Source of the DNA: Ruegeria arenilitoris
GTDB lineage: Bacteria; Pseudomonadota; Alphaproteobacteria; Rhodobacterales; Rhodobacteraceae
DNA length: 64,000 nt
NCBI RefSeq assembly: GCF_013035425.1
Contig: NZ_WQHX01000001.1
Coordinates: 1,054,001-1,118,000, forward strand
Reading direction: 5' to 3'
This document shows, piece after piece, positions 1 to 64,000 of this stretch (position 1 is its first letter; each line of letters starts with the position of its first letter). The notes below the pieces were generated by a model, which saw nothing but the letters and a program-made list of their open reading frames with translations, made no database searches and had not been told where the DNA came from. A program made the translations under genes and the position numbers.

Positions 1-59
1 TGTACTGACGATGGCGAACGTAGGGCCAGCAGTAAATCAGAGAATTGTGCGTTAATTGA

Positions 60-638
60 TCACGGACAGTGATTGATCCGACCAACGGTCCAACTATTGG
101 TGGATCGTGTAATTTCGGTAACGGAAAGATTATCGATCCGATGCGAAAACGCTTCCTTAGCATTAACGTTTAGGGCGCGCTGGACCTGAGTCAGAATGAC
201 CCCAAAATGCGCAACTACAATCAAGTCACGACCCACGTGCTGGTCGATCAGGTTGTCAATTACAGCATCCACTCTGGTACAGACTTCGTTCCAGCTTTCG
301 CCATGTGGGGGGCGGACATCACCTGGGGCGTCCCAATAGGCAAAGGCCAATTCTGGATCATCGGCCTCGATCTCGGCGAAAGAGCGCATTTCCCAGGCCC
401 CAAAATTTATTTCGCGCAGGTCACGGTCATGGGGCAAACGGAACCGTTGGCCTTGAATAGCAGACGCAGTATCGGCGGCACGTGACAGGTCGGACGAGAT
501 GACCACCGCATCCGAGGGCAAGTGCGAGTGCAGCCTGTCAATGGCGACGAGATCGCTTAGGTCAGCGGGTATGTCCGACCAACCGACCATGGCTTTGGCG
601 TGAGTCGGGCCATGGCGGACAAGGTGCAAACGTGTCAT
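60..638 (-). CDS. Histidine phosphatase family protein, probable alpha-ribazole phosphatase (CobC-like)
   Basis: Branch-1 histidine phosphatase of 192 aa. The N-terminus carries the catalytic RHG motif (LVRHGPTHAK), and a second catalytic His lies in VVAHFGVIL near residue 143. It starts in an ATGA overlap with the stop of the upstream cobU-like gene, so the two are translationally coupled. That context supports a role late in cobalamin nucleotide-loop assembly, removing the 5' phosphate from alpha-ribazole phosphate or from adenosylcobalamin phosphate. Phosphatases of this superfamily are promiscuous, so the substrate is inferred from the neighbour only. The end of the operon lies at or beyond the window edge. 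Confidence 0.75.
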   Translation of the reverse strand: MTRLHLVRHGPTHAKAMVGWSDIPADLSDLVAIDRLHSHLPSDAVVISSDLSRAADTASAIQGQRFRLPHDRDLREINFGAWEMRSFAEIEADDPELAFAYWDAPGDVRPPHGESWNEVCTRVDAVIDNLIDQHVGRDLIVVAHFGVILTQVQRALNVNAKEAFSHRIDNLSVTEITRSTNSWTVGRINHCP

Positions 639-1156
639 GGTAATTGACCTTTTAGTACAACCGGCAAGCCTGCGGTGACCTGCACCACTAGATCAGCTTG
701 TGCCGCCAGTGCGATATTCAAACGTCCCTGCATTTCGCGAAACTGCCGGGCAAGCGAGTTTTCCGGAACGATGCCGTGCCCAACCTCATTGGACACTATT
801 ACAAGTTCTGCTGGGCAATTGCGTAAAGCATCCAAAAGCGCTGTCTGTTCCATTTCAAGATCGCTTCCAGCAAGCAGGTGGTTTGTCAGCCACATCGTCG
901 CGCAATCGACTAGTCCAATCTGGTTACTGTCCATGTCGCGAATTTTTGAGATCAGGTCGAAGGGCACTTCAATCGTGGACCATCCTTCCCCGCGTTGCGC
1001 AATATGTTGCTTAATTTTTAGGCGCATCTCTTCATCAAACACTTGTGATGTAGCAAGGTAAACGCGTTTTTTTCCTGACATGACAACAAGTTGTTCGGCA
1101 AATGAGGATTTTCCCGATGCAGCGCCACCCAGGACAAAGGTTAAATCAGGACGCAC
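635..1156 (-). CDS. cobU: Bifunctional adenosylcobinamide kinase / adenosylcobinamide-phosphate guanylyltransferase
   Basis: Phosphorylates adenosylcobinamide and then transfers GMP to it in the nucleotide-loop stage of B12 assembly. The P-loop VLGGAASGKSSFAE lies at the N-terminus, followed by the family's LATSQVFDEEM segment and VSNEVGHGIVPEN. I place the start at a GTG (VRPDLTFVLGG) because an AAAGG ribosome site lies 8 nt before it and the resulting 173 aa match the family length. An upstream ATG would add over 30 residues lying in the shared divergent region with rpoH. The stop overlaps the start of the phosphatase gene (ATGA). Confidence 0.88.
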   Translation of the reverse strand: MRPDLTFVLGGAASGKSSFAEQLVVMSGKKRVYLATSQVFDEEMRLKIKQHIAQRGEGWSTIEVPFDLISKIRDMDSNQIGLVDCATMWLTNHLLAGSDLEMEQTALLDALRNCPAELVIVSNEVGHGIVPENSLARQFREMQGRLNIALAAQADLVVQVTAGLPVVLKGQLP

Positions 1157-1256
1157 TATAATTACCTTTCTGGTGATCCACCTGGTGCTGCCCTGCGTAT
1201 CGACCACAGGTCGGCAAGGCAAGCCCGGCCAGCGCCGACAAAAATGGGAGAGTTGC

Positions 1257-2135
1257 ATGGCACTGGACAACGCAAAAGATTTTTCGATGTCCCGACAGGC
1301 GATGAAGGCCGAGTTGCTGGACGCAGAGACGGAACTGAAGTTGGCTTACGCTTGGCGGGACAATCGGGACGAACAAGCCCTTCATCGATTGATCACTGCT
1401 TATATGCGATTGGCAATTTCAATGGCGGCAAAGTTCAAACGTTACGGCGCACCAATGAATGACCTGATCCAAGAGGCTGGTTTGGGCCTGATGAAGGCCG
1501 CCGACAAGTTTGACCCTGATCGCGGAGTTCGATTTTCCACTTATGCAGTTTGGTGGATCAAGGCCAGCATTCAGGACTACGTTATGCGAAACTGGTCAAT
1601 GGTGCGCACTGGGTCTACTTCAGCGCAAAAATCGCTGTTTTTCAATATGCGCCGGGTTCAGGCACGTTTGGAGCGCGAAGCCGCAACCGAGGGCCAGAAG
1701 TTGGATCGGCATCAGCTTCATCAATTGATAGCTGCCGAAATTGGAGTGCCCTTGCGGGACGTTGAAATGATGGAAGGGCGTCTTTCCGGATCGGATTTTT
1801 CCCTGAACGCTGTTCAGTCGGTGGATGACGAAGGGAGAGAATGGATTGATGCGCTGGAAGACGACAGCGAACAGGCGGCCGACACGGTCGAGCACAGTCA
1901 CGACACCGAGCAATTGCGCACGTGGTTGGTTGCCGCGATGCAAGCTTTGAACGAACGGGAACGTTTCATCGTGCGTGAACGGAAACTGCGCGAACCAGCC
2001 CGCACCTTGGAAAGTCTTGGCCATGAACTGGGTCTTTCAAAAGAGCGCGTCCGCCAGCTTGAGGCGGCGGCATTTGTGAAAATGCGCAAGAACCTTGAAG
2101 CGCAATCACGTGAGGTGCAACACTTCTTCGCATGA
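1257..2135 (+). CDS. rpoH: RNA polymerase heat-shock-type sigma factor (RpoH family)
   Basis: Sigma-70 group 3 factor of 292 aa. Region 2 (LIQEAGLGLMKAADKFDP, then FSTYAVWWIKASIQDY) is well conserved. It is followed by a clear RpoH box (QKSLFFNMRRVQ), the segment that marks RpoH over other sigma factors. Region 4 ends with the helix-turn-helix GHELGLSKERVRQLE. The ATG chosen (MALDNAKDF) has GGGAG before it and gives the family length. Many Rhodobacterales carry two rpoH genes; I cannot tell from sequence alone whether this is RpoH1 or RpoH2. The ATGA overlap with the next gene indicates an operon. Confidence 0.9.
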   Translation: MALDNAKDFSMSRQAMKAELLDAETELKLAYAWRDNRDEQALHRLITAYMRLAISMAAKFKRYGAPMNDLIQEAGLGLMKAADKFDPDRGVRFSTYAVWWIKASIQDYVMRNWSMVRTGSTSAQKSLFFNMRRVQARLEREAATEGQKLDRHQLHQLIAAEIGVPLRDVEMMEGRLSGSDFSLNAVQSVDDEGREWIDALEDDSEQAADTVEHSHDTEQLRTWLVAAMQALNERERFIVRERKLREPARTLESLGHELGLSKERVRQLEAAAFVKMRKNLEAQSREVQHFFA

Positions 2136-2956
2136 GACTGATTGCGATTCTCGCGTGCATTTGCACGGTTACCAGTGTAATGGTTCGGCAAGGCCATTCG
2201 CAGGAACTTTTAACTGCTGAACTGATTGCGGAAATGCAATCTGCCGATGTTGTGATTCTTGGGGAAATTCACGACAACCCTCGGCATCATCTGGTGCAAA
2301 CCGAGGCCATTAAGTCCCTGTCTCCGACTGCTGTTGTTTGGGAGATGGTAACAGAAGAGGGTGCTCAGCGGCTTGCTCAAAAGGCCGCAACCAATCCCGA
2401 GGAACTGTCTCGAATGCTGAGATGGGCCGAGTCAGGTTGGCCCCCGTTAAGCATGTATTATCCAATTTTTCAGGCATCTAATGCTCCGGTTTATGGTGCT
2501 ATGGTGCCGCGCGCAGCAGCCAGAGCTGCGATGGAACGGGGCGCGGCCACGGCTTTGGGTGCAGACGCGGCGCGTTACGGGTTGACGGTGCCGTTAGCGC
2601 CGGAAGACCAAGCAGCCCGCGAGGCTGATCAATTGGCTGCACATTGCGACGCTATTCCTGCTGAGGATTTACCCCAGATGGTTGCGATCCAACGTCTTCG
2701 TGATGCTGTTTTGACGCGATCGATCTTACGCGCCACAGAAGAAACCGGCGGTCCTGTTGCAGTTATTACGGGTAACGGCCACGCACGGAAGGATCGTGGA
2801 ATTCCAACCTTTCTGACCCGTCTGCGCCCCGGCTTGAAAGTCTTCGTGTTGGGTCAGTCCGAGGATGGCGTTGTAGACGGAGAGTTCGACGCCGTAATTG
2901 ACAGCCCGGCAGTCGATCGAGAGGACCCCTGCAAAGCATTTGAAGCACAGAATTAA
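2132..2956 (+). CDS. ChaN family exported protein (haem/iron-binding Tiki-like fold)
   Basis: 274 aa with a hydrophobic N-terminal segment (RLIAILACICTVTSVMV) that looks like a signal peptide. The ChaN signature is visible: VVILGEIHDNPRHH near residue 42, AVVWEMVTEEG near residue 70, and AVITGNGHARKDRGIP near residue 210. Family members are periplasmic or lipoprotein haem-binding proteins related to the TraB/Tiki metalloprotease fold. There is no clear lipobox. The start overlaps the rpoH stop (ATGA), so it is probably co-expressed with the sigma factor, perhaps in an oxidative or heat stress response (inference). Confidence 0.75.
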   Translation: MRLIAILACICTVTSVMVRQGHSQELLTAELIAEMQSADVVILGEIHDNPRHHLVQTEAIKSLSPTAVVWEMVTEEGAQRLAQKAATNPEELSRMLRWAESGWPPLSMYYPIFQASNAPVYGAMVPRAAARAAMERGAATALGADAARYGLTVPLAPEDQAAREADQLAAHCDAIPAEDLPQMVAIQRLRDAVLTRSILRATEETGGPVAVITGNGHARKDRGIPTFLTRLRPGLKVFVLGQSEDGVVDGEFDAVIDSPAVDREDPCKAFEAQN

Positions 2957-3019
2957 CTGCTGGAACTCTGGTCGAGCGTTGCCTAATGTCAGGGCCGTCC
3001 GGTACGGGAAGGGCTGATC

Positions 3020-4216
3020 ATGCTGGCATCCAAACGTATTCTGCTGATTATAGGCGGCGGAATCGCGGCTTATAAATCGCTGGATTTAATCCGTCGGTTG
3101 AAAGAACGCGGTGCAGGCGTGATACCGGTTCTGACCCACGCCGCAGAGGAATTTGTTACACCTTTGTCGGTTTCAGCTTTGTCCGGTGAAAAAACCTATC
3201 GCGACCTGTTCGACCTCACGGATGAGGCCGAGATGGGTCACATCCAGCTTTCAAGATCCGCAGATTTGATCGTAGTCGCGCCCACAACGGCCGACTTGAT
3301 GGGAAAAATGGCATCCGGGCTGGCGAATGATCTGGCTTCGACTCTCTTGATGGCGACCGACACACGTGTTCTGTGCGCCCCAGCCATGAACGTACGAATG
3401 TGGAATCATCCGGCTACGCAACGCAATCTTAAACAGTTGCGGGAAGACGGGGTGCGATTCGTCGGGCCCAACGAAGGCGATATGGCTTGCGGGGAATTTG
3501 GGCCGGGGCGGATGTCGGAACCCTTGGAAATCGTTGCAGCGATCGAGGCGGAACTGACCGCAGGCCCTTTGAAAGGTAAGCGGATTCTAGTCACATCCGG
3601 TCCAACGCATGAGCCGATTGACCCAGTGCGCTATATCGCCAATCGATCTTCTGGGGCGCAGGGAACCGCGATTGCCCGCGCCCTATCTGCAATGGGGGCC
3701 GAGGTAATTTTTGTTACCGGTCCGGCAGATGTTCAACCTCCGGAGGGAGTTCAGGTTGTTCCCGTCGAGACTGCACAGCAGATGTCGGATGCCGTAAATA
3801 ACGCTTTGCCGGTGGACGCAGGAGTTTTTACGGCGGCGGTTGCCGACTGGCGGGTCGCCGGAGTTTCAGACCGAAAGCTGAAGAAGAGTCGCGACGGCTT
3901 GCCGACATTGGAGTTTTCTGAGAACCCCGACATCCTGAAACGCGTATCTCATTTGGAGAAGAACCGCCCCTCTCTCGTTGTTGGGTTTGCCGCGGAAACA
4001 GATAACGTGGTTGAACATGCCTCAGCTAAACGTGAACGAAAGGGCTGTGACTGGATCGTTGCCAATGATGTCAGCCCAACGACCGGCATTATGGGCGGGT
4101 CCGAAAACGCGGTGACCCTGATCACGGATCAAGGAACTGAGGAATGGCCGCGCATGAGTAAAGATTTGGTGGCAAATCGGTTGGCTCAAAAAATTGCCGA
4201 TGCATTGTCGGAGTGA
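3020..4216 (+). CDS. coaBC: Bifunctional phosphopantothenoylcysteine decarboxylase / phosphopantothenate-cysteine ligase
   Basis: Two steps of coenzyme A synthesis in one 398-aa protein. The N-terminal CoaC flavoprotein half shows the active-site histidine region (EMGHIQLSRSADLIVV), the PAMNVRMW motif and the substrate-binding cysteine in GDMACGEFGPGRM. The C-terminal CoaB half shows VTSGPTHEPIDPVRYI and the KLKKS motif. Length and order match canonical Dfp/CoaBC. GGAAGGG precedes the ATG. It is followed closely by dut, as in many proteobacteria. Confidence 0.95.
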   Translation: MLASKRILLIIGGGIAAYKSLDLIRRLKERGAGVIPVLTHAAEEFVTPLSVSALSGEKTYRDLFDLTDEAEMGHIQLSRSADLIVVAPTTADLMGKMASGLANDLASTLLMATDTRVLCAPAMNVRMWNHPATQRNLKQLREDGVRFVGPNEGDMACGEFGPGRMSEPLEIVAAIEAELTAGPLKGKRILVTSGPTHEPIDPVRYIANRSSGAQGTAIARALSAMGAEVIFVTGPADVQPPEGVQVVPVETAQQMSDAVNNALPVDAGVFTAAVADWRVAGVSDRKLKKSRDGLPTLEFSENPDILKRVSHLEKNRPSLVVGFAAETDNVVEHASAKRERKGCDWIVANDVSPTTGIMGGSENAVTLITDQGTEEWPRMSKDLVANRLAQKIADALSE

Positions 4217-4252
4217 ATTGCGGAGCCAGATGTTGAAACGAAAGGGACGCAG

Positions 4253-4708
4253 ATGGTCGCAATTCATGTGATCCATGAGGATTGGGCTGATAGGTCCGTG
4301 GCCTTGCCCTGCTATGAATCTGCAGGCGCGGCTGGTGCGGATGTACGGGCCAATATACCTGATCGAGGCACTATCGTTTTGCAACCCGGAAACCGCGCAT
4401 TGGTGCCAACAGGTCTAAGGATCGAGATACCAACGGGATTTGAAGTGCAGGTTCGTCCACGATCAGGTCTCGCTCTGAAGCATGGGATCACTTTGCCAAA
4501 CACTCCGGGCACCATCGACAGTGATTATCGCGGGCCGCTGGGTGTCATCGTTTTGAATGCAGGGCAGGAAAGGTTCGAAATAAATCACGGAGATCGCATT
4601 GCCCAACTCATAGTGGCGCCTGTAGTGCAGGCTGTTTTTGAGATCGCAGAGAACTTGGGCGAAACAGCGCGTGGGGCGGGCGGATTTGGCTCGACTGGGC
4701 GCGGCTGA
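4253..4708 (+). CDS. dut: dUTP diphosphatase
   Basis: Trimeric dUTPase of 151 aa that hydrolyses dUTP to dUMP, protecting DNA from uracil and feeding dTMP synthesis. All five family motifs are readable: [47 protein letters not shown], and the C-terminal glycine-rich arm [18 protein letters not shown] precedes the ATG. The stop codon TGA shares its A with the ATG of the next gene (TGATG), coupling dut to the MoeB-like gene. Confidence 0.95.
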
Positions 4709-5751
4709 TGCTGCTTGTCCTGGCTTTGGCTGCGGGTTTGTGGGGCATTGGTCACTTTGCCGGTGTGTCGCGGACGGCCCGAGTTGTATCCGTTTCAGCA
4801 CTGCTCTTGGGAGTGATCATTGCCCAACTGTCATTACCTGACCAGCACCCGCTGCGCGAGGCTACCGGTGGCTCTGCCGCGATGTGGTTCATTCTGGTCG
4901 GATTTGCAGTTCTGATCCTGATGTACGGAAAGGTATTGAAGGTGCTTCGAAACCGCGCCGTTCCAGTTTCTACGCAACAAATCACCGCGCCGTCGGACAA
5001 GTTCAGTGAAACTGAATTGGACCGCTATGCCCGCCACATCGTCCTGCGTGAATTGGGAGGCCCGGGTCAGAAACGCTTGAAACAGTCACGCGTTCTGGTG
5101 ATCGGTGCCGGCGGACTGGGCGCACCCGCGTTGCAATACCTTGCCGCAGCAGGTGTTGGTACAATCGGCGTAATTGATGACGATGTTGTTGAGAACGCCA
5201 ACCTTCAAAGACAGGTGATACATCGCGACGCCGATATTGGAATGCCAAAAGTATTTTCTGCACAACAAGCGATGTTAGCGCAAAATCCTAACGTCGATGT
5301 TCTGCCATATCATCGGCGGTTGACCGAAGAGATTGCTGAGGACCTGTTTTCGGATTTTGACCTTGTCCTTGACGGCACCGATAATTTCGAAACGCGGTAT
5401 TTGTCTAATCGAACTGCGGTCAGACTGGGCAAGCCCTTAATTTCGGGGGCATTGTCGCAGTGGGAAGGGCAACTGAGTGTATTTGACCCTGCTACGACCG
5501 GCCCCTGCTATCAATGTATATTCCCAGAAGCTCCGGCAGCAGGGCTAGCACCGTCCTGCGCCGAGGCTGGTGTCATTGGCCCCTTGCCGGGTGTAGTGGG
5601 GTCCATGATGGCGGTGGAAGCGATTAAGGTGGTCACGGGTGCCGGGCAAGCACTACGCGGTGAGATGCTGATCTATGACGCGCTTTATGGTGAAAGCCGA
5701 AAGATCGCATTGACGCGAAGAGCAGATTGCCCGATTTGCTGCGATAAATGA
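4708..5751 (+). CDS. moeB: Membrane-anchored ThiF/MoeB family adenylyltransferase
   Basis: E1-like enzyme that would adenylate the C-terminal glycine of a sulfur-carrier protein (MoaD or ThiS). From about residue 100 it matches MoeB/ThiF: YARHIVLRELGG, the nucleotide-binding VLVIGAGGLGAPALQYLAA, DDDVVENANLQRQ, DGTDNFETRYLSN, the CxxC of CYQCIFPEAP and a second C-x2-C pair at the extreme C-terminus (CPICC). The first 90 residues are an extra domain with two or three hydrophobic stretches (LLVLALAAGLWGIGHF; MWFILVGFAVLILMYG), predicting a membrane anchor. The start is fused to the dut stop. Assignment to MoeB rather than ThiF is by overall likeness only. Confidence 0.82.
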   Translation: MLLVLALAAGLWGIGHFAGVSRTARVVSVSALLLGVIIAQLSLPDQHPLREATGGSAAMWFILVGFAVLILMYGKVLKVLRNRAVPVSTQQITAPSDKFSETELDRYARHIVLRELGGPGQKRLKQSRVLVIGAGGLGAPALQYLAAAGVGTIGVIDDDVVENANLQRQVIHRDADIGMPKVFSAQQAMLAQNPNVDVLPYHRRLTEEIAEDLFSDFDLVLDGTDNFETRYLSNRTAVRLGKPLISGALSQWEGQLSVFDPATTGPCYQCIFPEAPAAGLAPSCAEAGVIGPLPGVVGSMMAVEAIKVVTGAGQALRGEMLIYDALYGESRKIALTRRADCPICCDK

Positions 5752-5826
5752 CCAATAATCTATTTCCGGGCCGGCTCTGGATCATTATTCCGGGCGCTCC
5801 TAGGTATACGGTCAAAGGAGACCTGC

Positions 5827-7842
5827 ATGACCAACCCAATTCTTACTGAGTGGAACACTCCGTTCAAGATCGCGCCATTTTCTGAAATCTCTGACGAAGA
5901 TTTTGCGCCTGCGCTTGAGCAAGCCATGGGGGTTCACAACGCCCAAATTGATGCAATTGCTTCGGCGACGGAAACTCCGAATTTTGTAAACACGATTGAA
6001 GCGTTGGAAGCGGCAGGCGAACAGATGGATAAGGTCCTGTCGGTTTTCTACTCGGTCGCGGGAGCGGATAGCAATCCAAGGCGCGAAGAATTGCAACGCG
6101 AGTTCTCTCCTAAACTTTCCGAGCATTATTCGGGTATTTCGTCGAACAAAACGTTGTTTCGGCGGGTAGCAGACATATGGAACCGTCGTGAGGAACTGGA
6201 TCTGACCGACGAACAGAAACGCGTTCTTTTTCTGACCTACCGTGGTTTCGTGCGCGCAGGGGCAGCACTGCAAGGAGAGCAAGACACCCGGATGCAAGAA
6301 ATAAAGGCCCGACTGGCCTTGTTGGGAACATCCTTTACGCAAAATCTGCTGGCGGATGAGCGGGATTGGTACATGGAGTTGAGTGAGCACGATTTATTGG
6401 GCTTACCAGACTTCGTCGTAAGTTCCGCACGTTCGGCAGGGCAAGAAAAGGGTTCTGACGGTCCTGTTGTGACCCTTTCGCGTTCTTTGATCGTGCCATT
6501 TCTGCAGTTTTCGCCACGGCGTGACCTCCGTGAAAAAGCCTATCGCGCATGGGTTTCCCGCGGTGCAAATGGCGGTGAAACCGACAACCGAGAGATAGCG
6601 GCCGAGATATTGGGCTTGCGGCAGGAAAGGGCAAAGCTATTGGGTTACGACAGCTTTGCTGAATATAAGCTGGAAACCGAGATGGCACGGACGCCGGATC
6701 GTGTGCGTGATCTTTTGATGCAGGTCTGGGAACCAGCCAAAATGCGGGCGGATGCAGATGCTGAAACCCTGACCGCGATGATGCAGGACGATGGCGTTAA
6801 TGGCCCGCTGGAGGCTTGGGATTGGCGCTACTACGCTGAAAAGCGGCGCAAGGCTGAACATGACTTGGATGAAGCTTCGCTCAAGCCGTATTTGCAGTTG
6901 AACCGAATGATCGAGGCTGCGTTTGACTGTGCCAACCGCCTGTTCGGTTTGGAATTCCAACCATTGGATGTGCCGCTTTACCACCCCGACTGCCGCGCTT
7001 GGGAGGTGACAAGGGAAGGTCGTCATATTGCGGTGTTTATAGGGGATTACTTCGCGCGCGGCTCAAAACGATCTGGTGCGTGGTGCAGCGCGATGCGTAG
7101 TCAGGCGAAATTTCCGGTGGAACAGGCGCCAATCGTCATCAATGTTTGCAACTTTGCCAAAGGTGATCCGGCGTTGCTGTCTTATGACGACGCGCGGACA
7201 TTGTTTCACGAATTTGGTCATGCGCTGCACCAAATGTTGTCGAATGTGACCTACGAAAGCATCTCGGGCACCAGTGTGGCGCGTGATTTCGTGGAACTGC
7301 CCAGCCAGCTTTACGAACATTGGCTGGATGTCCCCGAGGTATTGGCGGAATTTGCGACGCATGCTGATACGGGCGAGCCGATGCCACGCGAGATGCTGGG
7401 CAAGGTGCTGAAAGCAGCCAATTTCGATCAAGGTTTTCAGACCGTTGAATATGTAGCCTCAGCTTTGGTCGATCTGGCTTTTCATGAAGGGGACGCGCCT
7501 GACGATCCGATAGCGAAACAGGCTGAGCTTTTGAACGAAATAGGGATGCCAGCGGCGATCGGTATGCGCCATGCGACCCCGCATTTCGCGCATGTCTTTG
7601 CCGGCGATGGCTATAGCTCGGGTTATTACAGCTACATGTGGTCTGAGGTCATGGATGCAGACGCCTTCGCTGCATTTGAAGAAGCAGGCGGTGCCTTTGA
7701 TCCTGAACGCGCCAAGGCACTGGAGGATAGCATTCTTTCGACTGGTGGTTCGCGAGAGGCGGAAGAGCTATACCTTGAGTTTCGCGGGCGCCTGCCAGGG
7801 GTGGAAGCGCTGTTAAAGGGGCGAGGATTGATCGCGGCTTGA
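5827..7842 (+). CDS. M3 family zinc oligopeptidase (OpdA/Dcp type)
   Basis: Large cytoplasmic metallopeptidase of 671 aa. The HExxH zinc motif is in TLFHEFGHALHQML near residue 462, and the third ligand lies about 28 residues on, in DFVELPSQLYEHW. The N-terminal half is the all-helical lid typical of thimet-type peptidases, which restricts substrates to short peptides. No signal peptide. AAAGGAGA lies 8 nt before the ATG. It stands alone between moeB and an opposing dehydrogenase gene. Oligopeptidase A and dipeptidyl carboxypeptidase are hard to separate by eye, so no gene symbol is given. Confidence 0.92.
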   Translation: MTNPILTEWNTPFKIAPFSEISDEDFAPALEQAMGVHNAQIDAIASATETPNFVNTIEALEAAGEQMDKVLSVFYSVAGADSNPRREELQREFSPKLSEHYSGISSNKTLFRRVADIWNRREELDLTDEQKRVLFLTYRGFVRAGAALQGEQDTRMQEIKARLALLGTSFTQNLLADERDWYMELSEHDLLGLPDFVVSSARSAGQEKGSDGPVVTLSRSLIVPFLQFSPRRDLREKAYRAWVSRGANGGETDNREIAAEILGLRQERAKLLGYDSFAEYKLETEMARTPDRVRDLLMQVWEPAKMRADADAETLTAMMQDDGVNGPLEAWDWRYYAEKRRKAEHDLDEASLKPYLQLNRMIEAAFDCANRLFGLEFQPLDVPLYHPDCRAWEVTREGRHIAVFIGDYFARGSKRSGAWCSAMRSQAKFPVEQAPIVINVCNFAKGDPALLSYDDARTLFHEFGHALHQMLSNVTYESISGTSVARDFVELPSQLYEHWLDVPEVLAEFATHADTGEPMPREMLGKVLKAANFDQGFQTVEYVASALVDLAFHEGDAPDDPIAKQAELLNEIGMPAAIGMRHATPHFAHVFAGDGYSSGYYSYMWSEVMDADAFAAFEEAGGAFDPERAKALEDSILSTGGSREAEELYLEFRGRLPGVEALLKGRGLIAA

Positions 7843-7846
7843 GTAC

Positions 7847-8779
7847 TCAATAACCCAGGTCGCGATCTACAAGATGCAGAAACGGCTCGCCACGTTCGCC
7901 ACGCCGAATATTCTCGCAGATGACTTGCGCTGCGGTTACGGGCCGGGTTTCTGATGCGATATGCGGCGTAACGGTTACGTTTGGATGATTCCAATAGGGG
8001 TGATCCGGCGGCAAAGGTTCCGTTCGGAACACGTCGAGAGTTGCGTGGCCAACCTGACCGCTATTCAAGGCCGCCAGTAACGCGTCGTCATCGATTAGCG
8101 GGCCGCGTCCTGGATTTATGATCTTGGCTCCTTGCGGCAACAGAGCAAGCGACTGGGTGTCCAGAATATTCTCAGTTGCCGGAGTTTCAGGTAACAAAAG
8201 GACTACTATTTCGGCCTGTGAAAGTGCTTGTTTCAAGTCCTTGGTGCCGCTTAAAGATTTAATTCCCGGGATGTTTTTCTGAGTCCTGCTCCAACCCGTG
8301 ACCTTGAAGTTTAGCGCGGCCAGTGCGCGGGCTGCAGACTCACCCAAAGCGCCCAGACCCAATATTAAAATACGGCGCTGCGACGCGAGTGGCGGTGCTT
8401 CGGGTATCCAAATCCCATCTTGAGACGTAATGTGCTTATCCATGCCAAGATGATATCGCAGCGCGTGTCCCACGACCCATTCAGTCATACCTTCGGTCAG
8501 CCCATGATCCACCATCCGAGCCAGCGGTACGTTCAACGTTTCGTTGTCCGTTATACTTTCGACCCCGGCCCATAAGCTGAGAACTGCTTTTAACCGGCCA
8601 AAGGGCCTGAAATCAGATAGGCCGCCGTTGGGAGCGTAGACTACGTAGTCGACTTTTTCAGGTGGTATCTCTGTCGCCAGATCGAAGTCCAGGCCCGCGT
8701 CCAACAGACCTTTGGAAAGAAGTGGCCGGTATTCGGGCCACAGTTCGGCACGCGCGGAAAACAGGACGTTCACGGTCAT
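7847..8779 (-). CDS. ghrA: Glyoxylate/hydroxypyruvate reductase A (D-2-hydroxyacid dehydrogenase)
   Basis: 310-aa NAD(P)H-dependent 2-hydroxyacid dehydrogenase. The Rossmann motif ILGLGALGESAARALAAL is near residue 140. The catalytic Arg lies in NPGRGPLIDDDALLAAL, the Glu in the DVFRTEPLP segment, and the His in TPHIASETRP. The short form without a long N-terminal domain, and WAGVESITDN, resemble GhrA of enterobacteria, which reduces glyoxylate and hydroxypyruvate. AAAGG precedes the ATG. It lies just downstream of rodA on the same strand, but its role is metabolic. Confidence 0.85.
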   Translation of the reverse strand: MTVNVLFSARAELWPEYRPLLSKGLLDAGLDFDLATEIPPEKVDYVVYAPNGGLSDFRPFGRLKAVLSLWAGVESITDNETLNVPLARMVDHGLTEGMTEWVVGHALRYHLGMDKHITSQDGIWIPEAPPLASQRRILILGLGALGESAARALAALNFKVTGWSRTQKNIPGIKSLSGTKDLKQALSQAEIVVLLLPETPATENILDTQSLALLPQGAKIINPGRGPLIDDDALLAALNSGQVGHATLDVFRTEPLPPDHPYWNHPNVTVTPHIASETRPVTAAQVICENIRRGERGEPFLHLVDRDLGY

Positions 8780-8794
8780 GCTGGACCTTTCGAA

Positions 8795-9934
8795 TTAACG
8801 GGGACGGTGAATATGAGCGCTTTGGACAATACCAAACGCCGCCATCAAGACCAGCATGGCGGAGCCACCATAACTGACCATTGGTAGTGGGACACCCACA
8901 ACCGGTGCCAAACCCATGACCATGGACATATTGACCGCAAAGAACAGGAAGAAATTCAATGAAATACCCAATGTTACCAGCGACGAGAACCGGTCCTTCG
9001 TCGACAGCGCAGTGACCATGCAGAACACCAGAATCAGGCCGTAAAGTATCAGCAAGGTGATACCCCCGACGAAACCGAACTCTTCGGCCAATGTGGTGAA
9101 AATGAAATCGGTGTGTTTTTCAGGCAAGAAATTCAGGCGCGATTGTGTGCCCTGCATGAACCCACGCCCGTTCCAGCCGCCGGATCCCAAAGCGATTTTG
9201 GATTGCGTAATGTGATAACCCGCGCCCAACGGATCGGTAGAGGGATCCAAAAATGTATCGATGCGGCGGAACTGATAATCTTTTAATAATTGCCAATCTG
9301 TTCCGCGGCTTTTGAATACTGTAGTCACCAATCCGACGCCTGCAGCGATAACAGCAGCGAAATAAGCCCAGTGAACCCCTGCCAGAAACATTAGCCCACC
9401 ACCCGCGGCCAACAGCAGGATGGACGTGCCAAGGTCAGGCTGCCGCAGAACCATCAAGGTTGGGATAAGGATCAAAAGTACCGGAAGAATGACCCAAAGT
9501 GGCTTTGAAGTTTTGTGCGCGGGTAGCCAGTCGTAATAAGCAGCCAACAGCATGACAAGTGTCACCTTCATCAGTTCCGAAGGCTGCAACCGCATGAAAC
9601 CCAAATCAATCCACCGCTGGGCGCCCATTCCGACGGTGCCGACCAATTCGACAAGTATCAGCAACCCGATCGAACTCAGATAGGCCACTACGGACATGTT
9701 GCGCCAAAACCAGATAGGAACGACGGCTATGATAAACATAACCACCAATCCCAGGCCGAACCTTTCCATTTGTGGTTCGGCCCACGGTGTCCATGACCCG
9801 CCCGCCACAGAGAATAGCATCAAAAAACCAGCGCATGCCACGCTTACCAGCAACAGGGTAAGTGGCCAGTTCATATACAGAACCTTGCGAACTCCAGATG
9901 GTGTGGATTTGACTGCGTATTCGAGATAGCTCAT
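8795..9934 (-). CDS. rodA: Peptidoglycan polymerase RodA (SEDS family)
   Basis: Integral membrane glycan-strand polymerase of the elongasome, 379 aa, with about ten hydrophobic helices. SEDS hallmarks are visible: GAQRWIDLGFMRLQPSELMKV, LRQPDLGTSILLLAAG, the FLPEKHTDFIFTTLAEEFG loop carrying the catalytic-region Asp, and the C-terminal GLAPVVGVPLPMVSYGGS. It works as a pair with the transpeptidase MrdA, whose gene lies directly upstream with an ATGA overlap. That overlap suggests strict coupling of the two partners. Confidence 0.95.
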   Translation of the reverse strand: MSYLEYAVKSTPSGVRKVLYMNWPLTLLLVSVACAGFLMLFSVAGGSWTPWAEPQMERFGLGLVVMFIIAVVPIWFWRNMSVVAYLSSIGLLILVELVGTVGMGAQRWIDLGFMRLQPSELMKVTLVMLLAAYYDWLPAHKTSKPLWVILPVLLILIPTLMVLRQPDLGTSILLLAAGGGLMFLAGVHWAYFAAVIAAGVGLVTTVFKSRGTDWQLLKDYQFRRIDTFLDPSTDPLGAGYHITQSKIALGSGGWNGRGFMQGTQSRLNFLPEKHTDFIFTTLAEEFGFVGGITLLILYGLILVFCMVTALSTKDRFSSLVTLGISLNFFLFFAVNMSMVMGLAPVVGVPLPMVSYGGSAMLVLMAAFGIVQSAHIHRPR

Positions 9935-11880
9935 GCGCGGTCCTTCTCACCTGGACGCGCTCTGGGACGACGATCGCCTTCCAACAGTTTTTGCTGTTCT
10001 TTGATGCGTTCGCGATCAGCCGATGGATAGGCTTCGAGTGGGGGCGTGCCGTTGTAAAGCGCCTGCAACATAATATCGCGAGCGACCGGCGCGGCTGCTT
10101 TGGATCCACCTCCTCCGTGTTCTACCACAACGGCCACCGCATATTTCGGGTTATCGTAAGGCGCAAAGCTGACGAACAAAGCGTGGTCGCGGCGTTCCCA
10201 AGGCAGGTCTTCGTTACGTATTACGCCGGCTGCGCGCTCCGCCTTGGTAATGTTTCGTACCTGACTGGTGCCTGTCTTTCCAGCCATGCGAAAGTCTTCC
10301 GCAATGATGCGGCTACGGTAGGCGGTGCCACGGCGGTCATTCGAGACCGAGAACATTGCCTTGCGAACCTGTTCAAGATTGTTGCGGTTCACAGCTAATG
10401 GTTCACCGGCACCCGAAGGTTGTTCAATTCCATTGGCTGACCGCACCAGCCGTGGTGTCACCGAGCGACCCGTAGCAAGCCGAGCCGTCATAACAGCCAA
10501 TTGGAGTGGTGAAGCAAGCATGAAACCCTGACCGATCGACGCGTTGGCTGTGTCACCGACCAACCAGTCTTCGCCATGCACACGCTGTTTCCATTCCTGG
10601 TTTGGAGCCAATCCAGCGGCAACGGCGGACATTGGAATATCGTGCTTTACACCCAGCCCGAATGTGCGTGCCATATCTGAAATTTTGTCGATCCCGACAC
10701 GCAAGGCAACGTCATAATAATAAACGTCGCAGCTACGTTTGAGAGACAACCCCAAATCGACTGTGCCATGGCCGCCGCGTTTCCAGCAGTGAAATCGTCG
10801 GCTTCCGACTTTTAGGTGACCTGGACAATAAACGGTACTGGACGGACTGATTACACCCGCCTCCAACGCAGCCATTGCGGTTATCATTTTGAAGGTCGAG
10901 CCGGGTGGGTATGTGCCTTGAACTGTTTTGTTGGCCAGCGGGCGATAATTGTCTTGTGTTAGGGCTCGGTAATCGGCAACCGATATACCCCTGACAAAGA
11001 GGTTGGGATCGAAGCTTGGCGCCGAACTAATGGCGCGGATGTCACCGTTTTCACAATCAATCACAACCGCAGCGGCGCTTTCACCGGCTAAACGGGCTTG
11101 CGCGTATTGCTGCAGGTCTGCATCGACCGACAACTGAAGGTCAGCGCCAGCTTCGCCTTCCTGTCGATCCAGTTCACGCATGACGCGACCGGTCGCGTTA
11201 ACCTCAACACGCTTGGCGCCAGCCTTGCCCCGCAGCTTGATTTCCTGTTTGGCCTCAAGGCCGACCTTGCCGATTTGGAACCGCGGAATACGCAGCACGG
11301 GTTCTGGGTCCTCGATCTGACTCAGGTCATAATCACTTACAGGGCCGACATACCCCACCACATGGGCAAAATCCTCATAACGAGGGTATTGGCGGGTCAT
11401 TCCGACCTCAGGCGTCACGCCGGGCAGAGCAGGAGCGTTAACGGCGACTTTCGAAATGTCTTCCCACGTCACCTGATCAGCCAATGTTACGGGCAGAAAC
11501 GGGGCCGAGCGACGCATCTCTGATTTTGCACGTTCGATTTCATCTTGAGTCAGCGGAATAAGTTCAGAGAGTTTCGCGATAACTTGGTTAATGTCTCCCG
11601 CGTCTTCACGAACGATCACTATCCGGTACGATGGCGAGTTCTGGCCAATGATTTGGCCGTTTCTGTCGTAGATGCGACCGCGTGACGGTGGAATTAGCCT
11701 GATATTGACCCGGTTTTCCTCGGCCAGCAGCCGGTATTCATCTGCTTGGTCGACCTGCATGAACCGCATACGCGCGGCCAGACCGCCGATGAAGACCGCC
11801 TGCACTCCCCCCAATATCAGCGCCCTGCGGGGCAAACGTTTATAGGCTGGGCCAGGTGCTTTTTGCTTAGGTTGCTTCAT
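9931..11880 (-). CDS. mrdA: Penicillin-binding protein 2
   Basis: Class B transpeptidase of the elongasome, 649 aa. A single N-terminal membrane helix (ALILGGVQAVFIGGLAA) is followed by the pedestal region. The transpeptidase domain carries SxxK in PPGSTFKMITA, SxN as SCD in LKRSCDVYYYDVA, and KTG in AGKTGTSQV. The C-terminus is a charged tail. It overlaps rodA downstream and mreD upstream (ATGA both times), giving the order mreD-mrdA-rodA within one transcription unit that starts at mreB. Confidence 0.95.
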   Translation of the reverse strand: MKQPKQKAPGPAYKRLPRRALILGGVQAVFIGGLAARMRFMQVDQADEYRLLAEENRVNIRLIPPSRGRIYDRNGQIIGQNSPSYRIVIVREDAGDINQVIAKLSELIPLTQDEIERAKSEMRRSAPFLPVTLADQVTWEDISKVAVNAPALPGVTPEVGMTRQYPRYEDFAHVVGYVGPVSDYDLSQIEDPEPVLRIPRFQIGKVGLEAKQEIKLRGKAGAKRVEVNATGRVMRELDRQEGEAGADLQLSVDADLQQYAQARLAGESAAAVVIDCENGDIRAISSAPSFDPNLFVRGISVADYRALTQDNYRPLANKTVQGTYPPGSTFKMITAMAALEAGVISPSSTVYCPGHLKVGSRRFHCWKRGGHGTVDLGLSLKRSCDVYYYDVALRVGIDKISDMARTFGLGVKHDIPMSAVAAGLAPNQEWKQRVHGEDWLVGDTANASIGQGFMLASPLQLAVMTARLATGRSVTPRLVRSANGIEQPSGAGEPLAVNRNNLEQVRKAMFSVSNDRRGTAYRSRIIAEDFRMAGKTGTSQVRNITKAERAAGVIRNEDLPWERRDHALFVSFAPYDNPKYAVAVVVEHGGGGSKAAAPVARDIMLQALYNGTPPLEAYPSADRERIKEQQKLLEGDRRPRARPGEKDRA

Positions 11881-12413
11881 GCGCGTGCTCCGGCCGTGGT
11901 ATTGTCTGTAACGGATGCGCGCGTTACACCGAAGGCCACTTGGCTAAGCAGCACAATTGCTGGGTAGATCGATATCGTCACGATTGCCTGAATTGCGATT
12001 GACCCCATACCTGCCTGTTGAACGGAAAGTATTCCCAAAATCAGGCCGTTCGCGACAAAAATCACAGTTATCACCGCCGCAACCGAAGTCCATTCAGCTG
12101 CAAAACCGGCATCGCGGAATCCGGGCGCAGCAGACCTTAGGTACGCGGCACCAAGAACGACCAATGCCGCCATTAACCCTGGAGGGCGTTGCAGCAACAG
12201 GTCCGCCAACAACATTATCGCGGCGATGCTGATCATGGGAACATATTCAGGTCGACGCAGTAACCACGCGTAAGTCAGAACAATTAGAATGTCGGGAAAA
12301 GGCCAGCGGTCGGGTTTTGTATCCAATGGCAACAGGTGAAGAAACAGGACCAGAAAAGAAAGCAAGACATAAAGGCAACGTTTTAGCCAGAGTTTAGAGG
12401 CAGCATTATCCAT
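11877..12413 (-). CDS. mreD: Rod shape-determining protein MreD
   Basis: Small membrane protein of 178 aa with five or six hydrophobic segments and little else conserved, typical of MreD. FPDILIVLTYAWLLRRPEYVP and LADLLLQRPPGL are family-like. The assignment rests mainly on its place between mreC and mrdA. I chose the ATG at MDNAASKLW, which overlaps the mreC stop by 8 nt; a longer reading would add 19 basic residues lying inside mreC. Confidence 0.85.
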   Translation of the reverse strand: MDNAASKLWLKRCLYVLLSFLVLFLHLLPLDTKPDRWPFPDILIVLTYAWLLRRPEYVPMISIAAIMLLADLLLQRPPGLMAALVVLGAAYLRSAAPGFRDAGFAAEWTSVAAVITVIFVANGLILGILSVQQAGMGSIAIQAIVTISIYPAIVLLSQVAFGVTRASVTDNTTAGARA

Positions 12414-13308
12414 CGCCTGCCTCCTGCGTTGACAAGGCTGCCTCGGGCTGTTTCGGGCCGACGAGCCCACCTGGATCTCGGATTACAGGTGAGGGTTGAA
12501 AGCGCAGCACGCGTAAAAATTCGAGTCGTTCGAAATCCGCAGACAATCGGACGCGCAACCTGCCGCCCGGATCAATTGCTATTTGCCCGATCAAAAGACC
12601 ACCTGGAAACACTCCGCCGTCACCCGAAGTAACGACACGATCACCTGGTCGAACAAGTTCGCGATTCTCCAGGAATTCCACCGCAGGACTTGCGGTATTG
12701 TCACCAATAATCAACGCTGTCTGGCCCGAGGGCTGAATAGTTGCAGGGATTGCGCTTGAGGCATCGGTCAACAAAATGACCCTAGCCGTGTCCGCCCCCA
12801 CGCCCGAAATGCGCCCAACCACACCAATACCATCCATGGTCGCCCAGCCATCCAGTATTCCGTCTCGTTCACCAACGTTCAACAAAACCGATTGCCGAAA
12901 AGGGGAGCCACTGTCAGCCATGACAACCCCCGTGATGTATGTAAGCCGAGCATCCAGCCGCACATTGTTCAAGTCCAACAAGCGGGCGTTTTCCTGCTCT
13001 AACTGCAGTGCCGCCTCTTTCCAGGCTCGCATTCGGCGCAGCTCGCTGCGCAGTTCCTGGTTTTGCTCACTTAAGCGTTGATAGCTTTGAAAGTCCCGAG
13101 CCAGATTGACAGCGGCGGTAACAGGGACCATGGCCCATTCCATCGACGGAACCACCGTATCCACCACTTGCGCCCTGAAACGCTCCACTCGCGGGCTGTC
13201 GATGCGCCAGACAACAAAGATACCTAACAGGCACAAAACTAAAAGCCCCAGCAGCAGTCTGCGCAGAGGGGTTGTGTATTCGTCGCGCTGTGATCGGTCT
13301 TTTGCCAC
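12406..13308 (-). CDS. mreC: Rod shape-determining protein MreC
   Basis: 300-aa bitopic protein. A membrane helix near residues 15 to 33 (LLLGLLVLCLLGIFVVW) is followed by a coiled coil (residues about 70 to 105, SEQNQELRSELRRMRAW...LEQENARL) and the two beta-barrel domains (VVMADSGSPFRQSVLLN; GVVGRISGVG; VVTSGDGGVFPGGLLIG). It links MreB to the periplasmic synthases. Second gene of the mre operon; an AGGAG-like site precedes the ATG. Confidence 0.93.
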   Translation of the reverse strand: MAKDRSQRDEYTTPLRRLLLGLLVLCLLGIFVVWRIDSPRVERFRAQVVDTVVPSMEWAMVPVTAAVNLARDFQSYQRLSEQNQELRSELRRMRAWKEAALQLEQENARLLDLNNVRLDARLTYITGVVMADSGSPFRQSVLLNVGERDGILDGWATMDGIGVVGRISGVGADTARVILLTDASSAIPATIQPSGQTALIIGDNTASPAVEFLENRELVRPGDRVVTSGDGGVFPGGLLIGQIAIDPGGRLRVRLSADFERLEFLRVLRFQPSPVIRDPGGLVGPKQPEAALSTQEAGDG

Positions 13309-13369
13309 AGGACTCCTTCCCGTGCTGCTCGCATCCGAAAATGTACCCTCGGATCAGAGGGTGCGCGCC

Positions 13370-14527
<1,158 letters not shown>

Positions 14528-14570
14528 TCAGCACCTTTCCGCCTTAATGGTAGGGACTTTAGAAGGCAAA

Positions 14571-15362
14571 ATGCTCTCATATCAACACATTTACCACGCA
14601 GGTAACCTTGCAGACGTACATAAGCACGCGATTGTGGCACAAACGCTGGCTTATCTTACGCAAAAGGACAAACCATTAACCTATGTCGAGACACATTCAG
14701 GGCGTGGGCTGTATCAGTTGGATTCGATTGAGGCAATTCGCACAGGCGAGGCAGTAGCGGGGATAGAGCGGGTGATGCAAGAAGGGTGGTTCGACGCCGA
14801 TCACCCGCTGAACCGGGCGATAACGTTGGTCAAATCCCGGTTTGGCAAGACCGCATACCCGGGGTCGCCGATGATAGCGGCAAGTTTGTTGCGCCCACAA
14901 GATAGTCTGCATCTGGCAGAGCTTCATCCGGAAGAATACCGTGCGCTTTCTGATGCAATGGCTGCAACAAATGCAAAAACTTACCACCAGGACGGTTTTG
15001 AGCTTGCTCAGTCATTGCTGCCACCTACACCGCGGCGAGGCGTGTTGTTGATAGATCCAAGCTACGAGATCAAGGCCGACTATGATCGGCTACCGAAAAT
15101 CATCTCGTCGTTGCACCGTAAGTGGAACGTTGGGGTGATCGCAGTGTGGTATCCAATCTTGGGTAACCAACGTCACTGGGCGATGCGGGAAGCTTTAGGA
15201 AAGTTGAGGTTACCCAAGGTCCTGCAACATGAAGTTCGCTTTCCCGTGGCCCGAAAAAATCATGGGATGATCGGATCGGGCATGTTTCTGGTCAATGCGC
15301 CATTTGGGTTGAACGAAACCACTAATGAACTGGACAGCTTGTTTGGACGGCTTTCATCCTGA
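14571..15362 (+). CDS. rlmJ: 23S rRNA (adenine(2030)-N6)-methyltransferase
   Basis: SAM-dependent N6-adenine methyltransferase, 263 aa. The N-terminus MLSYQHIYHAGNLADVHKH is highly characteristic of RlmJ. The SAM motif is YVETHSGRGLYQLDS, and the catalytic motif reads DPSYE (residues near 158) in place of the usual DPPY/DPPYE form. The start at MLSYQ is set by this conserved N-terminus. A strong hairpin with a T run follows the gene. Confidence 0.93.
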   Translation: MLSYQHIYHAGNLADVHKHAIVAQTLAYLTQKDKPLTYVETHSGRGLYQLDSIEAIRTGEAVAGIERVMQEGWFDADHPLNRAITLVKSRFGKTAYPGSPMIAASLLRPQDSLHLAELHPEEYRALSDAMAATNAKTYHQDGFELAQSLLPPTPRRGVLLIDPSYEIKADYDRLPKIISSLHRKWNVGVIAVWYPILGNQRHWAMREALGKLRLPKVLQHEVRFPVARKNHGMIGSGMFLVNAPFGLNETTNELDSLFGRLSS

Positions 15363-15434
15363 GCTTTTGTTACAATCTTTGCCTCTGTTTAGCTTCATGC
15401 TGCTCAAAATCAGCCCGGCGACTAAGGGAAGACA

Positions 15435-15464
15435 GGGGCGGTCTCAGGCAGGCCGCCCCTTTTT
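15435..15464 (+). terminator. Intrinsic terminator after rlmJ
   Basis: GGGGCGG and CCGCCCC form a 7-bp GC stem around an 11-nt loop, followed directly by TTTTT. It is placed between the convergent rlmJ and leuA genes, five bases before the leuA stop codon. The T run favours termination of the plus-strand transcript; there is no matching A run for the other direction. Confidence 0.75.
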
Positions 15465-15468
15465 GTAT

Positions 15469-17043
15469 TTATGACAAATCCTTGTACGAGATTTCGCGCG
15501 CGTCAGCGCCAGGCCCCGCCTTTTCCCTCCTGACAATAAGTCGGTTCAAAGCGTGAATGTAAGCCTTGGCTGATGCCACGACAGTGTCGGTATTGGCTGA
15601 CTGCCCGGTTGCAATCATCCCGTCCTCTTCCAGCCGAACCGATACTGTGGCCTGAGCGTCGGTTCCTTCGGTAACTGCATGAACTTGGTAAAGTTGCAGA
15701 TGGGCGGTGTTTGGATGAACCCTTCGTATTGCCCGGAAAGCGGCGTCCACCGGACCGTCGCCAGTTTCGGTTGCTATGACCTCTTGCCCGTCTACGTCCA
15801 TCTCGATGGTTGCCTCGGCCTTGCCGACCGTTCCGCATGTGACCTTCATCGATACTAACTGCAAGTGATCGTTGCCGTCGTCATCGTCCAGCGACATCAA
15901 TGCGATAAGGTCGTCGTCAAACACTTCTTTCTTGCGGTCAGCTAACTCCTTGAACCTTACAAAGATGTCTTTCAGTTGGTTGTCGCCAACCTCGTATCCC
16001 AAAGTGCTCAGCTTTTCGCGCAGTGCCGCGCGGCCCGAGTGTTTGCCCAACGGCAGCGATGTGCCCGACAAACCGACATCCTCTGGCCGCATGATTTCGA
16101 AGTTTTCGCGGTTCTTAAGCATCCCGTCTTGATGGATCCCGCTTTCGTGGGCAAAGGCATTCTTTCCGACGATTGCCTTGTTGAACTGCACGTTAAATCC
16201 GGAAACGGTCGCTACCCGACGCGAAATGTGCATGATCTTGGTTGTATCGATCCCGGTTCGCCAAGGCATGATGTCGTTTCGCGTACGAAGGGCCATTACG
16301 ACCTCTTCCAGAGCGGTATTACCTGCGCGTTCGCCTAACCCGTTGATCGTACATTCGATCTGGCGGGCACCGCCTGCAACAGCAGCCAGCGAGTTTGCGG
16401 TCGCCATTCCGAGATCATTGTGACAGTGGGTCGCGAATATGACTTCATCTGCACCTGGGACGGTTTCGATCAGCCGTTTGATCAGGTCAGCGGATTCCAC
16501 AGGTGCCGTATACCCCACGGTGTCGGGAATATTGATCGTAGTTGCGCCAGCTTTGATCGCAATTTCGATGACACGGCAAAGGTAATCCCATTCGGTTCGC
16601 GTTGCATCCATCGGAGACCACTGAACGTTTTCGCAAAGATTGCGAGCGTGGCTAACAGTCTCGTGGATCTTTTCTGCCATCTCGTCCTGTGTCAGGTTTG
16701 GAATAGCCCGATGGAGAGGAGATGTTCCGATAAAGGTGTGGATGCGGTTTTGTTCTGCATGCTTCACAGCTTCCCAGCATCGATCGATATCGGCAAAGTT
16801 AGCTCGTGCCAGGCCGCAAATGCGGCTGTTTTTGGATCGCTGTGCAATTTCTGTAACGGCTTTGAAATCACCTTCCGAGGCAATTGGGAAACCGGCTTCG
16901 ATGATGTCGACGCCCATCTCGTCCAGCAGTTCGGCAATTTCGAGCTTTTCGTCATGCGTCATTGTAGCACCTGGGCTTTGTTCGCCATCGCGCAAAGTGG
17001 TGTCAAAGATCAAGACGCGGTCTTGGTCGGTCACGTTGGTCAT
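15469..17043 (-). CDS. leuA: 2-isopropylmalate synthase
   Basis: First committed enzyme of leucine synthesis, condensing acetyl-CoA with 2-oxoisovalerate. 524 aa. The TIM-barrel catalytic part starts with FDTTLRDGEQSPGATM; metal-binding HCHNDLGMATANSLAAV is near residue 203. The C-terminal third (from about residue 400) is the LeuA allosteric domain that senses leucine. A GTG nine bases upstream is an alternative start. A leucine-rich leader peptide and paired hairpins lie upstream, pointing to control by attenuation as well as feedback. Confidence 0.95.
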   Translation of the reverse strand: MTNVTDQDRVLIFDTTLRDGEQSPGATMTHDEKLEIAELLDEMGVDIIEAGFPIASEGDFKAVTEIAQRSKNSRICGLARANFADIDRCWEAVKHAEQNRIHTFIGTSPLHRAIPNLTQDEMAEKIHETVSHARNLCENVQWSPMDATRTEWDYLCRVIEIAIKAGATTINIPDTVGYTAPVESADLIKRLIETVPGADEVIFATHCHNDLGMATANSLAAVAGGARQIECTINGLGERAGNTALEEVVMALRTRNDIMPWRTGIDTTKIMHISRRVATVSGFNVQFNKAIVGKNAFAHESGIHQDGMLKNRENFEIMRPEDVGLSGTSLPLGKHSGRAALREKLSTLGYEVGDNQLKDIFVRFKELADRKKEVFDDDLIALMSLDDDDGNDHLQLVSMKVTCGTVGKAEATIEMDVDGQEVIATETGDGPVDAAFRAIRRVHPNTAHLQLYQVHAVTEGTDAQATVSVRLEEDGMIATGQSANTDTVVASAKAYIHALNRLIVRREKAGPGADAREISYKDLS

Positions 17044-17077
17044 TGGGGTCACTTTCTGTTCTGTCCTAAATCCGATG

Positions 17078-17177
17078 GCGCGCTGCCGTCCTCCTCTGAG
17101 CGGGCGCGCCGGATGGCACGCTCAGAGGCGGATTAGGATCAGTAGGCCGAGCAGAGACACGCCGCTTGAAGCGGCGT
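17078..17177 (-). promoter_or_regulatory. leuA leader hairpins (probable attenuator region)
   Basis: On the minus strand the leader of leuA contains three elements. The first is a palindrome of 9-bp arms (ACGCCGCTT / AAGCGGCGT, 17159-17177) within the leader-peptide coding sequence. The second is a hairpin with perfect 10-bp arms (CCTCTGAGCG at 17093-17102 and CGCTCAGAGG at 17119-17128) that begins over the leader stop codon. The third is a GGCGCGC segment in that hairpin's loop that could pair with GCGCGCC just downstream, giving an alternative fold. No clean U-run follows, so the mechanism could be Rho-linked or translational rather than a simple intrinsic terminator. Confidence 0.55.
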
Positions 17178-17208
17178 TTGCACAATGGATATCTGCACGG
17201 TTGATCAT
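17122..17208 (-). CDS. leuL: Leucine operon leader peptide
   Basis: Short open frame of 28 codons upstream of leuA. The last 12 residues read VSLLGLLILIRL, with six leucines (codons CTG, CTC, CTA, CTG, CTA, CTC, two of them CTA, likely rare here), two isoleucines and one valine. Its stop codon lies in the ascending arm of the perfect 10-bp hairpin at 17093-17128. This is the classic layout of an amino-acid-responsive leader: ribosome stalling at the leucine codons would change which hairpin forms before leuA. Function is inferred from composition and position; no strong ribosome site is obvious before the ATG. Confidence 0.65.
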   Translation of the reverse strand: MINRADIHCANAASSGVSLLGLLILIRL

Positions 17209-17330
17209 AGTGCGTAGGTTATACAGTTCGAATAAGGAATGAAAAGCAGGAATTTTGTTTGTGTGGCAAAGGATGAGCCATTTGGCCAGTACATGTTGAT
17301 CGTTGGATAAACACCGCTAGCTGTACTGTC

Positions 17331-17996
17331 ATGGAAAAAGCTTTGATAATAGGCGCAAGTGGCGGCATAGGTGGAGCATTACGCAATGAGCTAGAAGCGC
17401 GCGGCGCGAAGGTAATCGGCCTTTCCCGATCGTCCGATGATCTGGACTTTATGGACCCCGCGGCGGCAGAGAGAAAACTTTCGCAATTGGAGGGCAATTT
17501 TGACCTGATCTTTGTCACGACCGGAGCGCTTGAGATTGATGGCGCTGCGCCCGAAAAAACCATTCGTTCGCTTTCGGCCCAGGCAATGATGGACCAGTTC
17601 GTTCTAAATGCGGTTGGCCCGGCGCTTGTTTTGAAGCAGGCCGGCCGATTATTGACCCGTGATCGTCGCGCGGTATTCGGCGTCCTTTCGGCTCGAGTCG
17701 GATCCATCGGAGACAACCGTTTGGGCGGTTGGGTCAGCTATCGGGCTGCCAAAGCCGCAGTTAACCAGATCGTGCATACCGCGGCCATTGAACTTGCCCG
17801 GTCACACAAACAGGCAATCTGTGTTGCGCTGCACCCCGGAACTGTAAAAACAACATTCACTGAAAAGTATCTTGCCCGCCACCCGGCAGTTACGCCCGAA
17901 CAAGCAGCGCAAAACTTGCTGGCGGTGATTGATCATTTGTCCGCTGCGGAAACGGGCGGTTTTTTTGACTGGGCTGGTAAACCCATCCCTTGGTAG
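17331..17996 (+). CDS. SDR family oxidoreductase (C-factor-like)
   Basis: Classical short-chain dehydrogenase of 221 aa. Cofactor motif ALIIGASGGIGGAL is at the N-terminus, and the catalytic YxxxK is in SYRAAKAAVNQ near residue 141, with the Ser about 13 residues earlier. The short length and HPGTVKTTFTEKYLA near the C-terminus resemble the CsgA/C-factor subfamily. The substrate cannot be read from the sequence. It stands alone, divergent from the leu leader and convergent with the MORN gene. Confidence 0.85.
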   Translation: MEKALIIGASGGIGGALRNELEARGAKVIGLSRSSDDLDFMDPAAAERKLSQLEGNFDLIFVTTGALEIDGAAPEKTIRSLSAQAMMDQFVLNAVGPALVLKQAGRLLTRDRRAVFGVLSARVGSIGDNRLGGWVSYRAAKAAVNQIVHTAAIELARSHKQAICVALHPGTVKTTFTEKYLARHPAVTPEQAAQNLLAVIDHLSAAETGGFFDWAGKPIPW

Positions 17997-18004
17997 CGCT
18001 GGCA

Positions 18005-19492
18005 CTAGCCGTCACTTGTCTCCGCGTCTTCAACTTGTTCGACGGGGGTTGGACTTTGTTCAGGGTCGGTTGAAGGAGAGGGGGCCTGAGCGTCTGTGCC
18101 GTTTTCCAGCACTCCGTCATTCCATACCCCTGTCTCGACCTGGCCGTTTGCGTATTGCATCGTCCCGGTTCCCTGGCGCTTTGCATCTATAAAATTGCCT
18201 TCGTAGACGTCACCGTTAGAGTAAGTTGCTTTGCCTTTTCCGGTAATTTTTCCCTCATTCCATTCTCCGGTATATATGAAACCGTTAGACATTGTGATTT
18301 CGCCTTGACCGTGACGCTGTCCATTTACGAATTCTCCGGTATAAACCGTACCGTCTGAGTAGGTTGCTGTACCATTTCCCTGCCGAACGCCATCGACCCA
18401 TTCGCCATCGTAACGGTACCCATCTGCGAAAGTCAGAACGCCAGAACCGTGGTTTCGCCCGTTTTTGAACTGGCCAGAGTAAACAACTCCGCTGGGATAA
18501 GTCGCTTTACCAGTGCCTTCGAAAACTCCGGCAATCCAGTCGCCATCATAAACGGTGCCATCTGGATATGTCTGAACGCCCTTTCCATGAGGCAGGTCGG
18601 CGCTGAAATCTCCGATGTACACCGCGCCGTCCGGATATTTCAGTTCGCCAAAACCTTCGATTTGACCATCGGCCCATTCGCCGTTGTAATCGAAGCCGTC
18701 AGTTCCCAAAAAGCGCCCGTTGCCGTGGCGGCGATCATCCGAGTATTGGCCCTGGTATGTTGCACCGTTGGCATATGTTGCTTTCCCGTTCCCATGACGG
18801 CGCCCATTGAGAAGCTCGCCCTCGTAGATGTCCCCATTAGCCTGAGTTAGCCGTCCAGTTCCTGTGATCTGATCCTCGGTCCAGGTTCCATCGTAAATCA
18901 TACCGTCCGGCATAGTCAGAATGCCCTGCCCGTGACGCTTTCCTGCATTGATATCGCCGGTGTAAGTGCCGCCACCTTCGTAATCGATTTGGCCTTTGCC
19001 CTGCTTCACACCGTCGACCCAATCGCCGTCGTACTTGTATCCGGTTGATGACGTGATAACGCCTTTGCCATGATGGCGGGCGTCCTTGAAGCCGCCTTCA
19101 TAACGCATCCCGTTCGCGTACTGCGCCACTCCGGTTCCGTTGATGGCGCCGCCAGACCATTCACCTTCATATGTGCCGCCGTCATTGAAGATAATTTTGC
19201 CAATGCCGTCGGGTTTGCCCTTTACAAAGCCGCCTTCATAAACCGAACCGTTGGCATATCGGGCTTTTCCTTGCCCTTGAATTTCACCTTCGACCCATTC
19301 GCCTGAATACTCGAAACCATCTGGCAGACGATACGTGCCCGTTCCATGACGGAGACCGTTTTCGAACGTGCCTTCGTACACTCCACCGACTTCGTCATCG
19401 GCTATGACGACTTCACCGCTTTGCTGTGCGCTAGCTGACTGAGCAGCAATAACAAGGGTTGCAACAGCAATGAATGCACGGATCACGTTCAT
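18005..19492 (-). CDS. Exported MORN-repeat protein (about 19 repeats)
   Basis: 495 aa. A signal peptide (VIRAFIAVATLVIAAQSASA) is followed by an unbroken run of about 19 MORN repeats of 23 residues each, core YxGxW/F (for example VYEGTF, EYSGEW, VYTGEF, IYTGEW). It ends in a short acidic, proline-rich tail. Many repeat tails carry RHGxG or GKGK, which alternate along the array. MORN arrays form elongated beta-hairpin rods that act as scaffolds or bind lipid; in bacteria their roles are mostly undefined. The protein is expected in the periplasm or at the surface. Confidence 0.85.
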   Translation of the reverse strand: MNVIRAFIAVATLVIAAQSASAQQSGEVVIADDEVGGVYEGTFENGLRHGTGTYRLPDGFEYSGEWVEGEIQGQGKARYANGSVYEGGFVKGKPDGIGKIIFNDGGTYEGEWSGGAINGTGVAQYANGMRYEGGFKDARHHGKGVITSSTGYKYDGDWVDGVKQGKGQIDYEGGGTYTGDINAGKRHGQGILTMPDGMIYDGTWTEDQITGTGRLTQANGDIYEGELLNGRRHGNGKATYANGATYQGQYSDDRRHGNGRFLGTDGFDYNGEWADGQIEGFGELKYPDGAVYIGDFSADLPHGKGVQTYPDGTVYDGDWIAGVFEGTGKATYPSGVVYSGQFKNGRNHGSGVLTFADGYRYDGEWVDGVRQGNGTATYSDGTVYTGEFVNGQRHGQGEITMSNGFIYTGEWNEGKITGKGKATYSNGDVYEGNFIDAKRQGTGTMQYANGQVETGVWNDGVLENGTDAQAPSPSTDPEQSPTPVEQVEDAETSDG

Positions 19493-19648
19493 GGTTTTTC
19501 CTGCCTACCGAGTGTCTGGCGTTTAGGTATGTTGCCGCAAAACTAGGACACAGCAAGTGACAGGGCAACGGCTTTTGCCGCATTGGCCTTTCACTTGCCG
19601 CGTGATCTGCTAAATGCGTTTGTGACAGAAGAGGGCAAGAGAGCAAGA

Positions 19649-21307
19649 ATGGCCGACCGTTTTCGCATTACCCTGGCGCAACTTAACCCCACTGTGGGGG
19701 ATATTAATGGAAACGCCGCCATGGCGGCCGAAGCCTGGCGGCAGGCGCACGAGGCGAACGCCGATTTGGTGGCGCTGCCCGAAATGTTCATTACTGGGTA
19801 CAACACTCAGGATTTGGTGATGAAACCAGTGTTCCACAGGGCGGCAATGAATGCGGTGGAAAAACTGGCGCAAGATTGTGCTGACGGACCGGCGATGGCG
19901 ATTGGTGCGCCGTGGGTCGAGGAAGATAAGCTGTTCAACGCTTACCTGATCCTAAAAGGCGGCCGGATCGCCAGCAAGGTTCTTAAACACCACCTGCCAA
20001 ATGAGACTGTTTTTGATGAGGTTCGCCTGTACGATTCGGGTCCGATGGGCGGACCATATGCTGTCGGCAATACTCGGATCGGCAGTCCGATTTGCGAAGA
20101 TGGCTGGCACGAAGACGTCTCGGAGACATTGGAAGAAACCGGTGCGGAGTTTTTGTTGATTCCAAATGGTTCACCCTATTTCCGAAATAAGTATGACGTT
20201 CGATTGAACCAGATGGTGGCGCGTGTGGTCGAGACCGGATTGCCGGTAATCTACCTCAACATGGTGGGCGGGCAAGACGATCAGGTCTTTGACGGAGCCA
20301 CGTTCGGGCTGAACCCGGGAGGTGAGCTAGCATTCAGGATGCCGGTATTTGACGAGGCGATTACTCATATTGACCTGGCCCGACAAGATGCAGGCTGGCG
20401 TATAGTGCCTGCCGAAATTGTGCCTCAACCCGATGAATGGGAGCAAGATTACCGAGCAATGGTGCAATCTCTGCGCGATTACATGGACAAGACGGGTTTC
20501 AAAAGGGCGTTGCTTGGCCTGTCCGGCGGCGTTGACTCTGCCTTGGTGGCTGCAATAGCAGTCGACGCCATCGGAGCGGACAATGTGCGTTGCGTCATGT
20601 TGCCGTCGGAATTTACGAGTCAAGCTTCTTTGGAAGATGCTGAGGCTGTGGCCAAGGCGCTTGGGGTGCATTATGATTTTGTCCCTATTACCGAGGGGCG
20701 CACAGCGGTCACAAATACTCTGGCGTCTTTGTTTTCAGGCTGCGAAGAGGATCTGACTGAAGAGAACATCCAATCTCGTTTGCGCGGTTTGTTACTAATG
20801 GCGATTTCAAACAAGTTTGGTGAAATGCTTTTGACAACTGGCAACAAGTCAGAAGTAGCGGTGGGTTACGCCACGATCTACGGGGATATGAACGGTGGCT
20901 ATAATCCTATCAAGGATTTGTACAAAACCCGCGTGTTCAAAACTTGTCGCTGGCGTAACGACAATCATCGCGACTGGATGAAAGGACCCAGCGGTGAGGT
21001 CATAAGAGACTCGGTTATAGACAAGCCGCCCAGTGCGGAACTGCGGGCTGATCAAAAAGACAGCGATAGCCTGCCAGATTATCCTGTTCTAGATGCGATT
21101 CTTGAAATTTTAGTGGATCAGGACGGTTCTGTTGCTGATTGCGTTTCGGCAGGGATTGACGCAGCGGATGCCAAGAGGGTTGAGCATCTGATTTACATTA
21201 GTGAATACAAGCGTTTCCAATCCGCGCCAGGTACTCGGCTTACGCCACGCGCATTCTGGCTGGATCGTCGTTATCCGATTGTGAATCGTTGGCGTGATCA
21301 AGGTTAG
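19649..21307 (+). CDS. nadE: Glutamine-dependent NAD+ synthetase
   Basis: 552-aa two-domain enzyme making NAD from deamido-NAD. The N-terminal nitrilase-type glutaminase carries the Glu in LVALPEMFITGYNTQD, the Lys in SKVLKHHLPN and the Cys in IGSPICEDGWHED. The C-terminal ATP-pyrophosphatase domain has the P-loop LLGLSGGVDSALVAAIA near residue 290 and TGNKSEVAVGYATIYGD. The start at MADRFRITLAQLNP matches family length; the open frame upstream adds 22 unconvincing residues. Confidence 0.95.
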   Translation: MADRFRITLAQLNPTVGDINGNAAMAAEAWRQAHEANADLVALPEMFITGYNTQDLVMKPVFHRAAMNAVEKLAQDCADGPAMAIGAPWVEEDKLFNAYLILKGGRIASKVLKHHLPNETVFDEVRLYDSGPMGGPYAVGNTRIGSPICEDGWHEDVSETLEETGAEFLLIPNGSPYFRNKYDVRLNQMVARVVETGLPVIYLNMVGGQDDQVFDGATFGLNPGGELAFRMPVFDEAITHIDLARQDAGWRIVPAEIVPQPDEWEQDYRAMVQSLRDYMDKTGFKRALLGLSGGVDSALVAAIAVDAIGADNVRCVMLPSEFTSQASLEDAEAVAKALGVHYDFVPITEGRTAVTNTLASLFSGCEEDLTEENIQSRLRGLLLMAISNKFGEMLLTTGNKSEVAVGYATIYGDMNGGYNPIKDLYKTRVFKTCRWRNDNHRDWMKGPSGEVIRDSVIDKPPSAELRADQKDSDSLPDYPVLDAILEILVDQDGSVADCVSAGIDAADAKRVEHLIYISEYKRFQSAPGTRLTPRAFWLDRRYPIVNRWRDQG

Positions 21308-21617
21308 ACTGCAAAAACTGAAGCATCAGAAATATCTTCAAATTCCAAACGTTTTGAGAATTGTTGAGAAAAAGCGGAAAATGATGGTCATTTCTTGTTA
21401 TTGTTGTCAAGTCGCAGTGTTTACAACGGCTTAAACACAGCGCTCACTTGCATTTTGGCCCTTTTGTCGCCACATTTACGTCAGTGTTTTGCCTATAATT
21501 CGGCGGGCACGACGCAGATTGGTACGGTTCACTGGACAGATGCCAGAATTGTAATACTGCGTAAACGTGTGAATGCACCATTTGTTCAAGGTGCAGTTAA
21601 GGGTTTTGGTGGTCGAA

Positions 21618-21836
21618 ATGATTGATGGTTACGATAAGCCGCTTCATGCGCCGGCACGCTACAAAACGATGGAGTCCGCGGCGCGAGAACTTGATGAAGT
21701 CGCCCTCGACTCGGCGATCGCCGACATATTGGGCGGTGAAAAACCTGATGCGTTCGGATCCGACAAACAAAGCGGCTCAAACTTCACGGATAATCGTGCG
21801 CAGGAACAAACTGCCTCGGCGACACGAAGACAATAA
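21618..21836 (+). CDS. Possible small hypothetical protein
   Basis: 72-codon open frame in a 746-bp region otherwise free of genes (21308-22053). It begins MIDGYDKPLHAPARY and has a predicted helical middle (ESAARELDEVALDSAIADILGG) and a polar, low-complexity tail. A weak GGTGG lies before the ATG. Charge pattern and codon use in the first 50 codons look like coding sequence, but I recognise no family. In the rest of the gap I see only a small inverted repeat (GTGTTTA / TAAACAC near 21418-21440). Confidence 0.35.
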   Translation: MIDGYDKPLHAPARYKTMESAARELDEVALDSAIADILGGEKPDAFGSDKQSGSNFTDNRAQEQTASATRRQ

Positions 21837-22053
21837 CAGGCCTAGGTGTTGCGCCGTTTAAGAAGATGACCTTGCTCTCAGGCTAATTGTAAATTCCAAT
21901 CGCGTTCGTACAACTCCAAGACTCCAACTAAAGCTGGACTTTGGCCCAATGGACACACGTCGAGGTAATTCTTTGGGCTGAGATTTTTTGGCATTGCCAG
22001 TATCAGTTGTCTAGGGCTCCATGACGGCCTCAGGAACGTGAATTCAATTGTAA

Positions 22054-23385
22054 ATGCCAGGCCCCAAGACTACCCACATTGAGTCGGATCTGAATCTTCC
22101 CAAACAAGTCGATGTTGTTGTTATCGGCGGCGGTATTATTGGGGTCAGTACGGCATTGGAACTCGCAGAGCGCGGGGTCTCTGTCCTTCTTTGTGAAAAG
22201 GGCCAGATTGCCGGCGAACAAAGTTCGCGCAACTGGGGTTGGGTACGCTTAGGTATGCGTGACCCTCGGGAAATACCATTGATGCAACGATCCATTAGCA
22301 TCTGGCAGGGGATCGACGACCGTACCGGACGCAATACCGGTTACAAGAATTCAGGCATTGTTTTTGGTGCATCAGGCGCAAGGTCACGCGGACAAATCGA
22401 AAGATGGATGCGACATGTCGAAGGTATGCAGACTGGCGCCAAACTGGTGTCAGGCGCTGAACTGAAACAGCTAATACCCGGCAGCACGAGTGAATTTGAT
22501 TGTGGGCTTTACATGCCTCAGGACGGAAGGGCAGAACCACAATTTGCGGCCCCCGCGATTGCAGAGGCTGCCCGAGACAAGAGCGCGTCAATTGTAACCA
22601 ACTGTGCTGTTCGCAGTGTCGATACTCAAGCGGGCCGTGTGGCCGGTGTTTTCACGGAGCGTGGGCGGGTGGCGTGTCAGAATGTCGTGCTGGCGGGCGG
22701 AGCATGGTCGCGTCTGTTCGCGGGAAACGCCGGCATCAATCTACCGCAACTCAAAATCCTGAATACAGTAATGCGGACTTCTTCCGCGGAGGATGGGCCA
22801 GAAATCGCATTGTGGTCCGATAGTTTTGCCATCCGAAAACGTGTTGATGGAGGCTATACCATCGCATCCGGCCACGAAAATACGGTGGATCTTGTGCCGG
22901 ATAGTTTCCGGTTGGGCATCCAATTCTTACCGGCCTTTGCGCAGGAGTGGCGATCTCTGCGTTTTCGACTGTCACGACGATGGGCAATAGAGGCGCGACA
23001 GGATCGGTCTTGGTTGCCGACGGATGTCACCCCGTTTGAGCATTGCCGGGTTCTGGACCCGGAACCGTCAAAACGTGCACTACGATCGGCCTGGAAAAGC
23101 GCTCGGAACGGTTTCCCAGCGTTAGAGAAGACCGAGATTGTCCAAAGTTGGGCAGGTATGATTGACGTCACACCGGATGCTATTCCAGTGATTTCCCGCG
23201 TTGACGATATGCCCGGAATGGTTATTGCAACGGGTTTTTCCGGCCACGGCTTTGGGATTGGACCAGGAGCCGGGCGTCTGGCGGCCGACCTGACCTTGCA
23301 AACCAACCCCTGTGTTGATCCGACCGCCTTTCGATTGTCTCGGTTTACGGATGGCTCGAAGGTGCGGCCGGACCCTGGTTATTGA
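22054..23385 (+). CDS. FAD-dependent oxidoreductase (D-amino-acid oxidase/DadA-like)
   Basis: 443 aa with the dinucleotide-binding motif VVVIGGGIIGVSTALELAER near residue 22 and an EQSSRNWGWVR segment typical of DAO-family enzymes linked to amine or opine oxidation. The closing FAD motif is GMVIATGFSGHGFGIGPGAGR. It would oxidise an amine or imino acid with a flavin; the substrate is unknown. No good ribosome site was found before the ATG, so the true start may be slightly downstream. It is convergent with the MBL gene, 4 bp apart. Confidence 0.85.
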   Translation: MPGPKTTHIESDLNLPKQVDVVVIGGGIIGVSTALELAERGVSVLLCEKGQIAGEQSSRNWGWVRLGMRDPREIPLMQRSISIWQGIDDRTGRNTGYKNSGIVFGASGARSRGQIERWMRHVEGMQTGAKLVSGAELKQLIPGSTSEFDCGLYMPQDGRAEPQFAAPAIAEAARDKSASIVTNCAVRSVDTQAGRVAGVFTERGRVACQNVVLAGGAWSRLFAGNAGINLPQLKILNTVMRTSSAEDGPEIALWSDSFAIRKRVDGGYTIASGHENTVDLVPDSFRLGIQFLPAFAQEWRSLRFRLSRRWAIEARQDRSWLPTDVTPFEHCRVLDPEPSKRALRSAWKSARNGFPALEKTEIVQSWAGMIDVTPDAIPVISRVDDMPGMVIATGFSGHGFGIGPGAGRLAADLTLQTNPCVDPTAFRLSRFTDGSKVRPDPGY

Positions 23386-23389
23386 GGCT

Positions 23390-24322
23390 TTAGCCCATCA
23401 TCTGATAGCTAACAGGAACGAATCGGTAACCGTCGCCACGTGTTTCTACATATCCAGCTGCGGGAAAAGGCATGTGATATCCGATCATCGGCACTTTGTC
23501 CGCGGCCAGCAGTCCAAGAATTTTGCGGCGTGCCTGAGTTGCCGCTGCCTTGTCCATATCAAAGCGAACTTCCCATTCAGGGTGGGCGAAGGACCAAACA
23601 TAATGGTTGGCTAAGTCCGCAGTGAGTATCAGACGTTGTCCATTGCTTTCCAGATGATAAACCATATGACCGGGCGTATGGCCGTAGGTTGCCATTGCGG
23701 TGACACCGGACACTACGTCCGCTCCATCCTCGACAAAGGTCATTTTTTCAGCCAAGGGCGTCACTTTTGAAGCCACCAGATCGCCCACCCTGTTGCCGGC
23801 TTCTTGGGCGGACCAGAAGTCGTATTCAGGTGCTGCGGTTACATAGCGCGCATTCGCAAATGTAGCCGCGTCATTGGTAGTCATGCCGCCGATGTGATCA
23901 GGGTGCATGTGCGTCAGAACTACCACGTCTATCTGGTCGGGTGTAACGCCTGCATCAGCAAGCGCGGCTTGAATGCCGCCTTGTCCAAGGCCCGTATCGA
24001 ATAGCACCAATTCGGAACCTGTATTCACCAGCGTAGGTGTAAAGAAAAACTGCGCGGCGTCGGCAGAAATAAAATTCTCGGCTGAAACCTTCGCAAATTC
24101 CTCGTCCGTCGCGCCGCCGCCAAAGATTTCCTTGGCTCCGTCGCGTGGCAGGCTGCCGTCCAACAGTGTGGTCACAGTGAAATCACCCAATTTAAAAGAC
24201 TTGGCGACTGTTGAGTTGGCTTTGGTTTCGGTTCCCGCTGCCAGAACGGGTGCTGCCGCGGCGGCGAAAGGCAAGGAGGCTGCAGCGCCCAGTGCCCTTC
24301 TGCGAGTTAATTTGATGGCCAT
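23390..24322 (-). CDS. Tat-exported MBL-fold metallohydrolase
   Basis: 310 aa. A twin-arginine signal (TRRRALGAAASLPFAAAAA) opens the protein. Metal ligands: HMHPDHIGG near residue 137, the next His in ATYGHTPGHMVYHLES, then Asp in LTADLANHYVW and His in IGYHMPFP. The fold covers lactonases, thiolesterases and sulfatases; the nearest style is the exported quorum-lactonase-like group, but the substrate is not readable. AGGGAGA precedes the ATG. Confidence 0.85.
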   Translation of the reverse strand: MAIKLTRRRALGAAASLPFAAAAAPVLAAGTETKANSTVAKSFKLGDFTVTTLLDGSLPRDGAKEIFGGGATDEEFAKVSAENFISADAAQFFFTPTLVNTGSELVLFDTGLGQGGIQAALADAGVTPDQIDVVVLTHMHPDHIGGMTTNDAATFANARYVTAAPEYDFWSAQEAGNRVGDLVASKVTPLAEKMTFVEDGADVVSGVTAMATYGHTPGHMVYHLESNGQRLILTADLANHYVWSFAHPEWEVRFDMDKAAATQARRKILGLLAADKVPMIGYHMPFPAAGYVETRGDGYRFVPVSYQMMG

Positions 24323-24437
24323 ATTACTTTCTCCCTGTGAAAATTTAGAAGAGAACTAGCGCGGCGAGATTCGTTTGCCAGTTCGTACTTACGCTAATTG
24401 GGCTGCGTGAATGAACAATGCATGTTAATTTTTGTTC

Positions 24438-24872
24438 ATGCCGTCATCCAAAAACAAAACCGTAGCGACCGATCTGAAGATTGGTGATTTTCTGGAAAAC
24501 GTGGAGCCAGAAAAAAAGGCGCAAGAGGCGCGTACCTTGGATGCCTTGTTTCGCCGAGTTTCAGGGTTTTCACCGGTGATTTGGGGGTCTTCCATCGTTG
24601 GCTATGGGCAATACCATTACCGCTATTCATCTGGTCGCGAGGGTGACTTTCTTGCCACTGGATTTTCACCCCGAAAAGCGGCGCATTCGATATATATCAT
24701 GCCTGGATACAACGACTTCAATCACATCCTGTCCCGGTTGGGAAAGCACAAGATGGGCAAGTCATGCCTTCACGTGAACAAGCTTTCGGATATTGATCTG
24801 GAGGTTCTTTCCGAACTTATATTGGCGGGGCTTGAAGATTTGAATACTCGTTGGCCCGTCAAACCGACCTGA
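24438..24872 (+). CDS. DUF1801 domain protein
   Basis: 144 aa. The DUF1801 pattern is present: a helical N-terminus with LDALFRRVSG, then PVIWGSSIVGYGQYHYRYSSG, FSPRKAAHSIYIMPGY and a C-terminal helix with LGKHKMGKSCLHVNKLSDID. Members are small YdhG-like proteins of unknown biochemical role. The start at MPSSKNK is an ATG; a TTG two codons earlier is possible. Located just upstream of gltX with a 60-bp gap. Confidence 0.8.
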   Translation: MPSSKNKTVATDLKIGDFLENVEPEKKAQEARTLDALFRRVSGFSPVIWGSSIVGYGQYHYRYSSGREGDFLATGFSPRKAAHSIYIMPGYNDFNHILSRLGKHKMGKSCLHVNKLSDIDLEVLSELILAGLEDLNTRWPVKPT

Positions 24873-24932
24873 AAGCTGCTGCTGGACAAATTCGCGCTTG
24901 TGTGACAAGAGCCGCGCCAACAGGAGACATCC

Positions 24933-26258
24933 ATGACAACGACCCGTTTTGCCCCGTCGCCCACTGGTTACATCCATGTGGGCAACCTGCGCACCGCTCT
25001 GATGAATTATCTGATTGCCCGAAAAGCGGGTGGTACATTCATTTTGCGTATCGATGACACCGACCCAGAACGGTCAAAGGAAGAATATGTCGACGCCATA
25101 AAGCAAGACCTTGAATGGCTGGGGCTGAATTGGGATAGGGTTGAAAGACAATCGGAACGTTTGGACCGTTATGCCGAGGCTGCGGAAAAACTCCGTGAAA
25201 TAGGACGCTTTTATGAGGCGTTTGAAACCCCGACAGAATTGGACCTAAAGCGAAAGAAACAACTGAATATGGGCAAGCCGCCGGTCTATGATCGCGCGGC
25301 ACTGAATCTGTCGGACGCCGAAAAAGAGGCCTTGCGCGCAGAACGTGGCAATGGTGTTTGGCGTTTTAAACTGAACCACGAACGGATCGAGTGGACCGAT
25401 GGAATTCTCGGTGACATCTCAATTGACGCAGCTTCGGTGTCGGATCCGGTGCTGATCCGCGGTGACGGACAGGTTCTCTATACTATCGCGTCTGTCGTGG
25501 ATGATACTGAGATGGGGGTGACTGATGTTGTGCGTGGTTCGGACCACGTGACTAACACGGCAACTCAGATTCAAATTATCGATGCGCTGGGCGGTCAGTG
25601 TCCAAATTTTGCGCACCATTCGCTGCTGACTGGTCCTCAAGGTGAAGCACTGTCCAAGCGTTTGGGCACACTGGCCCTTCGCGATTTACGCGAACAAGGT
25701 GTCCAGCCAATGGCGTTACTAAGCTTGATGGCGCGTTTAGGGTCTTCTGATCCGGTCGAGCTGCGGGCGGATATGGCTGAGTTGGTAGATGGGTTTGATC
25801 TCAGCCGTTTTGGTGCGGCACCAACTAAGTTTGATGTACAGGACCTATTCCCGTTAACTGCAAAACACTTGCAATCTCTGACTTTGTCCGAAGTCTCTGA
25901 TGCTGTCGCAGATGCAGGTGTTCCCCCAGAACTGGCCGAGCCATTCTGGGCCATGGCGCGCGAGAACATCACAACACTGGCTGATCTAAAAGGCTGGTGG
26001 GAGCTGTGCCGGGACGGGGCAGAGCCATTGATCGATGATGAAGATCGCGATTTCGTTTCAGAGGCGATGGCCCTATTACCCGAGGGCCCTTTTGACGGCG
26101 AAACTTGGGGGGATTGGACCAAAGCTGTCAAAGAGGTAACGGGCCGAAAGGGCAAAGGGCTTTTCATGCCGTTACGAAAGGCATTGACCGGCATGGAACG
26201 AGGGCCGGAAATGGCAACCTTGCTGCCATTGCTGCAAGTTATCCGCGCGCGCAACTGA
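24933..26258 (+). CDS. gltX: Glutamyl-tRNA synthetase
   Basis: Class I aminoacyl-tRNA synthetase of 441 aa. HIGH-type motif in RFAPSPTGYIHVGNLRTA; KMSKS-type motif as ALSKRLGTLALRDL near residue 236. The protein is at the short end for GltX (usually 440 to 490), as in one of the two GltX paralogues found in many alphaproteobacteria that lack GlnRS; a second copy may exist elsewhere. AGGAGA precedes the ATG. Confidence 0.93.
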   Translation: MTTTRFAPSPTGYIHVGNLRTALMNYLIARKAGGTFILRIDDTDPERSKEEYVDAIKQDLEWLGLNWDRVERQSERLDRYAEAAEKLREIGRFYEAFETPTELDLKRKKQLNMGKPPVYDRAALNLSDAEKEALRAERGNGVWRFKLNHERIEWTDGILGDISIDAASVSDPVLIRGDGQVLYTIASVVDDTEMGVTDVVRGSDHVTNTATQIQIIDALGGQCPNFAHHSLLTGPQGEALSKRLGTLALRDLREQGVQPMALLSLMARLGSSDPVELRADMAELVDGFDLSRFGAAPTKFDVQDLFPLTAKHLQSLTLSEVSDAVADAGVPPELAEPFWAMARENITTLADLKGWWELCRDGAEPLIDDEDRDFVSEAMALLPEGPFDGETWGDWTKAVKEVTGRKGKGLFMPLRKALTGMERGPEMATLLPLLQVIRARN

Positions 26259-26312
26259 ACCTACAAAACTAGATCATTGCTGATGTGTAGAACGGAGAGC
26301 CCGCGTCTGTTT

Positions 26313-26882
26313 TCAAGTTGCCTGTATCAACTTTGCGGAAACGCTTTGTAAACGTGTATCGACAAAGTTTGACTCCAAATCAGTCAACTTTTGATGACGC
26401 TGGTAACGGGGTTCGTGCCGATCATTTAGAATGGGTGCATCCCAACCATCGGTTGTGGCAAAGAACCGGTCGGCCCCCTCTGGGCCAAATGCACGCAAGT
26501 AACCCTGAATGACCACATCAATGTAGCTGAGCAACAAAGGGTGCATTTCTGACGGCTCGCTATGTTTGTGATTTGGCACCGCGTAGACTGCGATTTCGAC
26601 TTCATGTGTTAAGGGATGGGTTATTGATTGCGTCGCAGAAACGCGGTCATACGCCCATTCGCGTTCATCCAAAGCGTTCCAGTCATTCCGTGGGACATGC
26701 GCGATCATACCTTCGATCTCGGATTCGGCATCTGGAATCGCCGTCAAGAAGGCAACCGGACGCAAATCTGTGTGCCGCCATGCCCTTCGCCAACCCTTCA
26801 ATCGCGCCGGACGGGGGTTGGGAAAGTCGTGCGTGGCAAGGTTCACAAGGCTGCCGTAACCAAAGAAATAAGGGTCTGCCAT
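26313..26882 (-). CDS. Gamma-glutamylcyclotransferase-like (AIG2 fold) protein
   Basis: 189 aa. The N-terminal YFFGYGSLVNLATHDFPN is the substrate-phosphate loop of the gamma-glutamylcyclotransferase fold, and the general-base Glu would lie in DEREWAYDRVSAT near residue 74. Members act on gamma-glutamyl peptides or glutathione-derived compounds, but this branch is uncharacterised. Divergent from the Rrf2 regulator, with an inverted repeat between the two genes. Confidence 0.7.
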   Translation of the reverse strand: MADPYFFGYGSLVNLATHDFPNPRPARLKGWRRAWRHTDLRPVAFLTAIPDAESEIEGMIAHVPRNDWNALDEREWAYDRVSATQSITHPLTHEVEIAVYAVPNHKHSEPSEMHPLLLSYIDVVIQGYLRAFGPEGADRFFATTDGWDAPILNDRHEPRYQRHQKLTDLESNFVDTRLQSVSAKLIQAT

Positions 26883-26909
26883 TTGCCGGATAGTCCTCAG
26901 AGCGATTGA

Positions 26910-26942
26910 TGCATGTCAAACCGCTTTTTCCATAGACATGCA
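26910..26942. promoter_or_regulatory. Inverted repeat between GGCT and rrf2 genes
   Basis: TGCATGTC (26910-26917) and GACATGCA (26935-26942) form perfect 8-bp arms with a 17-bp spacer. It lies in the divergent intergenic region just upstream of the Rrf2 regulator gene. Rrf2 dimers bind dyads, so this is a plausible autoregulatory operator that could also control the divergent gene. The spacer is longer than in typical NsrR or IscR sites, so this is only a candidate. Confidence 0.35.
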
Positions 26943-26974
26943 ATAAGGCGTTATCAACTTTCTGGGAGGAAGCC

Positions 26975-27421
26975 ATGCGAATTACCAAACGTACCAATAT
27001 CGCAGTGCGCTTGCTGATGTATTGCGCAGCCCATCAAGACAGGCTGGTCACGAAATCCGAGATTGCCGAAGTTTGCAACATCTCAGAAAACCATCTGGCG
27101 CAAGTCATCAATCAACTTAGCCAGTTAAAATACCTCAGCACGCAGCGAGGCCGAAATGGCGGAATGATGCTCGCGGTACCTGCTGATCAGATCCGCATAG
27201 GTTCGGTGTTTCGCGATGTCGAGGGCGCGTTGCCGATTGCAGAGTGCTTCGCCGATGCCGACAATACTTGTCCGCTGACAAAAGCCTGTAGATTGCGTGT
27301 GGCGCTGCAAGATGCGGCAGAGGTGTTTTATGCGTCGTTGGACGCGATCACACTGGACGCGTTGGTTTGTGACAATGATCCACTGCTAAAAATACTCCGG
27401 CCTGTCGCCTGCGCGCGCTGA
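26975..27421 (+). CDS. Rrf2 family Fe-S transcriptional regulator (NsrR-like)
   Basis: 148 aa. Winged helix at the N-terminus with recognition region VCNISENHLAQVINQLSQL and the wing TQRGRNGGMML, which reads like NsrR. Three cysteines fall at 91, 99 and 105 (ECFADADNTCPLTKAC), a C-x7-C-x5-C spacing that I associate more with the iron regulator RirA than with NsrR. It probably binds a [4Fe-4S] or [2Fe-2S] cluster and senses NO or iron. GGAGGAAG precedes the ATG. Confidence 0.85.
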   Translation: MRITKRTNIAVRLLMYCAAHQDRLVTKSEIAEVCNISENHLAQVINQLSQLKYLSTQRGRNGGMMLAVPADQIRIGSVFRDVEGALPIAECFADADNTCPLTKACRLRVALQDAAEVFYASLDAITLDALVCDNDPLLKILRPVACAR

Positions 27422-27423
27422 GT

Positions 27424-29949
27424 TCAGTCGCTCGCCCGCAGCACGCGTGCCGGGCGTACGGAAAGAGGCTGCAATGCAAAGGCCAATCCCGCACCAAGCG
27501 TTACAAATATACCGGTGAAAATGATGGCAAGCGCTGATGGCCAGATGACCGCGAATTCGGTGTCAAAAATATACTTGGCTACTGCCCACCCACCTAATAT
27601 GCCCGTGAATAGAGCAACCAACCCAGCTGCGGCACCCAGCAAGATCGACCGCAAAGCAAAGCTGGTAAGGATGCTTCTTCGGTCGGCACCCAGTGTCTTT
27701 AAAACTGCTGCCTCGTAACGACGAGCTGGTTCACCTGCGGCTGCGGCGCCTATCAAAACCAGAAAACCGGTCAACAAAGAGATACCTGCACCGTATGAAG
27801 TAGCGGCTGCAAGACCGGCCAAAAGGCCGGATACCTGATCGATCGCATCCCGCACTCTAATCGCGGTGATGTTAGGATACTTGCCTGCCAAATCACGTAG
27901 AATTGCGGTCTCGGCCTGTTCTTCAGCATAGACTGTCGCGATGAAACTGTGCGGCGCACCTGCAAGTGCAGAAGGGTTCATCGACATAATGAAACCTATC
28001 CCGGCGTTCGAGAAGTCGACCTCACGAAACGATGTAAGTTCAGCGGTAATATCGCGGCCAAGGATGTTCACAGTCAATTCGTCGCCAAGGCGCAATCCCA
28101 TCTCAAGCGCTTCTTCTGCGGCAAAGCTGACCTGCGGTGGCCCATTGTACCCATTAGGCCACCAAGTGCCCGACGTGATACGCGTGTTATCGGGCAAATC
28201 TTCGGAATAGGTTATTCCCCGGTCTCCCTCTAGAACCCAGTGACCTCCTGCGACCTCTTGCGCTGGCTTACCGTTGATTTGGGTTATGATACCGCGAAGC
28301 ATGGGTGCGCTATCGATGCGGTTTACAGCAGGGTCTGATTCCAGACGTTCTGAAAAACCCGGCATCTGATCTTTTTGGATGTCGACAAAAAAGTAAGAAG
28401 GCGCCACGTCCGGCAAATTGCCAGAAATGGCATTACGTAATGTGCCGTCAATCTGTCCGACCGCGGCCAAAACAGACAGGCCCAACCCGAGTGATAAAAC
28501 GACTGATCCAGCCCCCTCTTTCTGCCCCGAGATCGCGGAAAGAGCCCATCGTAACGGAGCGTGACCGCGTGATCGACGGCCACCGACGCGTGCTAACCAC
28601 CGAATTGCAAATGCTGCTATAGACAACAACAGCAAAGCTCCGGCAATTCCTCCTGCTGTCCAAAGTGTCAGTCTGACAGAGGCAGTAAACCAAACTGCCG
28701 CGCCAACCAAAATTGCCAACGCAACGCCATTGGCCGCTAGATAAACAGGTCTTGGTATAGCTCGGGCTGTGCTTAGCGCATCTCGAAAAAGAGTCGCTGC
28801 GCGGACTTCTTCGGTTCGCGCCAATGGCCAGAGAGTGAACAGAAACGCGGTCATTGCTCCATAAATCGCAGCCTCTAACAATGGGCCGGGATAGAGCGTG
28901 AAAACTGCTGGAACCGGTAAGCGACTTTCGATCAACGGTGCTAAAACCAAAGGTAGCATACTGCCCAAAACCAGACCCAATAGAATGCCGATTCCGGATA
29001 AAACCCCGATCTGGATCAGGTATGTTTGGAATATTGTTGCACGGTCAGCGCCAAGGGTGCGCAACGTCGCGATAGTTGCCGTTTTCCCCGCTAGATAGGC
29101 GCGTACCGCTGCCGAAACTCCGATACCCCCGACGGCCAATCCTGCCAGCCCAACTAACACCAAAAATGCGCTGAGTCGGGCAACGAAGTCGGCAATACCA
29201 GGTGCACCATTGCGGGCGTCGGTCCAGCGCATTCCGGTTCCCTCAAACGCGTCGCCAGCTTTAACAGACAAAGCCGCAAGATCGCTGTCTTGCGGCAGAT
29301 CCAATCGGTACTTAGTGGAAAACAGCGTTCCCGGTTCCAATAATCCCGAAGCCTGCAAGTCAGTCGTCCGCACCAACGTTCGAGGCCCCAAGGCAAATCC
29401 GTCGGCGGCTGCGTCGGGTTCATCGACAATGGCCGCCATCAAGATAAATTCCTGTGTTCCCAGAGCAAATAAATCCCCTTTGGACATGCCCAACCGATCG
29501 ATAAGCGCCGGTGCCATTACTGCGCCTGGTAGGCCGTTATCACCCTCCAATGCCTCAAATAAAGGCATTGGAGGGTCTAACTGGACGGTGCCTAGTAGCG
29601 GATAGGCGGAATCTATGGCTTTAACTTGGGTCAGCCCCCGTTCCGTTTGGGGCTTGCGCGTAACAGCCATAGATCGGAAATCAACAACTTCGGAAACTGC
29701 CTGCGCCGTTTGATCCATCCACGCCCGTTCGTCTTTGGTCGCAAATCGATAAGTGAATTCCAATTGCGCCTCACCGCCTAGAAGCGTAGCGCCTTCCTGC
29801 GTTAGCCCTGATTGTATCGCCTGACGTACCGATCCGACTGCGGTAATTGCAGCGACCCCTAACGCCAAACACGCGAGGAATATCCGAAATCCTTGAAAAC
29901 CTCCGCGCAGTTCGCGCCGGGCCAGGCGCGCTGCCAAGGGCAAGCTCAT
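27424..29949 (-). CDS. ABC transporter permease, FtsX/YbbP-type (duplicated FtsX domains)
   Basis: 841-aa membrane protein with the MacB/FtsX topology doubled: an N-terminal helix (IFLACLALGVAAITAVG), a large periplasmic domain, three helices near residues 250 to 390 and a second such block at the C-terminus (TGFLVLIGAAAAGEPARRYEAAVLKTLGADRRS is the conserved cytosolic coupling segment). The start at MSLPLAARLARREL overlaps the stop of the ATPase gene (ATGA). With its partner it likely extracts or moves a hydrophobic substrate rather than importing a solute; the substrate is unknown. Confidence 0.88.
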   Translation of the reverse strand: MSLPLAARLARRELRGGFQGFRIFLACLALGVAAITAVGSVRQAIQSGLTQEGATLLGGEAQLEFTYRFATKDERAWMDQTAQAVSEVVDFRSMAVTRKPQTERGLTQVKAIDSAYPLLGTVQLDPPMPLFEALEGDNGLPGAVMAPALIDRLGMSKGDLFALGTQEFILMAAIVDEPDAAADGFALGPRTLVRTTDLQASGLLEPGTLFSTKYRLDLPQDSDLAALSVKAGDAFEGTGMRWTDARNGAPGIADFVARLSAFLVLVGLAGLAVGGIGVSAAVRAYLAGKTATIATLRTLGADRATIFQTYLIQIGVLSGIGILLGLVLGSMLPLVLAPLIESRLPVPAVFTLYPGPLLEAAIYGAMTAFLFTLWPLARTEEVRAATLFRDALSTARAIPRPVYLAANGVALAILVGAAVWFTASVRLTLWTAGGIAGALLLLSIAAFAIRWLARVGGRRSRGHAPLRWALSAISGQKEGAGSVVLSLGLGLSVLAAVGQIDGTLRNAISGNLPDVAPSYFFVDIQKDQMPGFSERLESDPAVNRIDSAPMLRGIITQINGKPAQEVAGGHWVLEGDRGITYSEDLPDNTRITSGTWWPNGYNGPPQVSFAAEEALEMGLRLGDELTVNILGRDITAELTSFREVDFSNAGIGFIMSMNPSALAGAPHSFIATVYAEEQAETAILRDLAGKYPNITAIRVRDAIDQVSGLLAGLAAATSYGAGISLLTGFLVLIGAAAAGEPARRYEAAVLKTLGADRRSILTSFALRSILLGAAAGLVALFTGILGGWAVAKYIFDTEFAVIWPSALAIIFTGIFVTLGAGLAFALQPLSVRPARVLRASD
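29543..29575. repeat. Perfect 13-bp inverted repeat inside the FtsX-type permease gene
   Basis: CCCTCCAATGCCT and AGGCATTGGAGGG form perfect 13-bp arms around a 7-nt AT-rich loop. The repeat lies wholly within coding sequence for the first periplasmic domain (segment PPMPLFEALEGDN). No T run follows on either strand. Confidence 0.7.
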
Positions 29950-30641
29950 TCCGCAGCCTCGCGTTTCATTTCCTCGGCAATTCGTCCATCGCGTAAGCGA
30001 ACAACCCTGTCGCATTTCTGGGCGAGCGAATGGCTGTGTGTAACGAGAACCAAGGTCGCTCCGTGCCGATCGCGTAATCCGAACAACAGTTCAATTATTG
30101 CAGATCCATTCCTTTCGTCCAAGTTCCCGGTCGGCTCATCGGCCAACAATATCCGGGGCCGAGGAGCCGCAGCACGGGCCAGCGCAACACGTTGTTGCTC
30201 TCCGCCTGACATTTGCGCGGGATAGTGATCTCTCCGATGTGACAAGCCAACTGCTTGCAGTTCGGATTCAGCACGTGCGAAAGCGTCTTTGTGTCCGGCC
30301 AATTCCAGCGGTGTGGCAACATTTTCCAGTGCTGTCATCGTTGGCATCAAGTGAAAGTTTTGAAAGACCACGCCCATCGTGTCGCGGCGAAACCGCGCCA
30401 GAGCGTTTTCGTCCATGTTGGTCAGATCATTGTCCAGAGCCAGTATTGAACCACCCGTTGCTTGTTCCAGCCCGCCCATAAGCATCAAAAGGGACGATTT
30501 TCCCGAACCGGAAGGCCCAACCAAACCCAGAGTTTCCCCTTCGGTAACGATCAGGTTTATTTCATGCAGTATATCCACTCTGCCGGCATTGCCATCCAAT
30601 GATAATGAGGCATTTTGGAGCTCAAGAATTGGTTTTGTCAT
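29946..30641 (-). CDS. ABC transporter ATP-binding protein (YbbA/LolD type)
   Basis: 231 aa. Walker A LVGPSGSGKSSLLMLM near residue 40, signature LSGGEQQRVALARA near residue 142, Walker B ILLADEPTGNLDE, and the H-loop in LVLVTHSHSLA. The MacB/LolD/YbbA subclass pairs with FtsX-like permeases, here encoded directly downstream with an ATGA overlap. Adjacent divergent tesA is the usual neighbour of ybbAB in proteobacteria. Confidence 0.9.
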   Translation of the reverse strand: MTKPILELQNASLSLDGNAGRVDILHEINLIVTEGETLGLVGPSGSGKSSLLMLMGGLEQATGGSILALDNDLTNMDENALARFRRDTMGVVFQNFHLMPTMTALENVATPLELAGHKDAFARAESELQAVGLSHRRDHYPAQMSGGEQQRVALARAAAPRPRILLADEPTGNLDERNGSAIIELLFGLRDRHGATLVLVTHSHSLAQKCDRVVRLRDGRIAEEMKREAAE

Positions 30642-30667
30642 CGGTTGTTCCGAACAAAGGCGATAGG

Positions 30668-31330
30668 ATGGGATATGGAGCGGTAGAAGTGATACGCAAG
30701 GCTTTGATGTCGGGACTTTTTGTCTGTTGCGGTTTTGCAGCCACAGCCGAACAGGTTGTTATTGCTGCGCTAGGAGATTCTTTAACACAAGGTTTTGGAT
30801 TGCTCGAGCAGGATGGTTTTGTTCCTCAGTTACAGAGATGGTTGGTCGATCAAGGCGCAAATGTCCGGCTTATCAACGCAGGCGTTTCTGGTGACACGAC
30901 GGCAGGCGGTGCGGCACGGGTTGGATGGACTTTGACGCCCGAGGTAGACGGCATGATCGTGGCGCTAGGAGGCAACGATCTGCTGCGGGGTATCGACCCC
31001 TCTGTCTCACGCGCAAATGTCGAGTCAATTTTGTCATCCGCTCAGGAAGCAGACGTCGAGGTTTTATTGATTGGCATGCAGGCACCCGGAAATTATGGCC
31101 CTGATTATAAACAGACTTTTGATGCTATTTTCCCGGATTTGGCGCAACAATATCAGGTGTTGTATGCAGACAGCTTTTTCGAAGGGTTACAGGCGGGCGG
31201 TGACTTACGCGCTGCAAACCAGTTCATGCAATCCGATGGCATTCACCCGAACTCAGAGGGCGTGGCTCGGATAGTTGAAGCTCTAGGCCCGATCGTTTTG
31301 GAACTCGTAGATGCAACAAAGCAGGATTGA
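30668..31330 (+). CDS. tesA: Arylesterase / lysophospholipase-like GDSL hydrolase (TesA family)
   Basis: 220 aa, exported: hydrophobic RKALMSGLFVCCGFAATA precedes the mature part. SGNH motifs: GDSLTQG (block I Ser), the Gly in GVSGDTTAGG, GGNDLL (block III Asn), and DGIHPNSEG (block V Asp/His). The enzyme hydrolyses short acyl or aryl esters in the periplasm. The ATG taken has AAAGG at 8 nt. Only 26 bp separate it from the divergent ABC ATPase start, so promoters must overlap coding sequence. Confidence 0.88.
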   Translation: MGYGAVEVIRKALMSGLFVCCGFAATAEQVVIAALGDSLTQGFGLLEQDGFVPQLQRWLVDQGANVRLINAGVSGDTTAGGAARVGWTLTPEVDGMIVALGGNDLLRGIDPSVSRANVESILSSAQEADVEVLLIGMQAPGNYGPDYKQTFDAIFPDLAQQYQVLYADSFFEGLQAGGDLRAANQFMQSDGIHPNSEGVARIVEALGPIVLELVDATKQD

Positions 31331-31333
31331 GTA

Positions 31334-31948
31334 ATGCCGGGGCGCCTTTTTCTGACAAGACCTGTTTCCGAGATCGCAGACGCATTGAGCACGCAGAATA
31401 CGATGCCAACGCAACCGCCACGCCGGAATATACAGCCCGGTCAGGAAGTGATCGTCTTCAACGGGGACAACCTTGTTTTGATGCGATGGGGAATGATCCC
31501 GGTAGGTCGTGTAAACGCGCGTGGCCGCCCCGTAATGGAAACCATTATCAATGCTCGATCCGAAACAGTGTTTGATAAGTCGGCATTTTCTGATGTCGGC
31601 CGCGCGGTTATACCGGTGGACGGCTGGTACGAATGGACAGGAGAAAAGCGTCGCAAGACCGCTTGGCGTATTAGTTCAGCCGATGGCGCCCTACTTTTCT
31701 TTGCGGCAATTACAGACAGCTGGCAGGCTCCGGGTGGGCTTCGAGTGGATCAATGCGCTGCTGTGACTTGCGAACCCAATGAAGATCTGAAGCCGATCCA
31801 CCATCGAATGGGCGTACTGCTGAAAACTGAAGAGGTGCAAGCTTGGCTGACAGGCACTGAAGATCAGGCAAAGTCATTGGCGCGCCCGTGGCCAAACGGG
31901 CTGCTGCGTATTGAGCAGGCTAAAGATGTGGACTGGTCTGCTTCGTAA
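31334..31948 (+). CDS. SRAP (YedK/HMCES) family protein lacking the catalytic Cys2
   Basis: 204 aa. The SRAP fold is clear: RWGMIPVGR, NARSET (Asn73), PVDGWYEWTG (Glu100) and the histidine motif IHHRM (about 156). In characterised YedK and HMCES the second residue is cysteine, forming a thiazolidine link with abasic DNA. Here the N-terminus reads MPGRLF, so residue 2 is proline, while Asn, Glu and His remain. The histidine motif is also altered (RMG for RMP). The start is fixed by this alignment and the 3-bp gap after tesA. Either a divergent DNA-protein crosslinker, or a paralogue with different chemistry. Confidence 0.85.
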   Translation: MPGRLFLTRPVSEIADALSTQNTMPTQPPRRNIQPGQEVIVFNGDNLVLMRWGMIPVGRVNARGRPVMETIINARSETVFDKSAFSDVGRAVIPVDGWYEWTGEKRRKTAWRISSADGALLFFAAITDSWQAPGGLRVDQCAAVTCEPNEDLKPIHHRMGVLLKTEEVQAWLTGTEDQAKSLARPWPNGLLRIEQAKDVDWSAS

Positions 31949-31953
31949 CTGCG

Positions 31954-32511
31954 TCAGACCACAGTTACAACAGTTCCAATCGGTACGCGCGCATATAGGT
32001 CGATCACATGCTCATTGAGCATACGGATACACCCATTTGATGCCGCCCGCCCAATGGTTTGGGGTTGTGTCGTTCCGTGAATGCGGAAGTACGTATCGAC
32101 CCCGTTCTGGAACAAGTACAAGGCGCGTGCGCCAAGCGGATTGTCGTTTCCGCCGGGTTGGACATAGTCGTTATCCTTGAACTTGGCATAAGTCACCGGT
32201 TCACGCTCGATCATCTCTTCAGTCGGACGCCAGGTTGGCCATTCTTTTTTGACATCGATCGTTGCTGTTCCGGTGAATTCCAAACCAGCCCTACCTACAC
32301 CACAGCCATAACGGATTGCTTTGCGGGGTTCGGTGACGAAATACAAATAGAATGAGCGTGGCACGACCAGCAACTGACCGGGCTGAAACTCTTTCTTGAT
32401 CCGAACGAATTGCGGGGTCGGATCATATTCAGTGGCTTTCTTGGCGTTGACCAGACTTGGCAACAAGCTGGCCGTAGCCGATGTGGCCAGAAAAGTACGA
32501 CGGGTAAACAT
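31954..32511 (-). CDS. L,D-transpeptidase (YkuD domain), Tat-exported
   Basis: 185 aa. An N-terminal signal with twin arginine (FTRRTFLATSATASLLPS) is followed by a YkuD domain. The active-site signature is HGTTQP, then AASNGCIRM with the catalytic cysteine near residue 162. It would cross-link peptidoglycan 3-3 or attach lipoprotein in the periplasm; which one cannot be read. Start chosen at MFTRRTF; an ATG-type codon four residues earlier is possible. Convergent with the SRAP gene. Confidence 0.9.
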   Translation of the reverse strand: MFTRRTFLATSATASLLPSLVNAKKATEYDPTPQFVRIKKEFQPGQLLVVPRSFYLYFVTEPRKAIRYGCGVGRAGLEFTGTATIDVKKEWPTWRPTEEMIEREPVTYAKFKDNDYVQPGGNDNPLGARALYLFQNGVDTYFRIHGTTQPQTIGRAASNGCIRMLNEHVIDLYARVPIGTVVTVV

Positions 32512-32656
32512 GGTGGGCCTCATTAATCTACCAAGAAATCATAACCGTAATTTCATCATGATAGACGATTTGGACAATCTTGAGGCAACGTCACCGAAAT
32601 TTGATGTCACCCGAAGGTCACACAAAAAATGGACCTTCGTGCGAGTTTTGAAGATC

Positions 32657-32679
32657 AGGGCAAAGTTTTTCTTTGCCCT
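32657..32679 (-). terminator. Hairpin downstream of the cold-shock gene
   Basis: AGGGCAAAG and CTTTGCCCT form perfect 9-bp arms around a five-base loop, 10 bp beyond the csp stop codon. No U run follows on the minus strand, so it may act as a processing or stability element or as a Rho-assisted end rather than a classical terminator. Confidence 0.5.
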
Positions 32680-32688
32680 GTCAGAAGC

Positions 32689-32895
32689 TTATGCCAGCTC
32701 GATATTGTCAGCGCTTTCGCGTCCGTCACGACCCGAACTCAGCTCGTAAGTGACTTTTTGGTTATCGGCCAGACCGGTCAGGCCCGAGCGTTCCACGGCC
32801 GAGATATGCACAAACACATCCTTGCCGCCCTCTTCAGGTGCGATGAAACCATAGCCTTTGGTGGCGTTGAACCATTTAACGGTGCCTGCGGGCAT
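32689..32895 (-). CDS. Cold-shock domain protein
   Basis: 68-aa single-domain CspA-family protein: GTVKWFNATKGYGFI carries RNP-1 and DVFVHISAVE carries RNP-2. It binds single-stranded RNA and DNA and melts mRNA structure. AGGAGA precedes the ATG. A perfect hairpin lies directly after the gene. Confidence 0.95.
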   Translation of the reverse strand: MPAGTVKWFNATKGYGFIAPEEGGKDVFVHISAVERSGLTGLADNQKVTYELSSGRDGRESADNIELA

Positions 32896-33228
32896 ATCCG
32901 TTGTCTCCTGTTTTAATGCTGCCCACGGGTTGCGGCAGCCTGGCGTCGTCGGTCTGGATCGAATGACTGAACGCCGTAGAAGGAGACAGTGGGTCGAAAT
33001 AGAAAAACGTTAGCCCTTTGGATATGGCATCAGGGTGGGGATGTGGCAAGAGAGATTGTAGGGAATTCACTTTGCTTTCACGGCTCAACAAGTGTTTTGA
33101 TCGGAAATCCGCCGAGTGAAAATTAACCGTCCGCTGGCGAGTATTCGTCAATCCATCGCGATATACGCGCAGGCCGAGTTGATCCGGAGTGGAGTGGTGC
33201 GATCATCGAAGGCACGTTCGGAGAGCCG

Positions 33229-33352
33229 TAGGATGGGGTTTTGCCCCATTATTTGGGTGATCAAGGTTTGAATTTGTTTGGTACGCGGGAACAGATCGTG
33301 CGGGTGTTTGAGTAGGGTCGTTGAGTGAGTGATGGGGTGAAACCCCATCCTA
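33229..33352. repeat. Pair of short palindromes with an inverted GGATGGGG unit
   Basis: Two hairpins, ATGGGG-TTTTG-CCCCAT (33233-33249) and ATGGGG-TGAAA-CCCCAT (33332-33348). Both are flanked by TAGG, the first in forward and the second in reverse orientation (TAGGATGGGG... and ...CCCCATCCTA). They look like two copies of one dispersed palindromic unit in head-to-head arrangement. The 33.0-33.38 kb stretch around them (487 bp between csp and the next gene) shows nothing else I can support. Confidence 0.6.
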
Positions 33353-33382
33353 TGCTTGCTCATTCCCGGCAAACAAATGTTG

Positions 33383-34351
33383 TTAGTCGAAGATTTCCAG
33401 ATCGATCAAACAATTGGGCGCGCGTTGGCCGTTCAAACTGTTTTCGACGCGAAACTTTTCAATCATCAATAGCTTTTTGATTTCACTTTGTTCAGCGACC
33501 CATGAGGGACGAAAAAAACTGTTCTCGACATACTCGATGCCAAGATTTAACCAAAAATTTCGATCCTTGGAGTATTCACCCGAGATACTATCCAAGAATT
33601 TAGAGCACTCGCCCTGACCGATGGTGGTGACGGTTGAAAGAAGCGTAACAAATGAGTCACCTATGTTTCCACAGAAAGCAAATATAGAACCCCATTCTTC
33701 GTCGGCACTTGGTAGGATCGGTTCCTCTTGCATCGTGTACTCGGGGTTGAATGCTCCGGTGAAGGTGAACGGCAGAGGTTCTTTGTGAAACGCGACTACA
33801 TGTCTGATTTTCGAGAAATCATTATCGCTTAGAGCTTTATCAACAATAGATTTGGCCTTGGCTAGCTCTCTGCCAGCTGCCTTTGCATTGTCAATGAGTT
33901 GTTCATAACTGTTCTCCCCAAGACTTTTTTTGAATCCCGCTTGAGCAGCATCTTCAGTCCACATTCGGATTTGAGCGAGCTTAGTGAAGTACTCACGTGA
34001 GATACTCCTCAAAGTTAAAAGCGCAACAGTCCTGTCGTCGAAGGTTTTGTAACTATCCTCAACATCCGCGAACAATTCGCTGTCATGTTTCTTGCAGTAT
34101 CCCGGAAAAGTAGAAGCTTGTGAGTGGCCAATCTTTCTGAAGTCCCAATCGACCTTTTGCGGTGTGAAATTTGGTTGAATGGACAATACGTGTCCACTTT
34201 CGGCAATCTGTTTCAGTGCTCCAGATTTTTGCAAAGAATGGGATTTGATGGGGGGATTCTTGCATCCTACCCCATCCGGTGAAACGTACATGCATCTGCA
34301 AACAGGTTTTTTGAACTTTGCAATTCTTTTTTGAAACGCCGAAAAGTCCAT
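33383..34351 (-). CDS. Hypothetical protein with an N-terminal HNH-like zinc cluster
   Basis: 322 aa, not recognised as a named family. The first 95 residues look like a treble-clef/HNH-type site: C18, C20 and C30, then IKSHSLQ (His38), SGHV (His54) and YCKKHD (Cys86, His89). The middle (100 to 190) is helical and the C-terminal part holds a serine/threonine-rich stretch (FVTLLSTVTTIGQG). The ATG shares bases with the ettA stop (TGATG). Codon use is AT-richer than ettA, suggesting gene acquisition. Proteins of this style are found in accessory, often defence-linked, loci, but no function is shown here. Confidence 0.6.
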   Translation of the reverse strand: MDFSAFQKRIAKFKKPVCRCMYVSPDGVGCKNPPIKSHSLQKSGALKQIAESGHVLSIQPNFTPQKVDWDFRKIGHSQASTFPGYCKKHDSELFADVEDSYKTFDDRTVALLTLRSISREYFTKLAQIRMWTEDAAQAGFKKSLGENSYEQLIDNAKAAGRELAKAKSIVDKALSDNDFSKIRHVVAFHKEPLPFTFTGAFNPEYTMQEEPILPSADEEWGSIFAFCGNIGDSFVTLLSTVTTIGQGECSKFLDSISGEYSKDRNFWLNLGIEYVENSFFRPSWVAEQSEIKKLLMIEKFRVENSLNGQRAPNCLIDLEIFD

Positions 34352-36018
34352 CACCTCGCAAACTTCTTATGCTTCAACCGCTTGGGCTCCAGCGCGTCTG
34401 GTCCCAGACGGCGCTTTTTGTCTTCTTCGTAATCCTCGAAGTTGCCCTCGAACCATTCCACATGGGCGTCACCCTCGAAGGCAAGAATATGCGTGCAAAT
34501 CCGGTCGAGGAAGAAGCGGTCGTGTGAGATGACGACGGCGCAGCCGGCGAAATCGACCAGGGCATCTTCCAGAGCGCGCAGGGTTTCGACGTCGAGGTCG
34601 TTGGTGGGTTCGTCGAGCAGCAGGACGTTGCCGCCCTCTTTCAGCAGGCGGGCCATGTGGACGCGGTTGCGCTCACCACCCGACAGCAGCGAGACCTTTT
34701 TCTGCTGGTCGCCACCCTTGAAGTTAAACGACGAGCAATAGGCGCGGGAATTGACCTGCGCGTCGCCCAATTGGATGATCTCGGCGCCGCCAGTGATCGC
34801 CTCCCAAACCGTATCACCGTCTTTCAGGTCGTCGCGGGACTGGTCGACATAGGATAGCTCGACCGTGTCGCCCAGCGTGATGGTGCCGCTGTCGGGCTGT
34901 TCCTGACCGGTGAGCATCTTGAACAGGGTCGATTTACCCGCACCGTTGGGGCCGATGACGCCGACAATGCCACCGGGGGGCAGGGCGAAATCCAGCCCTT
35001 CGATCAGTTGCTTGTCGCCCATGTGTTTCGACAAGCCTTCGACCTCGATCACCTTGCCGCCAAGTCGCTGGCCGTTGGGGATGACGATCTGGGCGCGGGT
35101 CAGCTTTTCGCGTTCGGATTGCTCGGCCAATTCGTTATAGGCGTTGATCCGGGCCTTGGATTTGGCCTGACGGGCCTTTTGACCCTGACGCATCCATTCC
35201 AGTTCGCGCTGCAGGGTCTTCTGCTTGGACTTGTCCTCGCGCGCTTCCTGCTCCAACCGTTTGGCCTTTTGTTCCAGCCAAGCAGAGTAGTTACCCTCGT
35301 ACGGAATGCCGCGGCCCCGATCGAGTTCGAGAATCCATCCTGTGATATCATCCAGGAAGTAGCGGTCGTGGGTGACGATCAGGATGGTGCCCTTGTAGTC
35401 GATCAGGTGCTGTTGAAGCCATGCAATGGTCTCGGCATCCAAGTGGTTGGTCGGTTCGTCGAGCAGCAGCATGTCGGGCGCTTCGAGCAGCAGTTTGCAG
35501 AGCGCCACGCGCCGTTTCTCACCCCCTGAAAGCTTGGCGATTTCAGCATCGTCCGGCGGGCAACGAAGCGCCTCCATCGAAACGTCGATCTGGCTGTCGA
35601 GGTCCCACAGGTTCTCGGCGTCGATTGCATCCTGTAGAGTTGTCATCTCTTCCATCAGTTCGTCCGAGTAGTTCTCGGCGATTTCCATGGCGATTTCGTT
35701 GAAGCGGTCGACTTTGGCCTTTTTCGCGGCCACGCCCAGCATGACGTTTTCGCGGACAGTGAGCGTTTCATCCAGCTGTGGTTCTTGCGGCAGGTAGCCA
35801 ACTTTTGCACCCTCGGCGGCCCAAGCTTCACCGGTGAAATCCTTGTCGAGGCCTGCCATTATCTTCATCAATGTCGATTTACCCGCGCCATTGACGCCGA
35901 CGACACCGATTTTCACGCCGGGAAGAAAGCTTAGGTGAATGTTTTCAAAGCACTTTTTGCCACCGGGATAAGTCTTGGAAACACCCTGCATGTGGTAGAC
36001 ATATTGATAGGCGGCCAT
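34351..36018 (-). CDS. ettA: Energy-dependent translational throttle protein EttA (ABC-F)
   Basis: 555-aa soluble protein with two ABC domains and no membrane part. First P-loop GVNGAGKSTLMK, signature LSGGEKRRVALCK, Walker B MLLLDEPTNHLD; second P-loop GPNGAGKSTLFK, signature LSGGERNRVHMARL, Walker B VLLLDEPTNDLD. The linker (residues about 245 to 315) is charged and helical as in EttA, which binds the ribosomal E site and gates elongation by ATP level. The N-terminus MAAYQYVYHMQGVSKTYPG is typical. Confidence 0.93.
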   Translation of the reverse strand: MAAYQYVYHMQGVSKTYPGGKKCFENIHLSFLPGVKIGVVGVNGAGKSTLMKIMAGLDKDFTGEAWAAEGAKVGYLPQEPQLDETLTVRENVMLGVAAKKAKVDRFNEIAMEIAENYSDELMEEMTTLQDAIDAENLWDLDSQIDVSMEALRCPPDDAEIAKLSGGEKRRVALCKLLLEAPDMLLLDEPTNHLDAETIAWLQQHLIDYKGTILIVTHDRYFLDDITGWILELDRGRGIPYEGNYSAWLEQKAKRLEQEAREDKSKQKTLQRELEWMRQGQKARQAKSKARINAYNELAEQSEREKLTRAQIVIPNGQRLGGKVIEVEGLSKHMGDKQLIEGLDFALPPGGIVGVIGPNGAGKSTLFKMLTGQEQPDSGTITLGDTVELSYVDQSRDDLKDGDTVWEAITGGAEIIQLGDAQVNSRAYCSSFNFKGGDQQKKVSLLSGGERNRVHMARLLKEGGNVLLLDEPTNDLDVETLRALEDALVDFAGCAVVISHDRFFLDRICTHILAFEGDAHVEWFEGNFEDYEEDKKRRLGPDALEPKRLKHKKFAR

Positions 36019-36322
36019 GTCGCGTCCTCTGGTTCGGGGAAATAGGTTGAAACGCTAGATATCCAAGCGTGAGGGGCGGGGCAACCAGATGATTTCGCGT
36101 TTCTTGCTTGTTGCAGTTGCTGAAGGGTTTGGCACATCCAATGGAAGTGCAAGCGGTGTGGAGCGCTAAAATGAAAAGCGGACCGCCACGCAATCCGAAT
36201 GTTAAATGCGCACCGAAAAAATGGCCTTTGTGAACAGATTTGGAATGCGCATTTACTTTTTTTGAAATTGATCGACATACTCTGCTCTAAGCTAATGTCT
36301 CGGCGCAACCTGTTGATTGACA
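36019..36322. other. Intergenic region between ettA and nadD
   Basis: 304 bp between divergent genes. It must hold both promoters. I see no convincing -35/-10 pair, no repeat, and only short open frames that look accidental. Confidence 0.4.
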
Positions 36323-36973
36323 ATGCCGTCAAGTTCTGAACAACAGCAGATGATGTTGCGAAGCGCCATTCCATATGCGCGACCGGGGCAGGTCGTTGGT
36401 TTGTTCGGTGGGTCCTTTGATCCGCCGCACCGCGGGCACGTCCATGTAACGCTGGAGGCAATGAAGGCTTTTGGATTGGATCGGGTTTGGTGGCTGGTGT
36501 CCCCCGGTAATCCGCTGAAAACACATGGGCCAGCGCCATTGGAACAAAGAATTAATGCGGCGCGATTGATCATGAAACATCCGCGTGTTGAGGTCTCAGA
36601 TGTCGAGACATTGACGGGAACACGAGCCACGGTAGACACGCTGGCCTCGTTGCGTAGACTATACCCGGGAGTAAAGTTTGTTTGGCTTATGGGGGCTGAC
36701 AATCTTGCACAGTTCCACGACTGGAAAAACTGGCGGCTGATCATGGATAGCGTCGCAGTGGGGGTGCTCGCTCGCCCGGGTGACAGGATTTCAGCGCGGA
36801 TGTCTCGGGCGGCGAGAGTCTACAGCAAGTACCGGGTCGACGGACAGGCGCGGCATCTGCTGGGAAGGAGCGCAGCGCCGGCTTGGTGCTTTGTGAACGT
36901 TCCCATGATCGATGTCAGTTCGACCGAAATCCGTACGTGTGGCGATTGGGCAAGCGGAGTGTTGCCCGAATAG
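36323..36973 (+). CDS. nadD: Nicotinate-nucleotide adenylyltransferase
   Basis: 216 aa. Adenylates nicotinate mononucleotide in NAD synthesis, complementing nadE at 19.6 kb. Nucleotidyltransferase motif [17 protein letters not shown] near residue 26; [16 protein letters not shown] near residue 115; C-terminal ISSTxxR-type motif as [11 protein letters not shown]. The first 20 residues are poorly conserved, and an internal Met could be the true start. Confidence 0.92.
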
Positions 36974-37039
36974 CCCCAATCGGAGCATAATCCGTTTCAA
37001 TGGTTGTCTGACGGTAATCTCTGGGATTTTATTTGACCC

Positions 37040-38518
37040 ATGGTTGATCGTTTTTCGCGTCGATTTTTTCTTGGCGGGGTTGGGGCATCCTTGATACCCG
37101 CAACAAGTTGGGCTGGTGCGCCCCTTGTGTCCTTGCGGCCGCAACTGCGCGGCAAGCAGTTCAACGGTGCGGAAAGGCTGGTACGGCAGGCGCAGCTCAA
37201 GGGCGAAGTAGTGTTTGCAGTCGCCGACGTTGCAACAGGTGTTCAACTCGAAGAGCTTGGCGGCCAACAGGCTTTGCCGCCTGCCAGTGTAGCCAAGGCA
37301 CTAACGGCTCTTTATGCACTAGATGTACTTGGGCCGGATTTTCGGTTTGAGACAAAGTTGATTGCAGATGGGCAGATAGAGAACGGCATCCTCAACGGTG
37401 ATCTTATACTAGTCGGTGGGGGCGACCCCCTGCTAGATACCGATGCATTGGCTACTATGGCGGCCAACTTGCGCGAGGCGGGGATAACCGAGGTGCGTGG
37501 TGCGTTCAAAGTTTTTGACGGTGCGCTACCATACGTTTTCAGTATAGACCCCGGACAACCGGACCACGTGGGTTACAGCCCGGCGATCAGCGGCATATCC
37601 CTTAATTTCAATCGCGTTCATTTCGAATGGAAACGTTCGGCAAACGGATATGGCGTTACCATGGACGCGCGAAGTGCACGGTACAACCCGGCCGTGGAAA
37701 TGGCCACAATGCGGGTCGAAAACCGTAAATTGCCCATCTATTCATATACGCCCAGCCCACGGCAGGACCGCTGGACAGTTGCAAAGGGCGCGTTGGGCGA
37801 TGGGGGTGCGCGTTGGTTGCCGGTTCGTAAGCCAGCGCTCTATGCAGGTGATGTTTTTAGGACCTTGGCGCGCGTAAATGGGATTGTATTAGGCCGCGTG
37901 CAGGTAACGCGTGAAGTAACGATCGGCGAAGAATTGGTGGTGCATCAAAGCGATCCTCTGGAAAGTATCCTTCGGGGCATGCTGAAATACTCGACCAATA
38001 TTACGGCGGAAATGGTTGGACTTGCTGCGTCTGTCGCGCGTGGGGCCGAGCCTCAGAGTCTGGCCGAATCTGCGGCGGAGATGAATCGCTGGGCCGCGGA
38101 ATCCTATGGTGTCTACAGGATAGCGATGGTAGATCATTCTGGTCTTGGCGATATGTCTCGTATGGCACCGGCAGATCTGGTTGCTGCTTTGGTGACCGCG
38201 CGTAAGACAGGGGTGTTGCGACCGTTGTTGAAACCGTTTGCTCTGACGGACAGTCAGGGTCGTGTCGTTAAAAACCACCCGATCAAGGTGGATGCGAAGA
38301 CAGGAACACTAAATTTTGTCTCAGGCTTGGGCGGTTTCCTAACAACTGCCGAGGGATCCGAGCTTGCCTTTGCGATATTCACTGCAGACGTAAATCATCG
38401 AGCAACGATACCGCGCGAAAAACGCGAGCGCCCCGACGGAGCACGCAGCTGGAACCGGAGATCCCGCAAGTTGCAGCGCGCCCTGATCGAGAGATGGGGC
38501 GCGCTGTATGGCAGCTAA
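37040..38518 (+). CDS. dacB: D-alanyl-D-alanine carboxypeptidase/endopeptidase (PBP4)
   Basis: 492-aa class C penicillin-binding protein. Tat-like signal SRRFFLGGVGASLIPATS at the N-terminus. Catalytic SxxK in PASVAKALTALYAL near residue 78, SxN as YSTNITAEMVG near residue 317, and KTG in VDAKTGTLNFVSGLGG near residue 420. The large insert between SxxK and SxN matches PBP4. It trims and cleaves peptidoglycan peptides in the periplasm. Tat export of this enzyme is less usual than Sec export. Confidence 0.92.
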   Translation: MVDRFSRRFFLGGVGASLIPATSWAGAPLVSLRPQLRGKQFNGAERLVRQAQLKGEVVFAVADVATGVQLEELGGQQALPPASVAKALTALYALDVLGPDFRFETKLIADGQIENGILNGDLILVGGGDPLLDTDALATMAANLREAGITEVRGAFKVFDGALPYVFSIDPGQPDHVGYSPAISGISLNFNRVHFEWKRSANGYGVTMDARSARYNPAVEMATMRVENRKLPIYSYTPSPRQDRWTVAKGALGDGGARWLPVRKPALYAGDVFRTLARVNGIVLGRVQVTREVTIGEELVVHQSDPLESILRGMLKYSTNITAEMVGLAASVARGAEPQSLAESAAEMNRWAAESYGVYRIAMVDHSGLGDMSRMAPADLVAALVTARKTGVLRPLLKPFALTDSQGRVVKNHPIKVDAKTGTLNFVSGLGGFLTTAEGSELAFAIFTADVNHRATIPREKRERPDGARSWNRRSRKLQRALIERWGALYGS

Positions 38519-38553
38519 CGTAGATGCCATTAAAGTGTGATGAGAATTATTAA

Positions 38554-38976
38554 TTAGACTGTGTGTCTTGCCCTTGCACCGCGTTCGATGGCCGCGGCGT
38601 GAAGCCTATCGATACTTAGCTCGTACCGGATTTCTTCTAATAACCTCAGCTCGGTTTCGGCCAGTGATCCGTCTGCAGCGGCTACGTCGCAAGCCAGCGC
38701 ATATGCCGTTTCATTCAGCCTTTCGGGCAGGTTTTCCCGGATAAGGCCAAACATCGCATCCAAGCCGTCTTCTTGTTCAAATAAATCAAAGACGATCTGG
38801 CTCACGCGGCGCGTACGGTCGATATCGTAACCCGCAAAAACCGGCAACATGTTTACGGCGCCTTCGATTTTTACCAGTTCCGCTGTTCGGATTGTCTCGT
38901 CCGACGCCGAGATCGCAACCATAATCGCAACAAGGCAATCCTGCGGGGACATTGGGTGTGTAACTTGCTCGGTCAT
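38554..38976 (-). CDS. TerB-like tellurite-resistance/DjlA-type helical protein
   Basis: 140 aa, all-helical. Two acidic metal-like loops typical of the TerB fold: ISASDETIRTAELVKIEG near residue 22 and VAAADGSLAETELRLLEEI near residue 105. TerB-like domains are found in TerB and in membrane-stress co-chaperones; no other ter genes are nearby, so resistance is not implied. Confidence 0.75.
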   Translation of the reverse strand: MTEQVTHPMSPQDCLVAIMVAISASDETIRTAELVKIEGAVNMLPVFAGYDIDRTRRVSQIVFDLFEQEDGLDAMFGLIRENLPERLNETAYALACDVAAADGSLAETELRLLEEIRYELSIDRLHAAAIERGARARHTV

Positions 38977-39060
38977 TGGATCATCCTGCTTGGGTGTAGC
39001 TGCGCGCGAACGATATGGGCGGGTGGAGGCGGGTTCAACACCTTGTTTAATGACTGAGGA

Positions 39061-40812
39061 TCAATAAGGCACGCCCGCGTCTTTGAACTGAGCCTCGATC
39101 CGAGTGCGATCTGCGTCTTTTTCTATGAGTTTCAAGAAATTCCAGCCCGAAAGTCTGAAGTCCGGAAAGCCGGTCGTTAGCGTTTTGACAATAACCTCCG
39201 CCTTCTCGAACTGCCCGGTGGCGTGGTAAGAGGCAGCTGCCCAGCAATATGCAGGTGGCCCCACTGGCCCGCCTCTTTCTACATTTCGCTCAAAAGCGGC
39301 AAGTGCAGCGTGGAACTGACCAGCCATGAATGCAGCATGACAGACAACATTCAGATAAGGTCCGTTCACGAAATTTGGGCTTAGTCTGAACGCGGTTTCT
39401 GCTGCTTTTTTCGACTCGTCATGATTGCCTCGCATGCCGTTGGTAACGGCATAGATCACGTGAGCGTCTGCATCGTTGGGAAGTAGACTGAGACCTTGCT
39501 TGGCTGAATCGATCGCCTCGTCAAAGCGCCTTTGGACCAATAGCGCGAGGTTAAGAGCGGTGTAGGACCAGCCAAAGGATTTGTCGAGCGCGATCGCTTT
39601 GTAAGCCAATGCCTCGGCGCGGGCGCCGAGCGCATCAGGGTCGCTGTGGCCCCAAAGCGCGCCAAAGCCAATTATCCAGGACAGTCCGGCGTACCCGCCG
39701 GAAAACTCAGGTGCCAATTCCACCACCTTATTGAATAGCTCGCTTGCGGCGGCCATTTTCGCGGGAATTGGTGGAAAAGGCGTTGCCTTTGCTTGCACAA
39801 ACAATTCGTACGCTTCGATATTGGTCGTGTGTACCGAACTCAGGTGCTCTGTCTCTGATTTTGTCAGATTTACAGAAAGTGCGGATACTACCTCGCCACA
39901 GACCATGTCCTGAAGCTCGAAAACCTCGGCGAGCAAGCCGTCATAGCGGTCCGCCCAGATATGTCCGCCCGATTTAGCATCGATTAACTGGACATTGATT
40001 CGCACGCGCTCACCAAGTTTTCGAACACTGCCTTCGACGACGTTGGCAACACCCAGACGGCGTCCGACCGTCGGAATGTCTACCGCTTGACCCTTGAAGG
40101 CAAAAGTCGAGTTCCGGGCGACCACGAAAAGGCCAGAAACCTTGGACAGATCGGTGATCAAATCCTCGGTCAGACCATCTGCAAAATGGTCTTGATCAGG
40201 ATCGCTCGACATGTTGTCGAACGGCAGAACGGCCACGGATGGCAAATCAGGCAATTTTAGCTCGGGCTCAGATTGGACAGGTTCCGAGCCGTTATCCCAG
40301 TGCCATAAACGGGTGGGGTTGGCAATGTTCTTTAATTTCTGTTCACCTCCATCCAACCAATCAATATCCAGCTTACCTTGAACTTGTTGGTAGGCGGCGC
40401 CTGAAATTCCTACGCCGCCAGGCGCTACTAGGGGCTCAATTCTGGCAGCCACATTTACACCGTCTCCGAAGATATCATTTTCGTCCATCACGATGTCGCC
40501 GACATGAATTCCTATGCGTAACTCAATTTGGCTGTTCCCAGGAGCAACCGCGTTGTCAGATTTCAATAAAGACTGCAGTTCGATTGCAGCCTTTACGCTT
40601 GAGACGGCCGAGGTGAACTCGATAAGAAACCCGTCGCCCATCGTTTTGACCAGCCTGCCGTCATGCTGATTTAGGAGTGGTTCGATAACCTCAGTCCTAA
40701 GACGGCGAATAGTGTCGATAGTACCAGTTTCATCTGCGGCCATCATTCGGGAATATCCGACAACGTCCGCAGCCATTATTGCAGCCAGTTTTCTTTGGTA
40801 TCCAGTCGACAT
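39061..40812 (-). CDS. Class III adenylate/guanylate cyclase with TPR repeats
   Basis: 583 aa. N-terminal class III cyclase domain ([18 protein letters not shown] with metal Asp; [32 protein letters not shown]). A middle domain ([23 protein letters not shown] ... [20 protein letters not shown]) is the TolB/FlgO-like module often linked to such cyclases. The C-terminal half consists of TPR-like helices. This arrangement is common in rhizobia and roseobacters as soluble cAMP producers with sensory repeats. Start set at [13 protein letters not shown]. Confidence 0.88.
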
Positions 40813-40985
40813 TCTGTAGACCCTATCGCTCGTGTAGCCGCCCACCTAACAAAAATTTCCGTTTTGGTAGAGTTTATACGGGAAATTCCCCCCAGTTCAT
40901 TGACTCATGCTGCATCCGCACAATAGGAGGGGCCGGTCCGGTTGCTTGGTGTAACCGGCGTCGTTCCCCGATGGAGACCACTAAA

Positions 40986-42560
40986 ATGTCTGAACTGCGT
41001 GAAACCGCGATGTCGTCCAAGGCCTGGCCTTTTGAAGAGGCGCGCAGGTTGCTAAAACGGTACGGGCAGGGCGCACCGGAAAAAGGTTATGTGCTTTTCG
41101 AAACTGGATATGGTCCATCTGGTCTGCCTCACATAGGTACGTTCGGTGAGGTGGCGCGGACCACTATGGTCAAACGCGCGTTTGAAGCCTTGTCGGACAT
41201 TCCGACCAAACTGATCTGTTTCTCGGACGATTTGGACGGAATGCGCAAGGTTCCAACGAACGTGCCGAACCCCGAACAATTGAAGGATTATCTTCAATGC
41301 CCGCTGACGTCGGTTCCTGATCCATTTGGCGAATATCCGAGCTTTGGCGAGCACAACAATGCGATGTTACGTCGGTTTCTCGATACCTTTGGATTCGAAT
41401 ATGAATTCTATTCGGCTCGCGATTTCTATCGCTCGGGCCAATTTGACAAGGTCCTGAAAACTGCGGTCGAACGCTATGACGACATCATGGCCATTATGCT
41501 CAAAAGCTTGCGGGAAGAGCGGCAGCAGACTTACTCGATTTTCCTGCCGATTCATCCCGAAACCGGACGTGTGCTTTATGTCCCGATGAAAAAGGTCTGT
41601 GCAGAAACCTATACCGTTACCTTCGATGATGAGGATGGCAAGGAATGGACCCTGCCTGTAACCGAAGGCAACGTCAAACTGCAGTGGAAACCCGATTTTG
41701 GTGCGCGATGGGCGGCTCTGGGCGTGGATTTTGAAATGTATGGCAAAGAGCATGCCACAAACGAAAAGATCTATGATGCGATTTGCCGGGCTCTTGGCGG
41801 ACGTGCGCCGGAACATTTTTCGTACGAACTTTTTCTGGATGAAAACGGGCAGAAAATTTCAAAATCTTCCGGCAATGGTGTGTCTATTGACGAATGGCTT
41901 ACGTACGCGCCGACCGAAAGTTTGGCTTACTTTATGTATCAAAAGCCAAAGACGGCCAAACGCATGCATTTCGATGTTATTCCAAAGGCCTATGATGAAT
42001 ACCATCAACAATTGCGCGCCTACCCGGGGCAGGACTTGAAGGCTCAGTTGAATAACCCGGTTTGGCATATCCATGGCGGTGATGTGCCAGAGTCAACACT
42101 GATCGTGCCGTTTGCGATGCTTTTGAACCTCGCTTCAGTTTCGGGTGCTGAAGACAAAGAAGCATTGTGGGGCTTTGTCCGTCGCTATGCGCCTGAGGCA
42201 ACTGCCGAAACACATCCTGATCTGGATCTCGCGGCTGGATTTGCTGTTCGCTATTTCAACGATTTTGTCAAACCGACCCGAAAGCATCGCGCGCCCACTG
42301 ATCAGGAACGTGAGGCGCTTCAGGCGTTGAAGTCGGCATTGGAAGCGTATGACGGTCCGATCGAGGATGAAGCCCTGCAATCGGTGGTTTATTCTATCGG
42401 GCGCGATCGGTTCGATCCTATGCGTGGATGGTTCACGGCCCTTTACGAGGTGCTGTTGGGCGCTTCGCAGGGCCCTCGGTTTGGCGGGTTCATCGCACTT
42501 TACGGAGTGCCTGAAACCATTGCCTTGATCGACAGAGCGCTTGCCGGGGAGTTGGTCTGA
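40986..42560 (+). CDS. lysS: Class I lysyl-tRNA synthetase
   Basis: 524 aa. Archaeal-type class I LysRS, as used by alphaproteobacteria. HIGH motif as [14 protein letters not shown] near residue 50 and KMSKS as [11 protein letters not shown] near residue 290; the C-terminal helical anticodon domain follows. GGAGA lies 8 nt before the chosen ATG ([14 protein letters not shown]). An earlier in-frame ATG five codons upstream has no better site. Confidence 0.93.
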
Positions 42561-42578
42561 TTTGACCTCTTGAGGCGC

Positions 42579-42608
42579 GGGGCTACTCTTTGCGCAGGAG
42601 GTAGCCCC
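42579..42608 (+). promoter_or_regulatory. Hairpin enclosing the ribosome-binding site of the DUF4864 gene
   Basis: GGGGCTAC (42579-42586) and GTAGCCCC (42601-42608) are perfect 8-bp arms. The AGGAG ribosome site sits at the 3' edge of the loop and runs into the second arm, whose last base abuts the ATG at 42609. Folding would hinder initiation, so it may act as a translation control or thermosensing element; it could also be the terminator-like end of lysS, though no T run follows. Confidence 0.5.
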
Positions 42609-43010
42609 ATGCGTCGATTATTTATTGCCTTGTTCATAAGTGCCGGTCTGGCCTCGGGTGCATTCGCGCAGAATGCCGAGATTGAGGCGAATATCACCGC
42701 ACAAATCCAGGCGTTCAAGGCAGATGACTTTGACACCGCATTTACCTTTGCCAGCCCAAACATCCAGCGATTGTTTCGAAATTCCGATAATTTTGGAGCG
42801 ATGGTTCGCAACGGCTATCCTATGGTTTGGCGTCCTGCAGATTTGCGTTTTCTCGAATTGCGAGAAGTATCCGGATCGCTGTGGCAGAAAGTAATGATCG
42901 TGGATGGCGACGGCCGCGTTCACATCCTCGATTACCAAATGATTGAGATGGAAAATGGCTGGAAAATAAACGGCGTTCAATTGCTTGGAGCGTCGGACCC
43001 AGCGGCCTAA
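42609..43010 (+). CDS. DUF4864 exported protein
   Basis: 133 aa with a signal peptide (RLFIALFISAGLASGAFAQ). The mature part matches DUF4864 in style: ITAQIQAFKADDFDTAFTFASPNIQRLF then GAMVRNGYPMVWRP and LDYQMIEMENGWKINGVQLL, an NTF2-like fold. Periplasmic, function unknown. Confidence 0.8.
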   Translation: MRRLFIALFISAGLASGAFAQNAEIEANITAQIQAFKADDFDTAFTFASPNIQRLFRNSDNFGAMVRNGYPMVWRPADLRFLELREVSGSLWQKVMIVDGDGRVHILDYQMIEMENGWKINGVQLLGASDPAA

Positions 43011-43146
43011 AGCAACACCTACGTACGGTGCGATGAGCGGCGGTTAGTCCCCTTGAGTTACGCAGATTGTCGTGTTCGGGCTGGACCCGGACCCATCGAT
43101 TATGCCCGCGGTGACATGCCGTGGAAAAACTGGGAAAGGGATTTTT

Positions 43147-45159
43147 ATGAACAAGGCAGTCACCGAAGGCACCGAATTCATGCCACCCGCATTTGCAGAT
43201 GGCTTGGGGGTTTGGTCAAGCGGCGACGGAACACCCGGTTCACCCACGTACGATGGATCGGGGAGCGGCGCTTTTGTACCTGCTGATGCAGACTTCGCAG
43301 GGTGTCTTGAGATATTCAAAACAGAGTCCACGCAGCGGTTGCGGTATATGGGCCAAACTCAGTTGCTGCCGGGGTGCTATTTGCAAATCAAGGCACGAGT
43401 GAAGGCAATTAGTGGTCCATTACCCACAGTCCGTGTTGCAGGATGGGCCGGTGGCGCAGGCGACGCACATGTGACCGGGCTGATCGAGCAGGGCGAGGTT
43501 ATACAACTACACGAGTACGGCAGAGTATATGAAGTTTCGGCGATTGTCGGAAGCGGTAGACGGCAGGGCGTCGATATGCCTTGGGGGTCAGACGCGCTGT
43601 ACGGCCATTTCGGGTTGGATATCAATGGAACGAACGGCGCTGTAATCCGAGTAGACGACATTGAGATCACTGATGTTTCCAACGTGTTCTTGCGGGACAT
43701 GATCGGTTTGGTTGACGTTCGCGATTTCGGTGCAATTGGTGATGGCGTGACCGACGACTCTGCAGCCTTTGCAGCGGCTGATCAGGCAGCGGATGGTCGA
43801 AAAATATACGTTCCGCAAGGAACCTATTTGCTGGAACAAAACACCACCTTGTCGGCTGACGTTGATTTTGATGGTACGGTGACAATGCCGGATGACAAGT
43901 TGTTGGTTCTGACAAAGAGTTATGACTTGCCGACCTACATATCCGCCTTCGGGGATGAAGAACTGGCATTTAAGAAAGCCTTCCAAGCCTTGCTGAATAA
44001 TGCTGACCATGAATCCTTGGACCTAGGCGGGAGAAAGATCGCGGTTACCGAGCCGATTGACATGCAAGCAGCGGTACCGAACCGTTCGACTTACGCGACC
44101 CGCCGCGTGGTGCGAAACGGACAATTTGATGTTAAAAGCAGTAGCGCTTGGGATACCGAGACTTTTACGTCGGTTGCAACTTACAACCCGACCGATCCGT
44201 ACAAACTTTCAAACGTTGCAAACGTTGCGAATATCCCTGTCGGAGCTTTGGTCACCGGGAGTGGCGTGGGGCGCGAGATCTATGTTCGGTCAAAGAATGA
44301 AGGTGCTGGCGAAATTACTCTGAACGCCGCAATTTACGATTCGGTGGGAACTCAGACGTTTACCTTTACCGATTTCAAGTATCTGCTGGACTTCGGTGGT
44401 TTCAGTTCGTTGCAAAAATTCGGCATGGAAGGGATCGAGTTTCAGTGTAATAGCCGTTGCAGTGCAATCCGTCTTTCACCGGGTGGAAACACTTTTGTGC
44501 TTAAAGATTGCTTTGTCAGTCGCCCAAAGGATCGGGGGATCACTTCGATTGGCATCGGATGCCAGGGTATGCTGATCGATGGTTGTCAATTCCTGTCCAG
44601 CGAAGAAGACTTGGACGTAGCTGACCGTAGCTCGATTGCGGTGAACTCCAACGCCAACGACGTCAAACTGCGTCATAACCGGGCAAACCGTTTCCATCAC
44701 TTTGCAGTATTAGGTGGGGATAACAATCTTGTGCTTGGCAACCACTTCTTTCAAGGCGACAGCGCATCAACCGGGGTGCGCAACGCAGGTTTGGTTCTGA
44801 TTGGCGGCTACAATAGTTCATCAATTGCGGAAAATTATGTCGACAACTGTTTTATCCAGTGGACGAATGAGCGTGACGCATCGCCAAACTATAACTCAGG
44901 CTATTCATTCAGTGCGCTGAGTATCACGGATAACATATTCTACGCCAGCGATGTGGAGTCTTGGTTTAGTTTCATAGTTGTGCGTCCTTATGGCAGCGGG
45001 CACTATCTGAATGGTTTGGCCGTCACCGGAAACAAGTTTCGCACCAACGCTGGGTCAATTTCTCGGGTGGATCGGGTCGATACCACTTTTTCCGATTTGA
45101 ACCCTGACAAGTATTCAGCAGTCTCAGGGTTTGAGCTCTGCCGGGACTGCCGCGCATAA
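43147..45159 (+). CDS. Right-handed beta-helix (pectate-lyase-3-like) protein, 3' end displaced by an integrated element
   Basis: 670 aa as it stands. Residues about 20 to 180 resemble a jelly-roll binding region. Next comes the Pectate_lyase_3 start motif VDVRDFGAIGDGVTDDSAAF near residue 195, then many NxF-type beta-helix rungs (for example LRHNRANRFHHFAVLGGDNN, LSITDNIFYAS, LAVTGNKF). No signal peptide. From codon 658 on (after DLNPDKYS) the frame runs out of host sequence and into the element, ending in 13 foreign residues. The original C-terminus lies at 59890-60203. AAAGGGA precedes the ATG. Proteins of this shape act on or bind surface polysaccharide; tail-spike-like roles are possible. 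Confidence 0.8.
   Translation: MNKAVTEGTEFMPPAFADGLGVWSSGDGTPGSPTYDGSGSGAFVPADADFAGCLEIFKTESTQRLRYMGQTQLLPGCYLQIKARVKAISGPLPTVRVAGWAGGAGDAHVTGLIEQGEVIQLHEYGRVYEVSAIVGSGRRQGVDMPWGSDALYGHFGLDINGTNGAVIRVDDIEITDVSNVFLRDMIGLVDVRDFGAIGDGVTDDSAAFAAADQAADGRKIYVPQGTYLLEQNTTLSADVDFDGTVTMPDDKLLVLTKSYDLPTYISAFGDEELAFKKAFQALLNNADHESLDLGGRKIAVTEPIDMQAAVPNRSTYATRRVVRNGQFDVKSSSAWDTETFTSVATYNPTDPYKLSNVANVANIPVGALVTGSGVGREIYVRSKNEGAGEITLNAAIYDSVGTQTFTFTDFKYLLDFGGFSSLQKFGMEGIEFQCNSRCSAIRLSPGGNTFVLKDCFVSRPKDRGITSIGIGCQGMLIDGCQFLSSEEDLDVADRSSIAVNSNANDVKLRHNRANRFHHFAVLGGDNNLVLGNHFFQGDSASTGVRNAGLVLIGGYNSSSIAENYVDNCFIQWTNERDASPNYNSGYSFSALSITDNIFYASDVESWFSFIVVRPYGSGHYLNGLAVTGNKFRTNAGSISRVDRVDTTFSDLNPDKYSAVSGFELCRDCRA
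45104..45118. other. Left attachment site (attL core)
   Basis: CTGACAAGTATTCAG, identical to the copy at 59875-59889. It lies in frame within the beta-helix gene (codons for DKYS). Everything between the two copies is foreign in content, and joining flanks across one copy restores the host frame. Confidence 0.88.
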
Positions 45160-45328
45160 AACACTGAAACACAGGCATAACCTCCTGTTTTCGTTGAAAT
45201 CACAAACTGTGACCGCTGATCGCCCTGCCCAAATCATTGTCCGCAGTTGATCGGGCATGATTGGGGGCGATTATGTAAATCGTGATGCAAACGTTGATGA
45301 ATGGCGGATGCGGTGTTATGTGGGAAGG

Positions 45329-45360
45329 GGCTGAGAGAGCCGTCCAAAACCCTCTCAGCC
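45329..45360. repeat. Inverted repeat upstream of the integrase gene
   Basis: GGCTGAGAG (45329-45337) and CTCTCAGCC (45352-45360), perfect 9-bp arms with a 14-nt loop, ending 30 bp before the integrase ATG. It could be an RNA hairpin in the int leader or a binding site for an excision factor. The rest of 45119-45328 shows no gene. Confidence 0.5.
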
Positions 45361-45390
45361 GGAATCATCGTCAAGCATGAGGACCCAACG

Positions 45391-46818
45391 ATGACTGATC
45401 GGAAGTTATCCGCAAATGAGCGAGCTTTGAAGCTCTTGAATGAAGCTCTTGCAACAGGCGTTCGAAATGAGCGGCGCAAGGCCATTCAACAAGCCATTGA
45501 TGTTTTCGAAGGCAGGCAGGGAAAACCCAGCTCCATCCGAAATATCACTCTCGACAACATGAAACCCGGTGATCGTTTTACCGACCCTGAGCATATGGGT
45601 CTGGTCTTTCGCTGTAACAGTGACGGAGTGCAGGCGTATTACCGTTGGCGCCACCCTGTTTCTGACAAACAGACGGAAACACACATTGGCCGTTACCCAG
45701 ACCTTGCATTGGGTGATATCCGCGACCTGCATTCTGATCTGCTCAGGCAGCGTAAATCCGGCAATATACCAAAAGTGCCAAAGGTGACTGTTCAGGCGGT
45801 CATGTCTGTCAAAGAGATGGTTGACCGATACCTTGAGGAATACGCAAAACCGTTCAAACGAAGCTGGCGGGATGATGAGCGCCTGTTGAACCAGTATCTG
45901 GTCGAACCCTTCGGCGATTACCCTGCAAACGAAATAACGAAAGACATTGTTTCCGGCATTCTCGACACACTGGAGAGTGCGTTGCGCAGTGAGGGCAAGT
46001 CGATGAGGACCAGTCAACTTTTGCGGGCGGTCATGTCGAAAATGTACAATTACGCGATGGCAGTTCCCCTGAACAAAGAGCCACTGTCCGGGCAACCCAT
46101 CAACCGGGTGAGCTGGTTACCTGCAGGATCGACAAACCCTGTCGCGATGACACAGAAGGCCGGATATAAAGCTCAGCGCCATTCTCCAAAGATTGCGGAG
46201 CTCAGAACCTTTTATGAGGTTGCGGCCACAAGATCGGACGAAGACTCTTCCAGTGACGCAATGGCTCGCAAAGTTCTGCAGCTTCAAGCTCTCACTTTTA
46301 CCCGCATAAACGAAGCCTGTGCCGTTGAATGGTCAGAGATCGACTTTGAGGCGGGTACGTGGGAAATCCCCGCCAGCAAGTCAAAGAACCGTCATGCCCA
46401 TAAAGTTATGCTGAGCAGGCAGGCAATGGAGCTGTTGCAATCTCTGGACCCAGACACCGCAAAGTCACCTTTCGTGTTTCCGGCAGCAACCGATCCGCAG
46501 AGGCACATCATCAAAGGTCTCGTCCAGAAGTTTTGGAGAACGCAGAGGCAGGCTGACAGTTCCATCAATCCCAAATTCGGCACACACGGCGTCAGAAGGG
46601 CAGGAGCGGCGTTTGTGAAGCGAGCGGGCGGCAATGAGGATGTGCGGGACAGACTGCTCAATCACGTTGATACAAGCTCTGTTGATCGAATGTATTCCGA
46701 AGGTGAAACTTTGGATGGTGCCGCCCTGAGATATTCGCAACAATGGGCTGATCATCTCGACAGCCTGATATCGTCCAACATCGTCCAAATTCATGAGGCC
46801 CGATCCGATGCAACTTGA
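45391..46818 (+). CDS. int: Tyrosine recombinase / integrase (P4-like)
   Basis: 475 aa. Catalyses integration between the 15-bp core and its copy. The C-terminal catalytic domain shows Arg in LTFTRINEACAVEW, Lys in the beta-hairpin ASKSKNRHAH, the H-x-x-R box FGTHGVRRAGA, and HVDTSSVDRMYSEGE holding the last His and the nucleophilic Tyr. The N-terminal 190 residues include the arm-binding and SAM-like domains (YRWRHPVSDKQTETHIGRYPDL). The ATG has GAGGA seven bases before it. Located next to attL, transcribed inward. Confidence 0.93.
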   Translation: MTDRKLSANERALKLLNEALATGVRNERRKAIQQAIDVFEGRQGKPSSIRNITLDNMKPGDRFTDPEHMGLVFRCNSDGVQAYYRWRHPVSDKQTETHIGRYPDLALGDIRDLHSDLLRQRKSGNIPKVPKVTVQAVMSVKEMVDRYLEEYAKPFKRSWRDDERLLNQYLVEPFGDYPANEITKDIVSGILDTLESALRSEGKSMRTSQLLRAVMSKMYNYAMAVPLNKEPLSGQPINRVSWLPAGSTNPVAMTQKAGYKAQRHSPKIAELRTFYEVAATRSDEDSSSDAMARKVLQLQALTFTRINEACAVEWSEIDFEAGTWEIPASKSKNRHAHKVMLSRQAMELLQSLDPDTAKSPFVFPAATDPQRHIIKGLVQKFWRTQRQADSSINPKFGTHGVRRAGAAFVKRAGGNEDVRDRLLNHVDTSSVDRMYSEGETLDGAALRYSQQWADHLDSLISSNIVQIHEARSDAT

Positions 46819-47470
46819 AAGACCCCCACTCACAACCCTTGCCGAGTTCCACGAAGTTATAAAAGCGTGTGAGGCCGGAGAACACATCCCGGCAACCCAG
46901 AACATGCCAGAACATTATCGCACCCCTGAGGGGCGCTTGATTGCCGCAGTTCGTTACAGGGACGCAATCAAAAATCTTGAGCAGATGGAGATAATCGAAC
47001 AGCCGCTGACAGTACCCGTGTATTCAACGTGGCAGGAAGCGCAGGAGATTGTTTCAGAGTGCCCAGCGGAACCAATACGCACATATAAAGGCACTTCGTA
47101 TTATCTGACTGATGCAGGCGTGAAATATGACTTCGACACGATTGAATACATGAAAAGCGAGATTATCCAGAAAAGCACACTCGAAAAAGCGCTCGCGATG
47201 ATGAAGGCAGAATATTCTGCTCCCGGCAGTGACATGAATCAAAAGAAAGCTGTTGCGTGGAAAGAAGCCGCAGGGCGGATCATTCTCGAAATAATGGACG
47301 ATTACCCGGATCACAGGTCAATGATAAAGGATGCGTTTATTCAATACTGCGCGTGGCAGGCAGAGGAACCAGACCTGCGGAGGGAAATTGAGGAAACGTA
47401 CTTCAGAAAAATATTCTCCAGACCTGCCGTGCAACAGCTCATCGAGGCTCAGGCAAAGAAACAGCCCTGA
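46808..47470 (+). CDS. Hypothetical element protein
   Basis: 220 aa, overlapping the integrase end by 11 nt, with GAGG eight bases before the ATG. Largely helical and charged: TLAEFHEVIKACEAGEHIP, a middle STWQEAQEIV segment, and a C-terminal part with MIKDAFIQYCAWQAEEPDLRR. No domain recognised. Its place between integrase and the first origin-like repeat would suit an excision or replication accessory role, but there is no sequence evidence for that. Confidence 0.75.
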   Translation: MQLERPPLTTLAEFHEVIKACEAGEHIPATQNMPEHYRTPEGRLIAAVRYRDAIKNLEQMEIIEQPLTVPVYSTWQEAQEIVSECPAEPIRTYKGTSYYLTDAGVKYDFDTIEYMKSEIIQKSTLEKALAMMKAEYSAPGSDMNQKKAVAWKEAAGRIILEIMDDYPDHRSMIKDAFIQYCAWQAEEPDLRREIEETYFRKIFSRPAVQQLIEAQAKKQP

Positions 47471-47474
47471 TTCC

Positions 47475-47603
47475 GGGAGGCTGGGAGGCCCATTCCACAC
47501 ATCCGACAAGAGGGGTTTCTTCTGGTTGTATTCCCCAACCCTGCGATGCAACCAGAGGAATCCCCACATATAAAAAAGGTAAAAACAGCCTCCCAGCCTC
47601 CCA
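47475..47603. other. Origin-like dyad core 1
   Basis: Symmetrical block: GGGAGGCTGGGAGG (47475-47488); 33 bp; CTGGTTG (47522-47528); 20 bp; CAACCAG (47549-47555); 33 bp; CCTCCCAGCCTCCCA (47589-47603). The outer boxes are inverted copies of one 7-mer in 8-bp tandem. An AT-rich stretch (ACATATAAAAAAGG) precedes the right pair. The same block recurs at 56547-56680 with the same 34-bp span for the central dyad. Interpreted as a replication origin or a packaging/partition site. Confidence 0.65.
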
Positions 47604-47639
47604 TCCTCTTGATATTGCTGGGGAATACCCCAAAACAAG

Positions 47640-47688
47640 CCTCCCATAAACCTCCCACAAGCCTCCCATAAACCTCCCATAACTCCCA
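47640..47688. repeat. Iteron array 1 (11-bp period)
   Basis: Four CCTCCCA boxes at 47640, 47651, 47662 and 47673, exactly 11 bp apart (CCTCCCATAAA / CCTCCCACAAG / CCTCCCATAAA / CCTCCCATAA), plus a partial fifth (CTCCCA at 47683). One helical turn spacing is typical of sites bound co-operatively by an initiator. Lies between dyad core 1 and the alpA-like gene. Confidence 0.8.
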
Positions 47689-47720
47689 AAGTCATCCGTT
47701 ACGGGCGTTTGACAGGCTCA

Positions 47721-47753
47721 ACTTGTCCGACAAGTCACCGTCTTGTCCGACAG
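47721..47753. promoter_or_regulatory. Candidate operator pair upstream of the AlpA-like gene
   Basis: ACTTGTCCGACAAGT (47721-47735) is a 7-bp inverted repeat about one central base. A second, less symmetrical copy TCTTGTCCGACAG follows at 47741-47753; the centres are 20 bp apart, about two helical turns. A half-site TCCGACAAG also occurs at 47502-47510 in dyad core 1. This looks like a repressor operator pair controlling the alpA-helicase-primase transcript. Confidence 0.5.
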
Positions 47754-47836
47754 GCCAGCATGTCGCCGTTCCCGACTGTTATTCGATTCTCATGACCGCC
47801 GCCGCTCATTGGCGGAAACCTGAGGAAATCGAACAG

Positions 47837-48073
47837 ATGACAATCGAACAGAACATTGCAGATGATGAGCTCACTGTTATTGAGCCCGATCTGATGCGCC
47901 TGCCGCGCTTCGTTACCGAAACCGGGATACCGCGCAGCACAGTTTACGACCTCATCCATCGCGGAGAAATCGACGCCATAAAGATTGGTCGGGCAACTTT
48001 TATCCAGATGGAAAGTTACGCCCGGTTTTTGGACCGCCAGCGGTGGAAACCAAACCGGAGGACGGGAGCATGA
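47837..48073 (+). CDS. AlpA-like helix-turn-helix regulator / excisionase
   Basis: 78 aa from the ATG chosen (AGGA ten bases upstream); longer starts at 47792 or 47723 are possible. The AlpA/excisionase MerR-like helix-turn-helix is LMRLPRFVTETGIPRSTVYDLIHRGEIDAIKIGR. AlpA proteins activate int or act as recombination directionality factors in P4-type elements. The stop overlaps the next start (ATGA), tying it to the helicase genes. Confidence 0.8.
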   Translation: MTIEQNIADDELTVIEPDLMRLPRFVTETGIPRSTVYDLIHRGEIDAIKIGRATFIQMESYARFLDRQRWKPNRRTGA

Positions 48074-48738
48074 TTCACGTCGATCTCTCTCCCGATCAGG
48101 AAACAGTCAAAGCCAAAGTTTTGGCGTGGCTGAAATCCGGCAAGCAGCAGATGTTCAGCATTGGCGGCGCTGCAGGGTCTGGCAAAACAACACTGGCGCA
48201 ATCCATTGTTGCTGATGCTGGCCTGCAACCTTTCAACAATGCTCTGTTCTGGCAGCAGATGACACTCGGGAGGCCAAAGCCTCAGGAGAACACATTCTGC
48301 TGTGGAGCTCTCACAAGACGCGCTGCAGGGGTATTGGCTCGCAAGGGGGTAAAGGGTGCCAGAACCATTCATTCGCTCGCATACAACCCGTGGATAAATC
48401 TCACGCCGGAAATAAAGCGGGAGATTGCTGCAACTGAGAAAGAGATTGCCTCGCTTGAGGCAGAAGTTGACGCCCTGACAGAAAAACACGGCACAGACGA
48501 GCATGACTCAGTTGTCAAAACTGTGCGCAAAATGTTTCGGCTGATTGCTCATGTGGACGCTCTGAAAGCGCCGGATTTTCAGTTCAATTCCGAACAGATC
48601 GAACAAACCTCTCTTTTGTTGCTTGATGAAAGCTCAATGATCCCCACGCAGATTTGGCGTGATCTTCTGGGTTCGGGTGTTCGCATTCTGGCAATTGGCG
48701 ATCCGTTCCAGCTCCCACCAGTGGAGGCAGGACGATGA
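48070..48738 (+). CDS. SF1 helicase (RecD/Dda-like), N-terminal half
   Basis: 222 aa. Motif I FSIGGAAGSGKTTLAQS near residue 30; motif II LLLDESSMIP near residue 188; motif III ILAIGDPFQLPPVE at the C-terminus, where the frame stops (VEAGR). These are motifs I to III of a RecD2/Dda-type 5'-3' helicase; the remaining motifs are in the next gene. Start set by GGAGG and ATGA overlap with the AlpA-like gene. Not a decayed copy: all visible motifs are intact. Confidence 0.85.
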   Translation: MIHVDLSPDQETVKAKVLAWLKSGKQQMFSIGGAAGSGKTTLAQSIVADAGLQPFNNALFWQQMTLGRPKPQENTFCCGALTRRAAGVLARKGVKGARTIHSLAYNPWINLTPEIKREIAATEKEIASLEAEVDALTEKHGTDEHDSVVKTVRKMFRLIAHVDALKAPDFQFNSEQIEQTSLLLLDESSMIPTQIWRDLLGSGVRILAIGDPFQLPPVEAGR

Positions 48739-49523
48739 GCACATATTTCAACCTGAGCACATTGGATGCCGAACTGACCAAAATTCATCGGCAGGATGAG
48801 GGCTCTGTCCTTGAGCTCGCAACAAGCCTGCGTTGCGGTAATGGACTCAAGTACGGCGAACATGCCGAAGCTCTGATCCTGCCATATGACCAATGGCAGG
48901 CTGACGTTGTGAAGGCTCCTGACGTGTTCGCAGAGGCAGGTTTCGTGATTGTCGATAAACATGAGACCCGCCGGAAGGTAAACCGGGCAATCCGGGAACT
49001 GCACCTCAACCGCATGACATACAATCCTGAGCCGGGTGATCGTCTGGTTATCTGCCGGAACTGTGCGCAAACCGGGTTGGCGAATGGCGACGTTGTTGAA
49101 GTTTCTGCCGTTGAATGGCGGGAGGATTTCAACGGGTATGCGGTCACTTCGTACACCCATCAGGAAACAGGCGAATCTTTCTCCGGCAAAACAGACGCAT
49201 TTGCCATTCCGGTAAATCGGCTTGCACAGACATACGACCAGAGGCCAACGAAGATTTTCCGCGACGGATTGGACAAAGCCGATCTGCCAATGATCCCGGT
49301 TGATTTCGGATGGGCCGTTACCTGCCACGCTGCACAGGGAAGCGAACGCGATAACGTCATAATCATCGGGAACTGGATGGGCGGTATGGATGCCGAGTCA
49401 AAAGCGCGGTGGATGTACACGGCTTTGACCCGGGCTCGCAAACACGTGCTGGCATACATTGTGCCTTTGCCACCTTTGCCAGCGTGGAAAGCGCGTAACA
49501 GCTCAATTCAGGCGGTTTCGTGA
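48735..49523 (+). CDS. SF1 helicase (RecD/Dda-like), C-terminal half
   Basis: 262 aa. Begins exactly where the previous gene stops (ATGA), with its own GGAGG seven bases before the ATG. YFNLSTLDAELTKIHRQDEGSV corresponds to the segment that follows motif III in intact family members (motif IV region), and the C-terminus carries the UvrD_C_2 part with motif V WAVTCHAAQGSERDNVII and motif VI WMYTALTRARKHVLAYI. The two products presumably assemble into one helicase. Confidence 0.85.
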   Translation: MSTYFNLSTLDAELTKIHRQDEGSVLELATSLRCGNGLKYGEHAEALILPYDQWQADVVKAPDVFAEAGFVIVDKHETRRKVNRAIRELHLNRMTYNPEPGDRLVICRNCAQTGLANGDVVEVSAVEWREDFNGYAVTSYTHQETGESFSGKTDAFAIPVNRLAQTYDQRPTKIFRDGLDKADLPMIPVDFGWAVTCHAAQGSERDNVIIIGNWMGGMDAESKARWMYTALTRARKHVLAYIVPLPPLPAWKARNSSIQAVS

Positions 49524-49585
49524 TGCAATCGTTGATGGTCAGTAATTCGATCGCTCGGAATATTCAGCAATTATAACAAGTTACA

Positions 49586-49620
49586 CGGTTGGCAATCGCT
49601 GACAGCAGATCAGCCAACCG
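49586..49620. promoter_or_regulatory. Inverted repeat just before the primase gene
   Basis: CGGTTGGC (49586-49593) and GCCAACCG (49613-49620) form perfect 8-bp arms, ending four bases before the GAGGA ribosome site of the primase-helicase gene. Could be an operator or an mRNA hairpin limiting initiator synthesis. The rest of the 109-bp gap is plain. Confidence 0.4.
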
Positions 49621-49632
49621 CATGAGGACAGC

Positions 49633-52200
49633 ATGTCAAACCTGACAGACAAATTGAGAGCAGCCGAGCGGCGACACTCTGACAAAATATTGGGTGATAT
49701 CGGAGCCCTGCCCACGTACCCAAATAAACATGCGGTATGCCCCTTGCCCGGGCATGACGATAACAACCCATCGTTTCGATATGATCCTGAGGCTGAGCGG
49801 TGTTTCTGCTCCTGCAGGCCCAACGGAATTACACTGACAGATGTTGTTGCCGAAATCAGGGGCGTAAACACAGGCGACAAAACGGGTTTCGTCAACGCTG
49901 TCAAAGCTGTCGAGCAGATCACAGGCGAGCAGATTCTGGAAAAGCGCGTCAATGGTGCCGCCCGGGTAAATGGGTCGAAACCAACGCCAGAGCAGGAAGC
50001 TGCCGCCGCAAAGCTGGCAGAAGAAAAAGCCGAGCGGGAGAAACAGCAGCAGGCCGAAGTTGCGGCAAAGAGCCGCTGGATTGAGAGCGAGTTGCAACGG
50101 CTGGAACCGATAACCGGAACGCCTGTTGAAACATATCTCCGTCAACATCGCGGCCTGACAGATATGGAGCTGGATTTCCCCAATCTCGGATTTATGCCGG
50201 ATTTCCGCACAAAGCCCGGTGGGAAAGTCTCTCCTGCGATGGTTGCAGTTGTCAGAGATTCCAGCGGCAAAATTACCGGAATGGCGGGAACTCTCCTGAA
50301 CTCCGATGGATCGCCAAAGCGCGACGCCAAAGGCAACAAGATCAAACTGTCATGCGGGAGCCTGAAAGATGGTTTTGTCACTCTCAGGCATCCTGCAGCG
50401 GCGTGTGTGGCGATTGCAGAGGGCATTGAGACCGGGCTGAGCAGAATTGCAGCAGGGCCTGCAGAAGTTCGCGTGTGCGTCGGCATTATCCGCACCAGTG
50501 CCTGCGAGAATGCCACGGGCCGGGTGGAGTTTATTTCAGACGTTGATCAGATCGTCAGAACGCGCCAGCTCGCGAGAGAGCAGGCAAAGAACAACCGGAA
50601 CATAAAAGCATACGTTATTGCGCCGCCTGCATCCTTCGGAGCCAAAGCGGATCTGAATGATGTTTTGATGGAAATGAACGCCGAGCGCGTTTTGGGTCTG
50701 GTCGATGATGGTGACAGAATTCGTGCCGCTCGCAAACACAGTGGCGTTGAGCAACTGACCATCGGATCAGATGTTGAAGTTTCAGACCGGGTACTTGAAC
50801 AGCTCGAAGATTTACACGGCAACATTGCCTTTGCCGAGGGTGCGGCGTGGGCATTCAATGGGCGCATCTGGGAGGCACTGGACGAAAACCGCCTCAAGCG
50901 TCACGTACAACGCTTTGACGGAGCCATTTACCCAACAGCGAGCGGCAAAGATGCCCGGTATTCCCTGACCAGCGGCAAAGTGAAATCTGTCATTGAATTA
51001 CTGTACACGAAGCGATCCGATGAGGACTTTTTTACAAGCAGCCCAACGGGTGTCTCATGTCGCAATTGTTTCGTGTCTGTGCGCCCCTTGCCCGGTGGAG
51101 AATGGACCGCGACAGCAGAACCTCATGCCCGAAACCAGAGAGCACGGCATTACGTCAACGCAGATTGGCATCAGGAGAGACCTGCAGACTTTGATCATCG
51201 CTTGAAGGCAAGCGACTTGAACAGGTTTCTGAGGGGTCTGTTCTCATCTGCAAAAACTCTTGAGCGAATCCAACGCGAACAGCCGCACCTGAATTTCACG
51301 CAGGAAACAGCAGGCAAAGATGTTCGGGATCGTATCCGCGCCATTCTTGAGGTTGCTGCATGTGCCATTCTCGGGCACGGAACCCGGTTGAGTCATCCGA
51401 AGGCTGCAATCTTTGTCGGGCAAGGTGGCAGTGGTAAATCCACCGTTGGCGAACTTCTTTGCGCCCTGATTGATCCCAAATCGGTTTCATCTGTCCCGCC
51501 GAGCGTTATGGGCGAGCGTTTCGGGATGCCTGCCTTGCGTGGAGCTGCCCTCAATTATGCAGAGGAAGTGTCATCGAAGGCATTGGGCGGCGACGTTTTC
51601 AAACGAGTTGTGACCGGAAACATTTGCAACGCCGAGCCAAAGAACAAAGACGCCTTTTATTTTCGCCCAACCGCGCAGCACCTGTTCATAACAAACAAAG
51701 TTCCAACCTTTGCAGGCGGCGTTGATACCGGGCTTGAGCGCCGGGTTCTGATCATTCCTTTTGACAATCGTTATGCCGACACAGCCGACAAAGTTGCCAT
51801 TGGTGATTATGACGCGCTGGCAGATCGCAATCTGCTGCAAAAGATCGTTGATAATGATCTCGACCTTTTTCTGGCACTGGTCATTGATGCCGGGTTGGGC
51901 CTGCTCAAAGCTGGTGCTTTGACAGAACCGGAAACCGCGAAGATCGCAAAGAACGATTGGCTTGATGACTCAGACCGGGTTCGCGCGTGGGCACGGCGGC
52001 ATTTGGTTGTTCAAGCCAATTCGAAGCTGACTGTTGAGGACGCATACAACGCTTTCAGAGATTGGTGGGCTGACGAAGGTCTGTCGGTGGGAATGCCTGC
52101 AAAGAACAGTTTCTCATTCCGGCTGTCCAATCATGAGCCTGCCCTGAAACGCGGCCCTGACAGCGTGAAGGCCCATTTCATCAACGCGAAACTGAAATGA
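49633..52200 (+). CDS. Primase-helicase (CHC2 zinc finger, Toprim, D5/SF3 helicase)
   Basis: 855 aa, the replication initiator candidate of the element. Zinc-binding primase start: CPLPGHDDNNPSF and CFCSC (residues 37 to 58). Toprim-type primase core with ACVAIAEGIETGLS near residue 257 and FISDVDQIVR (metal Asp). D5_N-like region about 440 to 560. SF3 helicase: Walker A IFVGQGGSGKSTVGE near residue 595, RGAALNYAEEVSSKA (Walker B-like), FRPTAQHLFITNKVP (motif C, Asn) and GLERRVLIIPFDNRY (Arg finger). The layout parallels the alpha protein of P4. Confidence 0.92.
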   Translation: MSNLTDKLRAAERRHSDKILGDIGALPTYPNKHAVCPLPGHDDNNPSFRYDPEAERCFCSCRPNGITLTDVVAEIRGVNTGDKTGFVNAVKAVEQITGEQILEKRVNGAARVNGSKPTPEQEAAAAKLAEEKAEREKQQQAEVAAKSRWIESELQRLEPITGTPVETYLRQHRGLTDMELDFPNLGFMPDFRTKPGGKVSPAMVAVVRDSSGKITGMAGTLLNSDGSPKRDAKGNKIKLSCGSLKDGFVTLRHPAAACVAIAEGIETGLSRIAAGPAEVRVCVGIIRTSACENATGRVEFISDVDQIVRTRQLAREQAKNNRNIKAYVIAPPASFGAKADLNDVLMEMNAERVLGLVDDGDRIRAARKHSGVEQLTIGSDVEVSDRVLEQLEDLHGNIAFAEGAAWAFNGRIWEALDENRLKRHVQRFDGAIYPTASGKDARYSLTSGKVKSVIELLYTKRSDEDFFTSSPTGVSCRNCFVSVRPLPGGEWTATAEPHARNQRARHYVNADWHQERPADFDHRLKASDLNRFLRGLFSSAKTLERIQREQPHLNFTQETAGKDVRDRIRAILEVAACAILGHGTRLSHPKAAIFVGQGGSGKSTVGELLCALIDPKSVSSVPPSVMGERFGMPALRGAALNYAEEVSSKALGGDVFKRVVTGNICNAEPKNKDAFYFRPTAQHLFITNKVPTFAGGVDTGLERRVLIIPFDNRYADTADKVAIGDYDALADRNLLQKIVDNDLDLFLALVIDAGLGLLKAGALTEPETAKIAKNDWLDDSDRVRAWARRHLVVQANSKLTVEDAYNAFRDWWADEGLSVGMPAKNSFSFRLSNHEPALKRGPDSVKAHFINAKLK

Positions 52201-52535
52201 GGGCAGGGGCAGTGGATTTACTCGACACACTTTTGAACGACGAACTGGGGGAACAAAAGGACAGAGAATGTTACAAACACCTGCCGCCCCTTCGTCGCCT
52301 TGTTCACAAGCTGCGTACCATCGCGGATTTGGACGAGCTCGACGCCCTCAGGAATGCGCCGACCTTTGGATACCGCCCTCAATGGAGCGGGAGAGAGCTG
52401 GAAGTCATCCACTCCCGCAGAGATTGGCTGATACGCAATCAGCGATCTGCTGCCAGCAATTCCCAACAAAACAACGGGAATAATCGAATCGACCTTTTGA
52501 ACCCGTCAACGAATGACTCACGCAAACAGAGATGA
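52197..52535 (+). CDS. Hypothetical element protein
   Basis: 112 aa, ATGA overlap with the primase-helicase stop. Helical N-terminus (VDLLDTLLNDELGEQKDRE), a central DLDELDALRNAPTFGYRPQ, and an Asn/Gln/Ser-rich tail. No family recognised. Tight coupling suggests it serves replication. Confidence 0.7.
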   Translation: MRAGAVDLLDTLLNDELGEQKDRECYKHLPPLRRLVHKLRTIADLDELDALRNAPTFGYRPQWSGRELEVIHSRRDWLIRNQRSAASNSQQNNGNNRIDLLNPSTNDSRKQR

Positions 52536-52543
52536 GAGGAAAA

Positions 52544-52759
52544 ATGAGCGCAATTGATGAACTCAACACACGAACAGAAGCGGAGGCGAAAGTTCATGAC
52601 GCAATCGCCCTTCGTATGAATGTGACGTTGCTTGCCGATGGACAGAAAGAGCTTGCGTACCTGCAGGCCGCTCACATCAGGGCCGGATCGCCCAAACGGG
52701 TAAAGATCAGGCTCAACCTCCCAACAAAATACAAACGGAGGGCTGAGTACGAAATCTGA
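52544..52759 (+). CDS. Small hypothetical element protein
   Basis: 71 aa from the ATG with GAGAGG just upstream. Begins MSAIDELNTRTEAEAKVHD and ends in a basic segment (KRVKIRLNLPTKYKRR). No family recognised. Confidence 0.6.
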   Translation: MSAIDELNTRTEAEAKVHDAIALRMNVTLLADGQKELAYLQAAHIRAGSPKRVKIRLNLPTKYKRRAEYEI

Positions 52760-52861
52760 CAACGCGGCACGGTTGGAGAAAACCACAAAGCCAACCGTGC
52801 CAACGATGACCATCCCTGAGGGGATACCCCCTCATAACACATGCAAGAGGAATATGACGAT

Positions 52862-53140
52862 ATGTCAAAATCTGGCGTAATGTTCGATCACTTTTTGAAA
52901 GCAACCCTGCAGGGGATCGAAAAGAACGGTTGGCCGTGGGAGCACGGCGAGCTCAGCGCATACGAAGTGCAAAACTGTTTTTACCACATGCTCAAGTGGC
53001 AACTCATCGAAGTCGGCGAATGGGAAAGCGGGCCGTTCACGCTGACAGCCAAAGGCCGCGAATATCTCAAAACTTTGAAAAAGGCGTATGCGCCCGTCAC
53101 TGACTGGTCAGACGAAGTGCCTTTTGAAGCCGAAGCGTAA
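52862..53140 (+). CDS. Small hypothetical element protein
   Basis: 92 aa. GIEKNGWPWEHGELSAYEVQ and a wing-like GPFTLTAKGREYLKTL suggest a winged-helix fold of the kind seen in small phage regulators, with the acidic tail DWSDEVPFEAEA. An upstream ATG at 52841 is possible; AGAGGA fits either start. An imperfect copy of the CCCTGAGGGG palindrome lies just before it (52813-52827). Confidence 0.6.
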   Translation: MSKSGVMFDHFLKATLQGIEKNGWPWEHGELSAYEVQNCFYHMLKWQLIEVGEWESGPFTLTAKGREYLKTLKKAYAPVTDWSDEVPFEAEA

Positions 53141-53158
53141 TCAACAGGAGAACTTGCA

Positions 53159-53596
53159 ATGAAAACCGAACGGAAAATAACGCCACTGCCGAACTTTACC
53201 ATTCGACCTGCATTCATGCCGATGAATGGCCAGCATCAACATCCGTTGGTTGTGACTGCGGAGGGTTGGGAGGCGATTTGCACCATTGCAGACCGCCCTG
53301 CGTGGCGTGATCCAAAAATGCTGCAGATAACGCTGTCGGAGGCTTTGGCCGCTGCCGATGCTCTGGACGCTGCAAAACTGGCCTGCACAGATGAGGATGA
53401 GGCCGTGCTGCGTTCCAGTTATTCCCACGCATTCCGATGGTCGGGAGGGGTGCTCGTGCATCCGGTTTACTGGTCGCTTGATGCTTTGGGCGATGGATAC
53501 TGGACTCCATACATTGATGAGGCGTGGACGCCGGACCCTGATGCCGATTGGTTGCCGGATGATGGCGAAATAACGGGCTCCGAGATTCCGTTCTGA
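53159..53596 (+). CDS. Hypothetical element protein
   Basis: 145 aa with AGGAGA before the ATG. Contains LVVTAEGWEAICTIADRPAWRDPKM, a tryptophan-rich acidic C-terminal half (YWSLDALGDGYWTPYIDEAW) and ends DDGEITGSEIPF. Strong negative charge late in the protein could suggest DNA mimicry, but no family is recognised. Confidence 0.6.
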   Translation: MKTERKITPLPNFTIRPAFMPMNGQHQHPLVVTAEGWEAICTIADRPAWRDPKMLQITLSEALAAADALDAAKLACTDEDEAVLRSSYSHAFRWSGGVLVHPVYWSLDALGDGYWTPYIDEAWTPDPDADWLPDDGEITGSEIPF

Positions 53597-53683
53597 GCAA
53601 AAAGAGCGTTTGGGTCGGAGCTTGTTTTTCCGGCCCAAACGGTAATGCACCCCTCAAGGGGTACAATAAAGAGTGACCTGTTT

Positions 53684-54250
53684 ATGTTTGACTCACCAAA
53701 ACTGCCCTCAGGCCCGTTTGAAATTATTGTGAGCGATCCGCCGTGGCGCTTTGCGTCCAATTCCGATGCCAAACCCGGCAGGAATGCCAGACGCCATTAT
53801 CCCTGCATGACAGATGCCGAGCTGATGGCCCTGCCTGTCGCTGAGAGCGCCGCTGAGAACGCTTTGCTGTTCGGATGGACAACTGCCCCAATGATGGAGC
53901 GTTCCCTGCGTGTGTTCAGCGCGTGGGGCTTCAAATACGTGTCTCAGCTCGTTTGGACAAAGGAACGGATCGGAACCGGGTTCTGGGTACGCAATCAGCA
54001 CGAGATTTGCCTGCTGATGAAGCGTGGAAAGTTCCCTTGCCCAAAGCCAGCTCCGTTTGAAACTTCCATCATCGGCCCGTGGCAGGGCAGGCACAGTGAA
54101 AAACCTGAATTTCTGCAGGATCGGATTGATCAGATTTGGCCTGCAGTTCCCAAACTGGAAATGTTTGCACGCCGGGTGCGGCCCGGTTGGGCGCTCTTTG
54201 GCAATGAGATTCCCAATGAAAGTCGAGCACAGGAGGTAATATCGACATGA
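53684..54250 (+). CDS. MT-A70 family DNA adenine methyltransferase
   Basis: 188 aa from MFDSPKLPSG. The catalytic DPPW motif is in IIVSDPPWRFASN near residue 18; then HYPCMTDAELMALPV, LLFGWTTAPMMERSLRVFSAWGF, VWTKERIGTGFWVRNQHE and FARRVRPGWALFGNEI. These are hallmarks of small phage MT-A70 enzymes, which methylate N6 of adenine in DNA, often protecting the element from host restriction. A CACCCCTCAAGGGGTAC palindrome lies 20 bp upstream. An earlier start through that palindrome looks less likely. Confidence 0.88.
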   Translation: MFDSPKLPSGPFEIIVSDPPWRFASNSDAKPGRNARRHYPCMTDAELMALPVAESAAENALLFGWTTAPMMERSLRVFSAWGFKYVSQLVWTKERIGTGFWVRNQHEICLLMKRGKFPCPKPAPFETSIIGPWQGRHSEKPEFLQDRIDQIWPAVPKLEMFARRVRPGWALFGNEIPNESRAQEVIST

Positions 54251-54432
54251 AACAACCAACAATGAAACAGATCAAAGAGCTGAGCGAGCGACTTGATGCC
54301 CAAATCCGCAACAGCGAGGCGCGGATCATGATGATGGAGGACGCAGAACTCGGGCGCATGATCAAAGCAGAACTGAGAGCTCAGGAGATTGACGAGCAGT
54401 ATGCAGAATGGATGGAGCGCAAGCACTCATGA
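54247..54432 (+). CDS. Small coiled-coil element protein
   Basis: 61 aa, ATGA overlap with the methyltransferase and a full AGGAGG upstream. Almost wholly helical: IKELSERLDAQIRNSEARI, then EDAELGRMIKAELRAQEI. Probably a dimeric coiled coil. Function unknown. Confidence 0.6.
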   Translation: MKQPTMKQIKELSERLDAQIRNSEARIMMMEDAELGRMIKAELRAQEIDEQYAEWMERKHS

Positions 54433-54602
54433 GGAAATTACCCAGACACATCCAACGCGCCATTGACCGCAAGGTTGCAGCAACGGGCAGAGGGCTGAAC
54501 AAACTGCCCAAAGCCAGCACTCAGAATGATGACCCATTCGGCCTTGAGGAAACTGAAAACTCCGAATCCGAAGATTCCAGCGAAAGGGAGCGTCATGAAT
54601 AA
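54429..54602 (+). CDS. Small hypothetical element protein
   Basis: 57 aa, starting in an ATGA overlap. Basic first half (RKLPRHIQRAIDRKVAATGR), acidic serine-rich second half (ENSESEDSSERERHE). The charge split suggests nucleic-acid contact with a regulatory tail. No family recognised. Confidence 0.5.
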   Translation: MRKLPRHIQRAIDRKVAATGRGLNKLPKASTQNDDPFGLEETENSESEDSSERERHE

Positions 54603-54864
54603 ACAGGCGCGAGAAATCATTGAGAACGCACGGGCGGCGGTTGAACAATCCGCAGGCCCAAAGATGAGAAAATGCCTGCAACCAATGGAGGACACGGTTT
54701 CGCTCGGCATTACGAAAGACCCTGTGACCAATCAGTTGATGATAATCTCAACGCCCAAATTCAACGCCATGTGTGATTTTCACAGAGGGGAAATTCTTGA
54801 GCAAGCAGCCAAACTTTTGCTTGAGATGAAAGAGAGGGGCACGAGCGGCGACAGTATCCCTTGA
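54595..54864 (+). CDS. Small hypothetical element protein
   Basis: 89 aa starting MNKQAREIIENAR, 8-nt overlap with the preceding frame. Contains SLGITKDPVTNQLMIISTPKFN and a helical end (ILEQAAKLLLEMKERG). The stop codon lies inside a CCCTTGAGGGGTAC palindrome. Last gene of the plus-strand operon. Confidence 0.55.
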   Translation: MNKQAREIIENARAAVEQSAGPKMRKCLQPMEDTVSLGITKDPVTNQLMIISTPKFNAMCDFHRGEILEQAAKLLLEMKERGTSGDSIP

Positions 54865-54960
54865 GGGGTACATTACGGCACAAAGACAAGCTCTCTCGTT
54901 GAGCTGAGCAATGCAAACCGGGTATCTGGACAGCGAGCTCAACCACACAGACCAGTAATT

Positions 54961-54981
54961 GCACCCCTCAGGGGGTGCTTT
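54961..54981 (+). terminator. Palindrome used as terminator of the plus-strand operon
   Basis: GCACCCC-TCAG-GGGGTGC followed by TTTTCG: a short GC-rich hairpin with a T run, placed between the end of the plus-strand operon and the convergent zinc-protein gene, whose stop codon it overlaps. It is a member of the dispersed palindrome family of this element. Confidence 0.55.
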
Positions 54982-55444
54982 TCGTTTCAGCGTCCTTTGC
55001 GGCGTAATGGGCACGGTTGCGGCAACCATCGCTGCAATACTTCTGATTTGGGCGGCGGCGGTCAAAGGTGGCAGAGCAAACCGGGCATGTGAGGATGCCG
55101 CAATCAGTTTCGCGCTTCTTTGCCCATTCCCACGCCTTTGAACCTTCCACGAGACCTGCAGATGGAGTTGGGCGACCTTCACGCATTCCACGGCGACCCT
55201 TCTGCCTTTTGCGTTCTTCGGCTTTCCATTCTTCGACGCCAGAACCCAACGCCGTCAATTTCTCTGCGAGCTGCAATTGAAACGGAGTTGGCTTTTCGAA
55301 TTCTTCGAGCTTCAACAATTCCTGCAAGCTCAAAATCAAGCGCGTTGCTTTACGGGCAGCGCGTGGTGGCTGACCGGGGAACAACATATCCGCGACGCAG
55401 GCGATATCCGCTGCAGAAAATAACTCAACCGGGTCTTTGGGCAT
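54968..55444 (-). CDS. Hypothetical element protein with a C-terminal zinc ribbon
   Basis: 158 aa. The N-terminal part holds helical IACVADMLFPGQPPRAARKA and a linker rich in basic residues (ERKRQKGRRGMREGR). The C-terminal zinc site is CPVCSATFDRRRPNQKYCSDGC (C-x2-C...C-x3-C, residues about 123 to 144), as in small DNA-binding fingers. GAGGAAAA precedes the ATG. Function unknown. Confidence 0.65.
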   Translation of the reverse strand: MPKDPVELFSAADIACVADMLFPGQPPRAARKATRLILSLQELLKLEEFEKPTPFQLQLAEKLTALGSGVEEWKAEERKRQKGRRGMREGRPTPSAGLVEGSKAWEWAKKRETDCGILTCPVCSATFDRRRPNQKYCSDGCRNRAHYAAKDAETKSTP

Positions 55445-55567
55445 TACTCACTTTTCCTCATGCAGTGGCCGGAGCCGACCCTTTCCATATGGTCACGGTT
55501 TTGCCGTTGACAACACCCCCTTTTTCAACGGGTGAATGTCTGGGTAATGCACCCCCTGAGGGGTACA

Positions 55568-55672
55568 TCAGTCATAAAAGATGATCGCGAGAATGAGCCA
55601 AAAGATGAGCCAACCCCAATTTCCACGAACAATGCAGACAATCATTGCGATGACACAGATCAGAAATATCAT
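55568..55672 (-). CDS. Predicted 34-aa membrane micro-protein
   Basis: 34 codons beginning 3 nt after the stop of the 211-aa regulator gene, with GGGG about nine bases upstream. Two hydrophobic stretches, MIFLICVIAMIVCIV and WGWLIFWLILAIIFYD, are joined by RGN, giving either one long or two short membrane helices. Too small for routine gene calling. A palindrome of the element family (55549-55566) follows at once. Could be a holin-like or exclusion peptide, but this is inference from size and hydrophobicity. Confidence 0.5.
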   Translation of the reverse strand: MIFLICVIAMIVCIVRGNWGWLIFWLILAIIFYD

Positions 55673-55675
55673 TTA

Positions 55676-56311
55676 TCAATCCCCAATCAGAAATTCAGCG
55701 CGTTCCCGGCCTGCAGCGTCATCCTCCCGGCACTGCATCTCATAACGAAGCCAATAAATGGCGTGATTGATGTTCTCACAATCCTGCCCAACTTCCTCAA
55801 GCAACTGAGCGGTCAATTCAATCATTGGGCCGATGATCTCAGCCTTTTGCGCAGGCGTGGAGCCCTTCAACTTTTCCTGCAGAACTTCGAACAGCTCAGA
55901 AGGCAATGATGCGCCTTTGGGCGAAACCGATGTGGCACGAGCCGACCTCTCGGCCCTGATCGCTTCAAGATGGGCTGTCCACTCCCGAGCGAATGGCGCG
56001 GCAGTCTCTTTGCCCTGAGGCGTCAGGCGAGCAACAAGAACCTTTCGCGACATGTCAGGCTTTGGCGGCGTCATAACCGGAAAATCGTATGACAGCTCAA
56101 TATCGCCGCGCTGCTCCAATGTGCGCAGGGCTCGCTTTGTCTTTCGCGTGATCTCTTTCCGATCCTGTGAATATTCTTCGTCGTATTCATTCCCGGCATA
56201 AATGTCGGCAAGATCACGAGCAGCAAGCGCAACGTCGCTTTCGGCATACTTGAACAGCTCAAGCAGCAGCAGACGCATCTGCCGACTGTATCGGTGGTTT
56301 GGGGTATTCAT
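55676..56311 (-). CDS. Winged-helix-like element regulator (hypothetical)
   Basis: 211 aa. The N-terminal half reads as a winged helix: YSRQMRLLLLELFKYAESD, then KEITRKTKRALRTLEQRGDIELSYD and a wing MSRKVLVARLTPQGKET. The C-terminal half is helical (SELFEVLQEKLKGSTPAQKAEI). Its own leader holds two GCACCCCTCAGGGGGTAC palindromes (56348 and 56409), reminiscent of autoregulation. It could be the element's repressor or the activator of packaging genes; this is inferred from position. Confidence 0.65.
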   Translation of the reverse strand: MNTPNHRYSRQMRLLLLELFKYAESDVALAARDLADIYAGNEYDEEYSQDRKEITRKTKRALRTLEQRGDIELSYDFPVMTPPKPDMSRKVLVARLTPQGKETAAPFAREWTAHLEAIRAERSARATSVSPKGASLPSELFEVLQEKLKGSTPAQKAEIIGPMIELTAQLLEEVGQDCENINHAIYWLRYEMQCREDDAAGRERAEFLIGD

Positions 56312-56347
56312 GTTTTCCTCATGTGTGTTTGGACGATTGGACGAAAT

Positions 56348-56426
56348 GCACCCCTCAGGGGGTACAGTAAAGAGTATGGGGATTGATCAGAACAGTTTCA
56401 ACCTTGTTGCACCCCTCAGGGGGTAC
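56348..56426. repeat. Two copies of the element palindrome upstream of the regulator
   Basis: GCACCCCTCAGGGGGTAC at 56348-56365 and an identical copy at 56409-56426, 61 bp apart. Related copies occur at 46921-46935, 52813-52827 (imperfect), 53648-53664, 54857-54871, 54961-54977 and 55549-55566. The core CCCCTSAGGGG is palindromic about a central base; several copies are followed by AATAAAGAGT-like sequence. Confidence 0.75.
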
Positions 56427-56471
56427 AATAACGCCTCCGACATTTACCATAATGACGATTATGGGGCGTTC

Positions 56472-56510
56472 CGGGAGGCTTTGGGAGGTCTTTGGGAGGC
56501 TTGTGGGAGG
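56472..56510. repeat. Iteron array 2 (inverted relative to array 1)
   Basis: GGGAGG boxes at 56472 (with C before), 56482, 56493 and 56504 (each TGGGAGG), spaced 10, 11 and 11 bp. These are the reverse complement of the CCTCCCA iterons at 47640-47688 and so point the opposite way. They lie on the left of dyad core 2, whereas array 1 lies on the right of core 1. Confidence 0.8.
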
Positions 56511-56546
56511 CTGGGTTTGGTCATTTGTTCATAAATATCAATGCAA

Positions 56547-56680
56547 TGGGAGGCTGGGAGGTCTTTTCTCACTCTTTTATATACCGGGATTCTTCTGGTT
56601 GAGTAAATAACCAGCAAGATACAACCAGAGGTCTCCATTCCCCCTCGCGATAAAATCGCAAAAAACCTCCCAGCCTCCCA
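56547..56680. other. Origin-like dyad core 2
   Basis: Same design as core 1: TGGGAGGCTGGGAGG (56547-56561); 33 bp; CTGGTTG (56595-56601); 20 bp; CAACCAG (56622-56628); 37 bp; CCTCCCAGCCTCCCA (56666-56680). The words TTCTTCTGGTTG and CAACCAGAGG are shared with core 1 in the same orientation while the loop sequence differs. The flanking AT-rich TTTTATATA suits a melting region. It abuts the 3' end of the packaging operon. Confidence 0.65.
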
Positions 56681-56684
56681 CAGA

Positions 56685-57002
56685 TCAAGCTGCCTTTATG
56701 AAATCCTCGGGATGAGCAACGGCATCCTGCCAGCCGTTCTTTCTCTGTTCCATCGCCCATTTCCGGATGGTTTCTCCATCAACACAATTGGCGAGATCGG
56801 CAACCGTGAACAGGTCATTGCTGAAACAGAGATACGCTCTGGCAATGTGAACAATGTCTGCCCGTTCATATGGTGCGGCGGTTGTACAATGGCCGAGCGC
56901 GTCCATTACAACGGTGTGCAGGATACTCTGCCAAAACAACTGATATCTGTTCATGTCAGATGTAATGCCGCCCCTGTGACTGCGTTTGATATCATGTGGC
57001 AC
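56685..57002 (-). CDS. Small hypothetical protein at the end of the packaging operon
   Basis: 105 aa from a GTG with a full AGGAGGG ten bases upstream, inside the end of the nuclease gene. Contains MNRYQLFWQSILHTVVMDALG, APYERADIVHIARAYLCFSN and DLFTVADLANCVDGETIRKW, the last with a helix-turn-helix look. No family recognised. A start at the internal Met (56954) is possible but has no good site. Confidence 0.65.
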   Translation of the reverse strand: MPHDIKRSHRGGITSDMNRYQLFWQSILHTVVMDALGHCTTAAPYERADIVHIARAYLCFSNDLFTVADLANCVDGETIRKWAMEQRKNGWQDAVAHPEDFIKAA

Positions 57003-57005
57003 TGC

Positions 57006-57554
57006 TCAGACCCTCCTGCAAAGTAAAGTCGCAATGGACAGGCTCAGCAGGCAGTCATCATGTGCGCCCTGCTTTGCCTCCATCTTTGTATGCCTGCCTG
57101 ATGGCACACGGATAAAATTGACCATTTCGTTGCGCAGCTCATCCCTGCCGGGTGCATTGTCGGCAATGTCCAGTTCTCGCATTGCCAACATTGATTGAAG
57201 CGAGCCAATCAAGCGGCGTTTTGACACCACAACCCGGCCCTTGTGAATGTGCGGCTCCGAGCTGCCGCCAACGATTACCACGGGCACGAGATACTGCAGA
57301 TTTGCCGTGTCCATATGTTCAATGAAGTTCTGACCAACGCCACCACAGTCATACGCAAGCGCATCAAGTTGACCGACCAGAGGCTGCAATATTTCAACCT
57401 GTTCTTTCGCGGATCGGATCAAAGGCAATTTATGCACTGCCTCAATCCGCCAGAGATCACCGTCAATGCCATCCTGCCGGGACAATACACTCAAGGCCGA
57501 ATGGTCGGCATATCCGCCAATATCAAGCCCTCCAACGATGGCAGGTCTGGTCAC
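57006..57554 (-). CDS. Terminase-type RNase H-fold nuclease (separate polypeptide)
   Basis: 182 aa. Looks like the C-terminal nuclease domain of a large terminase on its own: GGLDIGGYADHSALSVL with Asp11, LAYDCGGVGQNFIEH with Asp69, and GAHDDCLLSLSIATLL with Asp166/167, the three acidic positions of the two-metal site. No Walker motifs; the ATPase is a separate gene two positions upstream. Starts in an ATGA overlap with the gene between them. It would cut DNA at the start and end of packaging. Confidence 0.78.
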   Translation of the reverse strand: MTRPAIVGGLDIGGYADHSALSVLSRQDGIDGDLWRIEAVHKLPLIRSAKEQVEILQPLVGQLDALAYDCGGVGQNFIEHMDTANLQYLVPVVIVGGSSEPHIHKGRVVVSKRRLIGSLQSMLAMRELDIADNAPGRDELRNEMVNFIRVPSGRHTKMEAKQGAHDDCLLSLSIATLLCRRV

Positions 57555-58369
57555 GATCCCAGCGCCATTCTCAAGCCGGAATAATCTCTGTCACCCCATC
57601 CCCACGGGCTGCGAATGTCAAAGGTTGTTGTTGGGCTCATCAGCTCCATTGCCAAAGGTCCGAGCATGACAGCACAGGCAACAGTTTCAGGCGCGGAGAG
57701 GTCCAAAACTTCCTCACCTGATGCCGTGCTTGCTTTCTTGATCAAAGTCTCTGCAGAAGCCATTGCTTCGCGCATTTCGGCCATTGTCAGGCCGGGTGCC
57801 GCCTCATCAACGTAATTGGTAAAATCCATAACGATTTGATCTGCCGCGAAGGGATAACCAAACATTTTCTCATCCGGCTTTGTTCTGGCAATTTTATCGT
57901 TGAACCAACTGGGCAACCACGATGCACCAATTTTCTTTGCCCCAGACCTTGCCTGTTCTGAACGGTAAAGGGGATTGTCCTCGCCTGCTCCGATCCTGAC
58001 AGGAACAACCTGTGCAAAGTCGCTTTCCATGTCCCGCATGATATCGACTGCATGAGGGCTTTGGCTTTGGTCAACGCAAATGACGGTTGGCGGCATGAGC
58101 TTTGAATTTCGCCCTGAGATCGTGGCAGCGGTATCCGATGCAATCCAATCTTTCAGGGCGTCAAAACCATCGGCAGCAAACCACGCTCGAGTCGGATAAA
58201 TGGCTTGAGCGGTCATTGTCCATTCATCGGAATCTGCTGAATACCACCGGGCATCGGAGGCAACGCAGACCAGCGGATCATTTGGTCTGCCTCCTGCAAT
58301 GGAATATATCTTTCCGCTGCACCCATTCCGGCGGGAGTTTGCCCGTGTGTAATTGGTTCGGCGTGTCAT
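57551..58369 (-). CDS. Unknown protein encoded between the two terminase parts
   Basis: 272 aa, ATGA overlaps on both sides. Features: basic N-terminus (TRRTNYTRANSRRNGCSGK), PLVCVASDARWYSADSDEW, TVICVDQSQSPHAVDIMRD, KKIGASWLPSWFND and an acidic ETVACAVMLGPLAMEL segment. No Walker, portal or capsid features. VICVDQS might be the first strand of another RNase H-like fold, but this is weak. Its position suggests a bridging subunit of the packaging motor. Confidence 0.7.
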   Translation of the reverse strand: MTRRTNYTRANSRRNGCSGKIYSIAGGRPNDPLVCVASDARWYSADSDEWTMTAQAIYPTRAWFAADGFDALKDWIASDTAATISGRNSKLMPPTVICVDQSQSPHAVDIMRDMESDFAQVVPVRIGAGEDNPLYRSEQARSGAKKIGASWLPSWFNDKIARTKPDEKMFGYPFAADQIVMDFTNYVDEAAPGLTMAEMREAMASAETLIKKASTASGEEVLDLSAPETVACAVMLGPLAMELMSPTTTFDIRSPWGWGDRDYSGLRMALGS

Positions 58370-59256
58370 TTCTGGATTATCTCCTGCAAAGGTGATCTTG
58401 CATCAGTCTTGAATCTTTCCATCAAAGAGCTGTCACGGATGGGGGTCTCGTCACTGTCAAATACGTCAACGGCATCAGACGGGCTGAACAGGTTATCCAA
58501 AACGGAGCTGTCAAAGACCGATGCACCACTGGCAACAAAGTCACTCTCAATTTCCTGCCTGCTCAACGCTGGACCCAACCGGGCTTTCAACTCGGCGATG
58601 AGGTCCTGATCAAAGTGCTCAATGTCATATGCACTCACTTTCATCGTTTCGAACTCTGGCGCGTTGTAACTGTCAAAGAGGAACCCTCGCGGCCCGTTGG
58701 GTGTACTGATCAACACCATCCGGCCCCGGGTCGCAGCGATCTGGGGAACAACAGCGGCGACCAGAGAGTCTTTGATAAATCCAGCCTCATCCACGCAGAG
58801 CAAGTCGCAAGTGCCGCCCCTGACACTCTCGGGTCTGTCACCGGGATAAATGTTTATCCGGCTTCCATTCTCCAAAGTCATTTGCTCCCGGATGCGCTTG
58901 TATCCAACATCGTGACTTTGAAAGCAGTGCTCAATCTTTTCTGCCAGCAAAAGACCCTGACGAAACGTTGGGGCAATGATGTTTATCCGGTAATTCGCCC
59001 GGGTCGATGCCTGATTTGCACACAGGGCTGCAGATATCTGAGACTTGCCCGATTGCCGAGCCGCCAGAACGCAGAGCCTGTCAGACTTCGACAGCATGAC
59101 TTTCCGTTGGAACTCGACCAGAGGAAACCCCAATGCCTTTTCTGCCCATTGGCAGGGGTCAAGTTTGGCGCTCTCGTGAACAATGGCCCGCATAATGGCG
59201 GTTTGCCGCCTCAGACCTTCAATCAGGTCGCTACGTGCCTTTGTTCGCCGTGGCAT
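58366..59256 (-). CDS. Terminase large-subunit ATPase (ATPase domain only)
   Basis: 296 aa from MPRRTKARSD, within the end of the TerS-like gene. Walker A-like VLAARQSGKSQIS (66 to 74), Walker B LLCVDEAGF (152 to 160), coupling motif LISTPNG (183 to 189). The Q-rich P-loop and overall order match phage TerL motors, which are usually 450 to 650 aa; here the protein ends after the ATPase part and the nuclease is elsewhere. A start 36 nt earlier is possible. Powers DNA translocation into a procapsid. Confidence 0.85.
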   Translation of the reverse strand: MPRRTKARSDLIEGLRRQTAIMRAIVHESAKLDPCQWAEKALGFPLVEFQRKVMLSKSDRLCVLAARQSGKSQISAALCANQASTRANYRINIIAPTFRQGLLLAEKIEHCFQSHDVGYKRIREQMTLENGSRINIYPGDRPESVRGGTCDLLCVDEAGFIKDSLVAAVVPQIAATRGRMVLISTPNGPRGFLFDSYNAPEFETMKVSAYDIEHFDQDLIAELKARLGPALSRQEIESDFVASGASVFDSSVLDNLFSPSDAVDVFDSDETPIRDSSLMERFKTDARSPLQEIIQK

Positions 59257-59710
59257 TGGCAACAACCTGAGCAATGGCAGGGGTCTGCTCATACAGAGCG
59301 AGACGTTCCTGCAGTTTGGCGTTTTCTTCGGCGATGGCCTCCATTGCCTCTTTGTTGGCTTTCAGAACCGCCTGCAGTTCTTCGTCGCCAGCAACAACAT
59401 CCGGAGCAAGCCGAGACCCAACCCATCGAACAACTGAGCTGTCACGCTCCTGCAGCAGTTCCTGCAGGGCTTCGATAAACTCACCCTCAAGTTCTCGGAT
59501 GCGATCCAAAGTGGACATACTGCCCTCAATGACGTGTCGCGCCTCCTGCAACTTTGCGGCCTCAAGAGCGTCCTGTTCCTTTTTGACAATCTCAGCACGT
59601 TCTTTTGGTCGCTTCGACTTTTTACCTGCACTGGACGCCCGATTGTCACCGGGCTTGAAACTGCCCGGTGTTGGTCCGCTTCCGGCGGGCCTGCCGGGTT
59701 TGTTGGCCAT
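59231..59710 (-). CDS. TerS-like small terminase / DNA-recognition protein
   Basis: 159 aa. Basic glycine/proline-rich start (KPGRPAGSGPTPGSFKPGDN, as in DUF5681-type phage proteins), followed by long helices predicted to form a coiled coil (KERAEIVKKEQDALEAAKL; LEGEFIEALQELLQERDSS; EENAKLQERLALYEQ). First gene of the packaging operon, directly upstream of the ATPase with a 26-nt overlap, the usual place for terS. GAGGGAT precedes the ATG. Identity as small terminase is by context and shape, not by clear homology. Confidence 0.65.
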   Translation of the reverse strand: MANKPGRPAGSGPTPGSFKPGDNRASSAGKKSKRPKERAEIVKKEQDALEAAKLQEARHVIEGSMSTLDRIRELEGEFIEALQELLQERDSSVVRWVGSRLAPDVVAGDEELQAVLKANKEAMEAIAEENAKLQERLALYEQTPAIAQVVANATANKGT

Positions 59711-59712
59711 TT

Positions 59713-59771
59713 CCGTTATCCCTCATGTTACGCAAACCGAATGCGTTATCGGTTTTTGGGTTTGCGTTATC
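59713..59771. promoter_or_regulatory. Control region of the packaging operon
   Basis: Between terS and attR lie ACGCAAACC (59730-59738) and GGTTTGCGT (59759-59767), perfect 9-bp arms with a 20-bp spacer. Three GTTATC words occur at 59715, 59745 and 59766, the last two as GCGTTATC 21 bp apart. This is the only non-coding DNA before the operon and probably holds its promoter and activator or repressor sites. Confidence 0.45.
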
Positions 59772-59874
59772 TTTTTATGCCATAACTGCACCCTCCGTGG
59801 AAATAACGTTGATGAAATCAACAACGCCTGCAGCACAGAGCCATAAAAATAAAGGGTTTGAGCAATTCAGATCG

Positions 59875-59889
59875 CTGACAAGTATTCAG
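59875..59889. other. Right attachment site (attR core)
   Basis: CTGACAAGTATTCAG, identical to 45104-45118. Host coding sequence resumes directly after it in the same frame (DKYS followed by GVNFSNNTF). Confidence 0.88.
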
Positions 59890-60203
59890 GCGTCAATTTC
59901 TCTAACAACACTTTTCATGCTGTTTCGACCCCCTGTGAAAACCCGCTTCGTTTACGGCACACCCAAAATTCCAGATCGTCTTCTTGGACGATAAGTTCTG
60001 GCGGTCAATTGCCATTCAGGGGCCGGGCCCTTGGATGTGATGCCATGGTAGCAATCGGACCGCTACGAACACAGTTAGGTACCACGCGATACACCGCGCC
60101 TTACGTTGAACTTGAGCAAGGCTCCGATCAAAACGACATTAAGTTGCGCTGGCCAGAGTCTCTCAGCGGAGAGGTTTCGATAACAATACGGGCCGACACC
60201 TGA
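59890..60203 (+). pseudogene. Displaced 3' end of the beta-helix protein gene
   Basis: Reads in frame from the att core: GVNFSNNTFHAVST, through TRYTAPYVELEQGSDQ to a natural stop at 60203. The first residues continue the beta-helix rung pattern (NFSNNTF), and the end looks like a compact cap domain. Joined to 43147-45118 it gives an uninterrupted 761-aa protein, the frame closing exactly (2,286 nt). Alone it lacks a start. A TTG at 60009 could begin a short frame, but there is no reason to expect expression. Confidence 0.85.
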
Positions 60204-60217
60204 CACTCGAACTGCGC

Positions 60218-60241
60218 GCCGTCCCGTTTCTCTGGGGCGGC
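60218..60241. terminator. Possible terminator of the beta-helix gene
   Basis: GCCGTCCC and GGGGCGGC pair (one G-U) around an 8-nt loop in the 45-bp gap between two convergent genes. A weak T stretch follows only after several bases, so termination strength is uncertain. Confidence 0.3.
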
Positions 60242-60248
60242 ACGCTGT

Positions 60249-60935
60249 TTAGCGCGTATTCCACAAAGAGATTTTGAAACCTGTGCTATCTTGGTAAGAG
60301 TTCCGTTCGATCCCAATGATCCATTTGGTTTTTCCAGTTCTGGGGCGGTAGATTACCGAGGGTCTAGCGCTCCAAAAAATTGGTTGGTTTGACGTGTACG
60401 ATGTCTCAATCTGGAAAAGTGGATTTAAACGTCTTTTTGAGGACAAGCCTGCTGTGAAATCGAGCTTGTGGATCAAGGCCTCGTGCGTCCGAAATTCCAG
60501 AGCCGTATCAACGGCAACCCAACCATTACCAAATTTGGTTTTTATGTTTTTGCCATATGACAAAGTGGTCTTGTACAGCGCCCAGGATTGAAACTGGCGA
60601 TGGTGAACACCAACCCCGATCTCACCTGCCAGACGTCCGGTGCTCCCGAAGTCGGCGATTGGAAATCGAGCAAAGATGAGGGCGTGGCCATACAGATATT
60701 GGTGTTCTTCGGCGTCCAAACCAATTGTCAGTTTAGGGAATGCACCCCACTCCGCGTAAAGCGAAGTCTTATAATGGAAAATGTTGTCTGCCTCTTTGAA
60801 CCCGGTTACTGAGGCGGCTGAAAAAACTGAACCTTTTTCGCGTAGCCACGCACCGCCCCAAACCGGCGTGCCAAGCATGACTATCAGTAACGTCGTGAAG
60901 AAGGCCCCTCGCATTCGGTGAACATCCGAAGACAT
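60249..60935 (-). CDS. Exported hypothetical protein, probably a small outer-membrane beta-barrel
   Basis: 228 aa. Signal-like RGAFFTTLLIVMLGTPVWGGA, then alternating polar/hydrophobic strands (TIGLDAEEHQYLYGHALIFARF; AGEIGVGVHHRQFQSWALYK; VIYRPRTGKTKWIIGIERN) typical of barrels. It ends KISLWNTR without the classic C-terminal Phe. I recognise no named family. The start could also be the internal Met at 60914. Confidence 0.65.
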   Translation of the reverse strand: MSSDVHRMRGAFFTTLLIVMLGTPVWGGAWLREKGSVFSAASVTGFKEADNIFHYKTSLYAEWGAFPKLTIGLDAEEHQYLYGHALIFARFPIADFGSTGRLAGEIGVGVHHRQFQSWALYKTTLSYGKNIKTKFGNGWVAVDTALEFRTHEALIHKLDFTAGLSSKRRLNPLFQIETSYTSNQPIFWSARPSVIYRPRTGKTKWIIGIERNSYQDSTGFKISLWNTR

Positions 60936-61058
60936 GGTTAACGATTAGTTAGCAATATGTTTGTTTTGGAAAATTTGGCTTAGAGGATGATAGCCGAAGG
61001 AAACGGATGGCGATTTCAAAAGCTGTGCTAGGCTTGGGTCAATCAAAGGAGGAGCCAG

Positions 61059-61376
61059 ATGCCCAAGATTTCAAAAAACGCATCCAGTCAGACTGTGATC
61101 ACCACTTTCGAAATGACGCCCGGAACTTGCCAGGACCTTTTAGAGGCGCTGACGGACGCGTATTCGGAATTTATTTCTAAACAGCAAGGATTCATCGCGG
61201 CTGGGCTGCATGTGAATGATGCCCAAACCAGGATCGCCAATTACTCACAATGGGAACGGCGCGAAGATTTTCTGGCAATGCTGCGAACGCCGGAAATGCG
61301 TGAACGAAACCGCCAAATAAATGAGCTTTGCAAAAGTTTTGAGCCTGTCATGTACGACGTCGCAGAAACATTCTGA
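61059..61376 (+). CDS. Antibiotic biosynthesis monooxygenase (ABM) domain protein
   Basis: 105 aa. A single ABM-type ferredoxin-like fold: VITTFEMTPGTCQDLLEAL, FISKQQGFIAAGLHVNDAQTR and ANYSQWERREDFLAML, as in HmoA/LsrG-like proteins. Such proteins are small dimeric oxygenases or haem-degrading enzymes; the substrate is unknown. A strong AAAGGAGG lies before the ATG. Confidence 0.8.
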   Translation: MPKISKNASSQTVITTFEMTPGTCQDLLEALTDAYSEFISKQQGFIAAGLHVNDAQTRIANYSQWERREDFLAMLRTPEMRERNRQINELCKSFEPVMYDVAETF

Positions 61377-61450
61377 CCATCCTGATTTGAATCAATGTGT
61401 TACTGGCCATCTCGTGCCAGTTTGCTGATATAATCACGGAGGCGCGACCC

Positions 61451-61858
61451 ATGTATCACAACATCCTTGTCCCAATTTCATTCGACACAGAACGTGACAT
61501 TTCCGGGCCCATGAAACTGGCGCAAATACTGGCCACACCCAATGCGCAGGTAACACTGTTGCACGTAGTAGAACACATCCCCGACTACGCGATCTCATAC
61601 ATGCCGAATGAATATATAACCGAGGCGCGGAAGGCGATTCAAACTGAACTGGACGCACTTGCATCCAAATTACCCAACGCCCACGGGGTGGTGATCGAGG
61701 GGCATTCAGGGCGAACAATTCTGGATTGGGCAGAAACCAATAAACCCGACCTTATTATTTTGGCTTCGCATCGACCAGGTATGCAGGATCTCCTTTTGGG
61801 CTCTACAGCGACGCACGTCGTGCGTCATGCAAAATGTGCGGTGCATGTAGTTAGATAA
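61451..61858 (+). CDS. Universal stress protein (UspA family)
   Basis: 135 aa. Begins MYHNILVPISFD and carries VTLLHVVEHIPDYA, the nucleotide-binding G-x2-G-x9-G-(S/T) region near LASHRPGMQDLLLGSTATHVVRHA, and ends CAVHVVR. GGAGG precedes the ATG. The last 8 nt overlap the convergent flavin-protein gene. Confidence 0.88.
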   Translation: MYHNILVPISFDTERDISGPMKLAQILATPNAQVTLLHVVEHIPDYAISYMPNEYITEARKAIQTELDALASKLPNAHGVVIEGHSGRTILDWAETNKPDLIILASHRPGMQDLLLGSTATHVVRHAKCAVHVVR

Positions 61859-62351
61859 TTTGGGAAGCTTGCAAATCATCAGAGGACAGGCGCCAGGCTT
61901 TTCCAAAGCCGCCATTCAGCATGCCGTCTTCCACCTGAAAGCGGACAAATCCAAAATCGGCGAAATCCACATGCAGTCGTGCCTTAGGGCGCAAGGTCAG
62001 ATAATGCTTTCTGAGGCCGTCGTGTTCAGGCACATCTTTCGGGATCAGCGTGGCAATGCAATGCAGGGTCAACCGAGGATGAACTAAAGGATCACCTTTA
62101 TCGCCTGGTGAGCCGATCAAAAGGGCGCAGGACGGATTGGCCCGCATTGCCTTTGTGTGATCTGATAATGTGGAGACAAGCGAAATAGGTCGTTTTTCTA
62201 AGTCTGTGGCAAGAGCGATCCTTGAGATCGACGGTAGCAACGTTCCGACCCGCAGCACCGCGAGAGAGGCATAACTAGCGGTTGCCAGTATGTCCCGTGC
62301 TATCCTGCGTGCCTCGTCATCGGGAGACAGAAAGGGGTCGGGATTTGTCAT
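61851..62351 (-). CDS. Pyridoxamine 5'-phosphate oxidase-like (HugZ-type) flavin protein
   Basis: 166 aa. Split-barrel FMN-binding fold: ILATASYASLAVLRVGTLLP, RIALATDLEKRPISLVSTLSDHTKAM, SCALLIGSPGDKGDPLVHPRL and LHVDFADFGFVRF. This matches the haem-utilisation HugZ/PPOX group without its C-terminal domain. It may bind FMN and act on haem or another substrate. Ends 8 nt inside the 3' end of the stress-protein gene, giving antisense overlap. Confidence 0.8.
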   Translation of the reverse strand: MTNPDPFLSPDDEARRIARDILATASYASLAVLRVGTLLPSISRIALATDLEKRPISLVSTLSDHTKAMRANPSCALLIGSPGDKGDPLVHPRLTLHCIATLIPKDVPEHDGLRKHYLTLRPKARLHVDFADFGFVRFQVEDGMLNGGFGKAWRLSSDDLQASQII

Positions 62352-62424
62352 ATGGACTCTTTCAAATAGCGTTGCATGAAGTATCCATCTAACCTGCGCA
62401 CGGTGCTTGGTTTATATTATTAAC

Positions 62425-63087
62425 ATGGTGGGTGCAGCTTTGAATTTTCTTGTTTTCCTTGGATCTTCCCGGAAAAGTACCCCTCCGCGCCCCGCCAGGG
62501 TGGGTGAACGCGTGGCCAGAGCCTGTGTTTCGCGGCTTAGCAAGATCGATCATGATGTAACATTGATCGACCCTTTAGAGGTTCAGACGGATCACGTCTT
62601 CAAACCTCATTTCGCGTTCGCGGAAGGGCGGGCGCCTCAAAATCTCGAGTCGCTCTCGCAAAAGATTGATGCCGCCGATGGCTATGTAATGGTCAGTCCC
62701 GAGTACAACCATTCCATGTCCCCTGCGTTATCGGGCTTGCTCAACCATTTCGGCAGTTCACTATTCTCATACAAACCAAGCGTAATTGCCACCTATTCTG
62801 CGGGCCAGTGGGGTGGGGCGCGGGCGGCTGTGAATATGCGAACCTATCTCAGCGAATTGGGGTGCCTGCCGGTTTCGGCAATGATCCATGTTCCTAAGGC
62901 GCACGAGATTTTTGAACCCGATGGAAGTTACAAGGTTGATGTTTCTTCAAAAGATTGGGACGGATATCTGGGTCGTGCTTTTGGCCAATTGGTTTGGTGG
63001 GCCGAAGCCTCGGCTCGGCAACGCGATCTGGGTAGTCACCCCGGAGCTTTCAAACGAGACCCATCTCAACGCAACGCGCCTGGGTAA
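62425..63087 (+). CDS. NADPH-dependent FMN reductase family protein
   Basis: 220 aa from MVGAALNFLVF. Flavodoxin-like fold: FLGSSRKSTPPRPARVGERVA (phosphate loop), DGYVMVSPEYNHSMSPALSGLLNHF (isoalloxazine loop) and YSAGQWGGARAAVNMRTYL. Likely a quinone, azo or flavin reductase. No good ribosome site is seen; an earlier start at 62407 is possible. Confidence 0.85.
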   Translation: MVGAALNFLVFLGSSRKSTPPRPARVGERVARACVSRLSKIDHDVTLIDPLEVQTDHVFKPHFAFAEGRAPQNLESLSQKIDAADGYVMVSPEYNHSMSPALSGLLNHFGSSLFSYKPSVIATYSAGQWGGARAAVNMRTYLSELGCLPVSAMIHVPKAHEIFEPDGSYKVDVSSKDWDGYLGRAFGQLVWWAEASARQRDLGSHPGAFKRDPSQRNAPG

Positions 63088-63149
63088 ATTCCTTACCTTG
63101 GCCTTCAGCGGGCCTCGGGGTTGCCACATCTTCGTTTCAACAAGAATCC

Positions 63150-63566
63150 ATGACACTAGAAGACACACAAGACGAGCCAATGAATCCTCGTTCAGCCCGA
63201 AGGCATAGACGCGCCGAACAACAGCGCAGACGGGCTTTGTCGCCCATGAGAATCCTTTTGATGGTACTGGCGCTTCCGTTGACCACAGGGATAATTGCCG
63301 TCGGAACCTACATCCGGGTAAATAATGGGGATCGCGAAAACGCTCTGGTTCATCTTGTTGCATTGGCTGGGTGCGATGCCGTGCAGGCCATTGGTTTCAA
63401 TACATTCAACGAAGGTGAGCCTGGCTATCACAAGCGCAACGATCCTGATGGCGACGGAATTGCTTGCGAATTCAACAAAGCGGAACCAGTGTTATCCACC
63501 GAGCCATCACGCACCGAGGCACCCAAACAACGCATGGTTGGCAACGCGAAATTTGTTCGGCCTTAA
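63150..63566 (+). CDS. Membrane-anchored Excalibur-domain protein
   Basis: 138 aa. A basic N-terminus (SARRHRRAEQQRRRA), one membrane helix (ILLMVLALPLTTGIIAVGT), and a C-terminal Excalibur calcium-binding motif, GYHKRNDPDGDGIACE, after the ALAGCDAV segment. A bitopic protein with a small periplasmic calcium-binding head; role unknown. Confidence 0.78.
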   Translation: MTLEDTQDEPMNPRSARRHRRAEQQRRRALSPMRILLMVLALPLTTGIIAVGTYIRVNNGDRENALVHLVALAGCDAVQAIGFNTFNEGEPGYHKRNDPDGDGIACEFNKAEPVLSTEPSRTEAPKQRMVGNAKFVRP

Positions 63567-63637
63567 AGACAGTCATCGTCGAAGTAGACAAAAACACTTG
63601 CTTGCCTCAAGGTTGTCCGACAGTCACAATCAGCCCT

Positions 63638-63991
63638 ATGACCCGCGAAGAATTCAACGCTTTCTGTTCAGGCCTACAAGCCACTAACCATGTGGTGCAA
63701 TGGGGAAATGCGGACGTATGGAAAGTTGGCGGTAAGGTATTCGCGATCTGCGGCTGGAATGATGGGAAGGACGCGTTCACTTTCAAAGCAACTGACCTGG
63801 CCTTTGAGGTGCTTAGAGACGAGCCCGGTATACGGCCCGCCCCTTATCTGGCGTCGCGGGGGATGAAATGGTTACAGGTTTATGAAACCTGCGGAATGAA
63901 CGATAGCTCGCTGCGCGATCACATAGTGACTTCATACGATTTGGTTGTGGCCAAGTTGACCAAGAAGATGCGCGCGGAGTTACAGGTCTAG
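63638..63991 (+). CDS. MmcQ/YjbR family protein
   Basis: 117 aa. MTREEFNAFCSGLQATNHVVQWGNADVWKVGGKVF is the typical YjbR opening, followed by FTFKATDLAFEVLRDEPGIRPAPYL, WLQVYE and a helical end. The fold is CyaY-like and often called DNA-binding, with little functional proof. Start chosen at this Met; no ribosome site is evident. Confidence 0.85.
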   Translation: MTREEFNAFCSGLQATNHVVQWGNADVWKVGGKVFAICGWNDGKDAFTFKATDLAFEVLRDEPGIRPAPYLASRGMKWLQVYETCGMNDSSLRDHIVTSYDLVVAKLTKKMRAELQV

Positions 63992-64000
63992 TATCAATAA

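Follow-up and report, generated by a model that had tools for sequence, protein, structure and literature searches.

We describe in Ruegeria arenilitoris a 14.77-kb insertion between 14-bp repeats that interrupts a host gene, found in a 64,000-nucleotide stretch of the genome (hereafter the window). We read it as an integrated, capsid-less phage satellite that would package its own DNA into the heads of a helper phage by means of its own split terminase, and put the probability of this reading at roughly 75%. Excision, packaging and the involvement of a helper are what we infer from gene content: the element is integrative, carries regulation and replication genes, is flanked by att repeats and lacks a full set of virion genes, as phage satellites generally do. 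The initial annotation had already proposed a satellite, and this interpretation is now supported by the insertion at an attachment site, by the gene content (with no virion family in 20 genes and no larger parent prophage among the matches listed) and by the recurrence of the ATPase and nuclease operon in other delimited elements.

The repeat core, TGACAAGTATTCAG, occurs twice on the plus strand of the whole window and not at all on its minus strand, and locating the two copies showed the limits first given for the element (45104-59889) to be correct to one base (Table 1). Joining the flanks at the core yields a 786-aa ORF. Its alignment with an intact congener gene of 794 aa is free of gaps, at 81% over 785 columns and at 64% over a stretch of 114 residues beginning five residues before the junction. 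The host gene, which we take to be pectate-lyase-like, was matched in 53 of the 54 genomes of the genus, as a single frame of 700-856 aa in 52 of them and as two pieces in one. The copy in the window's own genome, at 700 aa, is the shortest (the next shortest has 766), and in one congener a stop lies inside the match.

Table 1. Features of the element and its insertion site, by position in the window.
Feature	Position	Strand	Match or basis
Host gene of the genus, split by the element	43072..45159; 3' part 59876 to 60203	+	
attL core TGACAAGTATTCAG	45105-45118	+	sequence search of window
Tyrosine integrase, 505 aa	45301..46818	+	PF00589 E 1.7e-17, 64.2 bits, above cut-off; phrog_1 E 5e-39
225-aa gene, overlaps int end	46793..47470	+	no family (Pfam, PHROGs)
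Iteron/operator block A: CCTCCCA arrays and inverted repeat, upstream of alpA	47475..47680	+	
AlpA/Xis-type HTH protein	47723..48073	+	PF12728 28.7 bits (cut-off 27); phrog_66
SF1 Dda-like helicase, N-terminal half, separate ORF	48043..48738	+	phrog_325 positions 458-620
SF1 helicase, C-terminal half	48735..49523	+	phrog_325 positions 624-867
Primase-helicase, 855 aa	49633..52200	+	DUF7146; DUF5906/PF19263 E 8.2e-15, 55.9 bits (cut-off 27.6)
Four small genes: 112, 75, 99, 145 aa	52197..53596	+	no family
MT-A70 methyltransferase	53645..54250	+	PF05063 E 3e-24
Small ORFs: 61, 64, 112 aa	54247..54864	+	61- and 112-aa: no family
158-aa protein, zinc-finger-like C-terminus (by eye)	54968..55444	-	weak HNH-endonuclease PHROG match, E 4e-6
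211-aa gene	55676..56311	-	no family
Iteron/operator block B	56482..56680	-	copy of block A in inverted orientation (74% over 120 nt)
105-aa gene	56685..57002	-	no family
Terminase nuclease subunit, 182 aa	57006..57554	-	phrog_27743 E 3e-14; predicted fold
p272, middle subunit, 272 aa	57551..58369	-	no family match
TerL ATPase subunit, 308 aa	58366..59292	-	Terminase_6N E 5.5e-13; phrog_7579 E 1.7e-26
TerS-like gene, 159 aa	59231..59710	-	position only; no family match
attR core TGACAAGTATTCAG	59876-59889	+	sequence search of window

The integrase, AlpA, SF1 helicase, primase, MT-A70 and terminase genes named at the outset were all matched by Pfam and PHROGs, the helicase as two ORFs that overlap by 4 nt, the primase as a DUF5906 protein and the terminase through its TerL ATPase. 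Against PF05930 the AlpA-type protein scored 14.4 bits, under the cut-off of 21, and PF13148 (DUF3987) was absent from the Pfam matches of the primase. The first codons of the MT-A70 gene overlap a repeat, and so its true start may lie further in.

The packaging operon consists, in this order, of the TerS-like gene, so called by its position only, the TerL ATPase gene, p272 and the nuclease gene. That the element carries both ATPase and nuclease packaging parts was borne out, for the ATPase by Pfam and PHROGs and for the nuclease by its predicted fold: the sequence of the 182-aa nuclease matches a single PHROG of unknown function, and its structure model resembles the terminase nucleases of PhiV-1, HCMV, P22 and SPP1. 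Residues G82 and K83 of the ATPase P-loop are invariant in an alignment of 13 rows, as are the acidic residues D11, D69 and D167 of the nuclease in one of 6 rows. The gene between these two, p272, had not been singled out before and is the sole long gene that matches no family. Its model is weak (pLDDT 45) with an RNase H-like order of strands and helices, and in a fold search of a viral library 14 of the 50 matches listed bore the name of a terminase; a major capsid protein came up once, at rank 7. In the relative G778, the gene in the p272 slot is a recognisable nuclease copy without a catalytic Asp. We consider p272 most probably a copy of the nuclease that lost its catalytic activity and took on a structural or docking role.

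Scanning the 20 called genes against Pfam and PHROGs (the 64-aa ORF at 54408-54602 being left out) gave no match above noise to a portal, protease, capsid, tail or lysis gene, and a profile of the portals of nine relatives had no match among 147 ORFs, in agreement with the absence claimed initially. A portal, capsid or tail family, which would have spoken against a satellite, was looked for in these 20 genes and did not appear. The N-terminal helicase half matched a terminase small subunit (E 0.0018), a head protease (E 0.011) and another TerL (E 0.5) weakly, and we took these matches as shared P-loop or coiled-coil noise. P4-like satellites carry Sid, Psu, delta and epsilon genes; no gene so named appeared in the general PHROG scans of the 20 genes.

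An ATPase gene with a separate nuclease gene was found at 16 loci in 15 genomes of other Rhodobacteraceae and also in other Pseudomonadota. The suggestion of a distinct satellite type in Rhodobacterales thus stands in that the split operon recurs in Rhodobacteraceae, but the type is not limited to that order. A separate nuclease ORF is present at 26 of 28 ATPase loci, the other two stopping at a contig end right after the ATPase. One Ruegeria relative, with an att-like repeat of its own, keeps the same four-gene order. Most of the Rhodobacteraceae relatives (10 of the 16 loci) additionally carry a portal gene, which is absent from the window. Twelve elements with a split ATPase and nuclease, 10.4-15.9 kb long, are bounded by repeats of 20-55 bp derived from tRNA genes. 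One set of 14 tested loci yielded nine of them and another set of six yielded three. PHROG scans of 130 ORFs from eight delimited elements (128 of 138 listed ORFs plus two from L033; the 10 left out ran against or overlapped likely genes) found integrase, primase, ATPase, nuclease and portal, and a scan of 46 ORFs from four loci found integrase, primase, ATPase and nuclease; capsid or tail was not among the 25 families listed per scan in either set.

PICIs carry integrase, regulator and replication genes, and capsid-forming PICIs (cf-PICIs) carry int, AlpA and primase. According to PMC10690885, cf-PICIs also encode capsid, protease, portal and connectors along with terminase. Our element likewise has small and large terminase parts (the ATPase and nuclease, and TerS by position only), but separate genes encode the parts of its large terminase, and no capsid, protease, portal or connector gene was found by the scans of the 20 genes and the portal profile. 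It shares a TerS-like gene and the lack of a capsid with SaPI-type PICIs that use a TerS redirector (same source), and differs in having its own ATPase and nuclease genes, which makes its dependence on the helper's large terminase doubtful. The Streptomyces satellites Mulch and Flayer (PMC10690885) also encode terminase subunits, but they have genes for a portal and a major capsid protein and are without key replication genes. Phage-inducible chromosomal minimalist islands (PICMIs) of Vibrionaceae are described in the main text of PMC10803314 as located at fis, with six genes in the type element and a model comprising an integrase (PF00589), AlpA (PF05930 or PF12728) and a primase (DUF3987/PF13148, DUF5906/PF19263). 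All three proteins were found in our element by Pfam, and it resembles PICMIs in being small, marine and without capsid genes and in the order int, int-overlapping gene, alpA, DUF5906 primase, its 225-aa gene being placed like iolg. It differs in its terminase operon, a word absent from that main text being terminase, and in its attachment site, which lies not at fis but within the gene matched in 53 of 54 congeners. A capsid-less satellite with its own split terminase was not found in the literature searched, which covers key work incompletely.

It is unlikely that the element is a prophage remnant whose structural genes were deleted. TerL, primase and integrase are common in prophages, and the nearest phage relatives of the ATPase, in Thermus phage Riverbug and Meiothermus phages MMP7 and MMP17 (33-37% to the window and 41-45% to L193), belong to full phages, which in Riverbug and MMP17 have genes for portal, head and tail sheath alongside. 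The TerL of these phages is a single fused protein of 415-417 aa. In IMG/VR, 74 of 79 ATPase-matching ORFs (from 80 of 183 loci) have at least 350 aa, the other five being cut by a contig end. The window nuclease had no tblastn match at E 1e-3 in 50,697 phage records, that of L036 none at E 1e-5 and that of L193 matches in three. No larger parent prophage, which would have spoken against a satellite, was found among the matches listed, and the same capsid-poor content and split operon recur in independently integrated, repeat-delimited elements.

We consider it quite improbable that the element is a cf-PICI that lost its capsid genes and so no separate type. In favour of this, cf-PICIs possess genes for terminase, portal and capsid (PMC10690885), and the primase relatives L048-L051 adjoin, by eye, an apparent TerL of the GpA type and a lambda-like portal. 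Against it, identity to the four best primase relatives is only 31-32%, and in a TerL tree built without cf-PICI TerL the split ATPases fall into groups of their own, one a 17-row clade (98/98) and the other the pair of window and G350 (98/98). More improbable still is that the terminase genes interfere with phage packaging as dominant-negative motor parts while the element moves otherwise. Restriction or methylation genes in several relatives and the possible catalytic degeneracy of p272 would suit such a role, but the invariant residues of ATPase and nuclease argue against it.

As a packaging satellite, the element would be excised by AlpA and the integrase when a helper phage infects, and replicated by the primase-helicase, probably from the CCTCCCA iteron blocks, while MT-A70 may mark or protect its DNA. 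The TerS-like protein and a three-part large terminase (ATPase, p272 and nuclease) would then recognise and cut element DNA and pump it into the helper's proheads, portals and tails; the portal-bearing Rhodobacteraceae relatives would bring along the prohead entry vertex too. We lean, by a little, towards the view that capsid-less satellites with a complete large terminase, divided between separate ATPase and nuclease proteins, form a class that is widespread in Pseudomonadota and as yet undescribed. Within it, one lineage (the window, Ruegeria sp. 6PALISEP08 and G778) would have gained a catalytically dead nuclease copy as third subunit, and the Rhodobacteraceae relatives with their own portal would seize helper proheads at the entry vertex rather than redirect the helper's motor.

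To our knowledge, the satellites described so far rely on the large terminase of their helper or else encode an entire head of their own. If our reading is true, a complete motor without a shell would be a third satellite strategy and a motor with a portal a fourth. Screens demanding capsid or fis would overlook such elements, for which a capsid-free terminase operon in a repeat-delimited island offers a simple search signature. With ATPase, nuclease and nuclease-like subunits naturally separate, the terminase motor could be studied in parts, and these subunits would provide a test of motor docking on a foreign portal.

The element is a clean insertion that cuts short a gene found genus-wide, since its flanks, when rejoined at the direct repeat TGACAAGTATTCAG, give a 786-aa ORF that aligns without a gap over 785 columns with a 794-aa congener gene (81% identity), and this gene is kept across the genus. 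The repeat occurs twice on the + strand and has no copy on the - strand (whole window searched), and its left copy lies within a 695-aa ORF whose C-terminal residues come from the element. A 114-residue piece beginning 5 residues before the junction likewise matched the congener gene (64%, E 1e-47). The interrupted gene was matched in 53 of the 54 genomes of the genus, as one frame of 700-856 aa in 52 and as two pieces in one; in one congener a stop lies inside the match. The window's own frame, at 700 aa, is the shortest, followed by one of 766 aa. The repeat pair and the gap-free rejoined ORF thus bear out the insertion that the initial annotation had placed at 45104..59889.

On the + strand, the element encodes from the left an integrase, an overlapping 225-aa gene, an AlpA-type HTH protein and an SF1 helicase of Dda type that is divided between two ORFs; a primase-helicase of 855 aa (DUF7146/DUF5906), small genes and an MT-A70 methylase follow further right. 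The helicase ORFs overlap by 4 nt and cover consecutive parts of one PHROG profile, which could reflect a genuine split, a programmed shift or an error in the sequence. The - strand holds genes of 158, 211 and 105 aa with no assigned identity and, starting at the right end and moving inwards, a TerS-like gene, the TerL ATPase, a 272-aa gene (p272) and the nuclease. The ATPase matched Terminase_6N (E 5.5e-13) and phrog_7579, and the sole PHROG match of the nuclease was phrog_27743, whose function is not named. An AF2 model of the nuclease, built on a two-row alignment (pLDDT 71.6), matched the PhiV-1 terminase (E 2e-5), the HCMV and P22 terminase nucleases and also poxvirus resolvases. The TerS-like gene was called from its position, and is 28% identical in a two-row alignment to the same-place gene of G350, a genome of the same genus. 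The absence of portal, protease, capsid, tail and lysis genes, claimed from the first inspection, held up: a family scan of 20 genes, which left out one 64-aa ORF, found none of these families save weak matches to the N-terminal helicase half, and a profile from nine portals of relatives matched none of the 147 element ORFs of at least 40 aa.

The element also carries two repeat blocks, 74% alike over 120 nt and inverted relative to each other, which we take to resemble paired replication/operator regions of the kind that P4 has in ori and crr; each stands upstream of an operon. About eight sites in the element, most of them intergenic, bear a CCCCTCAGGGG-type palindrome, and a looser pattern matched 16 times inside the element (many matches overlapping) versus three times outside it, the latter without the common TGCA/TACA flanks.

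Coordinates of the features discussed (window positions unless a genome or locus is named)
Feature	Position	Strand	Remarks
Direct repeat TGACAAGTATTCAG, left	45105-45118	+	
Direct repeat TGACAAGTATTCAG, right	59876-59889	+	
Truncated host ORF	43072-45159		695 aa
Overlap of SF1 helicase ORFs	48735-48738	+	
p272	57551..58369	-	between ATPase and nuclease genes
Repeat block A	47475-47680		CCTCCCA arrays and inverted repeat; upstream of alpA
Repeat block B	56482-56680		inverted copy, CCTCCCA arrays and inverted repeat; upstream of 211-aa gene
CCCCTCAGGGG-type palindromes	46923, 52814, 53650, 54858, 54964, 55552, 56351, 56412		
Own-genome PF04860 portal	G000:C1:64503-67175		near 472-aa TerL frame
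Place of missing portal	L033:11418-12014		
L036 portal	L036:12257-13606		

A search of 295 Rhodobacteraceae genomes (cut-off E 1e-10) found the ATPase in 16, the own genome included, and 16 further loci were fetched from the other 15. In the fullest order these read int, primase or helicase, portal, winged-helix-like gene, small genes, TerS, ATPase, nuclease, cargo and tRNA, the small genes and TerS being named by eye. A portal gene is present in 10 of the 16 loci, as two ORFs in L046, and that of L042 matched phrog_145 with E 4e-101; the portal profile found none in L033, L034, L038, L039, L041 and L045, of which L034 and L038 reach a contig end. In L033 the genes flanking the portal position are kept and the portal is missing, as if deleted. 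When a second copy of the tRNA sequence was sought at the 14 loci having a tRNA, one of 20-55 bp was found at nine, delimiting elements of 10.5-15.9 kb, and none at the other five within the stretch examined. A PHROG scan of eight delimited elements in two sets (130 ORFs, being 128 of the 138 listed and two added) matched integrase, ATPase and nuclease families by four members each per set, and portal families by three members of the first set. Methyltransferases and one restriction endonuclease were matched too, whereas none of the best 25 of 49 and the best 25 of 73 families was for capsid or tail. Ten more genes of L036 and L041 held no capsid, and one weakly matched a tape-measure family (E 0.0035).

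The ATPase tree (47 rows) places the 16 Rhodobacteraceae rows together with G828, a genome of the class sample, in a 17-row clade (support 98/98), within which the portal-less rows G828, L041, L045, L038 (a cut sequence) and L039 group together (100/100). The ATPases of the window and G350 pair (98/98), and the tree leaves the order of this pair, the 17-row clade, the Thermus/Meiothermus phages and G778/G816 unsettled.

p272 was matched in four of 390 genomes of the order (cut-off E 0.01): G350 gave the sole strong match beyond the own genome (E 4e-14), and the remaining two (E 0.002) contain stops. G350 has in order a TerS-like gene (141 aa), the ATPase (310 aa, 39%), p268 (28%) and the nuclease (167 aa, 36%); this operon adjoins a tRNA-Gln, the end of which is repeated over 15 bp beyond an integrase 16.8 kb away, and the stretch between operon and integrase encodes a family A DNA polymerase as well as hydrolase- and racemase-domain proteins. 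In G778, a genome of the same class but of a different family, an integrase is followed by an AlpA-like gene, a putative primase, a CCTCCGCCAA-like repeat array, a TerS-like gene, the ATPase, a gene of 224 aa and, last, the nuclease (199 aa), with AlpA, primase and TerS assigned by eye. Its 224-aa gene is recognisably, by sequence, a copy of the neighbouring nuclease, which it matched with 66 bits (E 1e-21, the database searched being very small), as it did the nuclease profile (E 2e-20); at the first catalytic position of the RNase H fold it reads VGVSVG where the nuclease has VGVDLG. p272 fills the same slot, has a weak model with RNase H-like strand order, and lacks the Asp at the first catalytic place in a low-identity alignment (10-11%). 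Taken together, these three points suggest that p272 is likely a copy of the nuclease, as in G778; we grade the link as likely rather than shown because a nuclease profile search gave no match to p272 and a profile-profile comparison lent no support.

Beyond the family, a broad ATPase profile gave 26 matches in 25 of 385 genomes of the class, 22 of them in frames of at least 395 aa; frames of 278-331 aa are those of the window, G828 (delimited by a 51-bp repeat, 15.2 kb) and G778, and G075 has a broken frame of 176 aa. A narrower profile matched nine of 299 genomes of the phylum, all in frames of 249-331 aa; an in-frame stop interrupts one of these. Seven of the nine lie outside the class, with neighbourhoods, read largely by eye, of integrase, nuclease, ATPase, TerS-like, primase and repressor-like genes within contig reach; five have a tRNA within the examined stretch, and at two of these, repeats of 50-51 bp mark off elements of 12.2 and 10.4 kb. 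A second PHROG scan, of 46 ORFs of the loci L193, L197, L195 and L100, matched integrase and nuclease PHROGs by five members each and an ATPase PHROG by four, with no capsid or portal among the best 25 of 89 families. A separate nuclease ORF accompanies the ATPase in 26 of 28 loci examined, on the other strand in L101 and overlapping in a different frame in L046; the two loci without one, L044 and L192, stop at a contig end. Of the viral-contig loci found, 183 in number, 80 were kept; they hold 79 matching ORFs, of which 74 are 350 aa or longer and five are truncated at a contig end. ATPase relatives also stand on Salinibacter, Streptomyces and Rhodococcus plasmids of 11-16 kb (NC_014026.1, NZ_CP030359.1, NZ_CP108186.1, NZ_CP025962.1), which could be plasmid-type satellites. 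Primase relatives (31-32%) in L048-L051 adjoin, by eye, a GpA-type TerL, a lambda-like portal and methylases, and belong either to another element type or to prophages.

Set against known systems, the element has the integrase, AlpA and DUF5906 protein of the PICMI model of Vibrionaceae but not its fis site, and it does not qualify as a capsid-forming PICI because the scan found no capsid genes. The accessible parts of PMC10690885, PMC10803314, PMC11389934, PMC13376191 and PMC13230959 describe no capsid-less satellite with a split terminase, and the VEIME, tycheposon and SatelliteFinder literature may show similar elements. Integration is evidenced by the site. Excision would be carried out by Int, AlpA and perhaps the int-overlapping gene, since alpA, int and an overlapping gene are required for PICMI excision, according to PMC10803314. 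The primase, helicase and iterons point to replication by the element, and the retained ATPase, nuclease and TerS-like gene to packaging by its own motor, so far as gene content can tell, and the shell, tail and lysis functions would have to be supplied by a helper. The own genome holds one PF04860 portal and two further terminase matches; this portal and the 472-aa TerL near it possibly belong to a gene-transfer-agent cluster, but the own genome gave no capsid of the family searched (PF05065). The element may therefore rely on a phage that infects the cell as its helper. For the portal-bearing relatives, the L036 portal resembles those of Dinoroseobacter phages vB_DshS-R5C (44%) and R26L and of Pseudanabaena phage Pan1 (46%; range 43-46%), a likeness which suggests that elements of this type have R5C-like helpers.
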